A DNA stretch of 64,000 nt from Tetraselmis striata (lineage: Eukaryota; Chlorophyta; Chlorodendrophyceae; Chlorodendrales; Chlorodendraceae), in NCBI GenBank assembly GCA_006384855.1, contig VCJN01000188.1, forward strand, positions 124,001 to 188,000, written 5' to 3'. Below, piece by piece: positions 1-64,000 of this stretch (the stretch's first letter is position 1; each line of letters starts with the position of its first letter). The notes beneath the pieces are model-generated. The model saw only the letters and a program-made list of their open reading frames with translations. It did not search any database and was not told the DNA's origin. The position numbers and the translations under genes are program-made.

Positions 1-568
1 GTGAACCTTGAGGAACACCACGTACGGCACCGAAGCTACATTGTACTTCTCGGACACGTCATAGACCTCCTCCGCCTCTACCTGCAGGCAGCACAAGGAT
101 GGGCAGCTTAGCAACAGTGCCCAAGGCCTGACGCGGGAAGTTCACGCAACATGGGTGCGTGTGGGTCTAAGTGTGGGCAGGTGTGAGGGCGAACAGGGGG
201 GGGGGGGGGGGGGGGGGCACCCGCACAAACTTCATGCCGCTGTGCTCCTTGGCCAGCTCCTCCAGCACCATGTCCATCTGCTTGCACGGTTCGCTCCATG
301 CCGCCCAGAAATGGCAAACCACCTGCCAGAGCCAAGGCGAGAGCCAGAAGACGAGAGGCGGGGGGGGGGGAGGGGTGGGGGGGGGGGCTGAAGGCGTCTA
401 TGGCATGTGTGAGGTTGCAGACTCCCCACAGCGCGATGTCCTCTGTCACCCCTAACAAGTACCTGGGCTGGGCTGGGCTGGGCGTCGCATCATAGAGAGA
501 GTGGGGTGTAGATGAGGGCGAGGTAGAGCTGAGTGGTTGCGCACGCGAGGGGGGTGGAATCAAGCAGG

Positions 569-599
<31 letters not shown>

Positions 600-686
600 G
601 GGGGGGGGGGCGCGCCGCACCGTTGGGCTGCCAAGGACTGCTAGGCTGAACTGCACCTTGGACGTCACGCTCTCGACGGCGGCCAT
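1..686 (-). CDS. GRX3/GRXS17-type monothiol glutaredoxin, N-terminal thioredoxin part (partial)
   Basis: Three exons read on the minus strand: 686-621 (starts MAAVESVTSK), 322-221 and 81-1, where the window cuts the gene. Both joins are phase 0 with GT-AG borders. The joined product aligns residue by residue with the first domain of plant GRXS17 and animal GRX3/PICOT: a VVCHFWAAW strand, a KQMD helix, then VEAEEVYDVSEKYNVAS and a VPYVVFLK strand with the cis-proline. The usual CxxC site is SEPC here, matching the degenerate thioredoxin domain of this family. Family members are cytosolic or nuclear iron-sulfur cluster carriers that act in Fe/S delivery and redox signalling. The monothiol Grx domains (CGFS) would lie beyond the window edge and are not seen. 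Both introns carry a poly-C run (coding strand) just after the donor. The last base pairs could be exon or the next donor (AAG|GTTCAC). Confidence 0.9.
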
Positions 687-1093
687 GCCTGCTGACCCGC
701 AGTCTGACGTTGCGGTCGGGGCTACCAGGGGGGTTCTGCGCTGTAGGGAGCTGTTAACGCGAGGCGTTGGCGGCGGCGGCTTTTGGTGTCGGAGCGCTGT
801 GCTCTGTGGTGGGCGGAGCGGTGATCTGAAATTGTGTACCGGCAGAGGGAGAGCGGGCGGAACACGTGACCTGTGACCCACACATCATCTGGCGGCGGGG
901 ACAGGAAAAAACACCCGTCCGGCCCGGGTCCGGCGTTTCGTCCCTCCGCCCGCCCGCGTTCGACACGCGCGCGACACGGGCGCGCGAGCGACAACATGGT
1001 GATGACGATCAAGACGATAAATAATTGTATTTTTTGGGAGGGGCCACACCAGATGTGTACACAGTACATTACAATGTTTGCTCGAAGTGGCCC
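687..1093. other. 5' flank of the glutaredoxin gene, no gene seen
   Basis: GC-rich DNA upstream of the minus-strand start codon. It should contain the promoter, but I see no clear TATA box or other site. Open frames here are short and look like low-complexity shadows. Confidence 0.4.
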
Positions 1094-1401
1094 TTGCCGC
1101 ACAGTTATTTACATGAGCTAGCACCAGAAGGCGATATCGCTCGGAAATCACCAAAAAAAAAGGGCAATCAGAAAGGTCCTCTACAGCGACTGCGGGGTGG
1201 AAGCAATAACATGAGAAGACGCAGAATTGGCACGAGCACACGCATCAGACTTGGCCATCTGCACACCGGCAGAGAGAATGCCGCCCAGGGTACCATGCAC
1301 GCAAGCCGAGACCCGCTGCAACAGCCCCTGCCCTGCTGTGCGCGATAGGTGACGGCGGAACTCGGCAGGTTGGCTTTAGGGCTTTAGGGTTGCCGCACAG
1401 T
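1094..1401 (-). mobile_element. 5'-truncated LINE copy 1 with target-site duplication
   Basis: A 3'-end fragment of a dispersed LINE-like family lies at 1106-1389 in minus orientation, bounded by the exact 12-bp direct repeat TTGCCGCACAGT (1094-1105 and 1390-1401). Its 3' terminus reads GCTAGCTCATGTAA-like, as in the copies near 11.6, 29.0, 49.7 and 63.2 kb (the first of those has one base difference here). The minus strand still encodes the end of an ORF (ACVHGTLGG motif) that is nearly identical in the 63-kb copy. Truncation at a different 5' point in each copy and variable-length duplications are the signature of target-primed reverse transcription. Two TTTAGGG-like telomere motifs sit at the 5' junction (about 1374-1389). 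Confidence 0.85.
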
Positions 1402-1775
1402 AGTCTAGTTAGCCACTCTGACGTGCCCGACTCTAGCTTCATCCATATTCAATATTATCGAAGAGCACCGAATACCCTAGACCTGACTCCTACTCCTCTG
1501 GCTTAATCCCGTACGGCGAGGTGGGCGGGAGCGATTAAAAAGCCGGAACTGAGCCGGATAATACGGAGTGACCTCCTAACTATTTGTAGTGGGATAACCG
1601 ACGGAGGTTTTTACGACCCCCACGGCCCACTACACCCTGACCTAGTGTCGCTTGATCTTCCTCTTCCGTCGCTCTTGCGGTTGTTGCCCGTTCGAGAGCA
1701 ACGCTTCTCCAGCTCGTTCATTTATCGCAATAGCTGCCGGTATGCGTTGAATAATTTATTGAATTATTCGGAAGG
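1402..1775. other. Intergenic stretch with no recognised feature
   Basis: No convincing coding region. The only plus-strand frame running through (from 1645) continues into the repeat arm that starts at 1776, so it is probably fortuitous. Confidence 0.4.
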
Positions 1776-1987
1776 CCTAAACGGCTCAACCGCGGAGGTG
1801 ATGGTGAGTGGAAGTGATCGGAGCATCTTACAGTGGGAGCAGCGAGCCATGCATGCTCGAGTTGCGGAGACTGTGGATAGGAAGAGAGTGAAAGCAGAGC
1901 TCCCGGCGGGCCGGGAGATAGCTAGGCACGCGCGCGCAAAGGCGCGCGGAACACGTGCCCGGCCGGTGCTAGGGTATCGGGCAGATT
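1776..1987. repeat. Direct repeat arm, left (about 212 bp)
   Basis: Starts CCTAAACGGCTCAACCGCGG and ends GGTATCGGGCAGATT. It matches 3102-3323 along its full length with scattered differences, in the same orientation. The two arms enclose about 1.1 kb. Such a layout fits terminal direct repeats of a small non-autonomous element, possibly TRIM/LTR-like, or a simple segmental duplication. I see no coding domain in between that would decide it. Confidence 0.7.
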
Positions 1988-3101
1988 CCAACAGCCCCCC
2001 TCAATTGTACTCGGGGTCATCTCCGTTTGACAACTGTGTGCAATTGGAACAATGGTCGGAATCTGGCGCTAAAACAGTATTGAATAGCACCAGTAATTAA
2101 TAGCGACTACTCCGTACATCCTTGATAGCTTCCGGGCGACGCGCTTCCGCGTGCACTGCACTCCGTGCTGTACTGTCGCCCCGCTGTGGAGCTGGTGAGC
2201 CTGAGCTGGCCGGTGATGAGGCCGCGAGGGCGTCATCTTCGTGCCCTGGGCGATGCCGGGCAGTGCGCTGCGCAAGATGCTTCTGGCAGCCTCTCCGCGA
2301 GCGGTGGGGTTGCTGAGCACGAGCTGTTAGTAGGCAACGCATGCGGGGGAGCAGAGGGTGGGCTGCTCGTAGCTGAACTGCTGGCACCCAATAGCAGCGC
2401 TGCCTCGCAGTTGCTAGCCCCATACGCGCGGTCGGCGAGTGGCAAGCAGCACCACAGTGGTCGTTCACTCCATCGAAGGTGGCAGGCATGACGTGATAGG
2501 CGGGACCTGGATAGGTAGGCGCTTGGGCGGTTCGCGTGTGGTTCTCGTTGCGGCGATCTTGGATGGCTGGTAAACGTCGCGCTCCGCTGAAACGCTCCAC
2601 TGTGTTATCGCTGTCCGGGGTCCTAAGGTCCGCACAACAGCTCCGCGACGGTCGTCCAGCGGTCCTTCCAGTAAGCAAAAGCCACCAGCGGGCTCGCCGG
2701 TCGTTTCGCCGTCTGTCTCCGGTATTGCTGGTGGAACCACAAAATGTGACGGCCTTGCTCGACGCAAGGTGTGTTTTCGAATTCTATTTTTGAGGTTTGA
2801 ATCTAAAAGCTAAGTACAACAGTGGTTCGACAAAATCCCGGGGACTTGTCTGTTGAGCGCAGCCCCGGAGGCTGGACCTCTCGGGCCGGTGGGCGGAACC
2901 CTGATACGGTGTCGGGAGGGTTGTGCACTGGTCCCGGAGGCTCAACGTGCATCCCTCGCCCCTTGTGGGCTAGTTTTCGGCGCCCTTGTGGCAGCCGCCT
3001 CGGCCGTTTTTCGAACGACTCCGGACGTGCGCCACTGCGCCGAACGCACGGACTTCTCCATGTACCCCGATCGCGCCCACGTGACGTGTGAGGGCCCATA
3101 A
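1988..3101. repeat. Interior between the two direct repeat arms
   Basis: No recognised gene. The minus strand carries a short frame (near 2530-2620) with an AERDVYQPSKIAAT-like peptide. A similar one (AERNVYNPASIAAT) occurs on the minus strand near 51.2 kb, so this interior includes a dispersed repeat. If the flanking arms are terminal repeats, this would be the body of an old element with no intact genes. Confidence 0.45.
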
Positions 3102-3323
3102 CCTAAACGGCTCAACCGCGGAGGTGATGGTGAGTGGAAATGATCGGAGCATCTTACAGTGGGAGCAGCGAGCCGGGCTCGAGCTGCGGGGAATGTGGAC
3201 AGGAAGAGAGTGAAAGCAGAGCGCCCGGCAGGCCGGGAAATAGGCACGCACGCGCAAAGGCGCGCGGGACATGTGCCCGGCCGGTGCTAGGGTATCGGCC
3301 TGTGCTAGGGTATCGGGCAGATT
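3102..3323. repeat. Direct repeat arm, right (about 222 bp)
   Basis: Partner of the arm at 1776-1987. It carries a short local duplication at its end (the GTGCTAGGGTATCGG block occurs twice), which accounts for its extra length. Confidence 0.7.
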
Positions 3324-3433
3324 TTAACAAGGCCGCGTGCTAAGCGGAGACCGCGCGACGCGCGCGGCCGTGCCGCCCCTTCCACAAACATAATTTCGCC
3401 GCCACTGTCACCTGAGCTCTGAAGTGAACGAGC

Positions 3434-5690
3434 TTATATGTACCTTATTGGAGGCGCTGGGCCGCGCTTAGTTGAGATATGTACCCATGAGCGCGCAGGT
3501 TGGTGACGAGTGCCCAGCAAGGCGGCACGTGTAGGAGGAGTGCGAGCTGCGCGTGTGGGTGCGCGAGCGTGCCCCGTACATCTTGGTGAAGAACGGTATG
3601 ATGTACGCGACGCGACGGAAACTCTGCACATGGACCGGAGGTGTAGAATACGAGGGCTGGACAAGGGACCCCGCGCGACGACGGCGGTGTACGGCCTGTC
3701 CCAGCACCACCACATGCGGTCGTCCTGCTGCCTCAGGCGTGGGGGGGGGGGGGGGGGGGGAGGGGGAGGCTGAAACGCATAACGCATCGGGGCGCGGGCA
3801 GCACATGGGACCCAATGTGGCCGTGCCGTACCGGTGTAATTTGCTGATGTGTGTCGGGGACTCGGGGTCGGTTGCCGGCGAGGTCGCAGTAGACCCGTCG
3901 ACGTGGTAATAAGTTGTTGTCGCGGATCTCGCTTCGCAAACTGTGGCGAGGCGACCGCCGCTGCTGCGGTGGCGACGGCTGCCTACCAGCACCTCATAAG
4001 TCGCAGACCCAGGATGACGCCACGGATTTCTTTTTCTGGTAGTGAGTCGTCGTGCCACGCACATGCGTTACATCATCGGCAGCGATAGACACCACCCTCG
4101 ATAGTGTGGGTTTCCCGAACGACTCGTGCGCCCAAAGTCGCTTTCCGTTTTTGCCCTATTGGCTGATGTTTTCGGGCGGCGATGCGCACGGTATGGAATA
4201 AGAGCTAGTGGGGGGGGGGGGGGGGGGGGGGGGGGGGTTCCTTGTTGGGGGTTTAAACCTCAATTTCACCCGAAGCCGAGTCGTATTACGGACTTTCGTG
4301 GGCTCCCGCAGTGGAGCATCCTCTCGCAATAGTCAACGTGATGTTCTCCAAAAGTACTTGCGTAATTGGTCCGTTACGGGGATGGCATCACTCATGCTTC
4401 TGTGTTTTTTAGAGAGCTCTTTGCCCTCGCCCTAGCAAGGGGCAAGTTCTTTGCCCTCGCCCTAGCCGTGCCGCAGCAACGTTTGTTGTGGTCGCAGTGG
4501 GAGGCGTCTGAGCGGCTCGGTCCGCAGCAGCCCGTTTCCGACTCTTCCTTCTGCACCGTCGTCGTCACAAGGACCACGACAACCTGAAGCTGCGCGCCGG
4601 GGGACAGCTCTACCACCTAGCGTGCTCGACGTATTGTGGTGTCCGTAACTGCACCTGTCCGACTCCGGCTTGAAACCTCGGCGGCAGTCGCGGGTGCAGC
4701 AGCGACGGCCGCCTCGTCATTACCCTCGTCCCGACAAAACTACATCAAAGCACTAGCAGAGCCTCTACGCCGGTCAATCCGTTCCCGACTTCACGACATC
4801 TCACCTTTGGCATCACGAGCTGCCCGACGGGGGGAGCTCCACCGCTTAATAGCGCGGCCTATGCGTTTCGTGGCGTCATCGTAGGCCTGCGACTTGTGAG
4901 GTGGTCGGTAGCCGTCGCCGGTGCAGCAGCGGCGGCCGCCTCGCCACACTCCGCGAAGCGAGACCCGCGACGACGATTTACCGCGTTGGCGGGTCTTCTG
5001 CGACCTCGCGAGCAACCGACCACGAAACACATCAAAACCGGTACGGCACGGCCGCACTACTGGGTCCCATGTGCTCGCGCCCCGATGCGTTATGATGTTC
5101 AGGTGCCGCCCCTAGTGCGAGGCGGCGTGATGACCGCCGCCGCTGATGACAGTGGCCGTGCACCGTCGTCGTTGCGTGGGGTTACGTGTCCACCCCTCGT
5201 ATATATTGTACACCGCCGGTACATGTGCATAGTTATCGTCACGTCGCGTACAACGTACCGTACTTCACTTTGCTGTACACGGCATGCTCGCGCGCCCGCG
5301 CGCGCAGCCGTACTCGTCATACTTGCGCCGCTGTGTTGGTTGACACTCGTCGCCAATTTGCCCCCGCATGCTGACCTACAATTCCGGTTCATATCGCGCG
5401 ACGCCAGCATGGCACGCGGCAATTGTTGCTTGGTGCTATGTCGCTCCAACATTCGCGCCGCCAACATCTCCCATCCGCGTCTCTTCTGCGCATGCGCCTC
5501 GATCGAGGTTCATCTACGTTCTCTCGGCGCGATGCCCCTCTGCAACTCAAGACATCTTCCGCCTTCGTTAGGTCGGCACGCCTGTAGACTGCTCACGTTC
5601 GCAGTCGTAAACGAACTGCATGTCACTGGCAAAACGAGACTCGATTGCATGTTCGAAATGATCTAAATCTGTTGATGGGGTTTCCGAACA
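3434..5690. repeat. Large inverted-repeat element, copy A
   Basis: About 3480-4090 is recognisably the inverse of about 4790-5385. For example, the block around 3785-3840 returns reverse-complemented at about 5040-5095. A central region of about 700 bp separates the arms. The segment 4105-5690 is also present in inverse orientation at about 30070-31806, so this is a repeat family. A G-homopolymer at 4210-4237 corresponds to the C-run in that second copy. No coding domain is recognisable; frames are interrupted and low complexity. A foldback-type or large non-autonomous DNA element is the simplest reading. Confidence 0.6.
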
Positions 5691-7160
5691 ATTTAACCAT
5701 GCTAGTGCGGCGCCCGCCGCCATGCAGCGGCCCACAAAGAGCGGAGGGTCATGGGTGCGGCTTGGCGGCACCATCCCCTCCTCCACGTGATGGTGGGTGC
5801 AAGTAATCCTCGAGAGTCTAAGACCCGTGCCCGGCCGGGTGCGGCAGGGGATTTAAAGCAGCATGGCCGATTGTGGCGGCGGGTCCTCGGATATTGCGAC
5901 GATCGGGAGCCGTACGAGGGGCTTTCAAATAATACTCGTAGTCCCGGTGGGGCCTGCTAGTAATCGCTAAGCGCCGCCGGGCATCAATGACAACGTACGG
6001 GGGGCTGCTAAAAAGAATCCAGGTACGACCTCGGCCTAGCGTTGACCTCTCCGAGATCCGCCTACGGGTGGAGAACGGGTATGTACGACTCGGCCGGGAG
6101 CAGCCTACTCGCAAGGGCTGTTCGAAATCAAAACGTGTTTTCGTACTTCGGTGCGACCCGCAGTACGGGGCGCGTTACAATACTCGGCACATCCTTGCAC
6201 GGTGACGGCTGTAATAAATCCACCCGTGCACGGGGCTCAGAGAAGGCGCCTTCGGACAGTGACCTCGGCCATGAGCGTGGGCAGGTGGCTGCCGCGCGTC
6301 ATGCGATCCGGCACTGGTGTGTTGCACAAGATCGGAGAGCATACGGCTATCGGTGTAGGGGGTGACTGTTTTTCCCCGCCTTCACCTCCGAGCTCCGAGG
6401 ACGTCCGGGGACACCATTGGCAATAGCTCAAGGCGGGGCTGATCACAGCAGGGCGACGGCCGAGCGGCCTCGCTGCTTTGCCGTGGACGGTGGAGCGCAG
6501 CGCTATAGCATGCTGCGACTTCCGGGGGAGAAAAAACGGCGGGAACATGCGCATATACGGCGCGGTCAGGTGATCATAGTGGCACAGGTTTCTGCGGCCG
6601 ATGGCAAGCGAGTACATGATGGCGCCTTTGTACGAGTGTAATAGACCCCCGTATGACTCACGTGTAGTTTTTACCGTACCACTGATGTAAAAACAGTTCA
6701 TGTATTGCAACATAGCCACGTGGCCTACAGAGACCCCGCGCCGTACGCGCTTCTTAAGCGGACCCTATGCGGGTTGGTCAAGGGCGGGCCCTTCCCTGAT
6801 GCTGGGGAAAGACAGCTTGTCAAGAAGAAAACTTTATTCAGTTGTAGCAAATTTCAAACTTCAAATGTCCTAGTGCAACCCGCACCTTCTGCCGGTGGTT
6901 TCACCCGGTTGAGTTACCGGTACCCCCCGGTTAAGTTCGGGCTGCCCCATCGCCCGCAAGCCCTGCGTTCCCGGCCGGGAAGCTACTTAGGACAGCCACC
7001 ACCAGCGCGCCTGCCATCTTTCAGCTCGCTGCATTCAGCTACGCCTCCCGTTTTCCGTTTCCGACTTGCAGGCTCCTCCACCCCCCCCCCCCCCCCCCCT
7101 CACCCCAACATCTTTTCGCTGAGCCTTCCTAGCCACAACATGGCGCTTACTCCGTGTAAA
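5691..7160. other. Intergenic, no recognised gene
   Basis: Several open frames exist on both strands, the longest on the minus strand at 6237-6719. None shows a domain, a repeated family partner or a plausible splice pattern. A C-homopolymer lies at about 7081-7099. Confidence 0.35.
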
Positions 7161-7189
7161 GGATCTCCGAACCGTTTTCGGCAGAACCA

Positions 7190-7464
7190 GAGTTGATTGT
7201 ATGTCTGAAACACCACCTGCGCGAGAGATCCCGGGTTCGATTCCGGGTCGATGTATTTCGGCAAATCGGCCCGGCGTGTCCCGGGCTTACCCGCCCCGGT
7301 TGATGCATTAGCCCTTCTGGGTTCGAATGAGGCAATAATGGTCTACGGGCTATGCCAGACCTACGACCGCAGTTGGCGCAAGAGGTGCACGTAACCACCT
7401 CTTACGTGCAGTTAGCAAGTGCTGGGGCGGCTTCGGCCGATGTCCCGGGGCGAACTTTAAACCC
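7190..7464 (+). repeat. tRNA/SINE-like repeat, copy 1
   Basis: The left part holds a GGGTTCGATTCCGGG block, which resembles a tRNA T-arm/B box. I cannot fold a full tRNA around it and the A-box match is weak. The right part (7311-7464) recurs at 26467-26586 and partly at about 43387-43415 and about 44077-44105 (inverse), with shared blocks GGTCTACGGGCTATGCCAGA and CCCGGGGCGAACTTTA. This copy contains an extra roughly 30-bp segment with the inverted pair GCACGTAA/TTACGTGC. The dispersed pattern and B-box-like block suggest a SINE-type family. Confidence 0.45.
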
Positions 7465-7718
7465 GTTGTCGGGGAGAGACTACCCAGATTGCGCGCCGGC
7501 AGGCTCAGTTCACAGTTGTCAGCCGGCGACTGTTAGTACATGGCGCAGAACATCGTTACTGCGTAAAGTACGGCGGTCAACGAGTAGTCGCGTTCTGGCG
7601 GCTATTCCTATAATAACACTCGTGTCGGCGCTCCAGCTGAGCCACCGGCTTGCCCGCCCTGACCCGGTTCTGGGTGGCCCGCCTCGTTCCGTCAACATAG
7701 CGGAGGCGATTGTGACTG

Positions 7719-8423
7719 TTGCGGGCGGTAGAGCAGGGCGCGGGCGCGGGCGGGGGCGCGGTCGTGGGCGCGGTCGTACGTGGTCGTGATGGCCCTAGGC
7801 GTGGCGATCCGGACGAGCCCGCGCCCGCAGAGACAGTGACGGATACGGCCCGGCGCATGGTCCCTCCCGAGTTCGACATGATGCGCGACTTTCTCAAATA
7901 CCATGCTGTCAGCGACGAGGACGTGGCGAAGCTACTTGTTATCGGGGGTAGGAAGCAACCAAACGAAAAACATTACATGGTGATGTACCGCAAGATCGCG
8001 TCACTAATCGGCTGGCCTGAGAGGGCTAGGTTTCCTGCAGCTGTTGAAGATGCAGTGAAGGCCGCGTACCCAATAAAGGACGACCAAGCGAACCGACGGG
8101 TCGGAGACACGCCTGGACCCGCCATCAATGCCGGGTCCAGGCGTGTCTTCGAAACGCAAGTTACGGCGGGGCGTGGCTGCGGGCTGTGTTGGGGGAGGAG
8201 GTTGGTCTTGGGTAGTGACAGCCGGCGCTTGCTGACTAGCCGCAGCGGGCGATATGCTACCGCCAGCGGTGCGACCACCGCTTGCTGGAGGGCCGGACGC
8301 AGTTTCAGGGGAAAACAAAGAGGCGACATGCGCAACTGTCTGCAAGAGGGGTGCCGCAGGAACTTACGGGGCTGGTCCGGAGCCGTTCGGCTCCGGCAGG
8401 GACGGCAGGGTCGGGCAAACTGA
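7719..8423 (+). CDS. Hypothetical ORF, unknown function
   Basis: An open frame whose middle part looks protein-like rather than random: a mixed-composition stretch from about residue 50 to 125 including FDMMRDFLKYHAVSDED and MVMYRKIASLIGWPERARF. The first in-frame ATG is near 7857; the frame upstream is a GGR-rich simple sequence. The tail after about 8105 runs through a perfect inverted repeat and is probably not coding. I recognise no family. It could be a fragment of a transposon ORF, since the surroundings are repeat-rich, or an exon of a gene not otherwise visible. Confidence 0.3.
   Translation: MRAVEQGAGAGGGAVVGAVVRGRDGPRRGDPDEPAPAETVTDTARRMVPPEFDMMRDFLKYHAVSDEDVAKLLVIGGRKQPNEKHYMVMYRKIASLIGWPERARFPAAVEDAVKAAYPIKDDQANRRVGDTPGPAINAGSRRVFETQVTAGRGCGLCWGRRLVLGSDSRRLLTSRSGRYATASGATTACWRAGRSFRGKQRGDMRNCLQEGCRRNLRGWSGAVRLRQGRQGRAN
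8105..8148. repeat. Perfect 16-bp inverted repeat (hairpin)
   Basis: AGACACGCCTGGACCC at 8105-8120 is exactly complementary to 8133-8148, with a 12-base loop. It could be a tiny palindromic element or a structured RNA segment. Confidence 0.8.
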
Positions 8424-8910
8424 GGGCGGCCAAATACGAGAACGGAGCTGCGCCGGCGGCGGGCGGGTCAGCGGGCGACTCAGTGGGCGATCCGACCTCC
8501 ATCGCACCGATCCTCATTCCAGAGGACCTCAGCTAATCGTACGTCGGAACAGTGGGGCCGAACCTTTCGCCTTGGACTGCGTGCGCGCGGGGTAGGAGTG
8601 GGTGCGCATGGCGGCAAGAAAGTGAGTCGTGTGTTGTTGCCGCACGATGATGTATGTCGTCGGCCGCGGCCCGTTCTTCGCCGTCCGGCGCCCGCCGGGC
8701 GGTGCGATTCGCATATTGACCTAAAGTCCTCACCGAGCCCGACCTCTGCTATGAGGATTCGGGGCATTCAAGGACAATATGCAGGTGGTATGGCTGGTCA
8801 GGGATACTCTCGCGATATATGTGTTGACGGGCTGCCTTAATATCGGGCATGCAATTGCAATGATTGTGGGCAGCCCACCACACACCAAACCGGGTTTTGT
8901 TCTACGACAA
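8424..8910. other. Intergenic, nothing recognised
   Basis: No domain, repeat partner or RNA motif was found here on either strand. Confidence 0.35.
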
Positions 8911-8985
8911 GGGTTTAGAGTTTTAAGGTTTAGGGTTGGGGTTTGGGTAAACCCTAAACCCTGAAAACCCAAACCCGGGTTTAAT
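8911..8985. repeat. Interstitial telomere-like repeat, head to head
   Basis: TTTAGGG-type motifs on the left switch to CCCTAAA-type on the right. GGTTTAGGGTT at 8927-8937 is complementary to 8950-8960. The plant-type unit supports a green-lineage host. Confidence 0.7.
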
Positions 8986-9573
8986 ATTACCTACTTTTAC
9001 AACCAGCACTGGGAAGAGTCGGGCGTTGGAAATTATATCAGTGGCCTCTAATTAGGCTTGCAGATTGCTTCGGCAATTTACTACACTACAACGGAGCGTC
9101 GCCTCCCCAGGCTTCCCGTAACTGGGTCGCTGCCTTTATAAACGGCGGTCGTAGAGACGCTGCAAGGGTTTCACTGGTGCCGGTCCTGTCCCGGAGGCGA
9201 GGGAAAAAGACTCGTCGGGGGAAGGCAAAGTACGGGTACTACGGTACGACGCTCGAGTCCGGAGCGGGGCGGGGACCGAGCGACGGCGCCCCGACGACAG
9301 ATGCGGTATTGCCCTTGGGGTCAACTCCTGGGAGCAGGTGGACGGACATAACCCAAGCGGATGCAGACCTGCGGTTCATCAGCATACAGGCTGCTAGACG
9401 TTGTAGGTCCGCAGTCACCGCCCCCGTGTATGCTCAACCCCAAAGAAGCAGGCGACATCGCCGGCCCCGCGCCGGTGCAGGTGCGCCTGGTGGGCCGGTC
9501 GCCCTCCGGCCCGTCGCCGGCGCGGCTGGCGGCGGTGCACATCGCCGCCCCGTTGGTTTGTTTGCAAGATTGA

Positions 9574-11309
9574 ACGCCTCTCGACTGTGCTCAGCTGTTC
9601 CGACCGAGCTCGGCGGCTTCCTGGGACGCATGGCGGGTGAAGGGGCCGCCGCTGCAGGAGCCAGGTGCGGAGTCCCAGGGTGAGGAGGCGGAGGGGTCGT
9701 TTCGCAAGAGCGGCGGGGTTGCTGGTCTGGGGCTGATTCTGGGGGCGGCGGGAGTCGCACTGCTGCTGGTGTTGCTGCCGGCGCTTAGTCACGTCAAGTC
9801 GCCCGGTTCTACCGGTGCCGCCGATAGCATCGCGCTGATCAGCGACAGCGACCTGCTCGTGCCGGAGGCCGTGGCTGTGCCCAGGATGCAGCTTGAGCGG
9901 TCCTTGTCTGGCCTGGGTGACGAAGTGGCTGGCGCCTTTCGGGCGGTGGCGGCGCCTTCCCCGCTTGTCGGTGGTGGGCACGCCAGCGCCGGGCCAGCCG
10001 CGCCGGCCGCGGGGACTTGCGAGGCGCGGAACGTCACCTGCCGCACGGCGGCCTGCAAGCAGCTGCCGCGCGGGCGGCCGCGCTCCATCCCGCTTGTGAA
10101 GCTGGGCTTCCCGATGCACATGACCACGCGCGTGCCGCGGCCGATTCGCTTCGGCGACATTTTCGTGGACGCCACCAACGCGGGGAGTTTCCGCTCCGTC
10201 AGTGCACGCCTGCTGCCCTCCTCGCCTCGCGCTCTGATGGGGAGGCACAGCTTCCAGAGCTGCGCGGTGGTGGGCAACAGCGGCAACCTGCTGCTGGCGA
10301 GCTACGGCAAAGAGATCGACGCGCACGATGTGGTGTTCCGCGTCAACCAGGGGCCCACGCGCGGCTACGAGAGGCACACTGGCGCCAAGACGCATTTCCG
10401 GCTGCTCAACGCCTTGTGGACCGCCGAGTACGCCTTCGGCAGGAGGTGCGCGCAGGCAGTCGAGGTCAACCCTAACGCGGTCCTAGGTATCGATCCCCAG
10501 TGAGGCAGGGGCGTTCGTCCGGCCAGCTTCAGATGGCGCAGTGGCCATTTCGCACCGTGCTCCCCCCCCCCCCCCCCCCCCCCCCCGCGCGCGCCTCGGC
10601 GACTCTCGTCGCCCCTCGTCGCAACATAATTCCCCTGTCGCCCCCGCCCCGCTCCCATCTCGCAGCCTTCCTTTGGAGAAGCGCGTGGTGCTTATCGCTT
10701 CGCGCGGCGCGCAGCTCAAGCGCAACTTCGAGAAACTGACGCGGGTGATGAAAGGCAAGCGGCCCGACGTGCAGACCACGCTGTTGCAGCACTCGGCGCT
10801 CTCGCGCACGCGCGCACTGCTGGGTGCCTTCAAGCGCTGCGCGGCGGCGGGCGGGAAGAAGTACGTCGGCGGCGGGGTGCCCACCTCCGGCCTTGTGCTC
10901 ATCTACAACCTCAAGGTGCGCGCCACGAATGCATGGCAGCGTGAGACCTTCCGATCCCCCCCCCCCCCCCCCCCCCCGCCCCATCCCCCCCCACCCCACC
11001 CCACCAGAGTCGCGCAATCGCCGTTGGCGCATGCTCACGCTTACGCTTCTGAGGCTGGCGGCCGTGCGGCTGGTGGTGGCTCGGCAGGACGTGTGCCGGC
11101 AGCTCTCGGTGTACGGCTTCGGGCGGGACAAGGTGGGCGGCAAGCTGCCCAAGTACCAGTACTACATCGGCGCGGACTCCCGCAAAGTGGGCAACCCCAC
11201 GCACGCCTTCGCCGCGGAGCTGGACCTCATCCATGCGCTGGCGGCAGGCGACCACGTACGCGTCTGCGACGGCGGCAGCTGCGTCGGCACGGGCAAAAAC
11301 AAGGCGTAG
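9574..11309 (+). CDS. GT29 (sialyltransferase-family) glycosyltransferase 1
   Basis: Three exons: about 9574-10499, 10666-10915 and 11088-11309 (TAG). The joins agree in phase (2 then 0). The product has the type II Golgi layout: a hydrophobic anchor (VAGLGLILGAAGVALLLVLL), a proline/alanine stem, then the catalytic domain. Motif L is clear in SCAVVGNSGNLLLASYGKEI and DAHDVVFRVNQGPTRGYE. Motif S crosses the second intron (GGGVPTSGLVLIYNLK then DVCRQLSVYGFG), and the HAFAAE segment fits the H-x4-E of motif VS. GT29 enzymes move sialic acid or, in plants, related keto-sugars such as Kdo from CMP donors in the Golgi; the substrate here is unknown. The start is unresolved: the open exon runs from a stop at 9571-9573 with no in-frame ATG before the anchor, so a short first exon or another initiation codon is needed. 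Both introns carry C-homopolymers, and another follows the stop codon directly. Confidence 0.88.
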
Positions 11310-11336
11310 CCCCCCCCCCCCCCCCCCCCCCCCCCC
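11310..11336 (+). repeat. C-homopolymer directly after the GT29-1 stop codon
   Basis: A run of 27 C begins at the base after the TAG, so it lies in the 3' untranslated region or a 3'UTR intron. Confidence 0.9.
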
Positions 11337-11612
11337 GGTTGGGCGCCGGCGAGCGAGTCTGCAGGCGGAGCAGCCTGAGGGCGCGGTTCAAGTGGCCCCG
11401 TCCCCGCTTGCCCCCTGCCATCTGGGCGCGGATCACTCCAGGGCAACCGCCGCCGCCGCCGCCGGCCGGGAGAATAACAGCGGCGCCGCCCTTGCGGGTA
11501 ACAGCGCTAACGTAATAGATATAAACATCGGGCGGCACCCGCGGAGGCATGCATATTATTGTTATGGGCCGCTGTGCGCATGCCTGCGAACAAACTAAAC
11601 TATCAGCATTTC

Positions 11613-11722
11613 ATATTATCTATACGAGTCGCTGTAGAGGACCTTTCTGATTGCCTTTTATTTTGGTGATTTCCGATATCGCCTTCTGCTGCTAGCTCAT
11701 GTAATTATATTATCTATACGAG
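11613..11722 (+). mobile_element. 5'-truncated LINE copy 2 (78 bp) with exact 16-bp target duplication
   Basis: The insert 11629-11706 is only the last 78 bases of the family: the ORF stop codon, the 3' untranslated region and the terminal GCTAGCTCATGTAATT. It is bracketed by ATATTATCTATACGAG at 11613-11628 and again at 11707-11722, with no mismatch. This copy is on the plus strand; the other four in the window are on the minus strand. It gives the cleanest view of the element's 3' end and shows that no poly-A tail is added. Confidence 0.92.
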
Positions 11723-12220
11723 CGGCATGTGGTCACCCAGCATGCCGCCGCTACCGTATCTACGGCTTGTAATAACGACCGCTACAATTCCCCACACAAG
11801 ATCGAAAGCGTGGCTGGCTTGGTTGTTGCTAGCTGCCACCTGTTTTTCGACCCGCAGCAAACCCAACGATGAAGTGGTACAGTACGACTGTGTCTGTGTT
11901 TCTTCACCCACCATGGGACTCCCGGAGGCTCTGCGGTGCGCGGCGAGGCGGCAGTCCGGAGCAGGGGCGCGCTAGTGAATAAATAGCTTGTTTATGCTTA
12001 CAAATGGATAGACAATGTAGCGCTACTGCGCGCAGGTGTAGCATGGTGGCTTGCCCCGCCAATCACCTCCGGGGCCGGGCCGGGGGGGGGGGGGGGGGGG
12101 GGAGGGCTAGGCGGGTACCGGGGCGTTGCTGGCACTGCCCCTGCAGGGGGCTGGGCGTGCGGCTACCCTAGAGGGGTTGGCGCCCCGGGGGGGGGGGGGG
12201 GGGGGGGGGGGCGTGGCGTG
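11723..12220. other. Intergenic between convergent genes
   Basis: This separates the 3' ends of GT29-1 and the large minus-strand gene. It holds G-homopolymers at about 12081-12102 and 12187-12211. On the minus strand a TGTAA, the usual green-algal polyadenylation signal, lies near 11995, about 225 bases past the stop of the large gene. Confidence 0.5.
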
Positions 12221-12360
12221 CTAGCTCAGCGTGATGTGGTTGTCCTTGTACACCAGGATGGCGCATTGCGTGCTGTGGAGCGTCTTGGCGATCCACTCGG
12301 GCAGCGTGCGGTTGTTCGGGGCCTGCAGCGTGGGGGGGGCGCAACCCGGGTGGTGGTGGT

Positions 12361-12391
<31 letters not shown>

Positions 12392-12588
12392 CACAGCTTT
12401 TCACCGACTTAATTCATGTTTCCTTAATAAAATCGACGATATTCACGATGGCATGAACAGCTGATAGCAATGGCAACGTGATCCGCAAGACCATGAAACC
12501 CTCTTCTTCACAACATGTCCAATCTAAGTAATCGATAATCGAACTCGGTTGGGTGATTATTAGTGAAGTGGGTATGAAGCAGGTGTGA

Positions 12589-12624
<36 letters not shown>

Positions 12625-15600
12625 CTTCCTCCGCACCTGCACGGCCAAAAAGTGCGCCTCCACGCCCTCCGACGCCCGCGGCAGCGACTCGTGCGGGTGA
12701 CCCAGCAGCGCCTTGGTGACGGGGTGCAGCCCCATGTCGCGCACTTGGTTGTTGAAGTGGTCCAGCACAAACTTGGACGACGTCTTCTGGCCCTGCGGTG
12801 GTGGGCGAGGCGGCGACGCAGAGCACCCGTCAGCCCGTTGCATCACCCCAGGCACCGCCCACCCCAAAGCGGCCAGATACGATATCGAATCATGCCACCG
12901 GGAATATCATGATGGCGGAGTTAATACACCACTGCCATCAAGACATCCTCAATCACAGCCGCGAATCACTCAAAAACGTGCCGGGTGCGGTCAGCACGCA
13001 ACACGTGCCGTAACACTTAATTGGGTTTGCCAGTTGTTATACAATCAACGGTTTTTTGCAGCAACGAGTCGGAAGATCCGTGTGATATTCGCGTTCTATT
13101 CTGATATGTTCCAAGGTAAATAATATATGTATATATATATGTATATATATATATGTATATATATACCATATATATGTATACATGCATATCCATACATATA
13201 CATATACATACATATGTGTATATATATACGTAAACATATATATACATATATGTGTACATACATACTATATAGTTTCCCTCTTTCTGTTTCTCTTTACGGC
13301 GGGATTGAAAACTACAGTATATCACAAACCCAAAGCGTAGGTTTACGGTATGCGAACGTCAACATTCTACATCAGCAGCCATGGTGCTTTCTCGCCTGTC
13401 CAAAATGTCCAGCTTGGATGCCAAGTCCTTGCGTCCGATTGTGCCCGAGACAAAAGCGAACACGGACAATGACATATATGCCCAGGGATTGAATGAGGAT
13501 TGAGGCTCGACGAAGGGCAGACACCCGGCGGCCAACTTGAGCCGAAAGACGAGAGGAGGAAGGGGGTGATGGGTTGCCTCGGGCCCCGACCTGCTTGTGC
13601 TCGTCGATGCCGTCCGGCCGCGCCAGCACCATGATGTCTTGTCGGTGCTTATAGTCCAGCAGGGAGCCCACAAACTCCACCAGGCGGCTTGCCGTCGGCG
13701 TGACGTGCACGCAGGCACGGATCTGTGTGCGCGCGTGTGCGGGGCAGGCACAGGAGGTTCAGGGATCACCGCCGACGTGATAAGGCAATAAGCGAGTAGA
13801 CTGCGTTTTTGGACCGGTGTATTGGGAATCGAGGAGATGGCGCCAGAAACATGCTGGTTTTGGAGCAGCTGCATTGTAGAGCGCAAATGCTCCGAAACCA
13901 TGGTGCATGATCAGCAAATCGGTTTTGGAGCGTATTAGATCGCAAGATATTCGATGTTTCAGAGTATGTAAGGGTGTCACAGCTCCAAATAACCAAACAC
14001 AAGCCCTAATACCCCTGACCCCTGGCTGGCAGGTACTTTAACACACTTTAGTCTGACGGTAATAAGTGTGGAATAAACAGAGTTTGGGATTCCAGTACTG
14101 ACAGTCTCGGGGGGGGGGGGGGGGGGAGGAGGGGGCAGGGGGGTGGTGGGGGGGGGGGGCTGTGCACGGTATGCTGCGCGCCGCACCTTGTTGCGGTCCG
14201 AGGAGAGGTACTTCCGCAGGTCTGTGCGCTTGGTGTCGTCCTTGACCACCAGGATGGGCAGCGAGAGCGCCTTGAGCGCCGTCAGCGTGACGGAGCCCAG
14301 CCGCCGCATCTTGCTGTCCTGCTCGTCAAGTTGCGGCACGGTGAGGGCGGCGGCAAGAGTCAGAGGGAGGCAGGCCCGGAGGGTGGCTACGCTTTGGTGT
14401 CATGGTTCCCGACTGACCCCCCCCCCCCCCCCCCCCCCCCCGCCCCCCGCCCCCCTGCCCTGCCGCCCCCTGCACACTCCCAAACTTCCCAATGTTGGGC
14501 ATACGGTATTAAAGAAGCATTTAAGGAAAAGATTAGGACAATTCCTTGATGTAAAACGGAGCTTTCTGGAAACCGGACGTTCTTCTATGAAGACGACTAA
14601 ATAACAGATAGAAGAAAGGCGAAGAGGGGCCAACGCATGCGGATGCTGCACCAACAGTACTATAGGAGGCGGAGGAATGCGGGCGTGTCCTAGCTTTGTG
14701 GGTTTATGATTTGGTTTCGATGAACGTAGCATATTGCTCGCGACCTTTTTGGGACAGCCAAACCTCAGATTCTGAGTTAGATACATAAACACTATAATTA
14801 CAATGCAAGACAGTATATTGGCCGCTCCTGGAAACCCTAGGTATCGGACCAAATCCTGCATCGCTGGGGGCACCCTTACCGCTGCCAGGCTGGAGGAGCC
14901 AAACACAAGCAGCCGCGCCTTGACCTTCTGCGCGTAGTCGCCCATGACGTCGTGCAGCTTGGCCTCGCCGCGCACGAGCACAGATCGTGTGGTGTTGAGG
15001 CCGCCGAGCGTCTCGTTGTAGAAGCTGTCGAGCATGTCCTTGGCGGCCTCCTCGTTGTGCTGGCTGCGCACGCTGGTCACGATGTGCCAGTGGTCGCGCG
15101 AGGAGATGGTGCTCTGCATCCAGTTGGACACCAGGTCCCATGCCTGGACGGGGCGGGGGGGCAAGGGGGGGGGAAAGAACATGGCAGACAAAGTTAGGGT
15201 TTCAAGGGATGGAAACCCTAAAATTCTCACCCACGGAATTGATCCTAAGAAAAACAACAAATCTAGCTAATGCACGTTGTGAATGATAAGATTTAATAGT
15301 GGCAGTGGGAACACACACAAAAATGGAATTAAGAAATCGCAATGTTGCTACCCTCGAGCCCCTGGGACAGCGGCGCCAGCTAAGACTGCTCCGAAACCAC
15401 ATCCACCATCTGAGGCGCCGTCGAAGCCACATGATGTGCCCCTTGATAACCAGAACCATAATAACCATCAGGTTCCACACATCATTGGCACTATCGATGC
15501 TGCTCCGGCTCAAACAACCATACACATGTAGCGACTAGGCGTTCCCGTCCGGCCCATACGGGGCGCGTCGTCACTGCGTACGAGTACCCGATACACTAGC

Positions 15601-18600
15601 GTAAGTACTGCAGCCTATCGAATTACATCCAAACTCAAACGAGTGTCGCGAACTCGCGATCAAGCCCTAACTCCGCCGGGTAAAATCTCCCGGGTACCTG
15701 TACCGCTTTGAGATCTTTGCCCCGTTTATTTCGACGACGGCCGTCCCATTTTTTGTCGCGAGATGTATTGCGCAACACACTGATAGTATTTAGCACAGAC
15801 TAGGAAAGGGTTAGTCCGGTACCAATCTTACCGACACAAAGTTGCCCCGGCAAATTTGGTGACGCCCAAGACCGTGACCGCGCCGGATTGTTTATTTTCC
15901 TACTCGATAATTATTTCAATATGAAAGTGAAATAAAATCTTACACTGCACCAATAAAATTAACCAGGCTTGGTGGCGTAGTGCACGAGGAAAACCCAATA
16001 TCGTCAATAATCATTTTATATTCAATCAGACACGCCGTGACCGGGTTTGCTTCCACTTATCGTCTTGGAGCCCCCCTTCCCCCCCTTCCCACCACTATTC
16101 ATTAAGGCGAGAAGCCGTGCTCGAAATAGAAAGGGACACATCGCAATAAAGCGCAAACACACCATCACATATGTTTCTTGCCAGCAGGGTAGATGCCGCA
16201 ACAAAAAGGGTCGCTGTATTTTGCAGCCAGGGCCAAGGGTAGACTCAATTTAATAGTAGGTAGTAACACAAGTACAATAGCTCGGATTCGGAACTGCATG
16301 GTTTCGGAGCACTAGGTGTCGCAGATTGGTATATATATATTGCTCTATATATCGTTCAAAACCAACCTCGAATACCAATGGTATGCTATAACGTGGTCAC
16401 TCAGATAATGCTCCGAAACCATTAACAAGGGGCAGGCGTGCTGGGCGGGCGTTGTATACCTTGTGGGAGGCGGCGTTATCCGTGACGAAAAAGACGATGA
16501 TGCGCGGCTGGTCCATCATCTTCTTCTTGTACTGTGAATATCGGTCCTCGTGCTCCGCGGGCGCCAGCGTGGCAGACATGTCCTTGATGTAGGTGCCCAC
16601 CACCGCGCGCACGCTTGGGTCCTGGTCCATCTGCCGGAGCACCTGGCACGTCTCCTTGCCCCACCAGAAGGGGCGCACCACACTGGCCGGCAGCGGCGTG
16701 CGGCTGCGCAGCGCGAAGCAAAACCCATGCTCCGCGCTCGTGAGGTCCGACTGGAAGCGGCGCGGGTACACCGCCGCGCCTGCCGCAACATGTTGAGAAC
16801 ACTCAGTGTGGCATAATTGATAGCTCGCAGCAGAAAAAGGAAATGGGCAAAAATAATCCGTCTCTTGACAAAATCTGACTAGACGACGAGTCCATAAATT
16901 AGCGCACTACCCGCCTGCTGTTCTAGAGAATTGAGGGGAATTCTTGCTGGAAACGCGGCCATTGCGCATGGATTGATTGTGGTGATGTCATGTTTTCTCA
17001 ATTTGGATAGAGCCTGGCCATTTGAACAGCGCAAAATGTCCAAGATTTGTCCAAATGGATAAAACATGACATCACTGGTGCGTCATTATTCGAAGCGCAG
17101 TAGTGGCCGGGTACCAGTAGGTTAGGCTCAGCTGCCCTCAGAATGCCCCGCCGAAAAGACTTAAAGAACTGTTCGGTGCCAGTATGGTAGGTCCGAGAGA
17201 GCGCGTATTTTCATCGGAATAGCCGCGCGCCGGTAGTCGCTACATTGACACTGGCAGCGGCGGCGCAGCCACGCACCTGCCATCTCCAGCGTGACGCGGA
17301 AGAGCGCGCGCTCCTGCAGGATGATCGACAGATTGGGCACGTAAAAGTAGTAGCGGTTGGTGCCCACCATCAGCTTGCCGCGGCTGCGCTTCCGCAGACG
17401 CTCGAGGTCCGCCACGACGTGCGGGCTCAGGCACTCGTGCACCTTGCACAGCATCGCCGAGGTGGAGCCCTTGTTCTCGCCCTTGGGCGGCTTGATGAGC
17501 ACGCTGCCGCGGAACTGCATCTCCGTCACGCTCGTCACCTCCGACACCTGCCGCGACACGGCCAAGCGCAGGGGCAAACATCAATGGCGCGCTCTGCGCG
17601 CCCTCACCCGTCGCCATGCCTCGCGCCAAGCGGGGCACAGGGGCCAATGGCACCGCCCGTATATGGCAACATCCATTTCGAACGCCGACATGAAATCAAC
17701 AACACTGCGAATGGGAAGCTGCCCTCGTCTGCTTTGTCTTCCCAGCCCAGGGTCTTTTCCCCTCATTCAGGAAAAGCTGAACGTACGACGAGGGGTGGAT
17801 TTTTTTTGGGGGGGGGGGGGGGGGTGGGGGGGGGGGGGGGGGGGGTTCCACCTCGACGCCGATGTTCGCGCCGTGGGTCTTCTGTTCCCGGATGGACATG
17901 GCAAACGCGATGGGGTCCAGGGTACCGCCCTTGGAGATCGCCTGCGCGGAGCCACAGCAGAGGCGCACGCCACGAGGCTCGGCATCGTCAGCAGCTCGCG
18001 GCCCCCGGCCCTTGTACACTTCCCCATCAAAGACGACCCCCCGTGCGCGCGAGAAAAAGGGCGCTCTGTCGTAGCCGTCGCAATGCCCAGCCAGGTGGAA
18101 AAGGCGCGAACCTTGATATCGTCCAGGTGAAAGCTGTGCATCCACTGCACCTTCTTCTCCTGCAGCGACGACAGGATGGTGGTCTTGCGCTTCTCCGTCA
18201 CTCCGCCCTGTACCATGGCACCGCCAGGATCGGGTCAGGAGGCGCCTAGGTGTGGCCAACCCCTGCCTGCCTGCCTGTATTCGTATTTGCGTGTGTGATC
18301 CTGTTGGGGGGGGGGGGGGGGGGGGAGGGGGGCTTACCGGCAGGAAGCCGATCGAGTCGTATGGCACCATCAGCTGCTGCATCGAGTAGCCGTCGCCTCC
18401 GCTGGTGCAGACGCTGCTCTCATCCTGCGGCCATTGACGGCACAGTTGCGGCTGCTTACACCTATCCAGAAAACACAGCTGCCGCGGGTTGCCAAGGCAC
18501 AGGACTGTGTTGCACCATCAAGCAAAAGGTTTCGTGGTGTATTTGTGTCGTATTTGCCGGATAGTTTCCAGATATAATGCGGAATGGGTAAAAACGACAT

Positions 18601-21600
18601 TGAAGCGACCCAAACACACAACCCCAACAAGTGCGCAACTTGTCCCAATGATTATTTGTTAATAAATGCATAAATGTATCAAATAAATGTTCATATAATT
18701 GCAAGTTCGGAGCTTCAAGGCTTGAATTGTTCCCTTGTCCGAGTCCTGACGACGCAGTGTTGCCTCTTCGGAAGGGGTCAAAACAGCAATCGGTAGCGAC
18801 AATAATAGCGCGTCCTTGTCAATAGCCCATAGGATCCCGCCGATAATAGTGCGACCGGGAGGGATATACACAAAGACACCGCTACGGGGGCCAGCGCGCT
18901 CATAAGGCCGCTGCGAGTAAGAGCCCGCCATGCCTGGCAGAGGTCAAATCTAGGCAAAAACCATGGCCTTGGAACTACAGCAAATATTCTTATAGGTTCG
19001 ATGCATCCCCACTATTCGGATATGATAAGGACTCCTTATAATATGCATGTCTGTATCTAACAAGTTGCATCTAAGAGGTATCTAAGAAGTTGTATCTAAG
19101 AAGTATGCGCATCTGATATTTGTATATCTCTACATTATGTATATGTATATACACACCCGCACACACATATATATACATATTCAGTCATATGTATACATAC
19201 ATATATACATAGACACATACACATATACATGGTAGATATGTATATATACATGCATACGTTTATATACACACTTATATACATACATGTATACATATATCTA
19301 TCGGCCTAACAGCGCGCAGGGATAGTTCTGCTATTGATGTGATCTGCCAGGACGCATGCGGGGCATATTGGTACGGCGCAGCTGCGCCGGCGGGGACGGG
19401 GGGGGGGGGGGGGGGGGGGCACCGTCTGGAACATGTGCATCTCCTCGTTCCAGACGAACCCCTTGGCCTCTCGCGCCGGCACGATGAAGATGTTGCTCTT
19501 GGAGAAGCCGAAGTAGCTGTTCTCCACCAGCTCCGCGACCGTGCGCTCCACGTCGACCTCCCGCACGTGCAGCACAATGGGCGTGTGGTTGAGGCCCGGG
19601 TGGCCCGCCAGCCCCTTCACGCAGAGGCACAGCCGGATCATCACGCGCCGGAAGAAGGAGAGGCCGAGCAGGCGCTCGCACGACGGGACCTGCGGGAGGG
19701 GGGCGCCGACCACTGTCAGCGTCCATGCGCCGACCAGCCCAACGCGCGCGGCGCCTCGGCATGCCGCTGACGCGAGCCACACGGTCGAATCTTGTCCGCG
19801 GTTCCCACAGACGATGCAGCGTTACGCAGCGCCGAGTTAGGATACCCATGCAGGGTTCATTTCGCATCATGATAATATCCAGCACACTGCAATGGTGCGA
19901 AGATAAAGATAGGTACTCAGTCAGCTATCTTCATTAGGGAAGGGGGGGGGGGGGGGGGGGGGGGGGGGCGGGTGAAGCAACCTAACCTTGACATCGAACC
20001 CACAGCGTGGTTATGATGGCATTCTCCCATCATTTGAGGACTATGGGGGTATGTAGTCATGTATGGGTATCGGTGAACATATGAAAGAAACTTTCCGCTG
20101 ACATACCGCAATGTCCGCCGCAGGGCCCGGCCAGCACAGCGGCACCGCCGGTGTCTCCAGCAGGCTGATCCGCCCGGGTATCAGCCGCACATTGCCGGTG
20201 CCAGGATGGTTCCCACATATGCACCCGTTGCTCGCCGCGGTGCCCTCGCTCACGGGGTATATCGTGTTGGCAACCAGCAACGGGTGTGACGGCATACGCA
20301 CGGGATGCGCATCGTAATTGCTGATGCAGCAAGTTGTGCATACTTAGTCCGGTTCCGCTATTCAGACTTCCTTCGGTAACACGCACGGCGGTGGAAGCCA
20401 CCACACACTGCTACGTTCCCTGCTGAATACGAATGACTTGTATCCTCCTTCATTGATACGCTCCCGGAAATGCCGTCAGCACACGGTGCAGGCACGGCGG
20501 CGCCGCTCCGTGCGGAAGGGGAGGTGGGGTTGCCGCACCTGGTCGGGCGCCGCCTGCTCGCACGCCTTCCAGGGCCCCATGTGCACCATGGTGCAGGTGT
20601 CGCCGTTGGGGTACAGCGCCATGAACTCCGCGCAGTGGACCTGTCGCCAGCACAGCAGCGCATGTCAGGCCAGCGCCCCCCCGACCGAACCTCCCATCCC
20701 TCTGCCCGCGCCCCCCCTGGGCGTGCCGCCACCCGCGTATGCCCCCTCCTGGTGTGCGGCCAGCGCACCTGAAAGCACAGCTTCCCCTCCGACACCATCT
20801 CCTTCACGTCCGCCTGGTACGCCTTGAGCTCCAGGCCGCCCGCGTGCGCAAACGCATCGATGTCGTGCACCTGGCGCGGCCGCGAGAGGGGTGCGCGCAC
20901 CGGTCAGCGGGACACCCGTGGCCTAGCCCCGCAGCATCAAACTGCGACTGCGGATCATCGGATCTACGGGTGCCGACCTACATACAGGAACCCTTACAAA
21001 TAAAAGCCTCAAAGTGGAGCTGTATCCACCTAAATAGCACTCGCTACAGTTTGGCTATAGTTTCGTCTATGCTTGATCTCTGGCAGACAGGGCGGGCTGT
21101 GGTTTCATCACCGCGGCGGCACCCATACATGCTTATTGTGTGCATTCGTGCACCACACGTCTGTAATATTAGCTCGACTCCCATGTTGCCGTCAATGGGG
21201 GAACTCGGGACGGCAGCTGCGCGCACTGATGAGCGGGATGAGGCATGTCGGCAAGCCTGAGGAAATGGAGGGGGGTGGGGGGGGGAGGGAGCTCACCGCG
21301 GGTGCAGCCAGCTTGGTGTTGTGTAGAAAGTGAGAGTTGGCCCGGTTCATCATCATCTGCATCGTGTTGCCGATGTCCTGTGGGCACCAAGAAGGGGGGG
21401 GGGGGGGGGGGGGGGGAGCAGTCAGCACCATTCTTCATCATTTGGGAGCCAGGGGGCCCTCTTCGCCAGTACGGGAGCCGACGCGGTTATACAAAAACGC
21501 TGCGGTCACCAACCTGCCCTATACCTGTCAGACGATATCAAATGTAGACGAAACTATAGCGGACGTGCCCTTCAATATCGCAAACGTTCCCTTGGGTTGC

Positions 21601-24600
21601 TAGCAAGCCCGAGTCCATACTTATTATAAGGGTTGTCATGATACGGGTGCCGGGGCGGCTATACAAGAACGCTGTGGTTAAGAGCCTGCCCTATACCTGT
21701 CAGATGAGATCAAATGTAGACAAAACGATACCTGAAATACCCTCGTGTCTCATGGGTTGCTAGCAAGCCCAAGTCCAGGGTTACAATAAGGCTTCTTATG
21801 ATACGGGTGCCGGCGTGGAGATGTAAGACCGCTGCGGCTAAGAGCCTGCCGTCATAGACCTGTCAGATGAGGTCAAATGTGCAGACGAAACTATAGCGAA
21901 ACTACCCTTCGTATGTCAAATGTTCTTAGGGATTGATAGCAAGCCCAAGTCCAGGCATTATAATAGGGGTTGTATTAAAATACGGGTGCCGACCCGGTAA
22001 TATAGTAACGCTAGCTGCTGTTAGGAATCTGCCCCATACGAGTCAGATGAGATCAAATGTGTAGACAAAACTATAGCGGAACTACCCTTCGTATGGCAAA
22101 TGTTCTCATAAGTTGGTAGCAAGCCCAAGTCCAGGCTGTCAGATGAGATCAAATATAGACGGAAGTATAGCGGGACTACCCTTATGGCGAATGTTCTTGG
22201 AGATTGCCAGCAAGCCTAAGTCCAGGCTTACAATGATGAGCGCTCTTATACTATGGCTGCCGTTGACGTTATACAAACACTGCGACTAAGAACCCGGCCG
22301 GCATGTCAGAGGTCAAATGCAGATGAAACTACAGCGCGACTGTAGTGAATGTTCTTAGATATAGGTTGCCTGCTAGCCCTATCTGGGGCTTGTGATAAGG
22401 GTTCTTATAGGTGCGCCGGCAACCGTACGGGTAGACGGTTAGCCCCCCCCCCCCCCCCCCCCGCCGCGGTCCCCGCTCACCTGGATCGTGACGTTGTCGG
22501 TCTCCGCCTGGGTCTCCTGCTCCTTGCACCACCTCTCCAGCTTCTCCTGGTCGTCCAACCCCGTGGGCGCGGGCGCAGCCACCGGCTCCAGCTTCTCCTT
22601 GCCCTTGGCCTGCTCCGCAGCCGCCGCCACCCTGGCAGGCAGCACATCAGTCAGGCCCGGATGCCGTGGGTGGGGAAGCCTCCCCCCCCCCCCACCGCCT
22701 TCCCCCCTGGCCCCCATTTCCCAAACCTTGATACATGCACGTACACCGGTGCATATATACGGGTGCCGACGGGGCGCGCAGAAAATCGCCGATGAGAAAG
22801 TATCAATCTTCTCCACCCCAATTGTGGACGAAATGCAAAAATCGGTACAAACTTCGGAAGGCGCCATCAGACGATTCCCAAAACTCTTTCTTTCTGCCCC
22901 ATGGGAACCCGTATAAACCTGTGAAAAAATGTACAAAAGGGGGGAGGGAGGGGGGGCATGACAAGCACGATGCCACTGCTGTGCCGTCCAGCAGCACCAA
23001 CGGGGCAAAACAGCGCCCCGACAATAAAGGGGGCATCAGCGCCTCACTTGTTGCCCTTGTCGTCCACCGACATGGTGAGCATTGGCGTGCAAAGCGGGAC
23101 GCGGTCCTGCCGCCATAGCCACTGCGGGCCGACCATCACGTTGCCCACGTCGCTGGTGGCCGCGTGCCCGCCCAGCGGCGGCAGCTTGTCCGCGCGGTGC
23201 TGGGCCAGCAGCTCGGCCGCTTGTGCCTGCGTGCGGCACCGGGCTGTGAGACCGCGCCGTGGGTCGCTCCACGCGGGCACCAGCGTGTCGCTCGCTATCC
23301 GCGTGTGCACAACCGCACCTGCTTCGCTGCGAATTGCTTGCCGAGGCTGATGAACGCGTCGGCGCGGTCCCCGAGCCCCTGGTAGACGGCAATTCCCTGC
23401 GGAGCGCAAATGCAGGCGGCGCTCAATGGCGGCTGTCATAGCGCGTCACGCCCGCGGCACGTGTGATTGATGCTGCCGGCCTGTTGGGGAAGCATTTATG
23501 CCAATGCTGGTGATGGCAGCCTGTCGACGAGGCTCCATCGCACCTGCGTGGAGAGGTCCTCGAGGTGCATGTACTGCCCGGCCTTTTGGCCGCTGGCAAG
23601 CGCCGCCTGCGCTGGCCCCTGCAGCATGACAAACATCCTGCAGCAGAAAGAGGAAGAGGGGGGGGGGGGGTGTAAGGGTGTGTTGCCCTGCTGATGAAAC
23701 TCTCTCACTATATACCGGTTGCCGCATGCTGCCTGCCATGCCCAGCATTGGCTGGCAAAGTGCCGCCATTCTGTCGCCACTCCTGGGATGAGCCAAGAAG
23801 AAAGGGTGGGGGGGGGGGGGGGGGGGGGGATGGGCAAGAAGAAGGGGTGGGGGTGTGCATGTCCTGTTGCTTGGGAGGCCTGAGCCATGTGTGCTTGGGG
23901 CGAATTGGGTCGGGGGGGGGGGGGGGGGGGCTCACTTCCAGTTCTGCTTGAAGTTGGTCTTGGCATTGGCGACGTTGACGCGCCACTGCGGGACCTCCGG
24001 CTGCAACGGCGCCACCTTATTCCGTTTCCCCAGCGCCTTCCCCGCCCCTCCCCGCTTGCCCAGGTTCTGGTTCGCCCGCGCGTTGGCGCCCGTCCGGTTG
24101 TTTTTCCGGTCGCTCTTCATGTCCTCCTTCTGCACCTGGCGGCGCAGCTTCTCCACCTCCATCTGCGCCTTTCTGAACTGCTCCTGCTTCATGCTGCAGG
24201 ACGCACCGCGCGCAACCCGCATCAGCCCCTGGCCCCATGCAGCACCGCGCGTGCCACACGTCCTGGCCCAATGCTGTGACCCATTGCACAATGGCTCACG
24301 GGGAGGGCGAAACTTACTTGAACTCCATGGTTCCATAAGCGCCGCTGGATCTAAGCCCCTGCACTTGCTTCTTCAGCTTCAGGACATTTTCTTGCGCAGC
24401 GGACAACTTGGCCCGCGTGCCCTTTGAGTCTGTAATGGTTTTTATCTCTTCCTTGTTCTCTTTCAGGTCCGTCTGTGGAGAAGGGGGGGGAGGGGGTCGC
24501 AACCCGGGGCGGGGTCTGAGGCCTCGTGCAACGGGATCGGCCCGGAACAGCCCCCACCCACCAATACCACTGAATGCCTGATGCTGCTGGCTGTGCCACA

Positions 24601-25234
24601 TGTAGCAAATGCTGCATACACAAATCTTGCCAGCAAGCGAGGGGGTTCCGCACCTGCAGCTGTGTGACTCTCTGTGCGAGGGACTCTCCGCGCTTGACCG
24701 CTGGCCGATAGTAGCCTGCACTCGAGAGAAAGGCAGGCAGTCAGGGAGGGTGGTAGTGTGTCAGTCGTGCCTCTGACGGCACAATCTGCCGCGTCGCTGA
24801 TGCTGCGAGGGCAGGTGCCCAGTATCGAGCGGATGTTGCTGTCGGCGGATGTATTATTCGGCGGATGTTATCGGGGCGTGCCGGGTGCCCGGGGGGGGGG
24901 GGGGGGGGGGGAGGGGGTTGCCGAAGCAGCTTGTCGCTACGCTTTGAGGTAGCAGCGTTGACCATCCTGAACCGAGGCTGGCTACCGTGCCGGCAGCGGC
25001 TGCTTTGCACGAGAATACGCAAGCGGGAAGGCGGGCGGAGCGGGGCGGCATGCAGGGGGCACGCCAGGAGACATGCGACGCAATGCAGACGTTAAGTACA
25101 GGAGCGCACGCACCCAGAGCGTCGTCCAGCTCCTTTGCGCCTACGGATTTGGCCCCGCCAGGAAGAGCGCCGGTGGTGGTGCTAGGCCCGGCGCCAGCTG
25201 CGCCATCCAGGGGCTTAGAGGCGTCGGCCCCCAT
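12221..25234 (-). CDS. Large gene: NDP-sugar-pyrophosphorylase-like protein with tandem USP-like domains
   Basis: About 23 exons, minus strand: 25234-25114, 24715-24654, 24472-24318, 24193-23936, 23637-23544, 23396-23319, 23226-23048, 22631-22481, 21377-21297, 20870-20769, 20640-20539, about 20300-20107, 19689-19423, 18424-18338, 18207-18112, 17941-17852, 17547-17277, 16779-16460, 15143-14880, 14318-14187, 13722-13591, 12792-12637, 12322-12221 (TAG). All joins keep phase except the 5' edge of the 20.1-kb exon, which I could not fix. The product is about 1,130 residues. It opens MGADASKP, a strong N-myristoylation pattern, then has coiled coils. The middle ([45 protein letters not shown]) resembles the UAP/UDPGP nucleotidyltransferase fold. 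The end has two universal-stress-protein-like repeats ([10 protein letters not shown]...[19 protein letters not shown]; then IRACVHVTP...CAILVYK). Catalytic activity is not established. The gene structure is solid; the pyrophosphorylase assignment is an inference from weak similarity. Confidence 0.78.
13122..13264. repeat. AT-rich (TATATG/CATA) microsatellite in an intron
   Basis: Alternating TATATG and CATATA units between exons 13591 and 12792 of the large gene. The short tyrosine/isoleucine-rich frames across it are simple-sequence artefacts. Confidence 0.9.
13855..13900. repeat. Inverted repeat with CTCCGAAACC motif, intron of the large gene
   Basis: TGGTTTTGGAGCA at 13855-13867 faces TGCTCCGAAACCA at 13888-13900, with one mismatch. 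A third, partly matching GGTTTTGGAGC follows at about 13920. The same motif recurs in other introns of this window. Confidence 0.75.
16298..16422. mobile_element. MITE-like element with perfect 14-bp terminal inverted repeats
   Basis: ATGGTTTCGGAGCA (16298-16311) is exactly complementary to TGCTCCGAAACCAT (16409-16422). The AT-rich interior is about 97 bases. It lies in the intron directly downstream of exon 16779-16460. No flanking duplication is obvious. It has no coding capacity, so it would be non-autonomous. Confidence 0.7.
16982..17075. mobile_element. MITE-like element with perfect 15-bp inverted ends
   Basis: GTGATGTCATGTTTT at 16982-16996 is exactly complementary to 17061-17075. It spans 94 bp within the intron between exons 17547-17277 and 16779-16460. 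It differs in sequence from the CTCCGAAACC element. Confidence 0.7.
19128..19300. repeat. AT-rich TATA/CATA microsatellite in an intron
   Basis: Runs of TATATACATA-like units in the intron upstream of exon 18424-18338 (between it and 19689-19423). Confidence 0.9.
21465..22425. repeat. Tandem array of about 160-bp units filling one intron
   Basis: About six diverged units, each with the same ordered blocks: ACGGGTGCCG, AAGAGCCTGCC, GTCAGATGAGATCAAAT, ACTATAGCG, GTTGCTAGCAAGCCCAAGTC. They occupy nearly the whole intron between exons 22631-22481 and 21377-21297 of the large gene. Related single or double units occur at about 18920-18955, at about 20960-21070 and, well preserved, at about 56300-56580. 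Confidence 0.85.
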
Positions 25235-26466
25235 GTTGCCGCCCGCGCGCCGCCTGGTCTGGCCCTGTCACGTCCCCCCGCCTCGCCAACGTGGCCGCGT
25301 GCCTAGGCAGCTGCTATTCAGTACCACCCGCACGTGAACGCGCCTCCGCCCGCGCGAGGGTACCTCGTACCACTTTAGGTGCTACCCTGGATGGCCTGCC
25401 AGGGCGCGGGCAGGACACTGTCGCACGTCGCGCTCAGGTACACCTGCCAAGCCGCCCAGGTCGTCTGTCGGTGACACAGTCCCTCACCGGAGCGCGCTCA
25501 GCGCTGGCCAGTAGCAGATGAGCAGCCCGGGGCGGCAACTAACACCAATGGGGGGTACCGCCCCGCCTGCTCTGCCTCTCGCGCGAGTGTAGGCCGCTCT
25601 CGTACCCGTACAGGTATACGTACAGGGTACCCTGTACTGGTATATTCTGCCCGTATGTGCAGCGTGGGGGGACCAAAAAGTGATCTGGGCACAGCCGGAG
25701 CCTCGATATCCTTAACTTGAGCTGCCCCGGATGCAGGCGGACACTCGTCACTACTCGCCTCGTCTGTCAGGGCACACGGTCTATTACAGCTGCGCCACTG
25801 GAGATCCCAGCAATGCATGCGGTGTATCCGCTGCGGTGCAGCCGGTGCTCAACTGCCCGCGCGGCATATCAGCAAGTGATGACGGTGGGGTATGAAACAT
25901 CACGGGGCGGTTACAAGTGCTCTAGCGCTGGCGGACGTGTTTTGTTTCGCTACGCGTCCGATTCGACTGCGATCCTCAGTAGTACTTTCCGTGCATTCTC
26001 TTTGACGCCATATCCCGCCTGCTCACCGCCACTGTATTTTAATTTTAAAACCACGCCACCAAACCCATCGTCATAAATTCGATTATTACGGGGACAGCAT
26101 TTAGCCATACAGGTACTACAGGTACCCGGTAGCCCCTCGGTAGGTCGCGTTTTAATACCACTAAACCCATCACAGGTACAGATAGCAGCAGTACAAGTAC
26201 TTTTACCGTACTATGCGGTCGCGTCTGCATATAATGTGGTCGCGTAATTTCGCGTAATAATATGCACAGCAGCAGTCGCGTGCAGTCGCTATTTTTTGCT
26301 GTAGTAGTCGCTGAAAAAAATACCGGCGGTATAGGTAGTACCATCGGACGACCGTATATCACCTGAATATGGTGGCAGGTTGGGGTTCAGACAACCTAGG
26401 CTTTCTCATACCCTACAGTCGCAGCACGTAATTGGGCACCGGTCCTCATTTGACTTTGTACGGCAC
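25235..26466. other. 5' flank of the large gene, then intergenic
   Basis: Probable promoter region of the minus-strand gene at the left. No clear core promoter motif is visible. Short palindromic GTACCGGTAC-like pieces are scattered through it, but no gene is supported. Confidence 0.35.
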
Positions 26467-26586
26467 CTTCGGGGTTCGAATGCGGCAATGGTCTACGGGC
26501 TATGCCAGACCGACGACTGCAGTTGGCGCACGAGGTCAAGTGGTGGGGCGGCTCCGGCCGATGTCCCGGGGCGAACTTTACTTTTA
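26467..26586 (+). repeat. SINE-like repeat, copy 2
   Basis: Matches the right part of the copy at 7311-7464 from GGTTCGAATG to CGAACTTTA, without that copy's internal extra segment. A long G-homopolymer region follows at about 26799-26833. Confidence 0.6.
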
Positions 26587-27900
26587 CGGCACCATTTCCG
26601 CAATTTCGCACACAGGAACCAGCCCAGGTACTGGTATACCGGTACCTGTACCTGTAAATTGTATCGGGCATCGACCCCATCCGTATTTCCCAACTTCCAG
26701 TTCCTGTCCGGCGTGTGGCCACATGTGGTCGCGAATTATATATAAGGCCGGTTCGATTTAATGTTATGTTTTGGTACACTACTTTCCGGAGAAACAGAGG
26801 GGGGGGGGGGGCGGGGGGGGGGGGGGGGGGGGGTGAATTTGTAAGTGGCCTCAACTTTATGTTCACGTACTTAAGCAGCACTCGGCGGCTGGGAGCGGTA
26901 CATGAGCGGTTGGGGGCTCAGCCCCGAACCTCCGCCGGCGTTAATATCTAGGCCAGGCATATCCTTGCTTGGACGGCGCTTGGCCAGGCTTGCCGGAGGA
27001 CTCATAGTAGATTAGGTGTTACAGACAGTCTACACCATTGTTTTGCCTTTGTGAGCGTGCCGGCTATCGGGTGCTCGTGAGTGGCGCCAAGGCCAATCGT
27101 GCTGAGAAGATGCGAGAACTTTATAGCAGGCAGGCAGCATTGCGCAACATGCATAGCAGCGCGGTGAGAGCAGTAACACATATCAGTGGCATACAGCAGC
27201 TTAGCAGTATCATAGCACTACATGGAGGGGTGGATGGGGCCACCATATGGTTGGTTGCCTTGATACTGACTGTAATATGGTGATGGTTCCAAAAAGTGCC
27301 CCACCCCCGAATCTCCATTTTATGCTTGCATATGCAAGGAACATTCTTCTGTATACAGCCATGCATTGAAACCATAAAAAAAAGTCGTGCCAGAAGTAGT
27401 AGTTATTATGCAACTTTGGGCATGTTATACTAAGTACTGTGAGATCAACATAAGTAAAGTAGAGGGGGTGGGAACAGAAGGGGGGTTCTAAAACATAAAA
27501 TTAAATCGGACCCGCCCAAAAGGACCTCTTACCTGCCATGCATCATGCTATCCTGAACCAATCACATTACCTTATATGGAGTGCTTAATCAAGCATCACA
27601 TTTCCTTCTGCGTAACCAATTACATTTCCCCCGGTCTATACCCCTTTCTTCTCTATGGTTATCAAGACATGTTATGAACCTCTCTTGTTGTGTTTGTCAT
27701 CAGCCATTTTCTTGTTCCCGGCCGGCTTCCCCGCCCGGCGCCGTTCAATATGCCCTCCGTCACCAATTTTACCTTCACTTTACTGACAGCTCTTGATTCG
27801 TATCTCCGTTCACATAAGTAATATAGTGGCGAAGTATTGTGGTCGTTTCCGTGCTAGTACTAACTAAGCGGCGCTTCGCGCCGGGGATTTGTGGAGGTGC
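26587..27900. other. Intergenic, no recognised gene
   Basis: Lower GC than the gene regions. Apart from the G-runs near 26.8 kb, I find no domain, RNA gene or repeat partner. Confidence 0.35.
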
Positions 27901-27904
27901 CCCT

Positions 27905-28240
27905 ACCTCTTGGGTTGAGCCCGGTGCGGGATGCGGGCCGCTTTTAGCCGGCTTGCAGTGTTGATCTTGTAATACTGTTGTTTCCGGGTAATAATGCTTT
28001 TAGCGTTAGATTTGTCAGTAATTTATTTTTCAAAAGAGACGTATTATTTTGTAAAACAGATAAAATCTGCAAGCCGCGTAAAAGCGGGCCGCTGACCACT
28101 GGTGTGCATTACAAAAAGGCCGGTACCCAACCCACCGCTAAAAGTGGTATTACCCCCAAAAAAAGAAAAAAAAAGCAGCACTGCAAGATCAGCAATACAG
28201 TACAAGCCGCCTACAGGCGGCCCGCATCCCGCACGAGGCC
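27905..28240. mobile_element. Two LINE 3'-tail fragments facing each other
   Basis: 27930-28040 (plus) and about 28065-28235 (minus) both contain the tail blocks of the RT-bearing LINE at 46.8-50.1 kb: GCGGGATGCGGGCCGC, a GGCGGCTTG-like arm, GCTTTTAGCG, and CTTTTTGTAATxCACACCA in the minus copy. They are truncated, non-coding pieces in opposite orientation. Confidence 0.7.
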
Positions 28241-28405
28241 GCGCAGGTCGGGCCGGTCGTCAGGTCTACGGGGCGGGCACGGCGCGAATCGCCACGCCCG
28301 CCGCCTGTACCGGCACCGGACGCCGGACGCCGCCGCTCGACCGTCGCCCGTCCGTCGACGGACGCCGGGCCCCGGGTCGGCGGACTGCCCCCGCACCGCG
28401 GCGAC
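28236..28405. repeat. GC-rich dispersed repeat, copy 1
   Basis: Shares long blocks (GGTCGGGCCGGTCGTC, GACGGACGCCGGGCCCCGGG) in the same order with about 43680-43885. No coding content is recognised. Confidence 0.7.
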
Positions 28406-28616
28406 CCCTTTTTACAGCATCATGTTAATATACAGCACATATCCTCGGACCACCGTGTATATAGTCGCTGTATAAATATAGAGGGCGAGTCTCGCTTGCT
28501 GATTCAGCAGTAAAAACGCGCTGCGGTACCGCGTTATTTTGGCGTTTCAGACGAATACATGACGTGCCTGGGCTAGAATACACGCGCATCCATTCAGAAT
28601 CTTGCCGTCGTCGGAG

Positions 28617-28885
28617 GTGTGCCTAGAAATCAAACGAGCACAGTTCGAACGTATGACGGTTCATACGCGAAGACGCAGCACAGGAGGACGGAGGACGGAC
28701 ATTCGTGATTTTTGCAGTATGTTTCCGGTATAATTCACGATAGATCCGTCCTAGTCGCAGGATTTTTACGGACTGTGGTAGGAGTGCCTAGAAATCAAAC
28801 GAGCACAGATCGAACGTATGACGGTTCATTCACGAAGACGCAGCACACGAGGACGGAGGACGGAGGACGGACGGAGGACGGACGC
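28617..28885. repeat. Two direct repeats of about 85 bp plus GGACGGA minisatellite
   Basis: The block beginning GTGCCTAGAAATCAAACGAG occurs at about 28619 and again at about 28784, about 164 bases apart. Each ends in GAGGACGGAGGACGGA units; the second extends into a short minisatellite to about 28885. Confidence 0.8.
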
Positions 28886-29032
28886 CTAAACATCCGTGAT
28901 AAAACCGTATTGCAACCGGTATCAATTCTCGCGTATTCCAGGCGATTTCGGACGCGGCTCTCCTTTTCCTCCGCTCAACCCAAGAGGTAGGGGAATAAAT
29001 GATCAATATCGCGGTAGTAAGTATATTATATC

Positions 29033-29291
29033 ACATTGCATGATATGTAATTACATGAGCTAGCTGCAAAAGACGATCAGGAAACCACCTGAAAAGGCAA
29101 TAGAAAACGTCCACTACAGCAACTGCGCGGTGGAAGGAGCACCAGAAGAAGGTGCGGAATAAGCACGGGCAGACGCATTAGACTTGGCCGTCTGCGATCC
29201 GGCAGAGAGATTGCCGCCCAAGGTACCATGCACGCAAGCTGCGACTCGCTGCAACAACCCCTGCCGCGTGCGCGACACGTGACATTGCATG
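29033..29291 (-). mobile_element. 5'-truncated LINE copy 3 with 10-bp target duplication
   Basis: The insert 29043-29281 lies between ACATTGCATG at 29033-29042 and 29282-29291. It is the same family as at 1.1 and 63.2 kb but more diverged, so it is an older insertion. The encoded peptide still reads RVAACVHGTLGGNLSAGSQ. Confidence 0.82.
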
Positions 29292-29884
29292 TATGGAGCA
29301 TAAACGCAGAACCGCAGGAGAACTAGTGCTCTAACAAATATGATGCAAAGCCGGATCAAGCAGAACACATACGAGTACTACGCATGGCACGAAGGAGGTA
29401 CCTAAACGAACTTCAAATTGTTTTCTTCCATCATATATGTTACCCAATTAATATACTATATGATAAATCTAGCAATAAAATAGCCAGGCCGAATATACGG
29501 CGCTACCGTACTAAATAACCTACCTGGAGTAAACTAACCAGAATATATGAAGATGTAAGTTCGGCAATTATTTTAGTTAAAAATTGAAATAGAACATTCT
29601 TGACAATTTGCTGTTTTGAAAGTAGAAATCTAACAGGTATATTTTTGTAGTCGTATTGCGAATCTAATTCGTATAGCACTAAGGACATTGTTTGATTGTG
29701 TAGTGCCAATTATTCAGGATTTCAACATGCAATGGAGTCTGGTTTTGCCAAAAAGGGTGCGAAGGCTGTTTTACACGGAAAAGCGCCATTGTATGCATGG
29801 CTAGGAAGGGTTCAGCGAAAGGGGAGGGAATGTCGGAGGAGGAGCCCGGAGGGCGGAGGCGGAAAACGGGAGGGCGCGCTGCCG
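29292..29884. other. Intergenic, AT-richer, no gene seen
   Basis: No supported coding region. Near 29720-29750 a TTTCAACATGCAATxGAGTC block matches one near 30100, so repeat sequence begins here. Confidence 0.35.
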
Positions 29885-30070
29885 AGGGCAGCGAGCTGGA
29901 AGATGGCAGACGAGCTGCTGGTGGCTGTCATTAGTAGCTCCTCGGCCGGGAGCGCATGGCTCGTGGGCGATGGGGCAGCGCGTACTAAAAACCCCGATGG
30001 TACCACTTCCTAACTGGTTAAAACCATTAACAAACCGTACGGGTCGCACTGGGACAGTTAAAGATGTTAG
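29885..30070. repeat. Direct repeat flanking element copy B, left
   Basis: Begins GAGCTGGAAGATGGCA and ends GGAAACCCC. It matches about 31955-32118 in the same orientation with moderate divergence. The pair brackets the large repeat element. Confidence 0.7.
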
Positions 30071-31806
30071 GAAACCCCATAATCACGTTTCGAACATTTC
30101 AACATGCAATCGAGTCTGGTTTTGCCAGTTTACACGCGGTTCGTGTACGACTGCGAATGTGGGCAGTTGGCAGGCGACCCTGCCGACTAGACGAAGGAGA
30201 AAGATGTCTTGAGTTGTAGAAGGGGTCTCGCGCCGAGAGGTTAAACCTCGATCGAGACGCAGGCGCATAACAGGCGCGGACGGGAGATGTTGACGCGCAG
30301 GCATGACATAGGCCGGACGTGTCGCGGAATTAAGGTGCCGTCTCCCGAGCGACGGCGCCCTACAACATTTGCCGCGCGCCGTGGTGTCGGGCGGCACAAG
30401 CCGGAATTGCATGCCAACAGAAGCAAGGGGTAGAAGTGGCCAAGTTGGCAACGAGCGTCCATCAAAGTTGATGCACTACATGCACTACCAGTAGGACGAG
30501 TATAGCTGCGCGCACGAGCGCGCGAGCGCGCTGCGTACAGCCAGGTGAAGTATTGGTACGCTGTACACGACGCGATGGTAACTTAATTTGCACTTGTACT
30601 GGCGATGCACGTTACGAGGGGTGGACACGCAACAACGCGCGATGACAACGATGTCAGGCCGCTGCCATCACCAACGGTGGTTGTTTATTCGCCCCCTCGC
30701 GCGAAGGGCGTCGGGTGAAACGAACGGCGTTCAGGGGCGTGGAAGCGTGCCACCCTGTGTGGTCGTGTCGCATCGGCTCTAAGGTGTGTCGCGGAGAGCG
30801 GTGAGCCGGCCACCGCTGCTGCAGCACCCGCGACGGCTGCTGACCACCCCACAAGGCGCATGCTTAGGATGACGCCACGAAATGCACCAGTCGCGTTCGG
30901 TGGCGGAGCTGTCCCCCGGCGGGCAGCTCGTCTTATCACAGATGAGACGTCGTGACGTCGGAAGCGAGTTGGCCGGCGTAGAGGCCCTTGTAGCCTATGC
31001 CGGCCCGTAACGATACCAATGATGTCGGGGCGAGGGTGACGACGAGGCGGCCGCTGCTGCTGCACCAGCGACGGTCGCGGAGGTTCCAAACCCAGTGGGT
31101 GCTTACGTACTCCACGAGACGTCCGGCACGCCAGGTGGTAGAGATGCTGCCCCCAGCGGGCAACTCCACGTTGCCGTGGTCCCTGTGACGACGATATTGC
31201 AGTAGGAGGCGTCGGAGACGCGTCGGGACGAGCCGCGCGCGCAAACCCCTCCCACTGCGACCACAGCAAACATTGATGAAGCATGTTTAGGGCGAGGGCG
31301 AGCCCTCTCAAAACACCGGCGCATGATAGGCGCCACCCTCGTAAGGGATCAATTACGCGAGTAGTAATGGAAAACCACATCGTGTAACGAATGTTGATGC
31401 CACGTCGCCATGTTGCGAGGACACGCGGACCGGGTTGAAGTGTCTTGCGGGACAACAAATGGTCGCCCCGACGACACGGACGTCCTCCTTCGTCCGCGCC
31501 GATTTGTTGCGGTAGGCATAGTTGTCGTCGTTGACAAGCAGCGGCCAACATGGTACCCAGCGCGCGTCCATATCACCTCACCTCAAGAGTTTACTACTGC
31601 GAGAGCGTGATCCACTGCGGGAGCCCCGAAGGCACGTATTGCGACTCGACTTCGGGTGTCGAGGTTTAACACCCCCCCCCCCCCCTCCCAACGGGGACCC
31701 CCCAGCTCCAATTCCTTGCCGTGCGCATCGCTACCCGAAAACATCCCAGCTGTAAAGCTAGGGCAAGAACGGAAAACGACCTCGGGCGCACAAGTAGGGA
31801 AAACTA
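30071..31806. repeat. Large repeat element, copy B (inverse of 4105-5690)
   Basis: Collinear in reverse with copy A. The 30100-30310 block matches about 5450-5680, and 31580-31800 matches about 4108-4340, including a C-run at 31670-31685 opposite copy A's G-run. Copy B lacks the second inverted arm seen at 3434-4090. No coding domain is recognised. Confidence 0.65.
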
Positions 31807-31954
31807 CATTACCGAGGGGTTGCATGTCGCTGCCTGCTGATATTGTAACGCATGTGCGCGGCACGGCGACTCACTACCGGGTGGATGAGCCTCGGTGCGG
31901 ACTTGTTCAGCCTCAGTGACCCTCGCGCGCACAAGTACGCGAAGCAATCGAGCT

Positions 31955-32118
31955 GGAAGATGGCATACGAGCTGGTGGTGGCTGTCCTTAGTAGCTCCCC
32001 GGCCGGGAGCGCAGGGCTCGCGGGCGATGGGGCAGCCCATATTAAAAACCCGATGGTACCAGTTCCTAACGGACCGTACGGGTCGCACTAGGACAGTTTA
32101 AGTTGTTGGGAAACCCCG
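31955..32118. repeat. Direct repeat flanking element copy B, right
   Basis: Partner of 29885-30070. It ends at GGAAACCCC, immediately beside the isolated myosin exon. Confidence 0.7.
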
Positions 32119-32399
32119 TTGCCGAATGCCTCCAGCAGCGGGTTGGACTCCAGCACCTTCTGCTCCACGCCCTTCTCGCCGTCCTCCTCAGCGCCGCCCT
32201 TGGCGCGGCCGCCCATCCACGCGAGGTAGTTCATGATCAGCTTGGACGTCTCTGTCTTGCCGGCCCCGCTCTCGCCGCTCACCAGGATGGACTGGCTGCG
32301 CCCCTCCTTCACCATCTTGCGGAACGCGTTGTCTGCGATCGCATAGACGTGCGGCGAGAGCTCCCCCAGGTCCACGCCCTTGTACTCCATCATGTCGCA
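32115..32399 (-). pseudogene. Isolated myosin motor-domain exon (P-loop region)
   Basis: One open segment of 95 codons with unmistakable myosin head motifs: [15 protein letters not shown], the P-loop [12 protein letters not shown], then [14 protein letters not shown]. In complete myosins this stretch sits about 100-200 residues into the motor domain and binds ATP. It has an AG before TGCGAC and a GT after GGG, so it could be spliced. I find no upstream or downstream myosin exon in the window on this strand: lower coordinates are repeats and higher coordinates are AT-rich non-coding DNA. It is bordered by dispersed repeats and by a 14-bp direct repeat. It may be an exon of a gene with very long introns, or a captured fragment; the reading frame itself is intact. 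Confidence 0.8.
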
Positions 32400-32407
32400 C
32401 TAGGACA

Positions 32408-35400
32408 CTAGAACAGAAGTTTACGTACATTAATTAGAAATATCCTGTAGATAGCAATCCCTGTACTTGTACATGAATGCAGATCGATGCACGATAGGGT
32501 ATTTTTTACTGATGATTTATTACATAAGGGCTTTCACAAAAGCGCACTACAAACATAACTAACAGCAACTATGAAAGGTTGCCAGCAAAAGAGAGACATA
32601 AGCCTGAAACCAAGGTCGAGCAGGAGGACAGGGAGCCGAGAACCAAGAATGAGCCAAGGGAACCACGAAGTCACTTAGCTGCCAGGAACCAAAGGGACCC
32701 CCGCCCCGGGGTAGGCTATCAGCCGCGGCGAGGACGCTTGTAGCCAATGACCCGGGTCATAGCGACACATGCCGACGAGCGACGCGACGCAGGCGCAGGA
32801 GCACCATCACGCGTGCCGCAAGCGCGGCCGCGACCCCGCCAAGAACGTTGTCTGCATGTGCGTATTTTGTGGGTGTTTTTTACTGGTACTTCGTATCATG
32901 TGGGTATTTTTTACTGGTACTTCGTATAGTGTATCATCGTGACAGTATCAGTACTCGAGTAATCAGGCGGTCTATTGCAACACGAGAAATAAGGGTGGCA
33001 AATTTAAATAACACGGCCGGGCACCGCAATTTAAATCAACAGGCATTCACGCGCTAGCTAATAGGTATAATATTATATTACAAATGTACTTATTATTATT
33101 GTTAATTTGTCGTCCCGCTGCAGGAATAACCGCCCGCATACGGAACTGGCAATACTAAAGGCTGGGGGCGTATACCGACCCCCTCGCCCCCCACCCCACA
33201 CACACATTAGTATAGGGTTTGTGGATTCAACCCACATGCCCAAAAGTGGTTCTATATCCATTGACAAGGCCATGACCGCACGCATGCATCTTTCCGAGGG
33301 CTGTGCGGCTTATTGGGGCCAATGCTGTGATAGCGCGTTAGGCCCGATTGTGACATATTGTAGCCGTTGCCATCAAAAGTTTTACTTATGCCAAAGCAGT
33401 GCAAAGTGTATGGCGGTGGCGCTACAAAACCAGATGAACTCGCGCCCTACCCATGACCATACCTACCCATGGGCCACACTTCCCGTCAAACTCATACCAC
33501 GTTGCCATTGAAACAATGTGCCAACTATCCACCATGAGTGCAGGGCACTGACTATAATGACGACGTCGTTAAAGTTCAGACCTTCAGGGTATGGGACAAG
33601 CCCTATACATATTGACTCCGCTTGGTTTAGAGCAAAAACTCCTGGCAAATAAATTCTTGGTGTATTTGTTGCTTGCGCAAGCATGAGAGGCTTCTCGCGG
33701 CCTCCATGCCATCGGGCGAAGCTTCTATATATAGTAGTGCATGGCCACGTGCCCATGGCGTGGCCCAAGTGGCACGGAAAGTATATGTGCACTGAAACGC
33801 CCCTATGTTATGGTTGAAACAACGTGTTGAAATGAGGCGCGTCAGGTGTGGCACTTAAGGTGTGTGCATCGCTTAAGGGGGGCATGCGAACCAAGTATGA
33901 GTGGGTCCTGTGCAACTACAGCCAACATACTATCTCACCACCGGGTGTCAGCATCAGGACAAAGTTGGCGGAAAGTTGCACGCCCAGCACGTTGTGACCA
34001 CATGCTATCACCAACCCCGAATTTCGACTTGTTTATCTGTAGCATGTATTTTCAGAGGGCCTAAACGCCCCCGGATGGTCGTCCGCCTGAACTCGAAATT
34101 CACCTCGCGCTAAGGACCCAAATAGAACATGTTGAATTTGGTTTCAGAATGTTTGGAGCAATCTCTAAACCGCTATTAATATCCGCATGTATTTAGGGAT
34201 TCATTGCCCAGCAAGACGATACTGGATTGGGCGGCAATATGGCATCAAAGAATACACATTGTGCAATGGCTCGCCCTTACATGGCCCCACCGGCCCAACA
34301 CCATTCTAGCCCCTATTTCTTGCATGTTTCCTCACCTATCCATGGCCATGCCACCATACAATGCTCTATGCATGCGCGGTGGCATGTCTCGGGAACCAAC
34401 CTGTGTAATGACGGGGAACTTGAAACTCCCAATGTGGCGCCAATACCACTCGCATAGAACAGCTGTTAAGGTGATAGGTTTTATTGAACCCTGTGATGAT
34501 ACAGCTCGAACAAAATGTGCAGCATCCCAGGGTTTCAGATCATGCACTCCATATTCAACTGCCCTACTATTCGGAAACTCAGATTCGAGGAAAAGGGGCC
34601 TGGGACTTATGTGGAGAGGTGTAGTACATGTTGTCTGGTATTATGGGCGGTGCGGGAGCACATGCTGCTGCTGCATACACTCATCAGGCAGTAGCACTAC
34701 GGGTAGTAGACGAAGTAAGCGTCCTTTCTACTATTTCTGGTATATTACCGCCGGTTGTAGGGACGGTGTAATTCTTACTGCTGGTGAGTGTTTATGATCC
34801 CTGCTCCTAATAAATACCCGGTGCGGACGACCAACTGTTGATGACTCACCTGCTTTGGGGCACGGGTATATAATCCTTACCTCAAGTTCACGTATCTTGC
34901 AAGCATCAATAAATTGGGCTTGCCTGCAGCCCATACGAACCTTCGCTGTAGTTCTGGTAACCGCGATAGTTTTGTCTACCCTTCGATTTGAGCTCCGGCA
35001 GGTAGGCAGTTCAGATTGTTACCGGTATCTGCAGAGTTCTTACCTGTTGTCGCGTCGTCAGCACGCGTAATACCTGCTGTCAAGCACAGCGTGAATCCTG
35101 CATCTAACTATACTGCATGCATTCCGGCGCATGCACGCGGCAAGCACACGGCCTTGGTTAAATTAAATGTAGGTGACGATTGAGCCAGCAGGTGGCTGTT
35201 GTCCATGGATGAAAGTATCTCACCATGAAAAAGGATAGTAATGATAGTATTGGCGACTGGCGTGCATCCTCAGAGATGGTCGCGGCGGCGGCAAAGGGCG
35301 GGTGGAGGGGGGGGGGGGGGGGGGGGTGGATGCAGCGGGAGGACAATTAATCATCTCGGTCAGTCACTATGTTTGTTGTGGTATCCAGTGAAAGATACAG

Positions 35401-35658
35401 CTTCTGTTCCATGCCAGGGCGCTTGGATCACTGCGCTTTATCAGGTTGCTGATCCACCGGTAAGACCCGTCAATGCCAAGAGCTACGCAGCCACCACATT
35501 TTTCTGCGAAAGGGTTGATTTCGTTTGCACCATTATCCCAGCACGAAACTCAAGTGATGATTTTGGCAGGCGATGACAAGCAAGAGGATATCATAGCGTG
35601 CATAGGGTGATAGAGCGCATGGCAGTGCTTGACAAATGGCGAATAATTAGGCTGTTGC
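32408..35658. other. Gene-poor stretch
   Basis: No supported gene over about 3.2 kb. Base composition is nearer 45-50% GC than the coding regions. Frames at 33107-33511 and 34204-34797 are open but show no domain. About 34.9-35.0 kb contains inverse matches to the 160-bp repeat family (ATAGTTTTGTCTACCCTTCG). A G-homopolymer lies at about 35308-35326. Confidence 0.4.
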
Positions 35659-36620
35659 TTACACCTTGGCGGCAGTGGCCGTCTTGCCGGATGAGGCAGC
35701 AGCCGAACCCCCCACTTGAGCTGATGGTTTCCCTGCGGATTTCGCTTTGCTCTTTACGTCCTCGCGTACCACAAAATCACCTTCCAGCTCACCCGCTTTT
35801 GCCAGCTGTAGCCTCTTCATGAAGCTCCATGACACGAAAGCGAAGTACCCCGCAAATGACAGAACAACCGTCAGCGATATCCACACAAAGGCTATTGCCC
35901 AGTCTTTTTGAGCGATGTCGGGCCACTCGAGGATGAGCAGTGTTGAGTACGCTGCTGACATGAGGCCCGCGGCAGACAGCATGATCAGCAGCGCGAGGTT
36001 GAGTCCGTAGTGCTTGCGAGCCGCAGACAGAACGTAAGGATCCATCCTTACGACCATTTCCCTGCTTGAAGTTGCCAGCAGGCCAAAAACGCCCGCGAGC
36101 AGGAGCAGAATGCTGACCACCAGCGATGCTATTTCATCGATCAGGTATCGAGCAACACGGGCGGTGGCCTGGCCCTGGTCCTGAACATTGTTGGCTTGAA
36201 TATTAGCCATGACGCCCATGCCAGTCAACAGCGCCAGGGAGAGGAGAACCTGGAAGTTCAGATCAATGATATTAGTCTCGACTTCCTGGAATTATCAGCC
36301 GGGTTTGCTCATGGTGGGATAGCATGCTATCACAATAATTGCAAATGTCATGGTGATCACACATGAAGCCCCCTCCCTCCCCTGGTTCGTTCCTCCCCCG
36401 GTCAACCGCTATTGCAGAAGAGCGCATACCTGTAGTAAGGACAGAGCCAGGATTCCTGTCCGAAGGTCCCAGCAGCATGGTACAACAAAACAGCAGCAGC
36501 TAGACGGGTTCACCTGCATTGAACAACAATAATAAGATCATGGAGTCGCTCGATTATGGGATCCTGGGACCGTTCCACAGCACTTCGAAGAGCTAGTACT
36601 CGAGATTGCAATTTCTCCAT
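35659..36620 (-). CDS. Small four-span membrane protein, unknown family
   Basis: Proposed exons are 36620-36514, 36455-36430 (26 bases) and about 36281-35659 (TAA). With the acceptor at 36282 all phases agree and give about 251 residues; an acceptor four bases earlier (36286) suits only a model without the tiny exon. The N-terminus MEKLQSRVLALRSAVERSQD looks helical. Four hydrophobic spans follow: VLLSLALLTGMGVM, SLVVSILLLLAGVFGLLA, LALLIMLSAAGLMSAAYS, and AIAFVWISLTVVLSFAGYF. The tail is lysine/alanine/serine-rich and likely cytosolic. I do not recognise a family. Introns are short and free of homopolymers, unlike the larger neighbours. The stop codon is part of a GTGTAA string, so a TGTAA polyadenylation-like signal overlaps the end of the gene. 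Confidence 0.65.
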
Positions 36621-38209
36621 TGAGGCGCACAGGCCAATAAAGTATGAATGAGGCGTCAAACGTGGGCAGCTCTTGCTACCCCACAAGCACGAGTGTGTGG
36701 AATTATTACCTTGCAGTCGAAAGCCATCTTGCGTCGACACGACACGCGCGGGCTTTCGCTACACCTGTAAATGAGTCTTCCAGTCCGGGCCTCCAGTCAC
36801 CATCGACGCCAGGTAGGTGTGTTACCTTCCGATGCGTTGCTCCCGGCAGTTGCGCACACCCAGTCGATTTCGGTGCTGCAAGTAAGCACGGATATACGCC
36901 GATCGTCTACTTCTCTGTGCAGTTAGTGATATCGCCGCAAGTCGCCACCGCGGCGGTTGGCAGCCCGCGGCTAGCGCTATAGCGACTTCGCAATGTGCTT
37001 CTTGGCCTTTCGTTGAAATCCGAAATCCCGACCGAACCTCACGATGAGAGGAGTGCCAGAACGAGCAGGACAGCGAATGAGAGAAGGTGCAACCTGCCTG
37101 GTTCGACGGGCCGGAATATATTTTATCCGACCCTGACCCGCCACCTATTCGAGACAGCGGCTGAACGGCTCAGTGCAGACGCGAAGGTGCTACTGCGTCA
37201 CAGGCTCAAAGCGGGGCTGCAGCAGGGGCAGCGAGGCGTAATCCATCGCCGCGCGGCTGAGATGTGGAATGCTGCACTCCGAAATTTGGCGTCGGATGCG
37301 CGACCGTCAGCACAATGTTGGGTTTTGTTTTAGGGGGTAGAGTCGATTGTCAGCACTACCGCGGTATCGTCACCCTTCTTTATCTCTCGCCGCAGCAAGG
37401 CCCGGAAAATCCTTAAACCCCAACGGCAACGACCTGACGGCGATGCCGCGCGGTCCCCGCGCCGCGCTGTGCTGAAAAACCCGCCACGCGGTAAAAACGG
37501 GCTCACCGGGACCCGGGTACCGGTACCTTGTACGTCAGTGGCCGATGATGTTGGTCAGCATCATGTAAGCATGTAATAAATAATGTTGGTCAGCATCATA
37601 TATATCTGACAGCGGCATCACTGCGCCTAGCCAAATGTCCCTACTGATGATGGGGCCGATGCCACCAGCCGGCCCGCGGCGCGAGCAGCTCCCCCCTCCG
37701 GTGTGGTGTAACAGTCGCCCTGCTGTCAACAGTCAGCCACTGACCGCCTTACGTTCGCGCCAGCCTCAAGCTGTGACACAATATCGGCAGGATGGCGCTG
37801 TAGCGGGCGGTGCAGCAGAATATATCGGTGAGAGGCGACACGGCCGGTGCACTCCGCCTCCTGCCCGCCGCGGCGTAGGCGCAGCGCGCCGACCAACCGG
37901 GCCACCGCAGCTCCCTGGCCCAATCCACCCAGTCCGCGTCACGTGCCTATCGGGGAGGCTCCACAGCGAAAAATGGAGCCCAAGAAGGCCAGGAGGAAGC
38001 GGTAGAGAAGCGACGGGCCAGCTGGTCGCGCTTTCAGCTGTATACTTTATAGCCGCCAGCACGTGGGTCCTGTGAGGGCGGGGCGAGTGGAGAATTCCCT
38101 GAGAATTTCCCCCTCTCCTTGCCCGCTTGCCGCCGCTCAGTTCTTGCCGACTCTTCACCGCGCTGCCAAGCGCCCGTCCTCCAGGCTTGCGCGCGGTCGG
38201 TAGGAGAAC
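36621..38209. other. Intergenic between divergent genes
   Basis: Shared upstream space of the membrane-protein gene (minus) and GT29-2 (plus). A frame at 36995-37333 is open but unsupported. I see no clear core promoter element. The last 150 bases are probably the 5' untranslated region of GT29-2. Confidence 0.35.
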
Positions 38210-40139
38210 ATGGCTGAAAGCCCAGCGGCGGCGCCCTCCTCCAGCGGCGCCCCCCGGCGCGTGGCCAGCCCCGTGCTGGTCATCAGCCTGCTGTCGCTCG
38301 TGCTGCTGGCGTCCTTCGTCACCACCTCCACGCTGCTGCGCGTCATGTTCGCGCCGGTGCGGAGCGTCGTCAAATACGAGAGCGAGCTGGGCATGGCGGA
38401 GGGGGAGTCGGGAGCCAAGGGGGCTCGGCCGAGCGCAGGCTCGGGGCGGAGACCGAAACGCGCCCGCCCCGTGTCCCCTCGCGACGCCTTCCCGAACAAC
38501 ATCCGCAAGTCGTGGAAGGACATCTCCGAGGCGGCGGAGCGCGAGCACCAGGCGATGCAGGCGGCGGCGCTGCGACAGGCGACTACCAATCGCTCCGCCA
38601 CCCCCGCGGGTGCACTGGCGCTGGGTGGCGAAGAGGGGGGCGGCGAGGGTGAGGACGGCGGCGCGGCTGGGGCGCAGCTGCCGCACATCGACCCGATGAG
38701 CATCGACGAGTTTGAGGCAGGAGAGGAGGACAAGGAGATGGCGCTCATCTTCCAGATCGTCAAGATGGCGGAGCAGCAGGAACAGCGGCAGAAGCAGGCG
38801 CGCCTCCCTCGCCTCACTCAAAATGGAATACATACCCACCTATCTGCTATGGGTTTTAGGCCCTACCGACAAGGCTACAAGTCACACGATTGTGTGCGTG
38901 TGCATGCAGGCAGCAACAACTTGTGCATGTGTATTTGACCCCCCCCCCCCCCCCCCACACGCACACACAAACACACATACACGACCACCACCACCACCAC
39001 ACACGCATTTGCAAGTATGCTTATGTCTGCACATATAGGCGTGCATCCCCGTTTCGGGTTGTGTCTGGTTGGGTTCTGTTGGTTGTGGGTTGCGACAGCA
39101 CTGAGCTTGAGGTGGCGCGTAGGAGCGGAGGGCGGCGATGGCGGTGGAGGCGGCGGCGCGCGGAATGAGCGTGGCTCAGTTCATGGCGCAGCAGGCGCAG
39201 GAGGGCTCCGCCGCGGAGGGCATCATCGGCAGCGCCTGCAAGTGCGCGCCTCCCCCCCCCCCCCCATCCCCCCCCCCCCCCCCCTCTTCCCGCCCGCATC
39301 GCCCCTCCAGTGTTGTCCGGCCAGGCCTGCGCTGGGAGACTGACGCGCTTGTGTTGCGGACCACCAGGACGGTGGGGGACTGCAACAGCGCGTGCGTGGA
39401 GAACTGCCAACACCAGCGCATCTCTGGCGAGTGCCGCCAGCAGTGCGGCACGCAATGTGCGCAGCGCTGCTCCGGCGGTGGCTACGGGGGCGGGGGCTCA
39501 GGGGGCGTTGGGGGTGGGCGCGGCAAGGGCGGCAAGCGCGGCCGGCGCGGCGGCGGGCGCTACCTCGCGCAGGCGGCGGGCGGGTGCGCGCCGGCCTGCG
39601 AGCGCGAGTGCCGCCGCGACTGCGTGTCGCGCAGCGCCGACATGCTGGAGGAGGCGCAGGTGGGATGGTGCCCCGCCCGCCGCCCGCCCTCCCCCTCGGC
39701 ACCCCGTGCGCCCGTAGCCCGCACCACGTTGGACCATCTATGCAAGCGGACTGCAGGGAAGGGGCAGGATTGTGGGTAAGCGGGGTGCTGCGGCGTAAGA
39801 GCGGTGGATGGTGATGGGGGCAGAGTGTAGCGCCGACCACCCCCCCCTTTTCCCTCTCCTACCCCCTGGCACCCTCAAGCCCCCCATCCTGTCCTCTTCG
39901 CTGACCGCCCTCCCTTTGTACATGCCTCGCCTCAGCGCGAGTGTGAAGCCACCACCCAGCGGCAGTGCAGCATCGAGTGCCAGCCGGCCCCGTCACAGGT
40001 GACCCATTCGTCTGAAACCCCCCCCCCCCCCCCCCCTCCCTCCGCCTGGTCTCCCACCCAACCTCAACAGTCCTCTTGGAAACCCTCAGTCCTAAGGATC
40101 TACAGCCCTTCTCTCCCCCGCCCCCCCCCCCCCCCCCCC

Positions 40140-40184
<45 letters not shown>

Positions 40185-40500
40185 GTAAATATAATATACA
40201 TATGTATATGCGTATGCATGTACATATGTATGTATGTTTGGTATGTATGTATGGCCACATACACCCGCATTCACATCATTGAGTCTGATGCCGTACCCGG
40301 CATGGGCATTCTTGCGCAGCGGCTGGCGCAGTGCCGGGCGTCCTGTATGGCGCGCCGCACGGCGGCCTGCCGCGAGCAGTTTGAGGGCGGCTGCGAGGCG
40401 CAGTGCGGGCGCCACCTGTGCGTGGAGGGCAAGTGCCGCTGCCCTGTGTACTTCTCGGGCGACCCCATGTGCGGCTCGGTGCGTCCCCCCAGCCTTCAAC

Positions 40501-40531
<31 letters not shown>

Positions 40532-43217
40532 CGCTCCATTCCAGCCTCCCCTTCAAGATTCTGCTGCCTTTCCCCATTCAGCACGTGGTCGTTCTGGGGC
40601 TGTATGGGTGCTCACATAGCTCCGGGGACAATGGCACTTTCGGCATGCGTGTCCCCGTCCAGTTAGGTCCATCTACCTAGCACTCATGCTGAACAGGCTG
40701 CTTTCGGCCGGAATGCGGAGATTGCTCTATGTTGCTTTAATTCCACCCATTAAAGGGGGTCCGGTGCGTATGTAGAGGGCGGGGGTGGGGGTTGTTGATT
40801 GGCGGTTGCCCTGCTTGGGGCAGGGGGGCTGCCGCGCGTCCAGGTACCTCCCATGATTCGTTTGCCCCCTCCTCCCACCCCCGCAGGTGATGCCAATCCA
40901 CCACATGATGCCGCCGGCCCTGAAGCACTGCTCCACGCCATTCACGGACGACCGCTTCAAGAAGCACACGGCTGGCAACCTCTCGGTCCTGGACTACGGG
41001 TGCGACCCCCTCCCCCTACCCAGTCCCCCACCTTTGGCTGCTCTCCCTCTTCGACTTTTGTCTTGTCGTACGTGAGGGTACACTTAGGCGTGTGCGTGGC
41101 GCTCGTGGCGCAGGAGCCGCTCGGCGCCAAACATCCTGAAGATGCACTACGACCACGCGCAGGCGAGCGGCGCGCGCCTGGAGGCGGAGCCCGACTTGCG
41201 CGACCTGGCGGACTTCAGCACCTGCGCCGTGGTGGGCAGCAGCTCCACGCTGAAGGGCAGCGGCCAGGGGCACGAGATCGACTCGCACACCGCCATCATC
41301 CGCTTCAACGACGCCCCCACGAAGAGCTATCAGGTCAGCCAGCTGGCGTATCCTGCCTCCCCCCCAGTGAAACTGAAAGCTCGGAATATCTTCCAGTTTT
41401 ACCTTTTATTTTATGGTTTACTGAGAGGGAGATAGTGGTCTCCTTGAAAGAGGTTCTGCGGTAGCAAAAGCTCCGAAACCATCCACGTTTCGAACTCATC
41501 TGCACCCTATTCATCGTGACTGCGCACTCGACGACGCGTACGTAGTATCTGCGCTCATTCTGAGGTGCATTCTGTGGAAAAGTGTATCTCACTTGGCAGT
41601 GCTTTGTGTGTATACTGTCTGTTACACATGTAGGTCATTCCATCGCCGATAGCATCGTCACACCCGTCCCTGCATGAGTACTATGTTGAGCATGCATGCG
41701 GACAGAACCACATCCTCCTGTGGTATGTCTGGCCTCAGTATCCCATCAGAGTGCACAGCTCAGTGCATCAAAAGCTCCGAAACCATGCATTCGCACCAGT
41801 TCATGTTATTCCGCTGTGCACATGTGCGCGTATTGTCACTTAGTGAAGACGTTGTGTTGTATAGAGGGAAACTATTTATGCCTTTTGTCGCGGTGGTGCT
41901 GGCCGATTTCTACATGCTCCGAAACCATTACTTCAGCAACATCCCCTCCTTTGCGTACTTCCAATTATTGAATACTTTTTTCCGGTGGCTGCGTCCATTG
42001 GGTGCTGCTGCCGCTGTGTGCCGGCAGGCGGACGCCGGCTCGCGCACCACCATCCGCCTGCAGAACGTCATCTACTGCGGCTTCCACGAGCAGGCCACCG
42101 AGATCTGCCTGCACTACACCGGCTTCAAGGGCAACTACTGCCCCGCGGCGCGGCAGCGCCGCTTCAAGTGCAACTACGTCTGGATGAGCAGCCGGCTGCT
42201 GCAGTACGTGCAGAACTTTTTCAGGCGGGACCTGTTTGCAGGCATGGCGACCACGAAGGACACGTCGGCCGGCTTCTTCGGCATCCTGCTGGCGCTGCAC
42301 CTCTGCGGCAAGGTGCGCCCACGCCATCCGCTCAACGACGCGACGGCTAATGGCAAACTGACCACGAAGGACCGACATGGCTCACTTCAGGAAGCACACA
42401 TATAGACAGTAAGACATCATGGGGGTGATTGGTGCATGCGGATGCTGCTGCTGCTGATGATGACACCACCCAATACATGTCTCATGCGGCGAGATATGAT
42501 ATAGAACAGAGAGAGAAATCTTACTGAGGATGGGGTTTAAGGGAGCTGTAGGTGGTCTAAGGGCATCACTGCATCCCGATTTGGGGAAGCTGCTAAGTCC
42601 ATGACGGAGAGGAAGGAAGGTTTGGCCCCGCGGATTAGCGGCGAACCTGTCGGCGCTACATACGACCATCACATGTCCGCTACCGGCGTTCGGGGTCCTA
42701 TGGCAGCTCCGAAATTGGGCGGCTGGCGTTGCCAGCTCCGGGAGAGGAAGCGCCCTTAGCGCTATGTACGGTTACTGTCTGTCTTTGTGTTTCTTTATCC
42801 ATCATTCGTTGCGCTGGTGGCGCCGGGTGGCGCGGCTTGCGTCGTCCTGCAGAAACTCTTGTCTGGCTCGGGTCGCATGGGGAGGCGGTCTTCGGGGCAC
42901 TGGGGGCGATAATATAGAACTTGTCACATAGTGCTTTATACCTACCCACATACATTCACTGACAAAATAGCTGGCTTTGCTGGCGCAAGCCTTTATTCCA
43001 TGTGCGCACCCCCTCCCCACCCCGACGCACCACCACCACCAACACCTGCTGCTTCCCGGTGCAGGTGGACCTGTACGGCTTCACGCAGCGCCCGAACCAC
43101 TACTTCCCCAAGGTGTACAACTCAAAGCGCGCCTTCGGCGACAAGCACGCGTGGGCGCTGGAGCGGCAGTGCATGAACCTGTTCTCCAACCTGCCGCACG
43201 TCACCAAGCACAGTTGA
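38210..43217 (+). CDS. GT29 (sialyltransferase-family) glycosyltransferase 2 with cysteine-rich stem
   Basis: Nine exons: 38210-38797, 39123-39241, 39368-39659, 39936-39998, 40320-40478, 40887-40999, 41114-41333, 42028-42312 and 43065-43217 (TGA), about 663 residues. All phases agree. It is type II: a short cytosolic tail, one anchor (VLVISLLSLVLLASFV, about residues 22-45), then a charged helical stem. Exons 3-5 add a region with about 22 cysteines (DCNSACVENCQ, CERECRRDC, CRASCMARRTAAC, CEAQCGRHLC) not found in typical GT29 enzymes. The catalytic part has motif L (STCAVVGSSSTLKGSGQGHE, then AIIRFNDAPT), motif S (SAGFFGILLALHLCGK, then VDLYGF) and H-x4-E (HAWALE) near the end. A Golgi role in keto-sugar transfer is inferred. 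The exon 1 to 2 join needs a GC donor (CAG|GCGCGC); a later GT (MG|GTTTTAGG) is an alternative. A TGTAA lies about 100 bases after the stop. Confidence 0.9.
40118..40240. repeat. C-run followed by (CA)n and TATA microsatellite in intron 4 of GT29-2
   Basis: A C-homopolymer at about 40122-40140 leads into CA dinucleotides and then TATATG units. Confidence 0.9.
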
Positions 43218-43460
43218 TGCGCCGCGCGGCACTATGCCCACGAAGACCAAGCTGGGCTTCGTTTAGAGTTGTAGAGCTAAGCTAGGATTCCTACCCGGAA
43301 TAGCACGATGCGGGGTTGTAATCAGCAGGTTTGCATGGACGCTGGTAGGGTTCGCGCCGCCCTCCCAGCCTCCTACAAATACCTGCCCAGTTGGCGCAAG
43401 AGGTCAAGTGCTGGGGCATTTCAATTCAGGCCGCTGTGATATCCTACCATATTAATTACG

Positions 43461-43519
<59 letters not shown>

Positions 43520-44458
43520 TGTCGCCGACTTTTGGAACAGTTTCGCATAGATTACTAGATACATCCAAAATGTATCCGTTATAGATTCCGTGATAATTCC
43601 GCGCAGGCCAAAATAATCGCCGCGCTTCCCTGCTTGCGTACTACCTGTACCGGTGTTGAGTATCGGTCGGCCGGCCGCCCGGCCGGCGCCGGTCGGGCCG
43701 GTCGTCGCCTTTCGTCAGGTGTACGTGGCGGGCATGGCGCGAAGCTCCGGGCCCGCCGCGTGGACCGGACCCGGACGCCGCCGTTCGTCTGTCGCCGGAC
43801 GACCGTCGCCCGTCCGGCTCGCCGCCCGTCCGTGGACGGACGCCGGGCCCCGGGTCGGCGGGTCGGCGGACACGGGGCTGTACAATGTAGCGACTACTCC
43901 GATTGATCATGGGTTTGGTTACACGGGGTAGAGACTGGCGAAGATCCTTGCGGCTCTCTGGATTCCACACTCCTGCACTACTGCTTCTATTATTATTACA
44001 TACGGAAAGACCATATATATATGAACATGGATAGGGTGGCTACGCGATACTATCGCGACTACCACTGTGATGAAAGTAAAGTAAAGTTCGCCCCGGGACT
44101 GCCGTGGTACTTAAGGAAATACTACACGATACTATATGGAACTGAACCGCAATCGCTCCTCGTAAAAAAAAAAAAATCGCTCCTCGTATTCGGGGCTACG
44201 CGGGTGGCAAGTGGCGGCGCGGGCGGCGGCGGCCGCGTAGTTTGCACTCTCATATTGAGCGGGCTCGGATCTGTCGACGGACAACGGACGTGCGACACCA
44301 CCCCTCCCCTCCCCAGTCGTGGTCGCTGTGCGCCACCCTAACCTAGACTGACCCGGGAGGCGAGCGCCCTGGCGTCCCATCTTAAGATCTCCTGCGTTGC
44401 GAAGCTCTTTACCGGAGTGCCCAAGTAGAGAAAGCTTTGTCGCCAGCTACTTCGCGTT
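43218..44458. other. Intergenic with repeats
   Basis: Contains a GC-rich repeat copy (about 43680-43885, partner at 28236), pieces of the SINE-like family (about 43387-43415, about 44077-44105) and a (GT)n tract. No gene is supported. Confidence 0.5.
43462..43517. repeat. (GT)n microsatellite
   Basis: Uninterrupted GT dinucleotides, about 28 units. Confidence 0.95.
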
Positions 44459-45719
44459 ATGTCCGCGGCGCTCCGCTTCACTCGAGGGGCCGCCATACGG
44501 GCACGGCGAGTCAGCCCCCGGCTTGCGTCCCGCGCGGCGTCCCGAACTCCTTCATATGCAAGCAAGACGCACAGGAGAGGGTCGCTGTCGAAAACGCAGC
44601 CCCACGAGCCTGCTGCCGGGCGGATAGGGTGAGTTGTCGCCCGGACGGAGGTGGCGGCCGCTACCACATGCCGCGACATGCGGGGCAACAGCCCGCGGCA
44701 TGTGGAGTCGCGTTCCAGCTGCTGACCTCTGTGTGCCGAATATTTGACTCCCCTCAGGCGAAGGACTGCAGCTACTAGAGCGTCGCGACGGGCCGCGGCG
44801 TCGGCGGCAGGCGGCGAGCAGCAGCTGCTGCTATTCCGCGTGCGCGGCGACGGCAACTGTCTGTTTCGGGCCCTTGCTCAGGGTTTCCACCTCCAGAGCA
44901 AAGGTGTGGCAGCGCCGTGAGAGCGACAGCAGCTGCCTGTTACGTATTTTGTTGATGTCCAAGTTGCCTAGCGCCCCTTGTCTCCTGAGGTATGTGCGGC
45001 TTCTGTGCTGTCACGGGCTGACCAGGGTTGAGGGTGGAGCGGGTGTTGAGCCGAGGAGAGGAGACGGCGGCTGCGGCTGAGCTGCGGGCCAAGGTCATTA
45101 AGGAACTGCAAGACCGGCGCAGGTACGTTTGGGCGGCGCATGACCTGCCGAGTGCCACCCGCTGACCGTTGCCCTCAAGATGTATGAAGTCTGCCTGACA
45201 CCCTCCCGCCCCCCACTCTCCCCCTGATGCCACAGTGACATCGAGCCCTTCATAGACCAAGATTACGATGTCTATCTCTCCAGGATGGCGCGCGACGGCA
45301 CTTGGGGAGGTGAGTGTCTGGACTGTTTGCGTGCGCAGCAGGTTGGAGGCATACTTGTCCATGTATAATGTTAGCTCTGGCATTCATTCTCACCCTTTTG
45401 CCCCCATCTGCGCGCATGCAGGCGAGCCTGAGCTGGTTGCTGCAGCGCACGCCATGCAGATGCCAGTGCGGTACGCGCGCCACCCTGGGAAATTACTACC
45501 CTGATGCAGCTGGCAGCCATCCTGTCCAGTACGCCCTTGCAACAAGCATTGCGATTTCTGAAGACCATTTTGCTGCATCTCGGCAGGGTCTACACGTTTG
45601 CCGGGTCACAGATTCAGCTTGTGAATGAGTACGGCGCCGAGTACATGGCGTTTGGGGAGGCTGCCGTCTCTGTGTTTTTCCATGGCATGGGCCACTATGA
45701 CCTGCTGGCCGCTCCGTGA
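44459..45719 (+). CDS. OTU-family cysteine protease (deubiquitinase-like) with targeting leader
   Basis: Six exons: 44459-44628, 44758-44903, 45026-45122, 45236-45309, 45422-45470 and 45587-45719 (TGA). Every join keeps phase, giving 222 residues. Residues 1-57 (MSAALRFTRGAAIRARRVSP onward) are rich in Arg, Ser and Ala with almost no acidic residues, as in a chloroplast or mitochondrial leader. The OTU fold follows: RGDGNCLFRAL, with Asp88 and the nucleophile Cys91, then EETAAAAELRAKVIKELQ, YLSRMARDGTWGGEPEL, and GHYDLL with the catalytic His215. OTU enzymes cleave ubiquitin-type isopeptide bonds; a plastid- or mitochondrion-targeted member would have a different, unknown substrate. Introns are short (112-129 bases) and lack the long homopolymers of nearby genes. 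Catalytic residues look intact, so I expect an active enzyme. Confidence 0.93.
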
Positions 45720-46800
45720 TTGGATGCAAAGGCTCCAGCGAGGCGGGCGTCCTTGTACCCTCACAATAGTTGTACCATTAATAGTAGCATCAATAAGAGT
45801 ACTATCCTCTGGCATGTATTTTAAACATCAAGAGGTCCTGCATTTCTGCCGCGTGCACTACCTGCGACTTCACAACACGGGTCGTACCGGCAAAGCACCA
45901 GGCAACGCCGACCAGATCACCAAGACACGAGTGCAGCTGCGCGTGGAAGCTCAAGTACGGGGTTCCTACACTACCTTCTGGGTACATGTCTCTTGTGCAC
46001 ATGCGATTACTAAACAATCAGGGACTAATGGCGCTCATTGAGGTTCAGAGGGGTCCCTACTGTCTAGTACTCTAGCGCAGAATCGTCTGCCGGCCCCGGT
46101 GTAAACGTACCGGTAGAAAGGCGGTGGGTTGTTCAGTGCAACGCCAGGCGAATTCTTGCCGACGTACCCTGTATGTAGGAGTACGGGTAGAATTTCTGCC
46201 GGTACTTTGGGGGTTCTACAATGAAATTGAAACTGAAATCGCTAGCTTGCTGCTCTCCACCGCCTAGACTGAGGTTATTCTTAGGGCTTCCTATCTCTAT
46301 TAACTATAGGAGGGAACACATGTAGTGTAATTAGCGACTACAGCTCCAGCTTCCGGCCATCCTCTTTCGTTTACAACCCATGCCTCCTTCCATCACAGGA
46401 TCAGTAGCTGTGTTATTTTCCGGATAACCATGGGGGGTCCCCAGTACAGTGACACTACCCCTATAGTGAACTCCCCTATACTGAACCTACCCCTATAGTA
46501 AAACGGGCCGGGGGGGGGGGGTTGGATGAACCGGTTGACACCGTATAAGCAACCCCTATGGCAGCATCCGGGAGCTACCCCTTCTGTCGCTCTCCGGGCG
46601 GGGGTGAAACGTCCCCTATAAGCTACCCCTTCTCTCGCTCTCCGGACGGGGGTGCAGTTTGATGTATTAACACGAGAAAGGGTTCCCTGGTGTTTTAAGG
46701 ACAACCGCTTGCCCCACCACAAGGATATCCGTCTGTCACTACCTTCACAATGAAAATCCTACCCTTAAAGTGAACATTTCACTGTAGGGCTAGGCTACCG
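45720..46800. other. 3' flank of the OTU gene and intergenic DNA
   Basis: A TGTAAA lies near 46100, about 380 bases past the stop. No other gene is supported. Confidence 0.4.
46430..46665. repeat. Short tandem repeats (CCCCTATA and GCTACCCCTTCT units)
   Basis: CCCCTATAGTGAA/CTGAA-like units at about 46448-46500. Two copies of an AGCTACCCCTTCTxTCGCTCT block follow at about 46572 and 46620. A G-homopolymer lies at about 46511-46520. Confidence 0.75.
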
Positions 46801-47007
46801 GAAGGCTACATATGGAATACCCCCATATGCTTGGTGGGCGAATACGCACCGGCGTCCGGGCCCGCGGCAGTCCGCGCCATGTCGGAGGTTGCCTCCATGT
46901 ACCTCCAAGGTCGCCTGCCCGGGTGGTTCAACCGGCTCTTCGCCTCTGCTAGGCTCGTGGCACCTGTCAAGAAGCTAGGCGAGGGGAGGGCCCCGGACGT
47001 GTAGCCT

Positions 47008-49104
47008 GTGGCAGTCAGGGAGGCGGAGCGGCGCGCAGCGGAGCGGGCAGTGGTGGACAACATGAAGGAGGCATACGTGTCGGAGCTCGCTCCATCTCAG
47101 CTCGGCGTTGGCATTCCCGCGGGCGACTCTGGGCTCATCCACGGCGTCCGGCTCATCGCCGAGACGCTTGGTCCACGTGCCGTCATCGTCCTCACAGACC
47201 TTCGCAACGCTTACAACGAGGCAGGGCGCCGCACCATCATCCAACGCCACATCGATTGCTCTCCACTACACCCTGTCATCCCTGCGCTCCTAGCCTCCCT
47301 CTCCACGGATTCGTATCTGGTCGTGGACGACCGGTCCGCCCCTATGCGGTCGGAGGACGGCGTGCAACAGGGTGCACCTTTGGCCACGACTTCCTTTTGC
47401 GTCGCGATTCACCCCGAGGTGCAGCAGTGTGATACCACGTTGGAGGTCAATGACGGGGCGACGCGCTTCAACGCCGACGATGGATTTTTGATGGGCCTTC
47501 CGGAGTACGTTTGGCCGGCTCTTCACGCCTTCCGCACGTCCATCAAGGCGTCCGTGGGGCTTGAGGTGCGCTTCGACAAGATGCAGGCGTACAACGCAGA
47601 CATGGAGGCCGCGCGGCGTGAGGCTCCGGCCGACATCGAGTGGCCCGAGCTAGATGGCCATCACGGCATCGCGGTCCTCAACGTGCCGCTCGGATCACCA
47701 AAGTATGTGCATGCGTACATGCGCGGCAAGGCGGAGGAGCTACGAGAGGAAGTGGACGCTAGCCTGAGCAAGCTTCCGTCTGCCAAGCCCAGCCTTCGGT
47801 ACACCCACGCCTTGCATCACCACGCATGGGCCCTGCTCAAGCATTGCATGCAACACAAGGCGGGGTATTGGCTCCGCAATTGTCTTCCGTCCGAGGTGGA
47901 GGCCTTTGCGGAGGCGGTAGATGCCACCATCCTCGCGGCGGTCGAACGGGTGCTAGGGGTCTCTTTTGATCCCTCCACGTACGGCACCGACACCAATCCG
48001 GTGGCCACCGACTTCTTGGCGGAGCTTTTGCACGACCCCGACCCCATGGCAGCGGAGGTGGCTACCTTGAGCGAGGATGCAGTGGCTAGGGCGCGCAGCA
48101 GGCTTCACCTCCCCACTCGGTTGAAGGGAGTTGGCATCCGCCGCATGGCTACCGTTCGTGATGCCGCCTTCATCGGTTGCATGAATGCCATCCTTCCTAG
48201 GTTCCTGACTAGGAACTCCAGCACCAACACCCCCACCCCTGGTTTCTTCGACCCACAGCTCGGGTCCGTACTTGGCCGAGGCAGCTTCAAGGCAACTTCT
48301 TCCGCCCGCCAGTATGACCACTTCCTCAACGATGCTCATGGGTCGGACAGCTACGCCGCGGAGATGCGCGAGGCGTGGGGCCGCCTCCAAGCGGCTACTG
48401 CTGGCCATCTCGGCGACGCAGATGCGCGCCAGATGGAGCGGGAAGTGGAGGCTGCGTCGGGCTCGCAAAAGGAGCTGACGGCATTTCTAGACCAGGCCAA
48501 CAACTCTCGGCTTCGAAATGAGGTGTGCGCTCTCCCTGCCGCATGTAGGGAACGGATCTTCTTCACCCAGCTCGACGCGGCGTCAGGCATGTGGACAATG
48601 GCCATCCCCACCGCGCGGACAACCATGACTCCGCATGAGCTGCGGGAGGTCGCTGCCGGGTACTTCCTTCTGCCTAGCCCGTGCTTGGCCCCTGTGGTTG
48701 GGAGCCAGATCATTCTGCCCTCGACGGAGCACAACCCCGTCACTGTTGACCTATACGGCGACGCAATCATGAACCTCCCGGCGCATGGAGACGCTCACTG
48801 GCGTATACAGCACGACGCTATCGCAGATGCCTTCCGCGATCACTGTGTCCACGACCTAGGTATCGCGGTACGGCGGGAGGTAGATGAATTGTTCCATCAG
48901 GCAGTGCCTCTCGGCAACACCGTACCCATGGATGAACTCAAGGACATAGTGCCGGACGCAGAGCTCTCCCTTCCGGCGTTCAACGTCGTGACCGGGAGTT
49001 ATGATCCCCGGAGCTTGAAGTCCACGCTGTTGGAGTTCAAGACTATGCCGGTACGGAGTCAAGTACACTGCAGTGCCCCGGGCCACGGCTGTGGATCGGT
49101 TTGA
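47008..49104 (+). pseudogene. Reverse transcriptase ORF of the LINE (main open segment, 698 codons)
   Basis: The longest open segment of the element. It starts just after the TAG at 47002 and carries the RT finger and palm motifs. The catalytic box has Asn-Ala-Asp-Asp instead of the usual Tyr/Phe-x-Asp-Asp. The protein continues in another frame from about 49073 to 49440. The long open stretch despite two breaks suggests a fairly recent loss of function. Confidence 0.85.
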
Positions 49105-49488
49105 GCGCTCCCTGTTGGGCGACATACACCGGGGGGTGGCTGCGCGGGATGCGGCATGGCACAACACGGAGCCCGGACAGAAGGGTCCTCTTCGAGACAT
49201 CCTGGATATGTCGGAGTACACGGGCATGGTCTTCGGCACAGTGGGTGAGGTGAGCAAGGGGGTGCACCGCACAGTGCGTGGTATCGCATGCTTGGCTGCG
49301 GATCGGGGTGCCCTCTCATCGCGGGGCACTCGGTGCATCACCCGGGCTCACCAGGAGGCCTTGCTCGCAAGAGACTTCCTCGGGGTCCTGAGCTTGGTGG
49401 CCGCTCGAGAGCGCGCTCGCTGCCTCATGAGACGGCGCAGATTCGTCTGCCATCCCGTTGCTGAGGCTGCACAGCACGTTCGAGAATC

Positions 49489-49990
49489 ACCCACCCACAC
49501 GTGCACGCGTGGCCCGGACTCTGAACCGCGTGCGCATCACTCATCCATCCCGCCTTACGCGGGATGCGGGCCGCTTTTAGGCTGCTTGGTGTGTTGTTTT
49601 TCTAGTTCTGAGGAACTGCCTTTTTGTAATTCACACCAGTACAGTAGTAGTTAATATTCACACCAGTAGTAGACTAGTAGTTGTGTCCGTGGATTCAATT
49701 TAATACATGAGCTAGCAGCGGAAGGCGATATCAGGATGTAGTCCGTGGATCACCCTCGCACGCACGTGCGCGCGTGGCCCGGACTCTGAACCGCGCGCGC
49801 ATCGTCACTCCATAGTCATCCATCCCGCCTCGTGCCGGTTGAGGGCCGCTTTTAGGCGGCTTGCTGTGTTTTGTATCTTTTTAGTACGAGTACTGCGTTT
49901 AGCGTGGATTTGTTACTGGCCTTTTTGTAATTCACACCACCAGGAGTAGTAGCATCGGCGGCTTGCTCTGGTGATCTTTTGTATTATTTC
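49489..49990 (+). repeat. Tandem duplication of the LINE 3' tail (unit about 260 bp)
   Basis: GTGGCCCGGACTCTGAACCG occurs near 49508 and again near 49775. Each is followed by a CATCCATCCCGCC block, the GGGCCGCTTTTAGG stem-loop (49569 and 49845) and a CTTTTTGTAATTCACACCA block. A third, shorter unit with CTTTTTGTAATT ends near 50108. Confidence 0.85.
49685..49750 (-). mobile_element. Tiny 5'-truncated LINE insertion, copy 4 (46 bp)
   Basis: GTCCGTGGAT at 49685-49694 and 49741-49750 brackets an insert that contains only the last bases of the LINE family (CATGAGCTAGCAGCGGAAGG on the plus strand). It sits inside the tail of the larger LINE, so it is younger than that element. Confidence 0.85.
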
Positions 49991-50115
49991 TACATCAGGG
50001 CTTAAACAAATGCGCACTGTAAGGACTAAATACAACTAACAACCGCTGATCTTTTAGTACTGCTTTTACTACCGGTAGGGTGGGTCTGATACTGGCCTTT
50101 TTGTAATTAGGATTA

Positions 50116-50947
50116 CACATCCAGAATTTCATGATTCGGCACCATTCGATCGATCACATGCGCGTCACCTCGATCCAGCGGTCCAGCCACACTGCTCGCA
50201 CAGACACGTCCGCCGTCGTCCGGTCACCGGTGCTAGAAAGCACACCACCAGCAATACCTTGCCGCCAAACTACGCGCCTGGCCGGGCATCAGCGGCAAAG
50301 GGCCGCGCCGCCAGCCCGGCGCTGCTGGCCAGGTCGACACACCCCATCATCCGTCTGCAGGTGCTTCAAATCCGGGCGCGGGAGCAGCGTGGGCCGGGTT
50401 GGCCCACCCTCTGGCTGGAGTGCCCCGCGCGAGTGGGGCGGGGGCGGGTAACAATCCCTCAGCACGCGCAGCGGCAAACCCCCTCACGGCTTTTTTAAAT
50501 TGGATGTATAAATAAATTCGAAAACCCAAAACAACCACCACAGAGGCTACCGATACGTGTACTAGTGGAGGGGCGGCACCAGGCAGTGCAGCCGCGCAGG
50601 CGCCACGGTAGTGGGCTGCGGGAGTTGACACTGTGATGGAGGTGGCGGATCCGGCAGGTTCGCCCCACACACCGTCTCGCCCCCCCCCCCCCCCCCCCCC
50701 CCCCAACCCCCCAATCCGAGCCGTCGTGTGAGATGGGACGAGTAGATGACATCCGCTGTCATCTGCCGCGCCACACGTCCTTCCGCGCGCGGTGCGCGCG
50801 CGCCATCATCCACCCACCCGCCCTCGCCTGCCCTCACCATAGCTCCACCCCCTGCTTTTCTCTGCCCTCCTGCAAGGCCCAGGCGGGACCGAGGCGTCAG
50901 ATACAGGATCGATACCCAGGACGGCGGAGGCGGGCGGGCTCTCGCCG
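50116..50947. other. Upstream region of the bromodomain gene
   Basis: GC-rich, with a C-homopolymer at about 50681-50704. It probably holds the promoter and 5' untranslated region of the gene starting at 50948. No TATA box is evident. Confidence 0.4.
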
Positions 50948-53234
50948 ATGGAGTGCTCGCCGGGTGCGGGCGAGGCGCCGGAGGCCGGCGGCGGCTTGAC
51001 GGACCGGCCAGCCGCCGACGAACCGGACCCCGATCCGGGCTGGCGATCTGCCCAGGAAGCGGTAGAGGCGGCGGTGGCAGAGGCGGGAGCGAAAACGGAC
51101 GCGGGCGCGGGTGAGGACGCGGGGGGAGGTGAGGCCTGCGCTGTCGTCTGGCCTGCGAGCGGCGCAGGTGTAGCACCGTCGCGGCGATGCTGGCCGGATT
51201 GTAAACGTTGCGCTCGGCGACCAAGCGATATTTACCATTTATATACTTATTCATTATTGTTTCGGTTACGCTTGGTAACCAAACACCAACGCTTAGTGAG
51301 AGGAGGCTACAACTATCTCCAAATAGTCTTATATAATGCCTCGGAAGTTTTTTACTTGATGATATAACGGCGATGCAGGCGCTGCAAGGGTTTCTCTGTT
51401 GCCATTCCTCTCCCGGTGGCCTTTTATGTGTTGGGGGGGGGGGGGGGGAGGGCACTTGCTACTCTCGCTGCTATTCATGCGCGTGAGTGAGGGGGTAGGG
51501 TGGCGCCTGTGGTGGTATGTATGGTCTCCATCACAAGAAGTGAGAGACGGATGCCGCGGTGTGATCTTTAGAATGATGGCGCTGAGGAAAGGAGGCAGGG
51601 GTCCCTGGGGGGGGGGGGGGGGGGGTGCTGCGCGGGGGTGAGCCAAAGTCTCCGGCGTCTAGCCCCAGGGCTGGCTGGCCCGCCATTGAAACCGCTGTGC
51701 ACTGGGTTGCGGGCAGGCTTGCCCGGGGAGGCGGGGCCCTCGGGCAGGACGGCGGCGGCGGCGGAGGCGGGGCCCAGCGGCAGCGCCGGCGTGCCGGGCG
51801 GCGCGGCGGCATCCGCGGAGGACGCGGAGCTGCTGCGCCAGCTGAAGGTGAAGCTGAGCCAGGGCGCGGCGGCGGTGGACCACCTGCAGTACCTGGTGAC
51901 CAACCTGCTGGCGAGCCAGGCGCGCGCGGCGGGGCGGCGCGCGGCGGGGCAGGAGGGGGACACGCTGGGCGCGGCGGAGCGCAAGGCGCTGGGCGACGCG
52001 CACCGCAAGCGCGTGGGCGACATCCTGGGCAAGCAGTGCCTGAGCGTGCTCAAGCACCTGCAGAACCACAAGTGGGCGTGGCCCTTCAACCAGCCGGTGG
52101 ACACGCAGCAGTTCAGCGACTACCTGCGCGTCGTGCAGCGCCCCATGGACCTCGGCACCATCCGGCGGCAGTCCGAGGCCGGCCACTACCGCGACCCGGA
52201 GCAGTTTGCCGCCGACATGCGCCTCGTCTTTGCCAACGCCAAGACGTACAACCCACCGGGTGCGATCCCCCCCCCCCCCCCCCCCCCCCCACTGGTCGCC
52301 CAATGACAGCATCCGATCCCCTTTTCCACTCTGCTTAGCCTACCGCTGGCTCCCTTCCTGCTGCATCCACAGCCGTGGTGCCCCCCCGCCCTCCCTGCCG
52401 CTAGATGGGGCTTAGCCCTGGCTCTCAATCCCCGCAGCCCACGGTGGCATCTCCAGCATCTTGTTCCGCTGCACCTAGCGCACGACGCGCTCCACCCATG
52501 CCGCAGCCGCTGCCCCGCTGACCCCCCCCCCCCCCCCCCCCCCTCTCCCCCCCGCGGCCCTCCCGTGGGTGGCTGTGTCGGCAGGGAGCGACGTGCACGT
52601 GATGGCGTCCACGCTGAAGGCGCGCTTTGAGGAGAAGTGGCAGCAGAGCGTGGTGCCCAAGATCGCGGACGAGATGAACACGTCGCGCACGGAGGAGGCG
52701 GCGGCGCTGCAGCGCATGCGCGAGGCGCTTCGCGCCAAGGAGGTGGAGGCCTTCCAGCGCAGTGCCGCGCAGCTGCTCAAGCGCATCGAGGTACGGCGCC
52801 AGCCCCCCTGTGTTCCTTACCTCCCTCCAGCCCCGCCACCTCCCGCCACCCAACGGTGCCTGCTGCCGCCACTGCCATCGCCTGCTGGCCGCCCACCCAC
52901 AGCCTCCAGCTGCGCACCCCATACCCAGCCCTCTCCAGCTCCCTGCCTCTCTCTTCCCACTCCGCTGCCACTGGCCACTCAGCCCTAAACCCTAAACCCT
53001 GATACTGGCAACCTGGTGATACCACTGGGGATGTACCACCTGGCAGGGGCCCGGGGCCGGGGGGAGGAGGAGGCTGATCAAATCCAAAAGCGGAGTGCTA
53101 CATCAAACCCTAACTAAAGCCCTAAATCCACGGCGTGACCTTCAATAGTAGCCGTAACCCTGAACCCCCTGCATTCTCCCTTTCCCTTGCTCCACCGGTG
53201 CCCATGCCGTCCTAAGCCTCTGTACATGTCCAGC

Positions 53235-53266
<32 letters not shown>

Positions 53267-56041
53267 AGAGAGAGAGGGAAAGAGAGAGAAAGAGAAAGTG
53301 GGGGGGGGGGGGGGGGGGGGGCTTCAATGCAGGCAGCCTCAAGGGCCGCGCAGAGGACACAAGGTGGGGGGATGGGCATCACCCCGCCCCTTGGGTGAGT
53401 GGCTGCAACCCCGGAATGTAAGGTAGCAAGAAGAAAGCCCTGAAAACCCTACGTTTGAAACCTACACCCTATGCGACACCCGGGGCAGGAGGGGCTGGGG
53501 GGGGGGGCAAAAACACCCTAATTGAATTCAAAAGAAGGGCCGCATTAATCCCTTAACTATGTGCTCCATATCCAAACCTACCATATCTATCTACCGGTGG
53601 GTGAACCTGGGAGCTTAGCGTCCGCCGCCCCCCCCCCCCCCCATCCCGCAAACGCTCCCTCTGTGTAACACCTTGGGCAACTCCTGGAGCGGACTTCAAG
53701 AAAACCTAAACGACATACAACCTAGAATAAACGCTGTCTTTTCAGGGTGTGATTTCGGCTGATGAGATGTCGGCCCCCAAATGCCCCCATTGTAAGGGGC
53801 CAAATCAAATTCCTTATCACATCCGAAAGCCAGGACCTTAAGTAAACCCTTAAAGCCCTAAACGTAACAATGACCCTACACTGGTGTGTAGAGTGGGCTG
53901 AGACACCCCCCCCCCCCCCCCCCCCGGCCCTCTCCTCTGCGCGGCAGGCGCTGGAGAGCATCATGTCGGAGTACAAGAGCGCGGCCGCGGCGCTGTGCCG
54001 GGGGATGGGCCGCGAGGAGCGGTGCGCGCTGCAGGCGGCGCTGGAGGCGCTGGAGGGCGCGGGGCTGGAGGGCGCGGCGGCGCTGGCGGCGGGGCAGCAC
54101 CCGGGCCTGGCGGCCGAGGGCGGCGCGCTCGCGCTGGACCTGGACGAGCTGGACGCGCTCACGCTGCAGCTGCTGCGCCGCTACGCGAGGCACGCGGGGC
54201 CGCCGCCGCCCCCGGGCGCAGGTGAGCCGGGCGCCGCAAAGCCCCCCTGCCCCCCCCCCCCCCCCCCCCCACCCTCCCCCCGGCCCGCCCACTTTCTCCC
54301 CCTCCTTCGCCTCCGTCATCTCCTCCCCTCCCCACTCCTCTCCCACCTCTTCCCCTCCCCCCCTCCTCCTGCTGCTGCCGCCGCCTCCGCCTCGGTTGCC
54401 GCGCTCGCCAGGTTTCGGCTCCGGGAAGGCGCCCGCCGCTCGATGCCCGTCGCCACGAGCACCCACCCGTCCCCCACGGCGCCCCCCTCCCCCGCCTCTC
54501 ACACAAACGGAGACAGCCAGTCTCTCGCTCACTCCCGCACCCCGCCCATCCTATCACGCGTCTGCTCCCTGCTGTGCTAGTACCCGGGTACCGGTCCAGA
54601 CACCGCGCCATGCACGGCTACCCGGACACGCGGAATCGCGCAGACTGTCCGGTGGAAAGGTCCGCTAGTCTCTATTCGTGGCGGCAATCACATGCATAGT
54701 GGCGTTGCCCAGACCCGTGCCTCCGCGGAGCTAGGAGTAGACGTGCTGGCAGGTCAGTGAAACATGGGGGGGGGGGGGGGGGGGGGAGGAGGAGGCATAC
54801 CGGACGCAAGGCGCCTCTACCCCATGGCTCGATGGGCTCGGGCTCGCAACCGTTTGTGCCCCGACAAGCCAACCAGCCGACCACCGAACCACCTCTTGCG
54901 GTGAGGGCATTTGAGCACGCGCAAATCGGGGACAACTAGCATTACCTCGAATTTCACCAGAAACCACCTCCAGGACGCTCCCCGTCACACTCGGTGCGCC
55001 TGCAAAGCAATTCATTGCTGCGCAGGGGGGGGGGGGGGGGGGGGCTGGGGGAAGCGAACCCCTACTCTGAATGGCACACAGCGGTTCGGGAGTGGGTTGC
55101 GCCAGTAGCGCACAGCAGACCGTGACCCGGGTACCGTTGCAATCATCGGACCCAGACACCCGGGTGCCGATGCACGAGTGCAATGGCCGTAACCATTATT
55201 TGGGCTCGCGGTGTATTCTTTTGCCTGAGCGCAGCTTGCAGGAACGGAGATGGGAGAAGTGGGGGGGGGGGGGGGGGGGGGGGGGGGGAGGGGGGCATCG
55301 GGCGCTGCCCTGATGGTCCCGTCACTCACTTCTCCATCCCCCCCGCCCCTCCCTTACCCGCTCCTCCTCCCTTTCCTCCACCCCTGCCCCTACCCTCTCC
55401 CAGGGGAGGGCGGCGCTGCGGCGGAGGCCGAGGCAGCGGCGGACTGGCCGGGGGTGCTGGTGGCGTCGGGCATCAAGCGGTGGGCGCCCCCGCGGAGCCT
55501 GCGCCTGGCACGCAAGGCGCTCAAGGCGGAGGAGTCGGCAACGGCAGCAGCAGCAGCAGAAGGGGGAGCAGGAGGAGGGGGAGGGGCAGAAGGCGGGGAG
55601 GGGGCAGAGGGGGAGGGGGTGGTCGGCGCGGACATGAAGGAACAGGGGGAGGAGGCGGCGGAGGGGGCGGGGGCCGCCGCGGAGGAGGAGGCGGAGGAGG
55701 AGGAGGAGGGCGTGCGCAGCGGGGGGTTTGCGGCCGCGCGCGCCGCGGCGCAGTCCAGCAACGCCATCTCCGCCATGGCGGGGGGCAGCGCGCCTGCGGC
55801 GGAGGCGGCGGAGGCGACGCCGGCGGCAGTGGGCGGGGAGGCGGAGGCGGCGGAGGGGGAGGGCGCCAGCAAAGGCGGCGACAACGGCGCCGGCGAGGAG
55901 GCGCCGCTCGTGCCCGCGCCCATCCGGGCGCCGCTGCACGACTCGGTGTCCTCCGCCGGGCTGGCGCCCGCAGCCGGCGACAACATGGAGACGGAGGTGC
56001 CGGAGGCAGCGGCCGCCGCCCAGCCGCCGCCCGCCGGCTAG
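50948..56041 (+). CDS. BET/GTE-type bromodomain transcription regulator
   Basis: Five exons: 50948-51128, 51717-52259, 52585-52790, 53948-54221 and 55404-56041 (TAG). All joins keep phase and give about 613 residues. An acidic, glycine-rich N-terminus precedes one bromodomain (about residues 163-265). It shows the WPF shelf (AWPFNQPVD), RPMDLGTIR in the ZA loop, and the acetyl-lysine-binding Asn in TYNPPG; the domain crosses intron 2. A basic/coiled segment (MREALRAKEVEAFQRSAAQL) leads to a NET domain (GREERCALQAALEAL to LDLDELDALTLQLLRRYAR). The C-terminus is Ala/Glu-rich low-complexity. One bromodomain plus NET is the plant GTE arrangement; animal BET proteins have two bromodomains. The expected role is reading acetylated histones in the nucleus. 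A TGTAA occurs 11 bases after the stop. Introns hold many C- and G-homopolymers. Confidence 0.92.
52983..52998. repeat. Interstitial CCCTAAA repeats in intron 3 of the BET gene
   Basis: Two consecutive CCCTAAA units, with further degenerate ones (CAAACCCTAAC, AGCCCTAAAT, GTAACCCTGAA) at about 53103-53165. Confidence 0.8.
53234..53321. repeat. (GA)n microsatellite followed by a G-run
   Basis: GAGAGA and GGGAAAGA units in intron 3 of the BET gene, ending in a G-homopolymer. This run is poly-G on the coding strand, against the usual polarity. Confidence 0.9.
54222..55403 (+). other. Intron 4 of the BET gene, homopolymer-rich
   Basis: 1.18 kb between the NET exon and the last exon. It holds a C-run shortly after the donor and G-runs at about 54765-54786, 55026-55044 and 55260-55288. 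No extra exon is convincing, although the CT-rich first half reads open by composition. Confidence 0.6.
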
Positions 56042-56289
56042 GCGCCCGGCTTGTAACCCTAGCAGGCCCTAGAACCACGACACACCTGTGCGGCCCTGGC
56101 AGCCCCGCCCCCCTTCTTCGCCCCGCCGGCTGTAACACGGTGACCTCACCTTATTTATTGGCGCGTGACTGCACGTGGCTGAGCGCCAGTCGGCCGAGGG
56201 TCTCGGCATCCTTCTATTAGGGCATTGCCGCACTCTTTTCACTCCCATGTTTGCGCAAAGAAGATGAGCAAAGAAGACAATCCGAGCAG

Positions 56290-56590
56290 TCTCGATTGGC
56301 GGGTGCCGGCGCGGAAGAATATGAACGCCGCGGCTAAGAACCTGCCCTGCCTGTCAGATGAGATCAAATATAGACGAAACTCTAGCGGGTGAACTACCCT
56401 CATGGCGAATGTTCTTAGACTCTTGGACTGTTCTTGGGTTGCTAGGATGCCCAAGTCCAGGATTATATGGGCGTTCTTATAATGCGGGTGCCGACGTGGA
56501 AATAAGAACTACACTACTTTGAAAAAGGACGCGCCCTGCTGCCTGCCACAGGTCAATCTAGACGAGACTTTAGTGGGACTCCTCTAGCAA
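56290..56590. repeat. Two units of the 160-bp repeat family
   Basis: The ordered blocks GGGTGCCGG, GCTAAGAACCTGCC, GTCAGATGAGATCAAAT, GTTGCTAGG..GCCCAAGTCC match the intronic array at 21.5-22.4 kb. Here the units lie outside a gene. Confidence 0.85.
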
Positions 56591-56715
56591 ATATGTATAT
56601 AATTATATGTTTATGTATACGTGTATATTTATACAGGTACAAATAAATAAATATACATATATACATATATATACGTATATATATACATATATGTATATAT
56701 TCATATGTATATACT
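56591..56715. repeat. TATA/CATA microsatellite
   Basis: AT-rich alternating units directly after the 160-bp repeat copies. The same neighbour relation is seen near 18.9-19.3 kb. Confidence 0.9.
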
Positions 56716-58216
56716 TCTCTTGCTTCCCTTACTTCTATTGCTTTCTCCTTGATTCTCTCACCACGCGTCGTTATGTACGATTATTTTTCAATATGTAAGG
56801 ATGGCCCAAGAATACACTTCTCCAGAAAAGGAGCCCGCCACGAAGACGAACAAAAAAACCGCGAAAAATTCCACAAGGAAGACCATGCGAGAAGCCATCC
56901 ACCAATCAGTCCGGCCCGTCCAGCAGCCAAGAGATAGTGTGCCCTCCTCCGAGCACATTACATGAAGGCCAAGAAAGCAAGGATACAACAATCCGCCAAA
57001 AGCCCCCCCTCGCCGCCGCCCCCGTCAGCCCCATGGTACTGTGAATAGTGGCATGCCAGTCATAGTAAGTTCCTACAACGGCTTCCCGAATAAACTGAAA
57101 TTGAATTACAACATAATGCAGTAATTGCCATAATGTTGTAATTGCCACAATTATAACATAATTGCCATTACAACCTTAATGGCTGGTGATATACCATAGG
57201 CGACAGGTAGGTAGTCAGCGCGCAGTCCTTATCTTCAATAATACGCGAGTTCCCCGGTAATTTCATCAATATCCTTGCGCCTGCATGGAGTAGGTTTACA
57301 TTCCCCAACTGCTTGCAACCGATGGAGCACCCCTCCCGTGCATTTGTGGCAAGCGGCTTGCCTGGCGTGCGACATTGGGGTGCAGCCGTGCGTACTCGGG
57401 GTCAAACCTTGCCGCCAATTCCTTTCAACTCGAAAAGTCGAATTCCTTACGGGGTTGTTCCTCTAGCCCGGGCGAGGCTCTCAAACTCCCCGGAAGCCCC
57501 TTGAGCCCCCGTTCCCACCCTCCAGCACAATTGCGCTGGCGGTTCCGGGAGGTTGGGCAACTCGGATATGGGCACAAGACGGGAGGCGGTGTCCCGGAGA
57601 GGTGAGTGGCTGGGGCGCGTCCCCATCCATGTACGCGGGGGATCCGATTATGTGGATTATGTAACATTATGGTAATGGCTGTAATGGCAACATATGCTGC
57701 CTTGCAGCCTTTCCCCGTCTCCCTGAGCCCGAGGTGCTCTCAATTGCCAGCCTTGGGCCACACGTATTGCTCGGCGACTTGCTAGCTGCTTTTTTTCCGC
57801 CCATGACTGGCGAGAGTGAAACCCTTACTATTGACGTAACCCTTGAAGCGACTTGCTATTATCTGCTTACTGTCAGCCGACACCTCCTCGATGTCTATCC
57901 CCTTCCCCTCCTGTCCTGCGAAAAAAGCCCCCTCCCTCTCCGCAGTGGGGAGTGGTGTGTCCTTCCGTGTGTCGCCGGCGATGCTGAGATGTGCGCTGTA
58001 GGGCTTTGTCCGCCATTTCCCGACATTCCTCCACGCCTGCCTGCCTCCTCTCTGGTCGGCGGAAATAGCCCCTTCTGGCCTTCAAAGGGCGACAATCATG
58101 CTACGGGCGCAACCGGCCCTATGCGGGCTCATGAAGTCGGGCCGTGAGACAGCGGATCGTGCAATTCTCAGAGGCAAATACCAAGTATGCGAGTAACAAT
58201 GCCACATTTCAAGTAG
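56716..58216. other. Intergenic, no recognised gene
   Basis: Frames such as 57734-58147 are open but carry no domain. Short palindromes of TAATTGCCATAATG type at about 57118-57180 suggest a small AT-rich element. Confidence 0.35.
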
Positions 58217-58806
58217 GTGCCGTGTCGGCGACACGGAAGGCGAGACCGTCGACAATCTCCTCCTAGTCCCGGTCCACATCCCAGCCGTTGTCTGGAAGCG
58301 TCCGTCCGTCGGAAGCTGGGGTTGTTTGTCGTTATCCGTTCCAAAAACCCCCAACATTGCATGCGAGACTGGCTGCGCGCAGTCAAGCCGATCAGGGGCG
58401 AATCCATGGAAGACTCGGACTCAGCCGTGGCCGAGATTTTCCGAATTGCAATTAAAGAAGGTCATGCATCGACCACAATATGAAAACGGTGCACGGCGGG
58501 ACATTCATGGCGTTACTCGCGCAGGTACTGCGGGCGCAATGGCCGGGATGCGAGGTGCACATCCTCCCGCTTCCCCTCATGATCCGCTCAGCGGGCACCC
58601 CGCACAAGCGTCTGACACAACTCGTGCGCCCCGGTCGCTCATACCCACCCGAGGCAACCCCGGCAGAGGTCGCCCCCCTCCTCAAATGCATGCATACCCA
58701 TGCGGTGAAGTGGTTGTACATGATGCTACACGTGCACAAAGTCGAGCACCGCGGCACACACAAACGCAAAGTCAAACGAGCCAGCAAACGGAAAGCTTCG
58801 GGATAG
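58217..58806 (+). CDS. Two adjoining hypothetical ORFs
   Basis: ORF 58217-58483 ends in a protein-like stretch (VVIRSKNPQHCMRDWLRAVK, IRGESMEDSDSAVAEIF). ORF 58480-58806 starts within its stop (ATATGA) and contains MALLAQVLRAQWPGCEVHI and a basic tail. The balanced composition suggests real or formerly real coding sequence, perhaps from a transposable element. I recognise no family and see no splice structure. Confidence 0.3.
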
Positions 58807-59073
58807 CCTGCCACATGTGCTCGCAGTATGACAACGCCTCTGCCCCGCCACCCGGAGGGCGGGGGTCGGGGGGACGACACCACTCCCTCTTAGATTAGAG
58901 ACATGGCGCCTTTTGAGGGCTGCACGCTACGCGCTGTCAGTAGTGGACCCTGTGCGGGGTCGGGCAGCCGCGCTGCACGATAGCTGGCATGTTCAGCATC
59001 AAAGGCGAAGCAGCAACCGAGCTGTACGAACTGTCAGATGTACGCTCATGGCGGCTGGCGCGTAGCCCAGGCG
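58807..59073. other. 3' flank of the quinone oxidoreductase gene
   Basis: Downstream of the minus-strand stop. No TGTAA signal is visible close to the stop on that strand. Confidence 0.4.
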
Positions 59074-62070
59074 CTACGGCCAGATGGTCAGCACCAGCTT
59101 CCCGGCAGAGCTGCCACTGACGCGCCCCTCCGCGCGCCCCATCGCGCGCTCAAACAACCCCAGCACCTCCTCCGCGCCGCGCGGCCCCGCCAGCGGCCCA
59201 AACTCCCGCTCCACCACCGGCCGCAGCCGCCCCGCCTCCACCCACCCCGCCAGCTCGTCCAGCGACTCGGAGCTCGGCTTCTTGAACAGGATGGCGTACT
59301 TCTGGCCGGTGACGGCGCCGCGGGCGGTGCGGCCCAGCAGGCGCAGGATGGTGTCGGCGCTGCGCGCGGGCGTGATGGGCTCGCCCAGCCGGCTCTCGGT
59401 GTCGCCCACGATGGAGATGTAGCGCCCCTTTGGCGCGAGGATGCCGCGGCTGCGGGCCGCCACCCAGGCGCTGCGCCCGCCCACGCAGTCGTACACGACG
59501 TCGAAGGCGCGCCCCGCCAGGGCCTCCCGCCAGTCCACCGACCGGTAGTCCACCGTCTCGTCCGCGCCCAGCTGCTGCAACAGCTGTCCACAAGGCACAA
59601 AGGGGTCGTGTCATAGCGCGCGCGCGTGTGTGTGTGTGTGTAGCGGGGGGAAGGGGGGAGGGGGGGGGGGGGGGGGGGGATAAGAATTCTTGCTCAGGAA
59701 AAGATCCACTTTCGGGCCTCGGGGGTCTGGGTATGTGCTGTGAGGTTTCGGGCGGGGACATAGTAAGTTCTCGGCGGACCACGGAATTGTCGCGGATGGG
59801 CCGTAACCTCGTATCTGGGGCATTCACGGCGGGGTGGGGGGGCTCGTAACTCGGCCCGGCCGTCATCGAGGGTGGACACTTGAGCGGTTCGCGTCAATGG
59901 CCGCGACCTGGAGATATAAATCGTCGAGGTACGCGGGCGCTGTAAAGATCAAGGCCATGACGCGATCCGACCTCACCGGACCCCGCCCAGTTCTGGCGGC
60001 ACTGAGTTCGCTCCGTGCTAGGTATGACAAGACATCAGCCTGTGAAGAGGAGGAAAGCTTGATTCAGTTGTGACAACTTCCTAATTACGATCCGTGTTGA
60101 TGATCGGTGCGTTCGACACATCGGCACGGAAAGGCCGAGACTGTGGTCCGATCTCGAGCTGCCTGACGCATCTGCTCTTCGTTACCCTGTTGACGGGAGC
60201 GGCTTGGTGCGAGCCCGCACGCCACGCGCCCCATCCCCACCAGCCCATAGCGGCTCCCCGCCAGGGTCGGCCGCACACAGAGCTTGGCTGTGGCCCAAGG
60301 GGCGGCGTCGCACCTCGTGGCTGCCCGCTGCGGCGGTGGTGCAGACGGTGGCCGCCCCCAGGGCCTTGGCGATCTGGATGCCGGCCGCGCCGCAGCCGGT
60401 GGCGCCGCCCAGCAGCAGCACCGACTCCCCAGGGGACAGCCCCACCTGGCGGAGCGCCTGCAGCGAGGTGCTGCCCGCCACTGGCAGCGCGGCCGCCTGC
60501 GCGTGGCCCAGGCTCGCCGGCTTCAGCCCCACCACCGACGCCGGGGCGGCGGCGTACTGCGCAAAGGCCCCGTCCAGGCCCGTCAGGTCCGCCCACACCT
60601 CCCGCCTGCCGCAGCGGTGCAGCGGCATCGGCATGCCGTCAGCTGCTGCTGCGCATGTCGGGCGACCGACGCCCACTCGCGTCATCACCATCAAACAGCG
60701 ATGCGCTATCGCTCCCGGAGGGTCCCGGAGGTGTTGGGACCCTCCGGGAGCGATAGCGCATCGCTGGCAATGCTCTGCCGTCGTCGACGCTGTGATTCCC
60801 ACCAGACGAATCGGAGGTCGATGCGCTAGCGCATCGATATCGTCACCATCAAGCGAGGACGGAGGTGTGGCCAGTGCGCCTCATACACCTGATGCACTCA
60901 GCTTTTTTACTTCATCAAACATCCGCAATGTCTCGGGCATTCATTCGTCATCTCATATCAACGCGGATTCGAACATGATGCTGTGTCGATGCCAAACCCA
61001 GTCGCCACTGCGGGTGCGGCCGCGGTAATAAGAACACCAATGCGAATACAAACCCGCCCGGCCCGGCAGTCGTCGAATTGTGGACGCAACTATCGCGGGA
61101 CGATAGCAAAGGTTCGCATATGTTTCCTGCATGCCCAATTTGAGGCTAATGATAAATGTTACTGTAGGTGCGTCAGCACCGGACAGATACTTAAATGGAT
61201 GTTTCCCGAGGCTTAGCATTGGGAGCCTCCGGGTGCTGAAGTCGCGTCCGCACCTGTGTGGAGGCAGTGCGAGGGTGGTGCAGAGGGGGGCAAGGGGAGG
61301 GATGGTACGCACCCGAGCAGCGCCTGCGCGGCCGCGCCATCGCCGGCGTCGACAACGGTGCCGCTGACCTCGGATGCCGGCGTGACGGGCAGCTCCCGCT
61401 TCTGGGGGGTGTGCGGGTGTGTCCGGGGCGAGTGGGGGGGGGGGGGGGGGGGAGCGGAGCATGATTGGGTGCGCATGCGCCAGTGTTAGGATGTGCATGC
61501 GGGGCGCCCTGTGGTGGTGGGCAGTGCACTCCGTCATGGCGTCATGGAAAACGGGGGGCGCCCCCGCGCCGCTGGTTGACAGCGTACCGCAAGTACGTGC
61601 CGGGCTCGCCATACATCGTTGCTTTCGACCCCCGCGAAGAGGGAAAGCAATCAGAACAAGCAGCAATAGAACTTGTTGTACATAACGAGAGTGAGGGGGA
61701 GGGGTAGAGGGATTCCATGACGCAGCCAAGGTGCATGTCGCGAAAGGGCCGCGTCATAACTGCAGTACACTATGAAGCCTCCTAAGAGGGGGGGGGGGGG
61801 GGGGGGGGGGTGTTCACGTGCATCGACCAATCATGCACAGGCAGTCCGCCTCTGCATGCTGCAGAGCGGTGTATCACTTGAAGCCAGCCAGACGGTGCAG
61901 CGGGGTAGATGCAGGCGACTGTCCCCACCCACCTGCGTGCGCCAGTAGAAGCCCGCCATGCCCTTGTGGTCCGCCGCGTTCAGCGCGGCCGCCTCCACTC
62001 GCACCAGCACCTCGTCCTCGCGCAGGCCGCCCTGCCCGGGAACCGCCACATCCGCGCGGACCTCCAGAAC
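59074..62070 (-). CDS. Zinc-free quinone oxidoreductase / MDR-family reductase (5' end missing)
   Basis: Four exons are recognised: 62070-61933, 61401-61313, 60605-60314 and 59583-59074 (TAG). All phases agree and give about 342 residues. The GroES-like half has VLEVRADVAVPGQG, EDEVLVRVEAAALNAADHKG and PVTPASEVSGTVVDAG. The cofactor half has LPVAGSTSLQALRQVGLSPG, the NADPH-binding loop LLLGGATGCGAAGIQIAK (normally GGAGGVG), then GADETVDYR, AFDVVYDCVGG and GRYISIVGD. The ending SAGKLVLTIWP matches the family's last strand (GKLVL). No zinc-ligand cysteines are present, as in QOR-type reductases that reduce quinones or enones with NADPH. Only the first 10-15 residues, with the start codon, are missing; they should be on an exon above 62071. 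Introns carry homopolymers at about 59659-59679, 61436-61452 and 61789-61810, all poly-C on the coding strand. Confidence 0.9.
60696..60766. repeat. Perfect 31-bp inverted repeat in an intron
   Basis: 60696-60726 is exactly complementary to 60736-60766, with a 9-base loop. It lies between the 61.3-kb and 60.6-kb exons of the reductase gene. The GATGCGCTA block of the arm returns in the palindrome GATGCGCTAGCGCATC at about 60819-60834, and TCACCATCAA occurs on both sides (about 60685 and about 60842). It is probably a small palindromic transposable element. Confidence 0.9.
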
Positions 62071-63152
62071 CTGGCGGTGGTGCGCCAGCGGGGCGGTGGA
62101 AGTGAGCACCGCACATCGATACGTCCCATCGGGACACGCCACCGCATGTGGCCCCGGGGGAGGCAGCATCGCCCATCAGTCGCACCATCCTGCGCCCCCG
62201 CTGCTCTTGCACTTAGACGCCGATGGCCGATAATATCAATGCGCGCCATGTCTGGTCACGCGAGGGAAAAGACATTGACAATTACCCCGGTTCCCCAGTC
62301 CGAGAGACTGCTGATGCACTTGGATGTCCGGTTGAAGCGATATCATCAGGGTATTTTGGGCTCGGTGCAACTACCCACATATTCCCGATAGGATGCGTGT
62401 AACACTGACGGGGACTGACTGCCCTCCAACCCCCCCCCCCCCCCCCCCCCCTCCCCCCCGCCTCCCCGCCCCTCGTTTCCGCTTTCGGATTGACGTGTTT
62501 GCAATTATCACCAGTCGCGGTGTGCACCTACGAGGCTCGCGGCCGGAGGTTGAAATAATAGAGCCGCGGCAGCGCACCTCAGACGGCGCGCCGTACGTGG
62601 CGTAGCGCGCCGCAATCATGGTCGCAGGAAGTCCGGCAGCATCGGAGTCGTCGCCCTGGTGGGCACCCGGTGTTGATGCCACCGCCGCCAAGTGTAGTGA
62701 CCTTCCCGAAGCGGCTCGCCGCCGGTGGGGGATCGGCGGGCGAGTGGCCGTTGGCGGCCGGCGAGGCGGGAAGCATCGGGCTTGGACGGCCGGTGTCGGA
62801 GGGGTGGCGCAGCCGCGTGTGGCGGTCGAGACCGTGCCATAGGCGTGGTGGGGACAAAGCATGCTGCCAAATTTGGCGTGTTGGACGTGACAGGCACACG
62901 CACCTTTGCCTGGCATGCAAGCAAGGGAGGTGCTCGGGGTCCCTCTCGGCCACAGAGTCATGAACCGCCGCGATCGTCATCGGTGCTGCTGCTGCTGCTG
63001 CGCTGCTGCTGCTGATATGCTGGGCGCTACTCGCGCGTATGGAGATTGTTTTTTTTCGCCCCCGGGACAGGACTACCTGGCACCAGAACAGGCGCGTATG
63101 GAGATGTCCCTACAGGGTACCCGTACGGTACCCGTACCCGGCCGGACAGCAT
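62071..63152. other. 5' flank of the reductase gene and repeats
   Basis: The missing first exon of the reductase should be here, but I could not choose it. A C-homopolymer lies at about 62430-62450, and (CTG)n occurs at about 62983-63017. Open frames across 62.6-62.9 kb show no domain. Confidence 0.4.
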
Positions 63153-63552
63153 GATGTAAGAAAATCTAAATAATTACATGAGCTAGCAGCAGAAGGCGAT
63201 ATCGGAAATCACCAAAATAAAAGGCAATCAGAAAGGTCCTCTACAGCGACTGCGGGGTGGAAGCAGTAACATGAGAAGACGCAGAGTGGGCACGAGCACA
63301 CGCATCAGACTTGGCCATCTGCACACCGGCAGAGAGAATGCCGCCCAGGGTACCATGCACGCAAGCCGAGACCCGCTGCAACAGCCCCCGCCGTGTGCGC
63401 GACAGGTGACGGCGGAACTCAGCAGGTTGGCCGGCGACAAAGTTTCGAAGTGCCTGAACGGATTGACCACGAAGAAAGCAAGAGGTCGGGGCGGAAGGAC
63501 CGCCAGGGAAGTTGCGCACAGCCAACAGCACCGCGAAGATGTAAGAAAATCT
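63153..63552 (-). mobile_element. 5'-truncated LINE copy 5 (370 bp) with 15-bp target duplication
   Basis: The insert 63168-63537 lies between GATGTAAGAAAATCT at 63153-63167 and 63538-63552, both exact. It is the longest copy of the family here and nearly identical to the 1.1-kb copy over their overlap, so both are recent. On the minus strand it encodes the last roughly 95 residues of an ORF (ALRNFVAGQPAEFRRHLSRT, then RVSACVHGTLGGILSAG), a stop, and a 3' untranslated region of about 70 bases ending GCTAGCTCATGTAATTA. Confidence 0.92.
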
Positions 63553-64000
63553 CAAATGGGGATAGAGAATAGCACACAGCTACTTGGTTTTGCACCCTTG
63601 CGCACTCAGAGCTCGGTTTTATTTGCACTTTTGCTCGCGAGTTTGTGCGCGCGTGATGGTGTGATGATGTCACAAAAATCCAGCAGTTGTTGCAATCAAT
63701 ACTCGTAGAAGCGGTCCAAAATTTAATAATTTGGAAGTAGTGTTTCACAAGAGGCCGCAAGTATACTCTCCCACAAAAGCTTAGCCCTATATACACCAAT
63801 CTGCATATTATGAGGGGCGCATCCCTGCGCACTAGCATATAGCCAAAACCACGTGCAGTCTTTTACTTATATCGAAGCTTTGTTTCCATCATCTTGGTTG
63901 CAGCGTACTCTCCGACACTACGTTGCGCTGATGATTATTTTACACAGTGCTTTTTCCCACTACTCACAGTGAAGAAATGCCGCTTTTCAACAGAAAAGCC
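63553..64000. other. Window end, no gene seen
   Basis: AT-richer intergenic DNA. No domain or repeat partner was found. Confidence 0.35.

What the first reader, a model, noticed from the sequence alone, without database searches (positions are those of the whole stretch)
1..62070. Long C-homopolymers mark introns and are mostly poly-C on the coding strand
Most larger genes here carry G/C homopolymers in introns, close to a splice site. Examples (read as C on the coding strand): 196-217 and 583-610 in the glutaredoxin gene; 10562-10586 and 10956-10977 in GT29-1; 12592-12624, 18306-18330 and 19400-19419 in the large minus gene; 52267-52290 in the BET gene. Many begin within 5-30 bases of a GTGCG-type donor; others (about 21395-21416) sit where a polypyrimidine tract would be. 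Exceptions exist: about 22443-22462, 51433-51448 and 55260-55288 are poly-G on the coding strand. The strand bias suggests selection for C-rich RNA (splicing) or against G-rich RNA (G-quadruplex), or a transcription-coupled expansion process.
Basis: partly seen in the sequence, partly recalled or inferred. Interest (0 to 1): 0.75.

Follow-up and report, generated by a model that had tools for sequence, protein, structure and literature searches.

The report
C-runs clustered at algal intron starts
This alga-like genome carries very many 12-35-base runs of G or C, densest in introns; close to splice sites, above all just after the intron start, they nearly always read as C in the RNA, while deep inside introns they face either way.

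Summary
The window has 54 G/C runs of 12 or more; by my gene models 42 lie in introns (32 C, 10 G on the coding strand), 11 between genes, 1 in an exon. In 264 kb around it introns hold 67 C to 28 G; composition alone predicts about 0.16 runs in all, 130 are there. The bias is local: within 60 nt of a splice site 46 C to 7 G, deeper 21 to 21, similar under six gene-model settings. Genome-wide (224 Mb), CAGGTGCG followed within 30 nt by C12 or G12: 346 to 107; at 200-230 nt: 148 to 129. Introns without long runs are also C-rich after the donor (C 38%, G 26%). Best reading: strand-blind, G/C-only slippage enlarges seeds beyond about 8 bases; C-rich intron starts supply C seeds; exons purge runs; G runs at donors may also be selected against. 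Whole-intron R-loop, quadruplex or transcription-coupled bias is not supported. Caenorhabditis is the known parallel; density here is an estimated 80 times higher.

The parts
196..217 (-). C22 on coding strand, 3 nt after donor of intron 82-220 (glutaredoxin gene)
   Evidence: glutaredoxin domains in the model
583..610 (-). C28 on coding strand, 46 nt after donor of intron 323-656
10562..10586 (+). C25 in intron 10446-10665 of the GT29 gene (116 nt from donor, 79 from acceptor)
   Evidence: Glyco_transf_29
10956..10977 (+). C22, 40 nt after donor of intron 10916-11087 of the GT29 gene
12592..12624 (-). C33 on coding strand, 12 nt after donor of intron 12323-12636 (large minus gene); second C17 at 12375-12391
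14109..14159 (-). C18 and C12 on coding strand in intron 13723-14186, 60 and 27 nt after donor
14417..14441 (-). G25 on coding strand, deep in intron 14319-14879 (exception)
17808..17845 (-). C20 and C17 on coding strand, 6 and 27 nt after donor of intron 17548-17851
18306..18325 (-). C20 on coding strand, 12 nt after donor of intron 18208-18337
19398..19419 (-). C22 on coding strand, 3 nt after donor of intron 18425-19422
21394..21416 (-). C23 on coding strand, 16 nt before acceptor of intron 21378-22480
22443..22462 (-). G20 on coding strand, 18 nt after donor of intron 21378-22480; the only G run within 30 nt of a predicted splice site in 264 kb
23912..23930 (-). C19 on coding strand, 5 nt after donor of intron 23638-23935; C22 at 23808-23829 and C13 at 23658-23670 (20 nt before acceptor) in the same intron
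39252..39284 (+). C14 and C17, 10 and 26 nt after donor of intron 39242-39367 (second GT29 gene)
40500..40517 (+). C18, 21 nt after donor of intron 40479-40886
50680..50704 (+). C25, 22 nt after donor of intron 50658-50745
51433..51448 (+). G16, deep in intron 51129-51598 (exception)
52267..52290 (+). C24, 7 nt after donor of intron 52260-52584 in the bromodomain gene; second C22 at 52522-52543, 41 nt before acceptor
   Evidence: Bromodomain
53906..53925 (+). C20, 22 nt before acceptor of intron 52791-53947
54250..54270 (+). C21, 28 nt after donor of intron 54222-55403
55261..55288 (+). G28, deep in intron 54222-55403, with G21 at 54766-54786 and G20 at 55025-55044 (exceptions)
61434..61452 (-). 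C19 on coding strand, 32 nt before acceptor of intron 61402-61932 (zinc-binding dehydrogenase gene)

Best explanation
Two layers. (1) A genome-wide, strand-blind mutational process specific to G/C homopolymers: once a G/C run passes about 8 bases it tends to grow to about 20 and is capped in the twenties to thirties. Probable agent (inferred): replication slippage with too little correction of G/C loops, the cap being set by loss of quadruplex-prone tracts. (2) A splice-local composition: the first 40-60 nt of introns are C-rich and G-poor compared with the exon just upstream, less clearly so before acceptors, so the seeds there are C. Exons purge runs. Together this gives C on the coding strand near splice sites and no bias deeper. 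Shown: length distribution, G/C specificity, intron enrichment, locality of the bias, C-rich donor zone without runs. Inferred: slippage, the cap, why the donor zone is C-rich, and an added selection against G runs (or for C runs) at donors that would account for the extra factor of about two genome-wide.
For: G18 start positions 394,668 on both strands against 897 for A18 in 224 Mb. Chance that a C run extends by one base rises from 0.30 at length 3 to 0.93 at 8 and 0.97 at 9-14, then falls to 0.71 at 22 and 0.20 at 28; G is similar, A and T lie at 0.2-0.5 through length 9, where only a handful of longer A/T runs remain. Density 95 in 76.5 kb of intron, 33 in 125.3 kb between genes, 2 in 62.2 kb of exon. 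C:G 46:7 within 60 nt of a splice site, 21:21 beyond, Fisher p = 0.0001; 41-44 to 7-8 near and 21-30 to 21-26 far in the five other model settings. Position: 25 of 95 intron runs start within 30 nt of a donor (24 C, 1 G), uniform placement expects 6.7, maximum 16 in 5000 trials. Genome: 346:107 at 0-30 nt and 148:129 at 200-230 nt after CAGGTGCG, p = 2e-10; 145:66 after CAGGTGAG. In the 264 kb the seeds of 6-9 bases show the same bias by distance, Mantel-Haenszel odds ratio long against seed 1.03. 101 introns without any run of 9 or more: C 0.383, G 0.260 at 6-40 nt, skew 0.19 (0.13-0.25). Exon side of donors: C 0.319, G 0.348.
Against: Genome-wide, exact 6-base seeds after CAGGTGCG are only 332 C to 216 G, against 346:107 for long runs, odds ratio 2.1, p = 1e-7: seeds alone do not explain the bias there, though many of these motif copies are not donors. 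The acceptor-like motif CGCAGG shows no bias (758:756), a weak test because only 36 of its 299 local copies are predicted acceptors. The reversed motif used as control by the tool was itself skewed (C12 64, G12 17 upstream of GCGTGGAC). Deep introns still carry about three times the run density of intergenic DNA (42 runs in roughly 55 kb against 33 in 125 kb), which layer 1 alone does not predict. Long-run numbers near acceptors are not raised in position (9 within 30 nt, 7.1 expected).
Confidence: 0.58

Rival explanations
1. C tracts just after the 5' splice site are a working splicing element: a poly(rC)-binding protein or the spliceosome uses them to define the intron, and selection keeps them.
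For: Positional excess at donors (25 against 6.7 expected); C-rich zone even without runs; long-run bias exceeds seed bias genome-wide.
Against: Only 22 of 181 predicted introns have such a C run; donors with a C run 6-30 nt downstream are not weaker than others (mean score 5.10, n = 16, against 5.12, n = 156, p = 0.67), so no sign of compensation; the same kind of run occurs deep in introns on either strand and between genes.
Confidence: 0.2
2. Avoidance of G-rich RNA or G-rich non-template strand (R-loops, quadruplexes) during transcription, as Zhao and colleagues suggested for C. elegans.
For: Overall C excess in introns of genes on both strands (35:14 and 32:14), the same direction as 84 to 47 in C. 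elegans (PMC2211496).
Against: No excess beyond 60 nt from splice sites (21:21), nearly none at 200-230 nt genome-wide (148:129); in C. elegans the position within introns was unbiased, here it is not.
Confidence: 0.1
3. Reversed causation: C runs arise first near donors by some splice- or transcription-linked process, and decaying runs make the zone C-rich.
For: CCCC after donors exceeds what base frequencies predict, 91 against 67.5 in introns without runs and 78 against 46.8 in those with runs.
Against: Introns without any run of 9 or more have nearly the same C content at 6-40 nt (0.383) as introns with runs, masked (0.401).
Confidence: 0.08
4. Artefact of sequencing, assembly or gene prediction.
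For: Homopolymer lengths are error-prone in long reads (general knowledge); no reads were available; introns are predicted, not observed.
Against: An artefact would not spare exons (2 of 130), prefer donors or flip orientation with gene strand; the result holds with runs masked and with GT/AG as the only splice signals; Pfam domains confirm the strand of most window gene models tested.
Confidence: 0.04

Closest known systems
G/C tracts of Caenorhabditis elegans and C. briggsae (Zhao, O'Neil and Rose 2007, PMC2211496)
   Same: G/C tracts far above chance, not matched by A/T; rare in exons (4 of 396); intragenic tracts more often C on the coding strand (84 to 47) (parts 1 and 2 of 5 of the text seen).
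   Different: About 4 tracts of 18 or more per Mb there, an estimated 315 per Mb here; most tracts intergenic there (265 of 396), mostly intronic here; position in introns unbiased there, donor-biased here; orientation bias here is confined to splice-site neighbourhoods.
Length-dependent homopolymer over-representation in 27 eukaryotes (PMC539357)
   Same: Thresholds of 4-11 bases for over-representation, attributed in part to slippage (passages).
   Different: [quoted passage not shown] here long G/C runs dominate.
Homopolymer slippage in mismatch-repair mutants of C. elegans (PMC5932607)
   Same: G and C runs fall in number up to 8 bp and then plateau to 17 bp; indel rate rises with length to about 10 (passages).
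   Different: Here there is a second mode near 20 rather than a plateau, in a wild genome, and no mutation rates are known.
Polypyrimidine tract upstream of the 3' splice site
   Same: Some C runs lie 11-25 nt before the acceptor.
   Different: T is not raised before acceptors (0.21-0.23) and the strongest C signal is after the donor.

Membership tests
Caenorhabditis-type G/C tracts | Runs of 18 or more G/C far above chance, A/T not so | tested here: met
   394,668 G18 against 897 A18 positions in the genome
Caenorhabditis-type G/C tracts | Nearly absent from exons | tested here: met
   2 of 130 runs of 12 or more in predicted exons
Caenorhabditis-type G/C tracts | Intragenic tracts more often C on the coding strand | tested here: met
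   67:28 in introns; 14 genes with C excess, 3 with G excess, 1 tie, p = 0.013
Caenorhabditis-type G/C tracts | Position within introns unbiased | tested here: not met
   25 of 95 within 30 nt of a donor, 6.7 expected
Caenorhabditis-type G/C tracts | Maintained by a DOG-1/FANCJ helicase | not testable with these tools
   needs mutants; the gene was not looked for
Introner elements (introns spread as copies) | Introns share sequence along their length | tested here: not met
   blastn of 181 introns against each other: few short matches; of the 24 introns with a run of 10 or more near the donor I saw matches for three, one in the C/CA-rich stretch itself and two in a 46-57 base stretch far from the run
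Polypyrimidine tract | C and T both enriched before the acceptor | tested here: not met
   C 0.372, T 0.226 at -20 to -6; T is no higher than further in
Transcription-wide avoidance of G-rich RNA | C excess throughout the intron | tested here: not met
   21:21 beyond 60 nt; 148:129 at 200-230 nt

The most novel reading that the evidence does not exclude
Intron definition in this lineage uses a C-rich zone just inside the donor in place of a U-rich or G-rich one, and runaway G/C slippage has turned thousands of these zones into pure C tracts that are kept on the C strand because a G tract there breaks splicing: a mutational process held in orientation by a splicing code.
Probability: 0.25. Interest if true: 0.8.

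Novelty: new variant of a known kind. Interest (0 to 1): 0.55.

Why it matters
If it holds, this genome is a natural laboratory for G/C homopolymer dynamics: an estimated 70,000 tracts of 18 or more, where C. elegans has 396 in 100 Mb and human 200 in 3.3 Gb (PMC2211496). It separates two causes that were confounded in C. elegans, transcription and splice-site neighbourhood, and points to the latter. It also suggests that green algae or their relatives may mark donors with a C-rich zone, which is testable with RNA-seq and reporter introns, and it warns that gene prediction and assembly must cope with such runs.

Tried and rejected
Introner elements: rejected, the introns do not share sequence. 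C tract as help for weak donors: no difference in donor score (178 of 181 introns fall in the three groups compared). Pairing of a G run and a C run within an intron: seen by eye in a few introns only (for example 21378-22480, 54222-55403), not tested. Acceptor test by CGCAGG: uninformative. tRNA and Rfam searches of the window: nothing. Identity of the large minus gene: no Pfam family, no PDB match better than E = 0.35 for 792 of its 990 residues. Papers: ten searches listed none on long C runs at algal splice sites; the library holds only part of the literature.
Full report
What was checked. The window is C149:124001-188000 of an unnamed 224,097,584-base, 2903-contig genome. It has 58 homopolymers of 10 or more, 57 of them G/C, and 54 G/C runs of 12 or more. 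With 200 kb of neighbouring sequence I had 264 kb without gaps, holding 130 G/C runs of 12 or more. Base composition predicts about 0.16. Lengths are bimodal, with few runs of 9-14 and many of 18-25. Genome-wide, G18 occurs at 196,947 plus-strand and 197,721 minus-strand start positions, A18 at 540 and 357. Using the local ratio of 5.59 positions per tract, that is an estimated 70,655 tracts of 18 or more, 315 per Mb.

Gene models. No RNA-seq or annotation was at hand, so I wrote a two-strand hidden Markov gene finder, trained on the sequence itself, with homopolymers and dinucleotide repeats masked and non-coding sequence treated alike on both strands, so that the runs could not choose the strand. 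It settled on 30 genes and 181 introns with donor CAG|GTGCGC-like and acceptor GCAG|G consensus. In all 30 models the coding score on the called strand exceeds the best opposite-strand score.

Strand and place. Of the 130 runs, 67 are C and 28 G on the coding strand of introns, 33 lie between genes and 2 in exons (p = 8e-5 for 67:28). Plus-strand genes give 35:14 and minus-strand genes 32:14; by gene, 14 of 18 have a C excess, 3 a G excess, 1 a tie (p = 0.013). In the window alone: 32 C, 10 G, 11 intergenic, 1 exon. Density is 1.24 per kb in introns, 0.26 between genes, 0.03 in exons. Twenty-five of 95 intron runs start within 30 nt of a donor, 24 of them C; uniform placement expects 6.7 (sd 2.5, maximum 16 in 5000 trials). 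Within 30 nt of acceptors there are 9, all C, where 7.1 are expected, so acceptors show orientation without positional excess.

The decisive split. Within 60 nt of either splice site the ratio is 46 C to 7 G; beyond it is 21 to 21 (p = 0.0001). Five other model settings, one with only GT and AG as splice signals and 10-base padding of the mask, give 41-44 C to 7-8 G near and 21-30 C to 21-26 G far, p from 0.00014 to 0.0018. Genome-wide motif counts agree: after CAGGTGCG (13 of 28 local copies are predicted donors), C12 against G12 is 346 to 107 at 0-30 nt and 148 to 129 at 200-230 nt; after CAGGTGAG (7 of 10 local copies are predicted donors) it is 145 to 66 at 0-30 nt. I used the 'forward' counts, because the listings show that these count once per motif while the reverse counts repeat along each run; this reading of the tool is inferred.

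Controls that did not go my way. The tool's own control, the motif read backwards, was skewed for CAGGTGCG (C12 64, G12 17 on the comparable count), though not for the 200-230 nt spacing (42 and 50) nor for CAGGTGAG (4 and 9); I have no explanation for the 64:17. The acceptor-like CGCAGG gave 758 C to 756 G, a weak test because only 36 of 299 local copies are predicted acceptors. And exact 6-base seeds at 0-29 nt after CAGGTGCG are 332 C to 216 G, a weaker bias than that of long runs (odds ratio 2.1, p = 1e-7), whereas in the 264 kb the seeds match the long runs (Mantel-Haenszel odds ratio 1.03). Part of that gap may come from motif copies in exons, where short runs are tolerated; the rest leaves room for selection against G runs, or for C runs, at donors.

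Why C. The first nucleotides of introns are C-rich with the runs masked: at 6-20 nt after the donor C 0.431 and G 0.259, against C 0.319 and G 0.348 in the last 25 exon bases (introns of 160 nt or more). In 101 introns without any G/C run of 9 or more the zone 6-40 nt still has C 0.383 and G 0.260 (skew 0.19, interval 0.13-0.25); before acceptors these introns have C 0.329 and G 0.308, a weak difference; deep intron is C 0.252 and G 0.263. So the C-rich donor zone does not depend on the presence of a long run, and it offers C seeds.

Why long. The chance that a C run is longer by one more base rises from 0.30 at length 3 to 0.93 at length 8 and 0.97 at 9-14, and falls to 0.71 at 22; G behaves alike, A and T do not. 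That is the mark of expansion past a threshold with an upper limit. Slippage with limited repair is the usual explanation, and passages of PMC5932607 and PMC539357 describe length thresholds of this order; that it acts here is inference.

Setting among known things. The nearest parallel is Caenorhabditis (PMC2211496, parts 1 and 2 of 5 seen, further passages): 396 tracts of 18 or more, 4 in exons, intragenic orientation 84 to 47 in the same direction, but position in introns unbiased. This genome shares the first three features and differs in density, in intron enrichment and in the splice-local orientation. The membership is that of a new variant. Ten paper searches listed no report of it (named in Tried and rejected).

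Open. Deep introns hold about three times the run density of intergenic DNA with no strand bias; younger repeats between genes may be part of the reason (5 runs in 26.6 kb of repeat-covered and 28 in 98.7 kb of other intergenic sequence), but not all of it.

Noticed in passing
window 46998-49636: Reverse-transcriptase-like ORF (699 aa stop to stop; named from its residues by eye, no family search) with a 95% identical 2.6 kb copy at C149:253370-256014 and no G/C run of 10 or more inside, as expected of young DNA.
   Followed up: partly
window 12221-24328, minus strand: Twenty-exon gene model with strong coding signal but no Pfam match and no PDB match below E = 0.35 (792 of 990 residues tried).
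   Followed up: partly
C149:188001-268000 (outside the window): Repeat-rich stretch with a 3176-aa ORF at C149:234100-243627; its predicted introns hold 1 run in 11.2 kb, against 1.25-1.74 per kb in the other three blocks.
   Followed up: no
genome G000: C12 lies upstream of GCGTGGAC 64 times against 17 for G12 on the comparable count; perhaps a repeat family.
   Followed up: no
window 21378-22480, minus strand: Intron with G20 near its donor and C23 near its acceptor, which could pair and bring the ends together.
   Followed up: no
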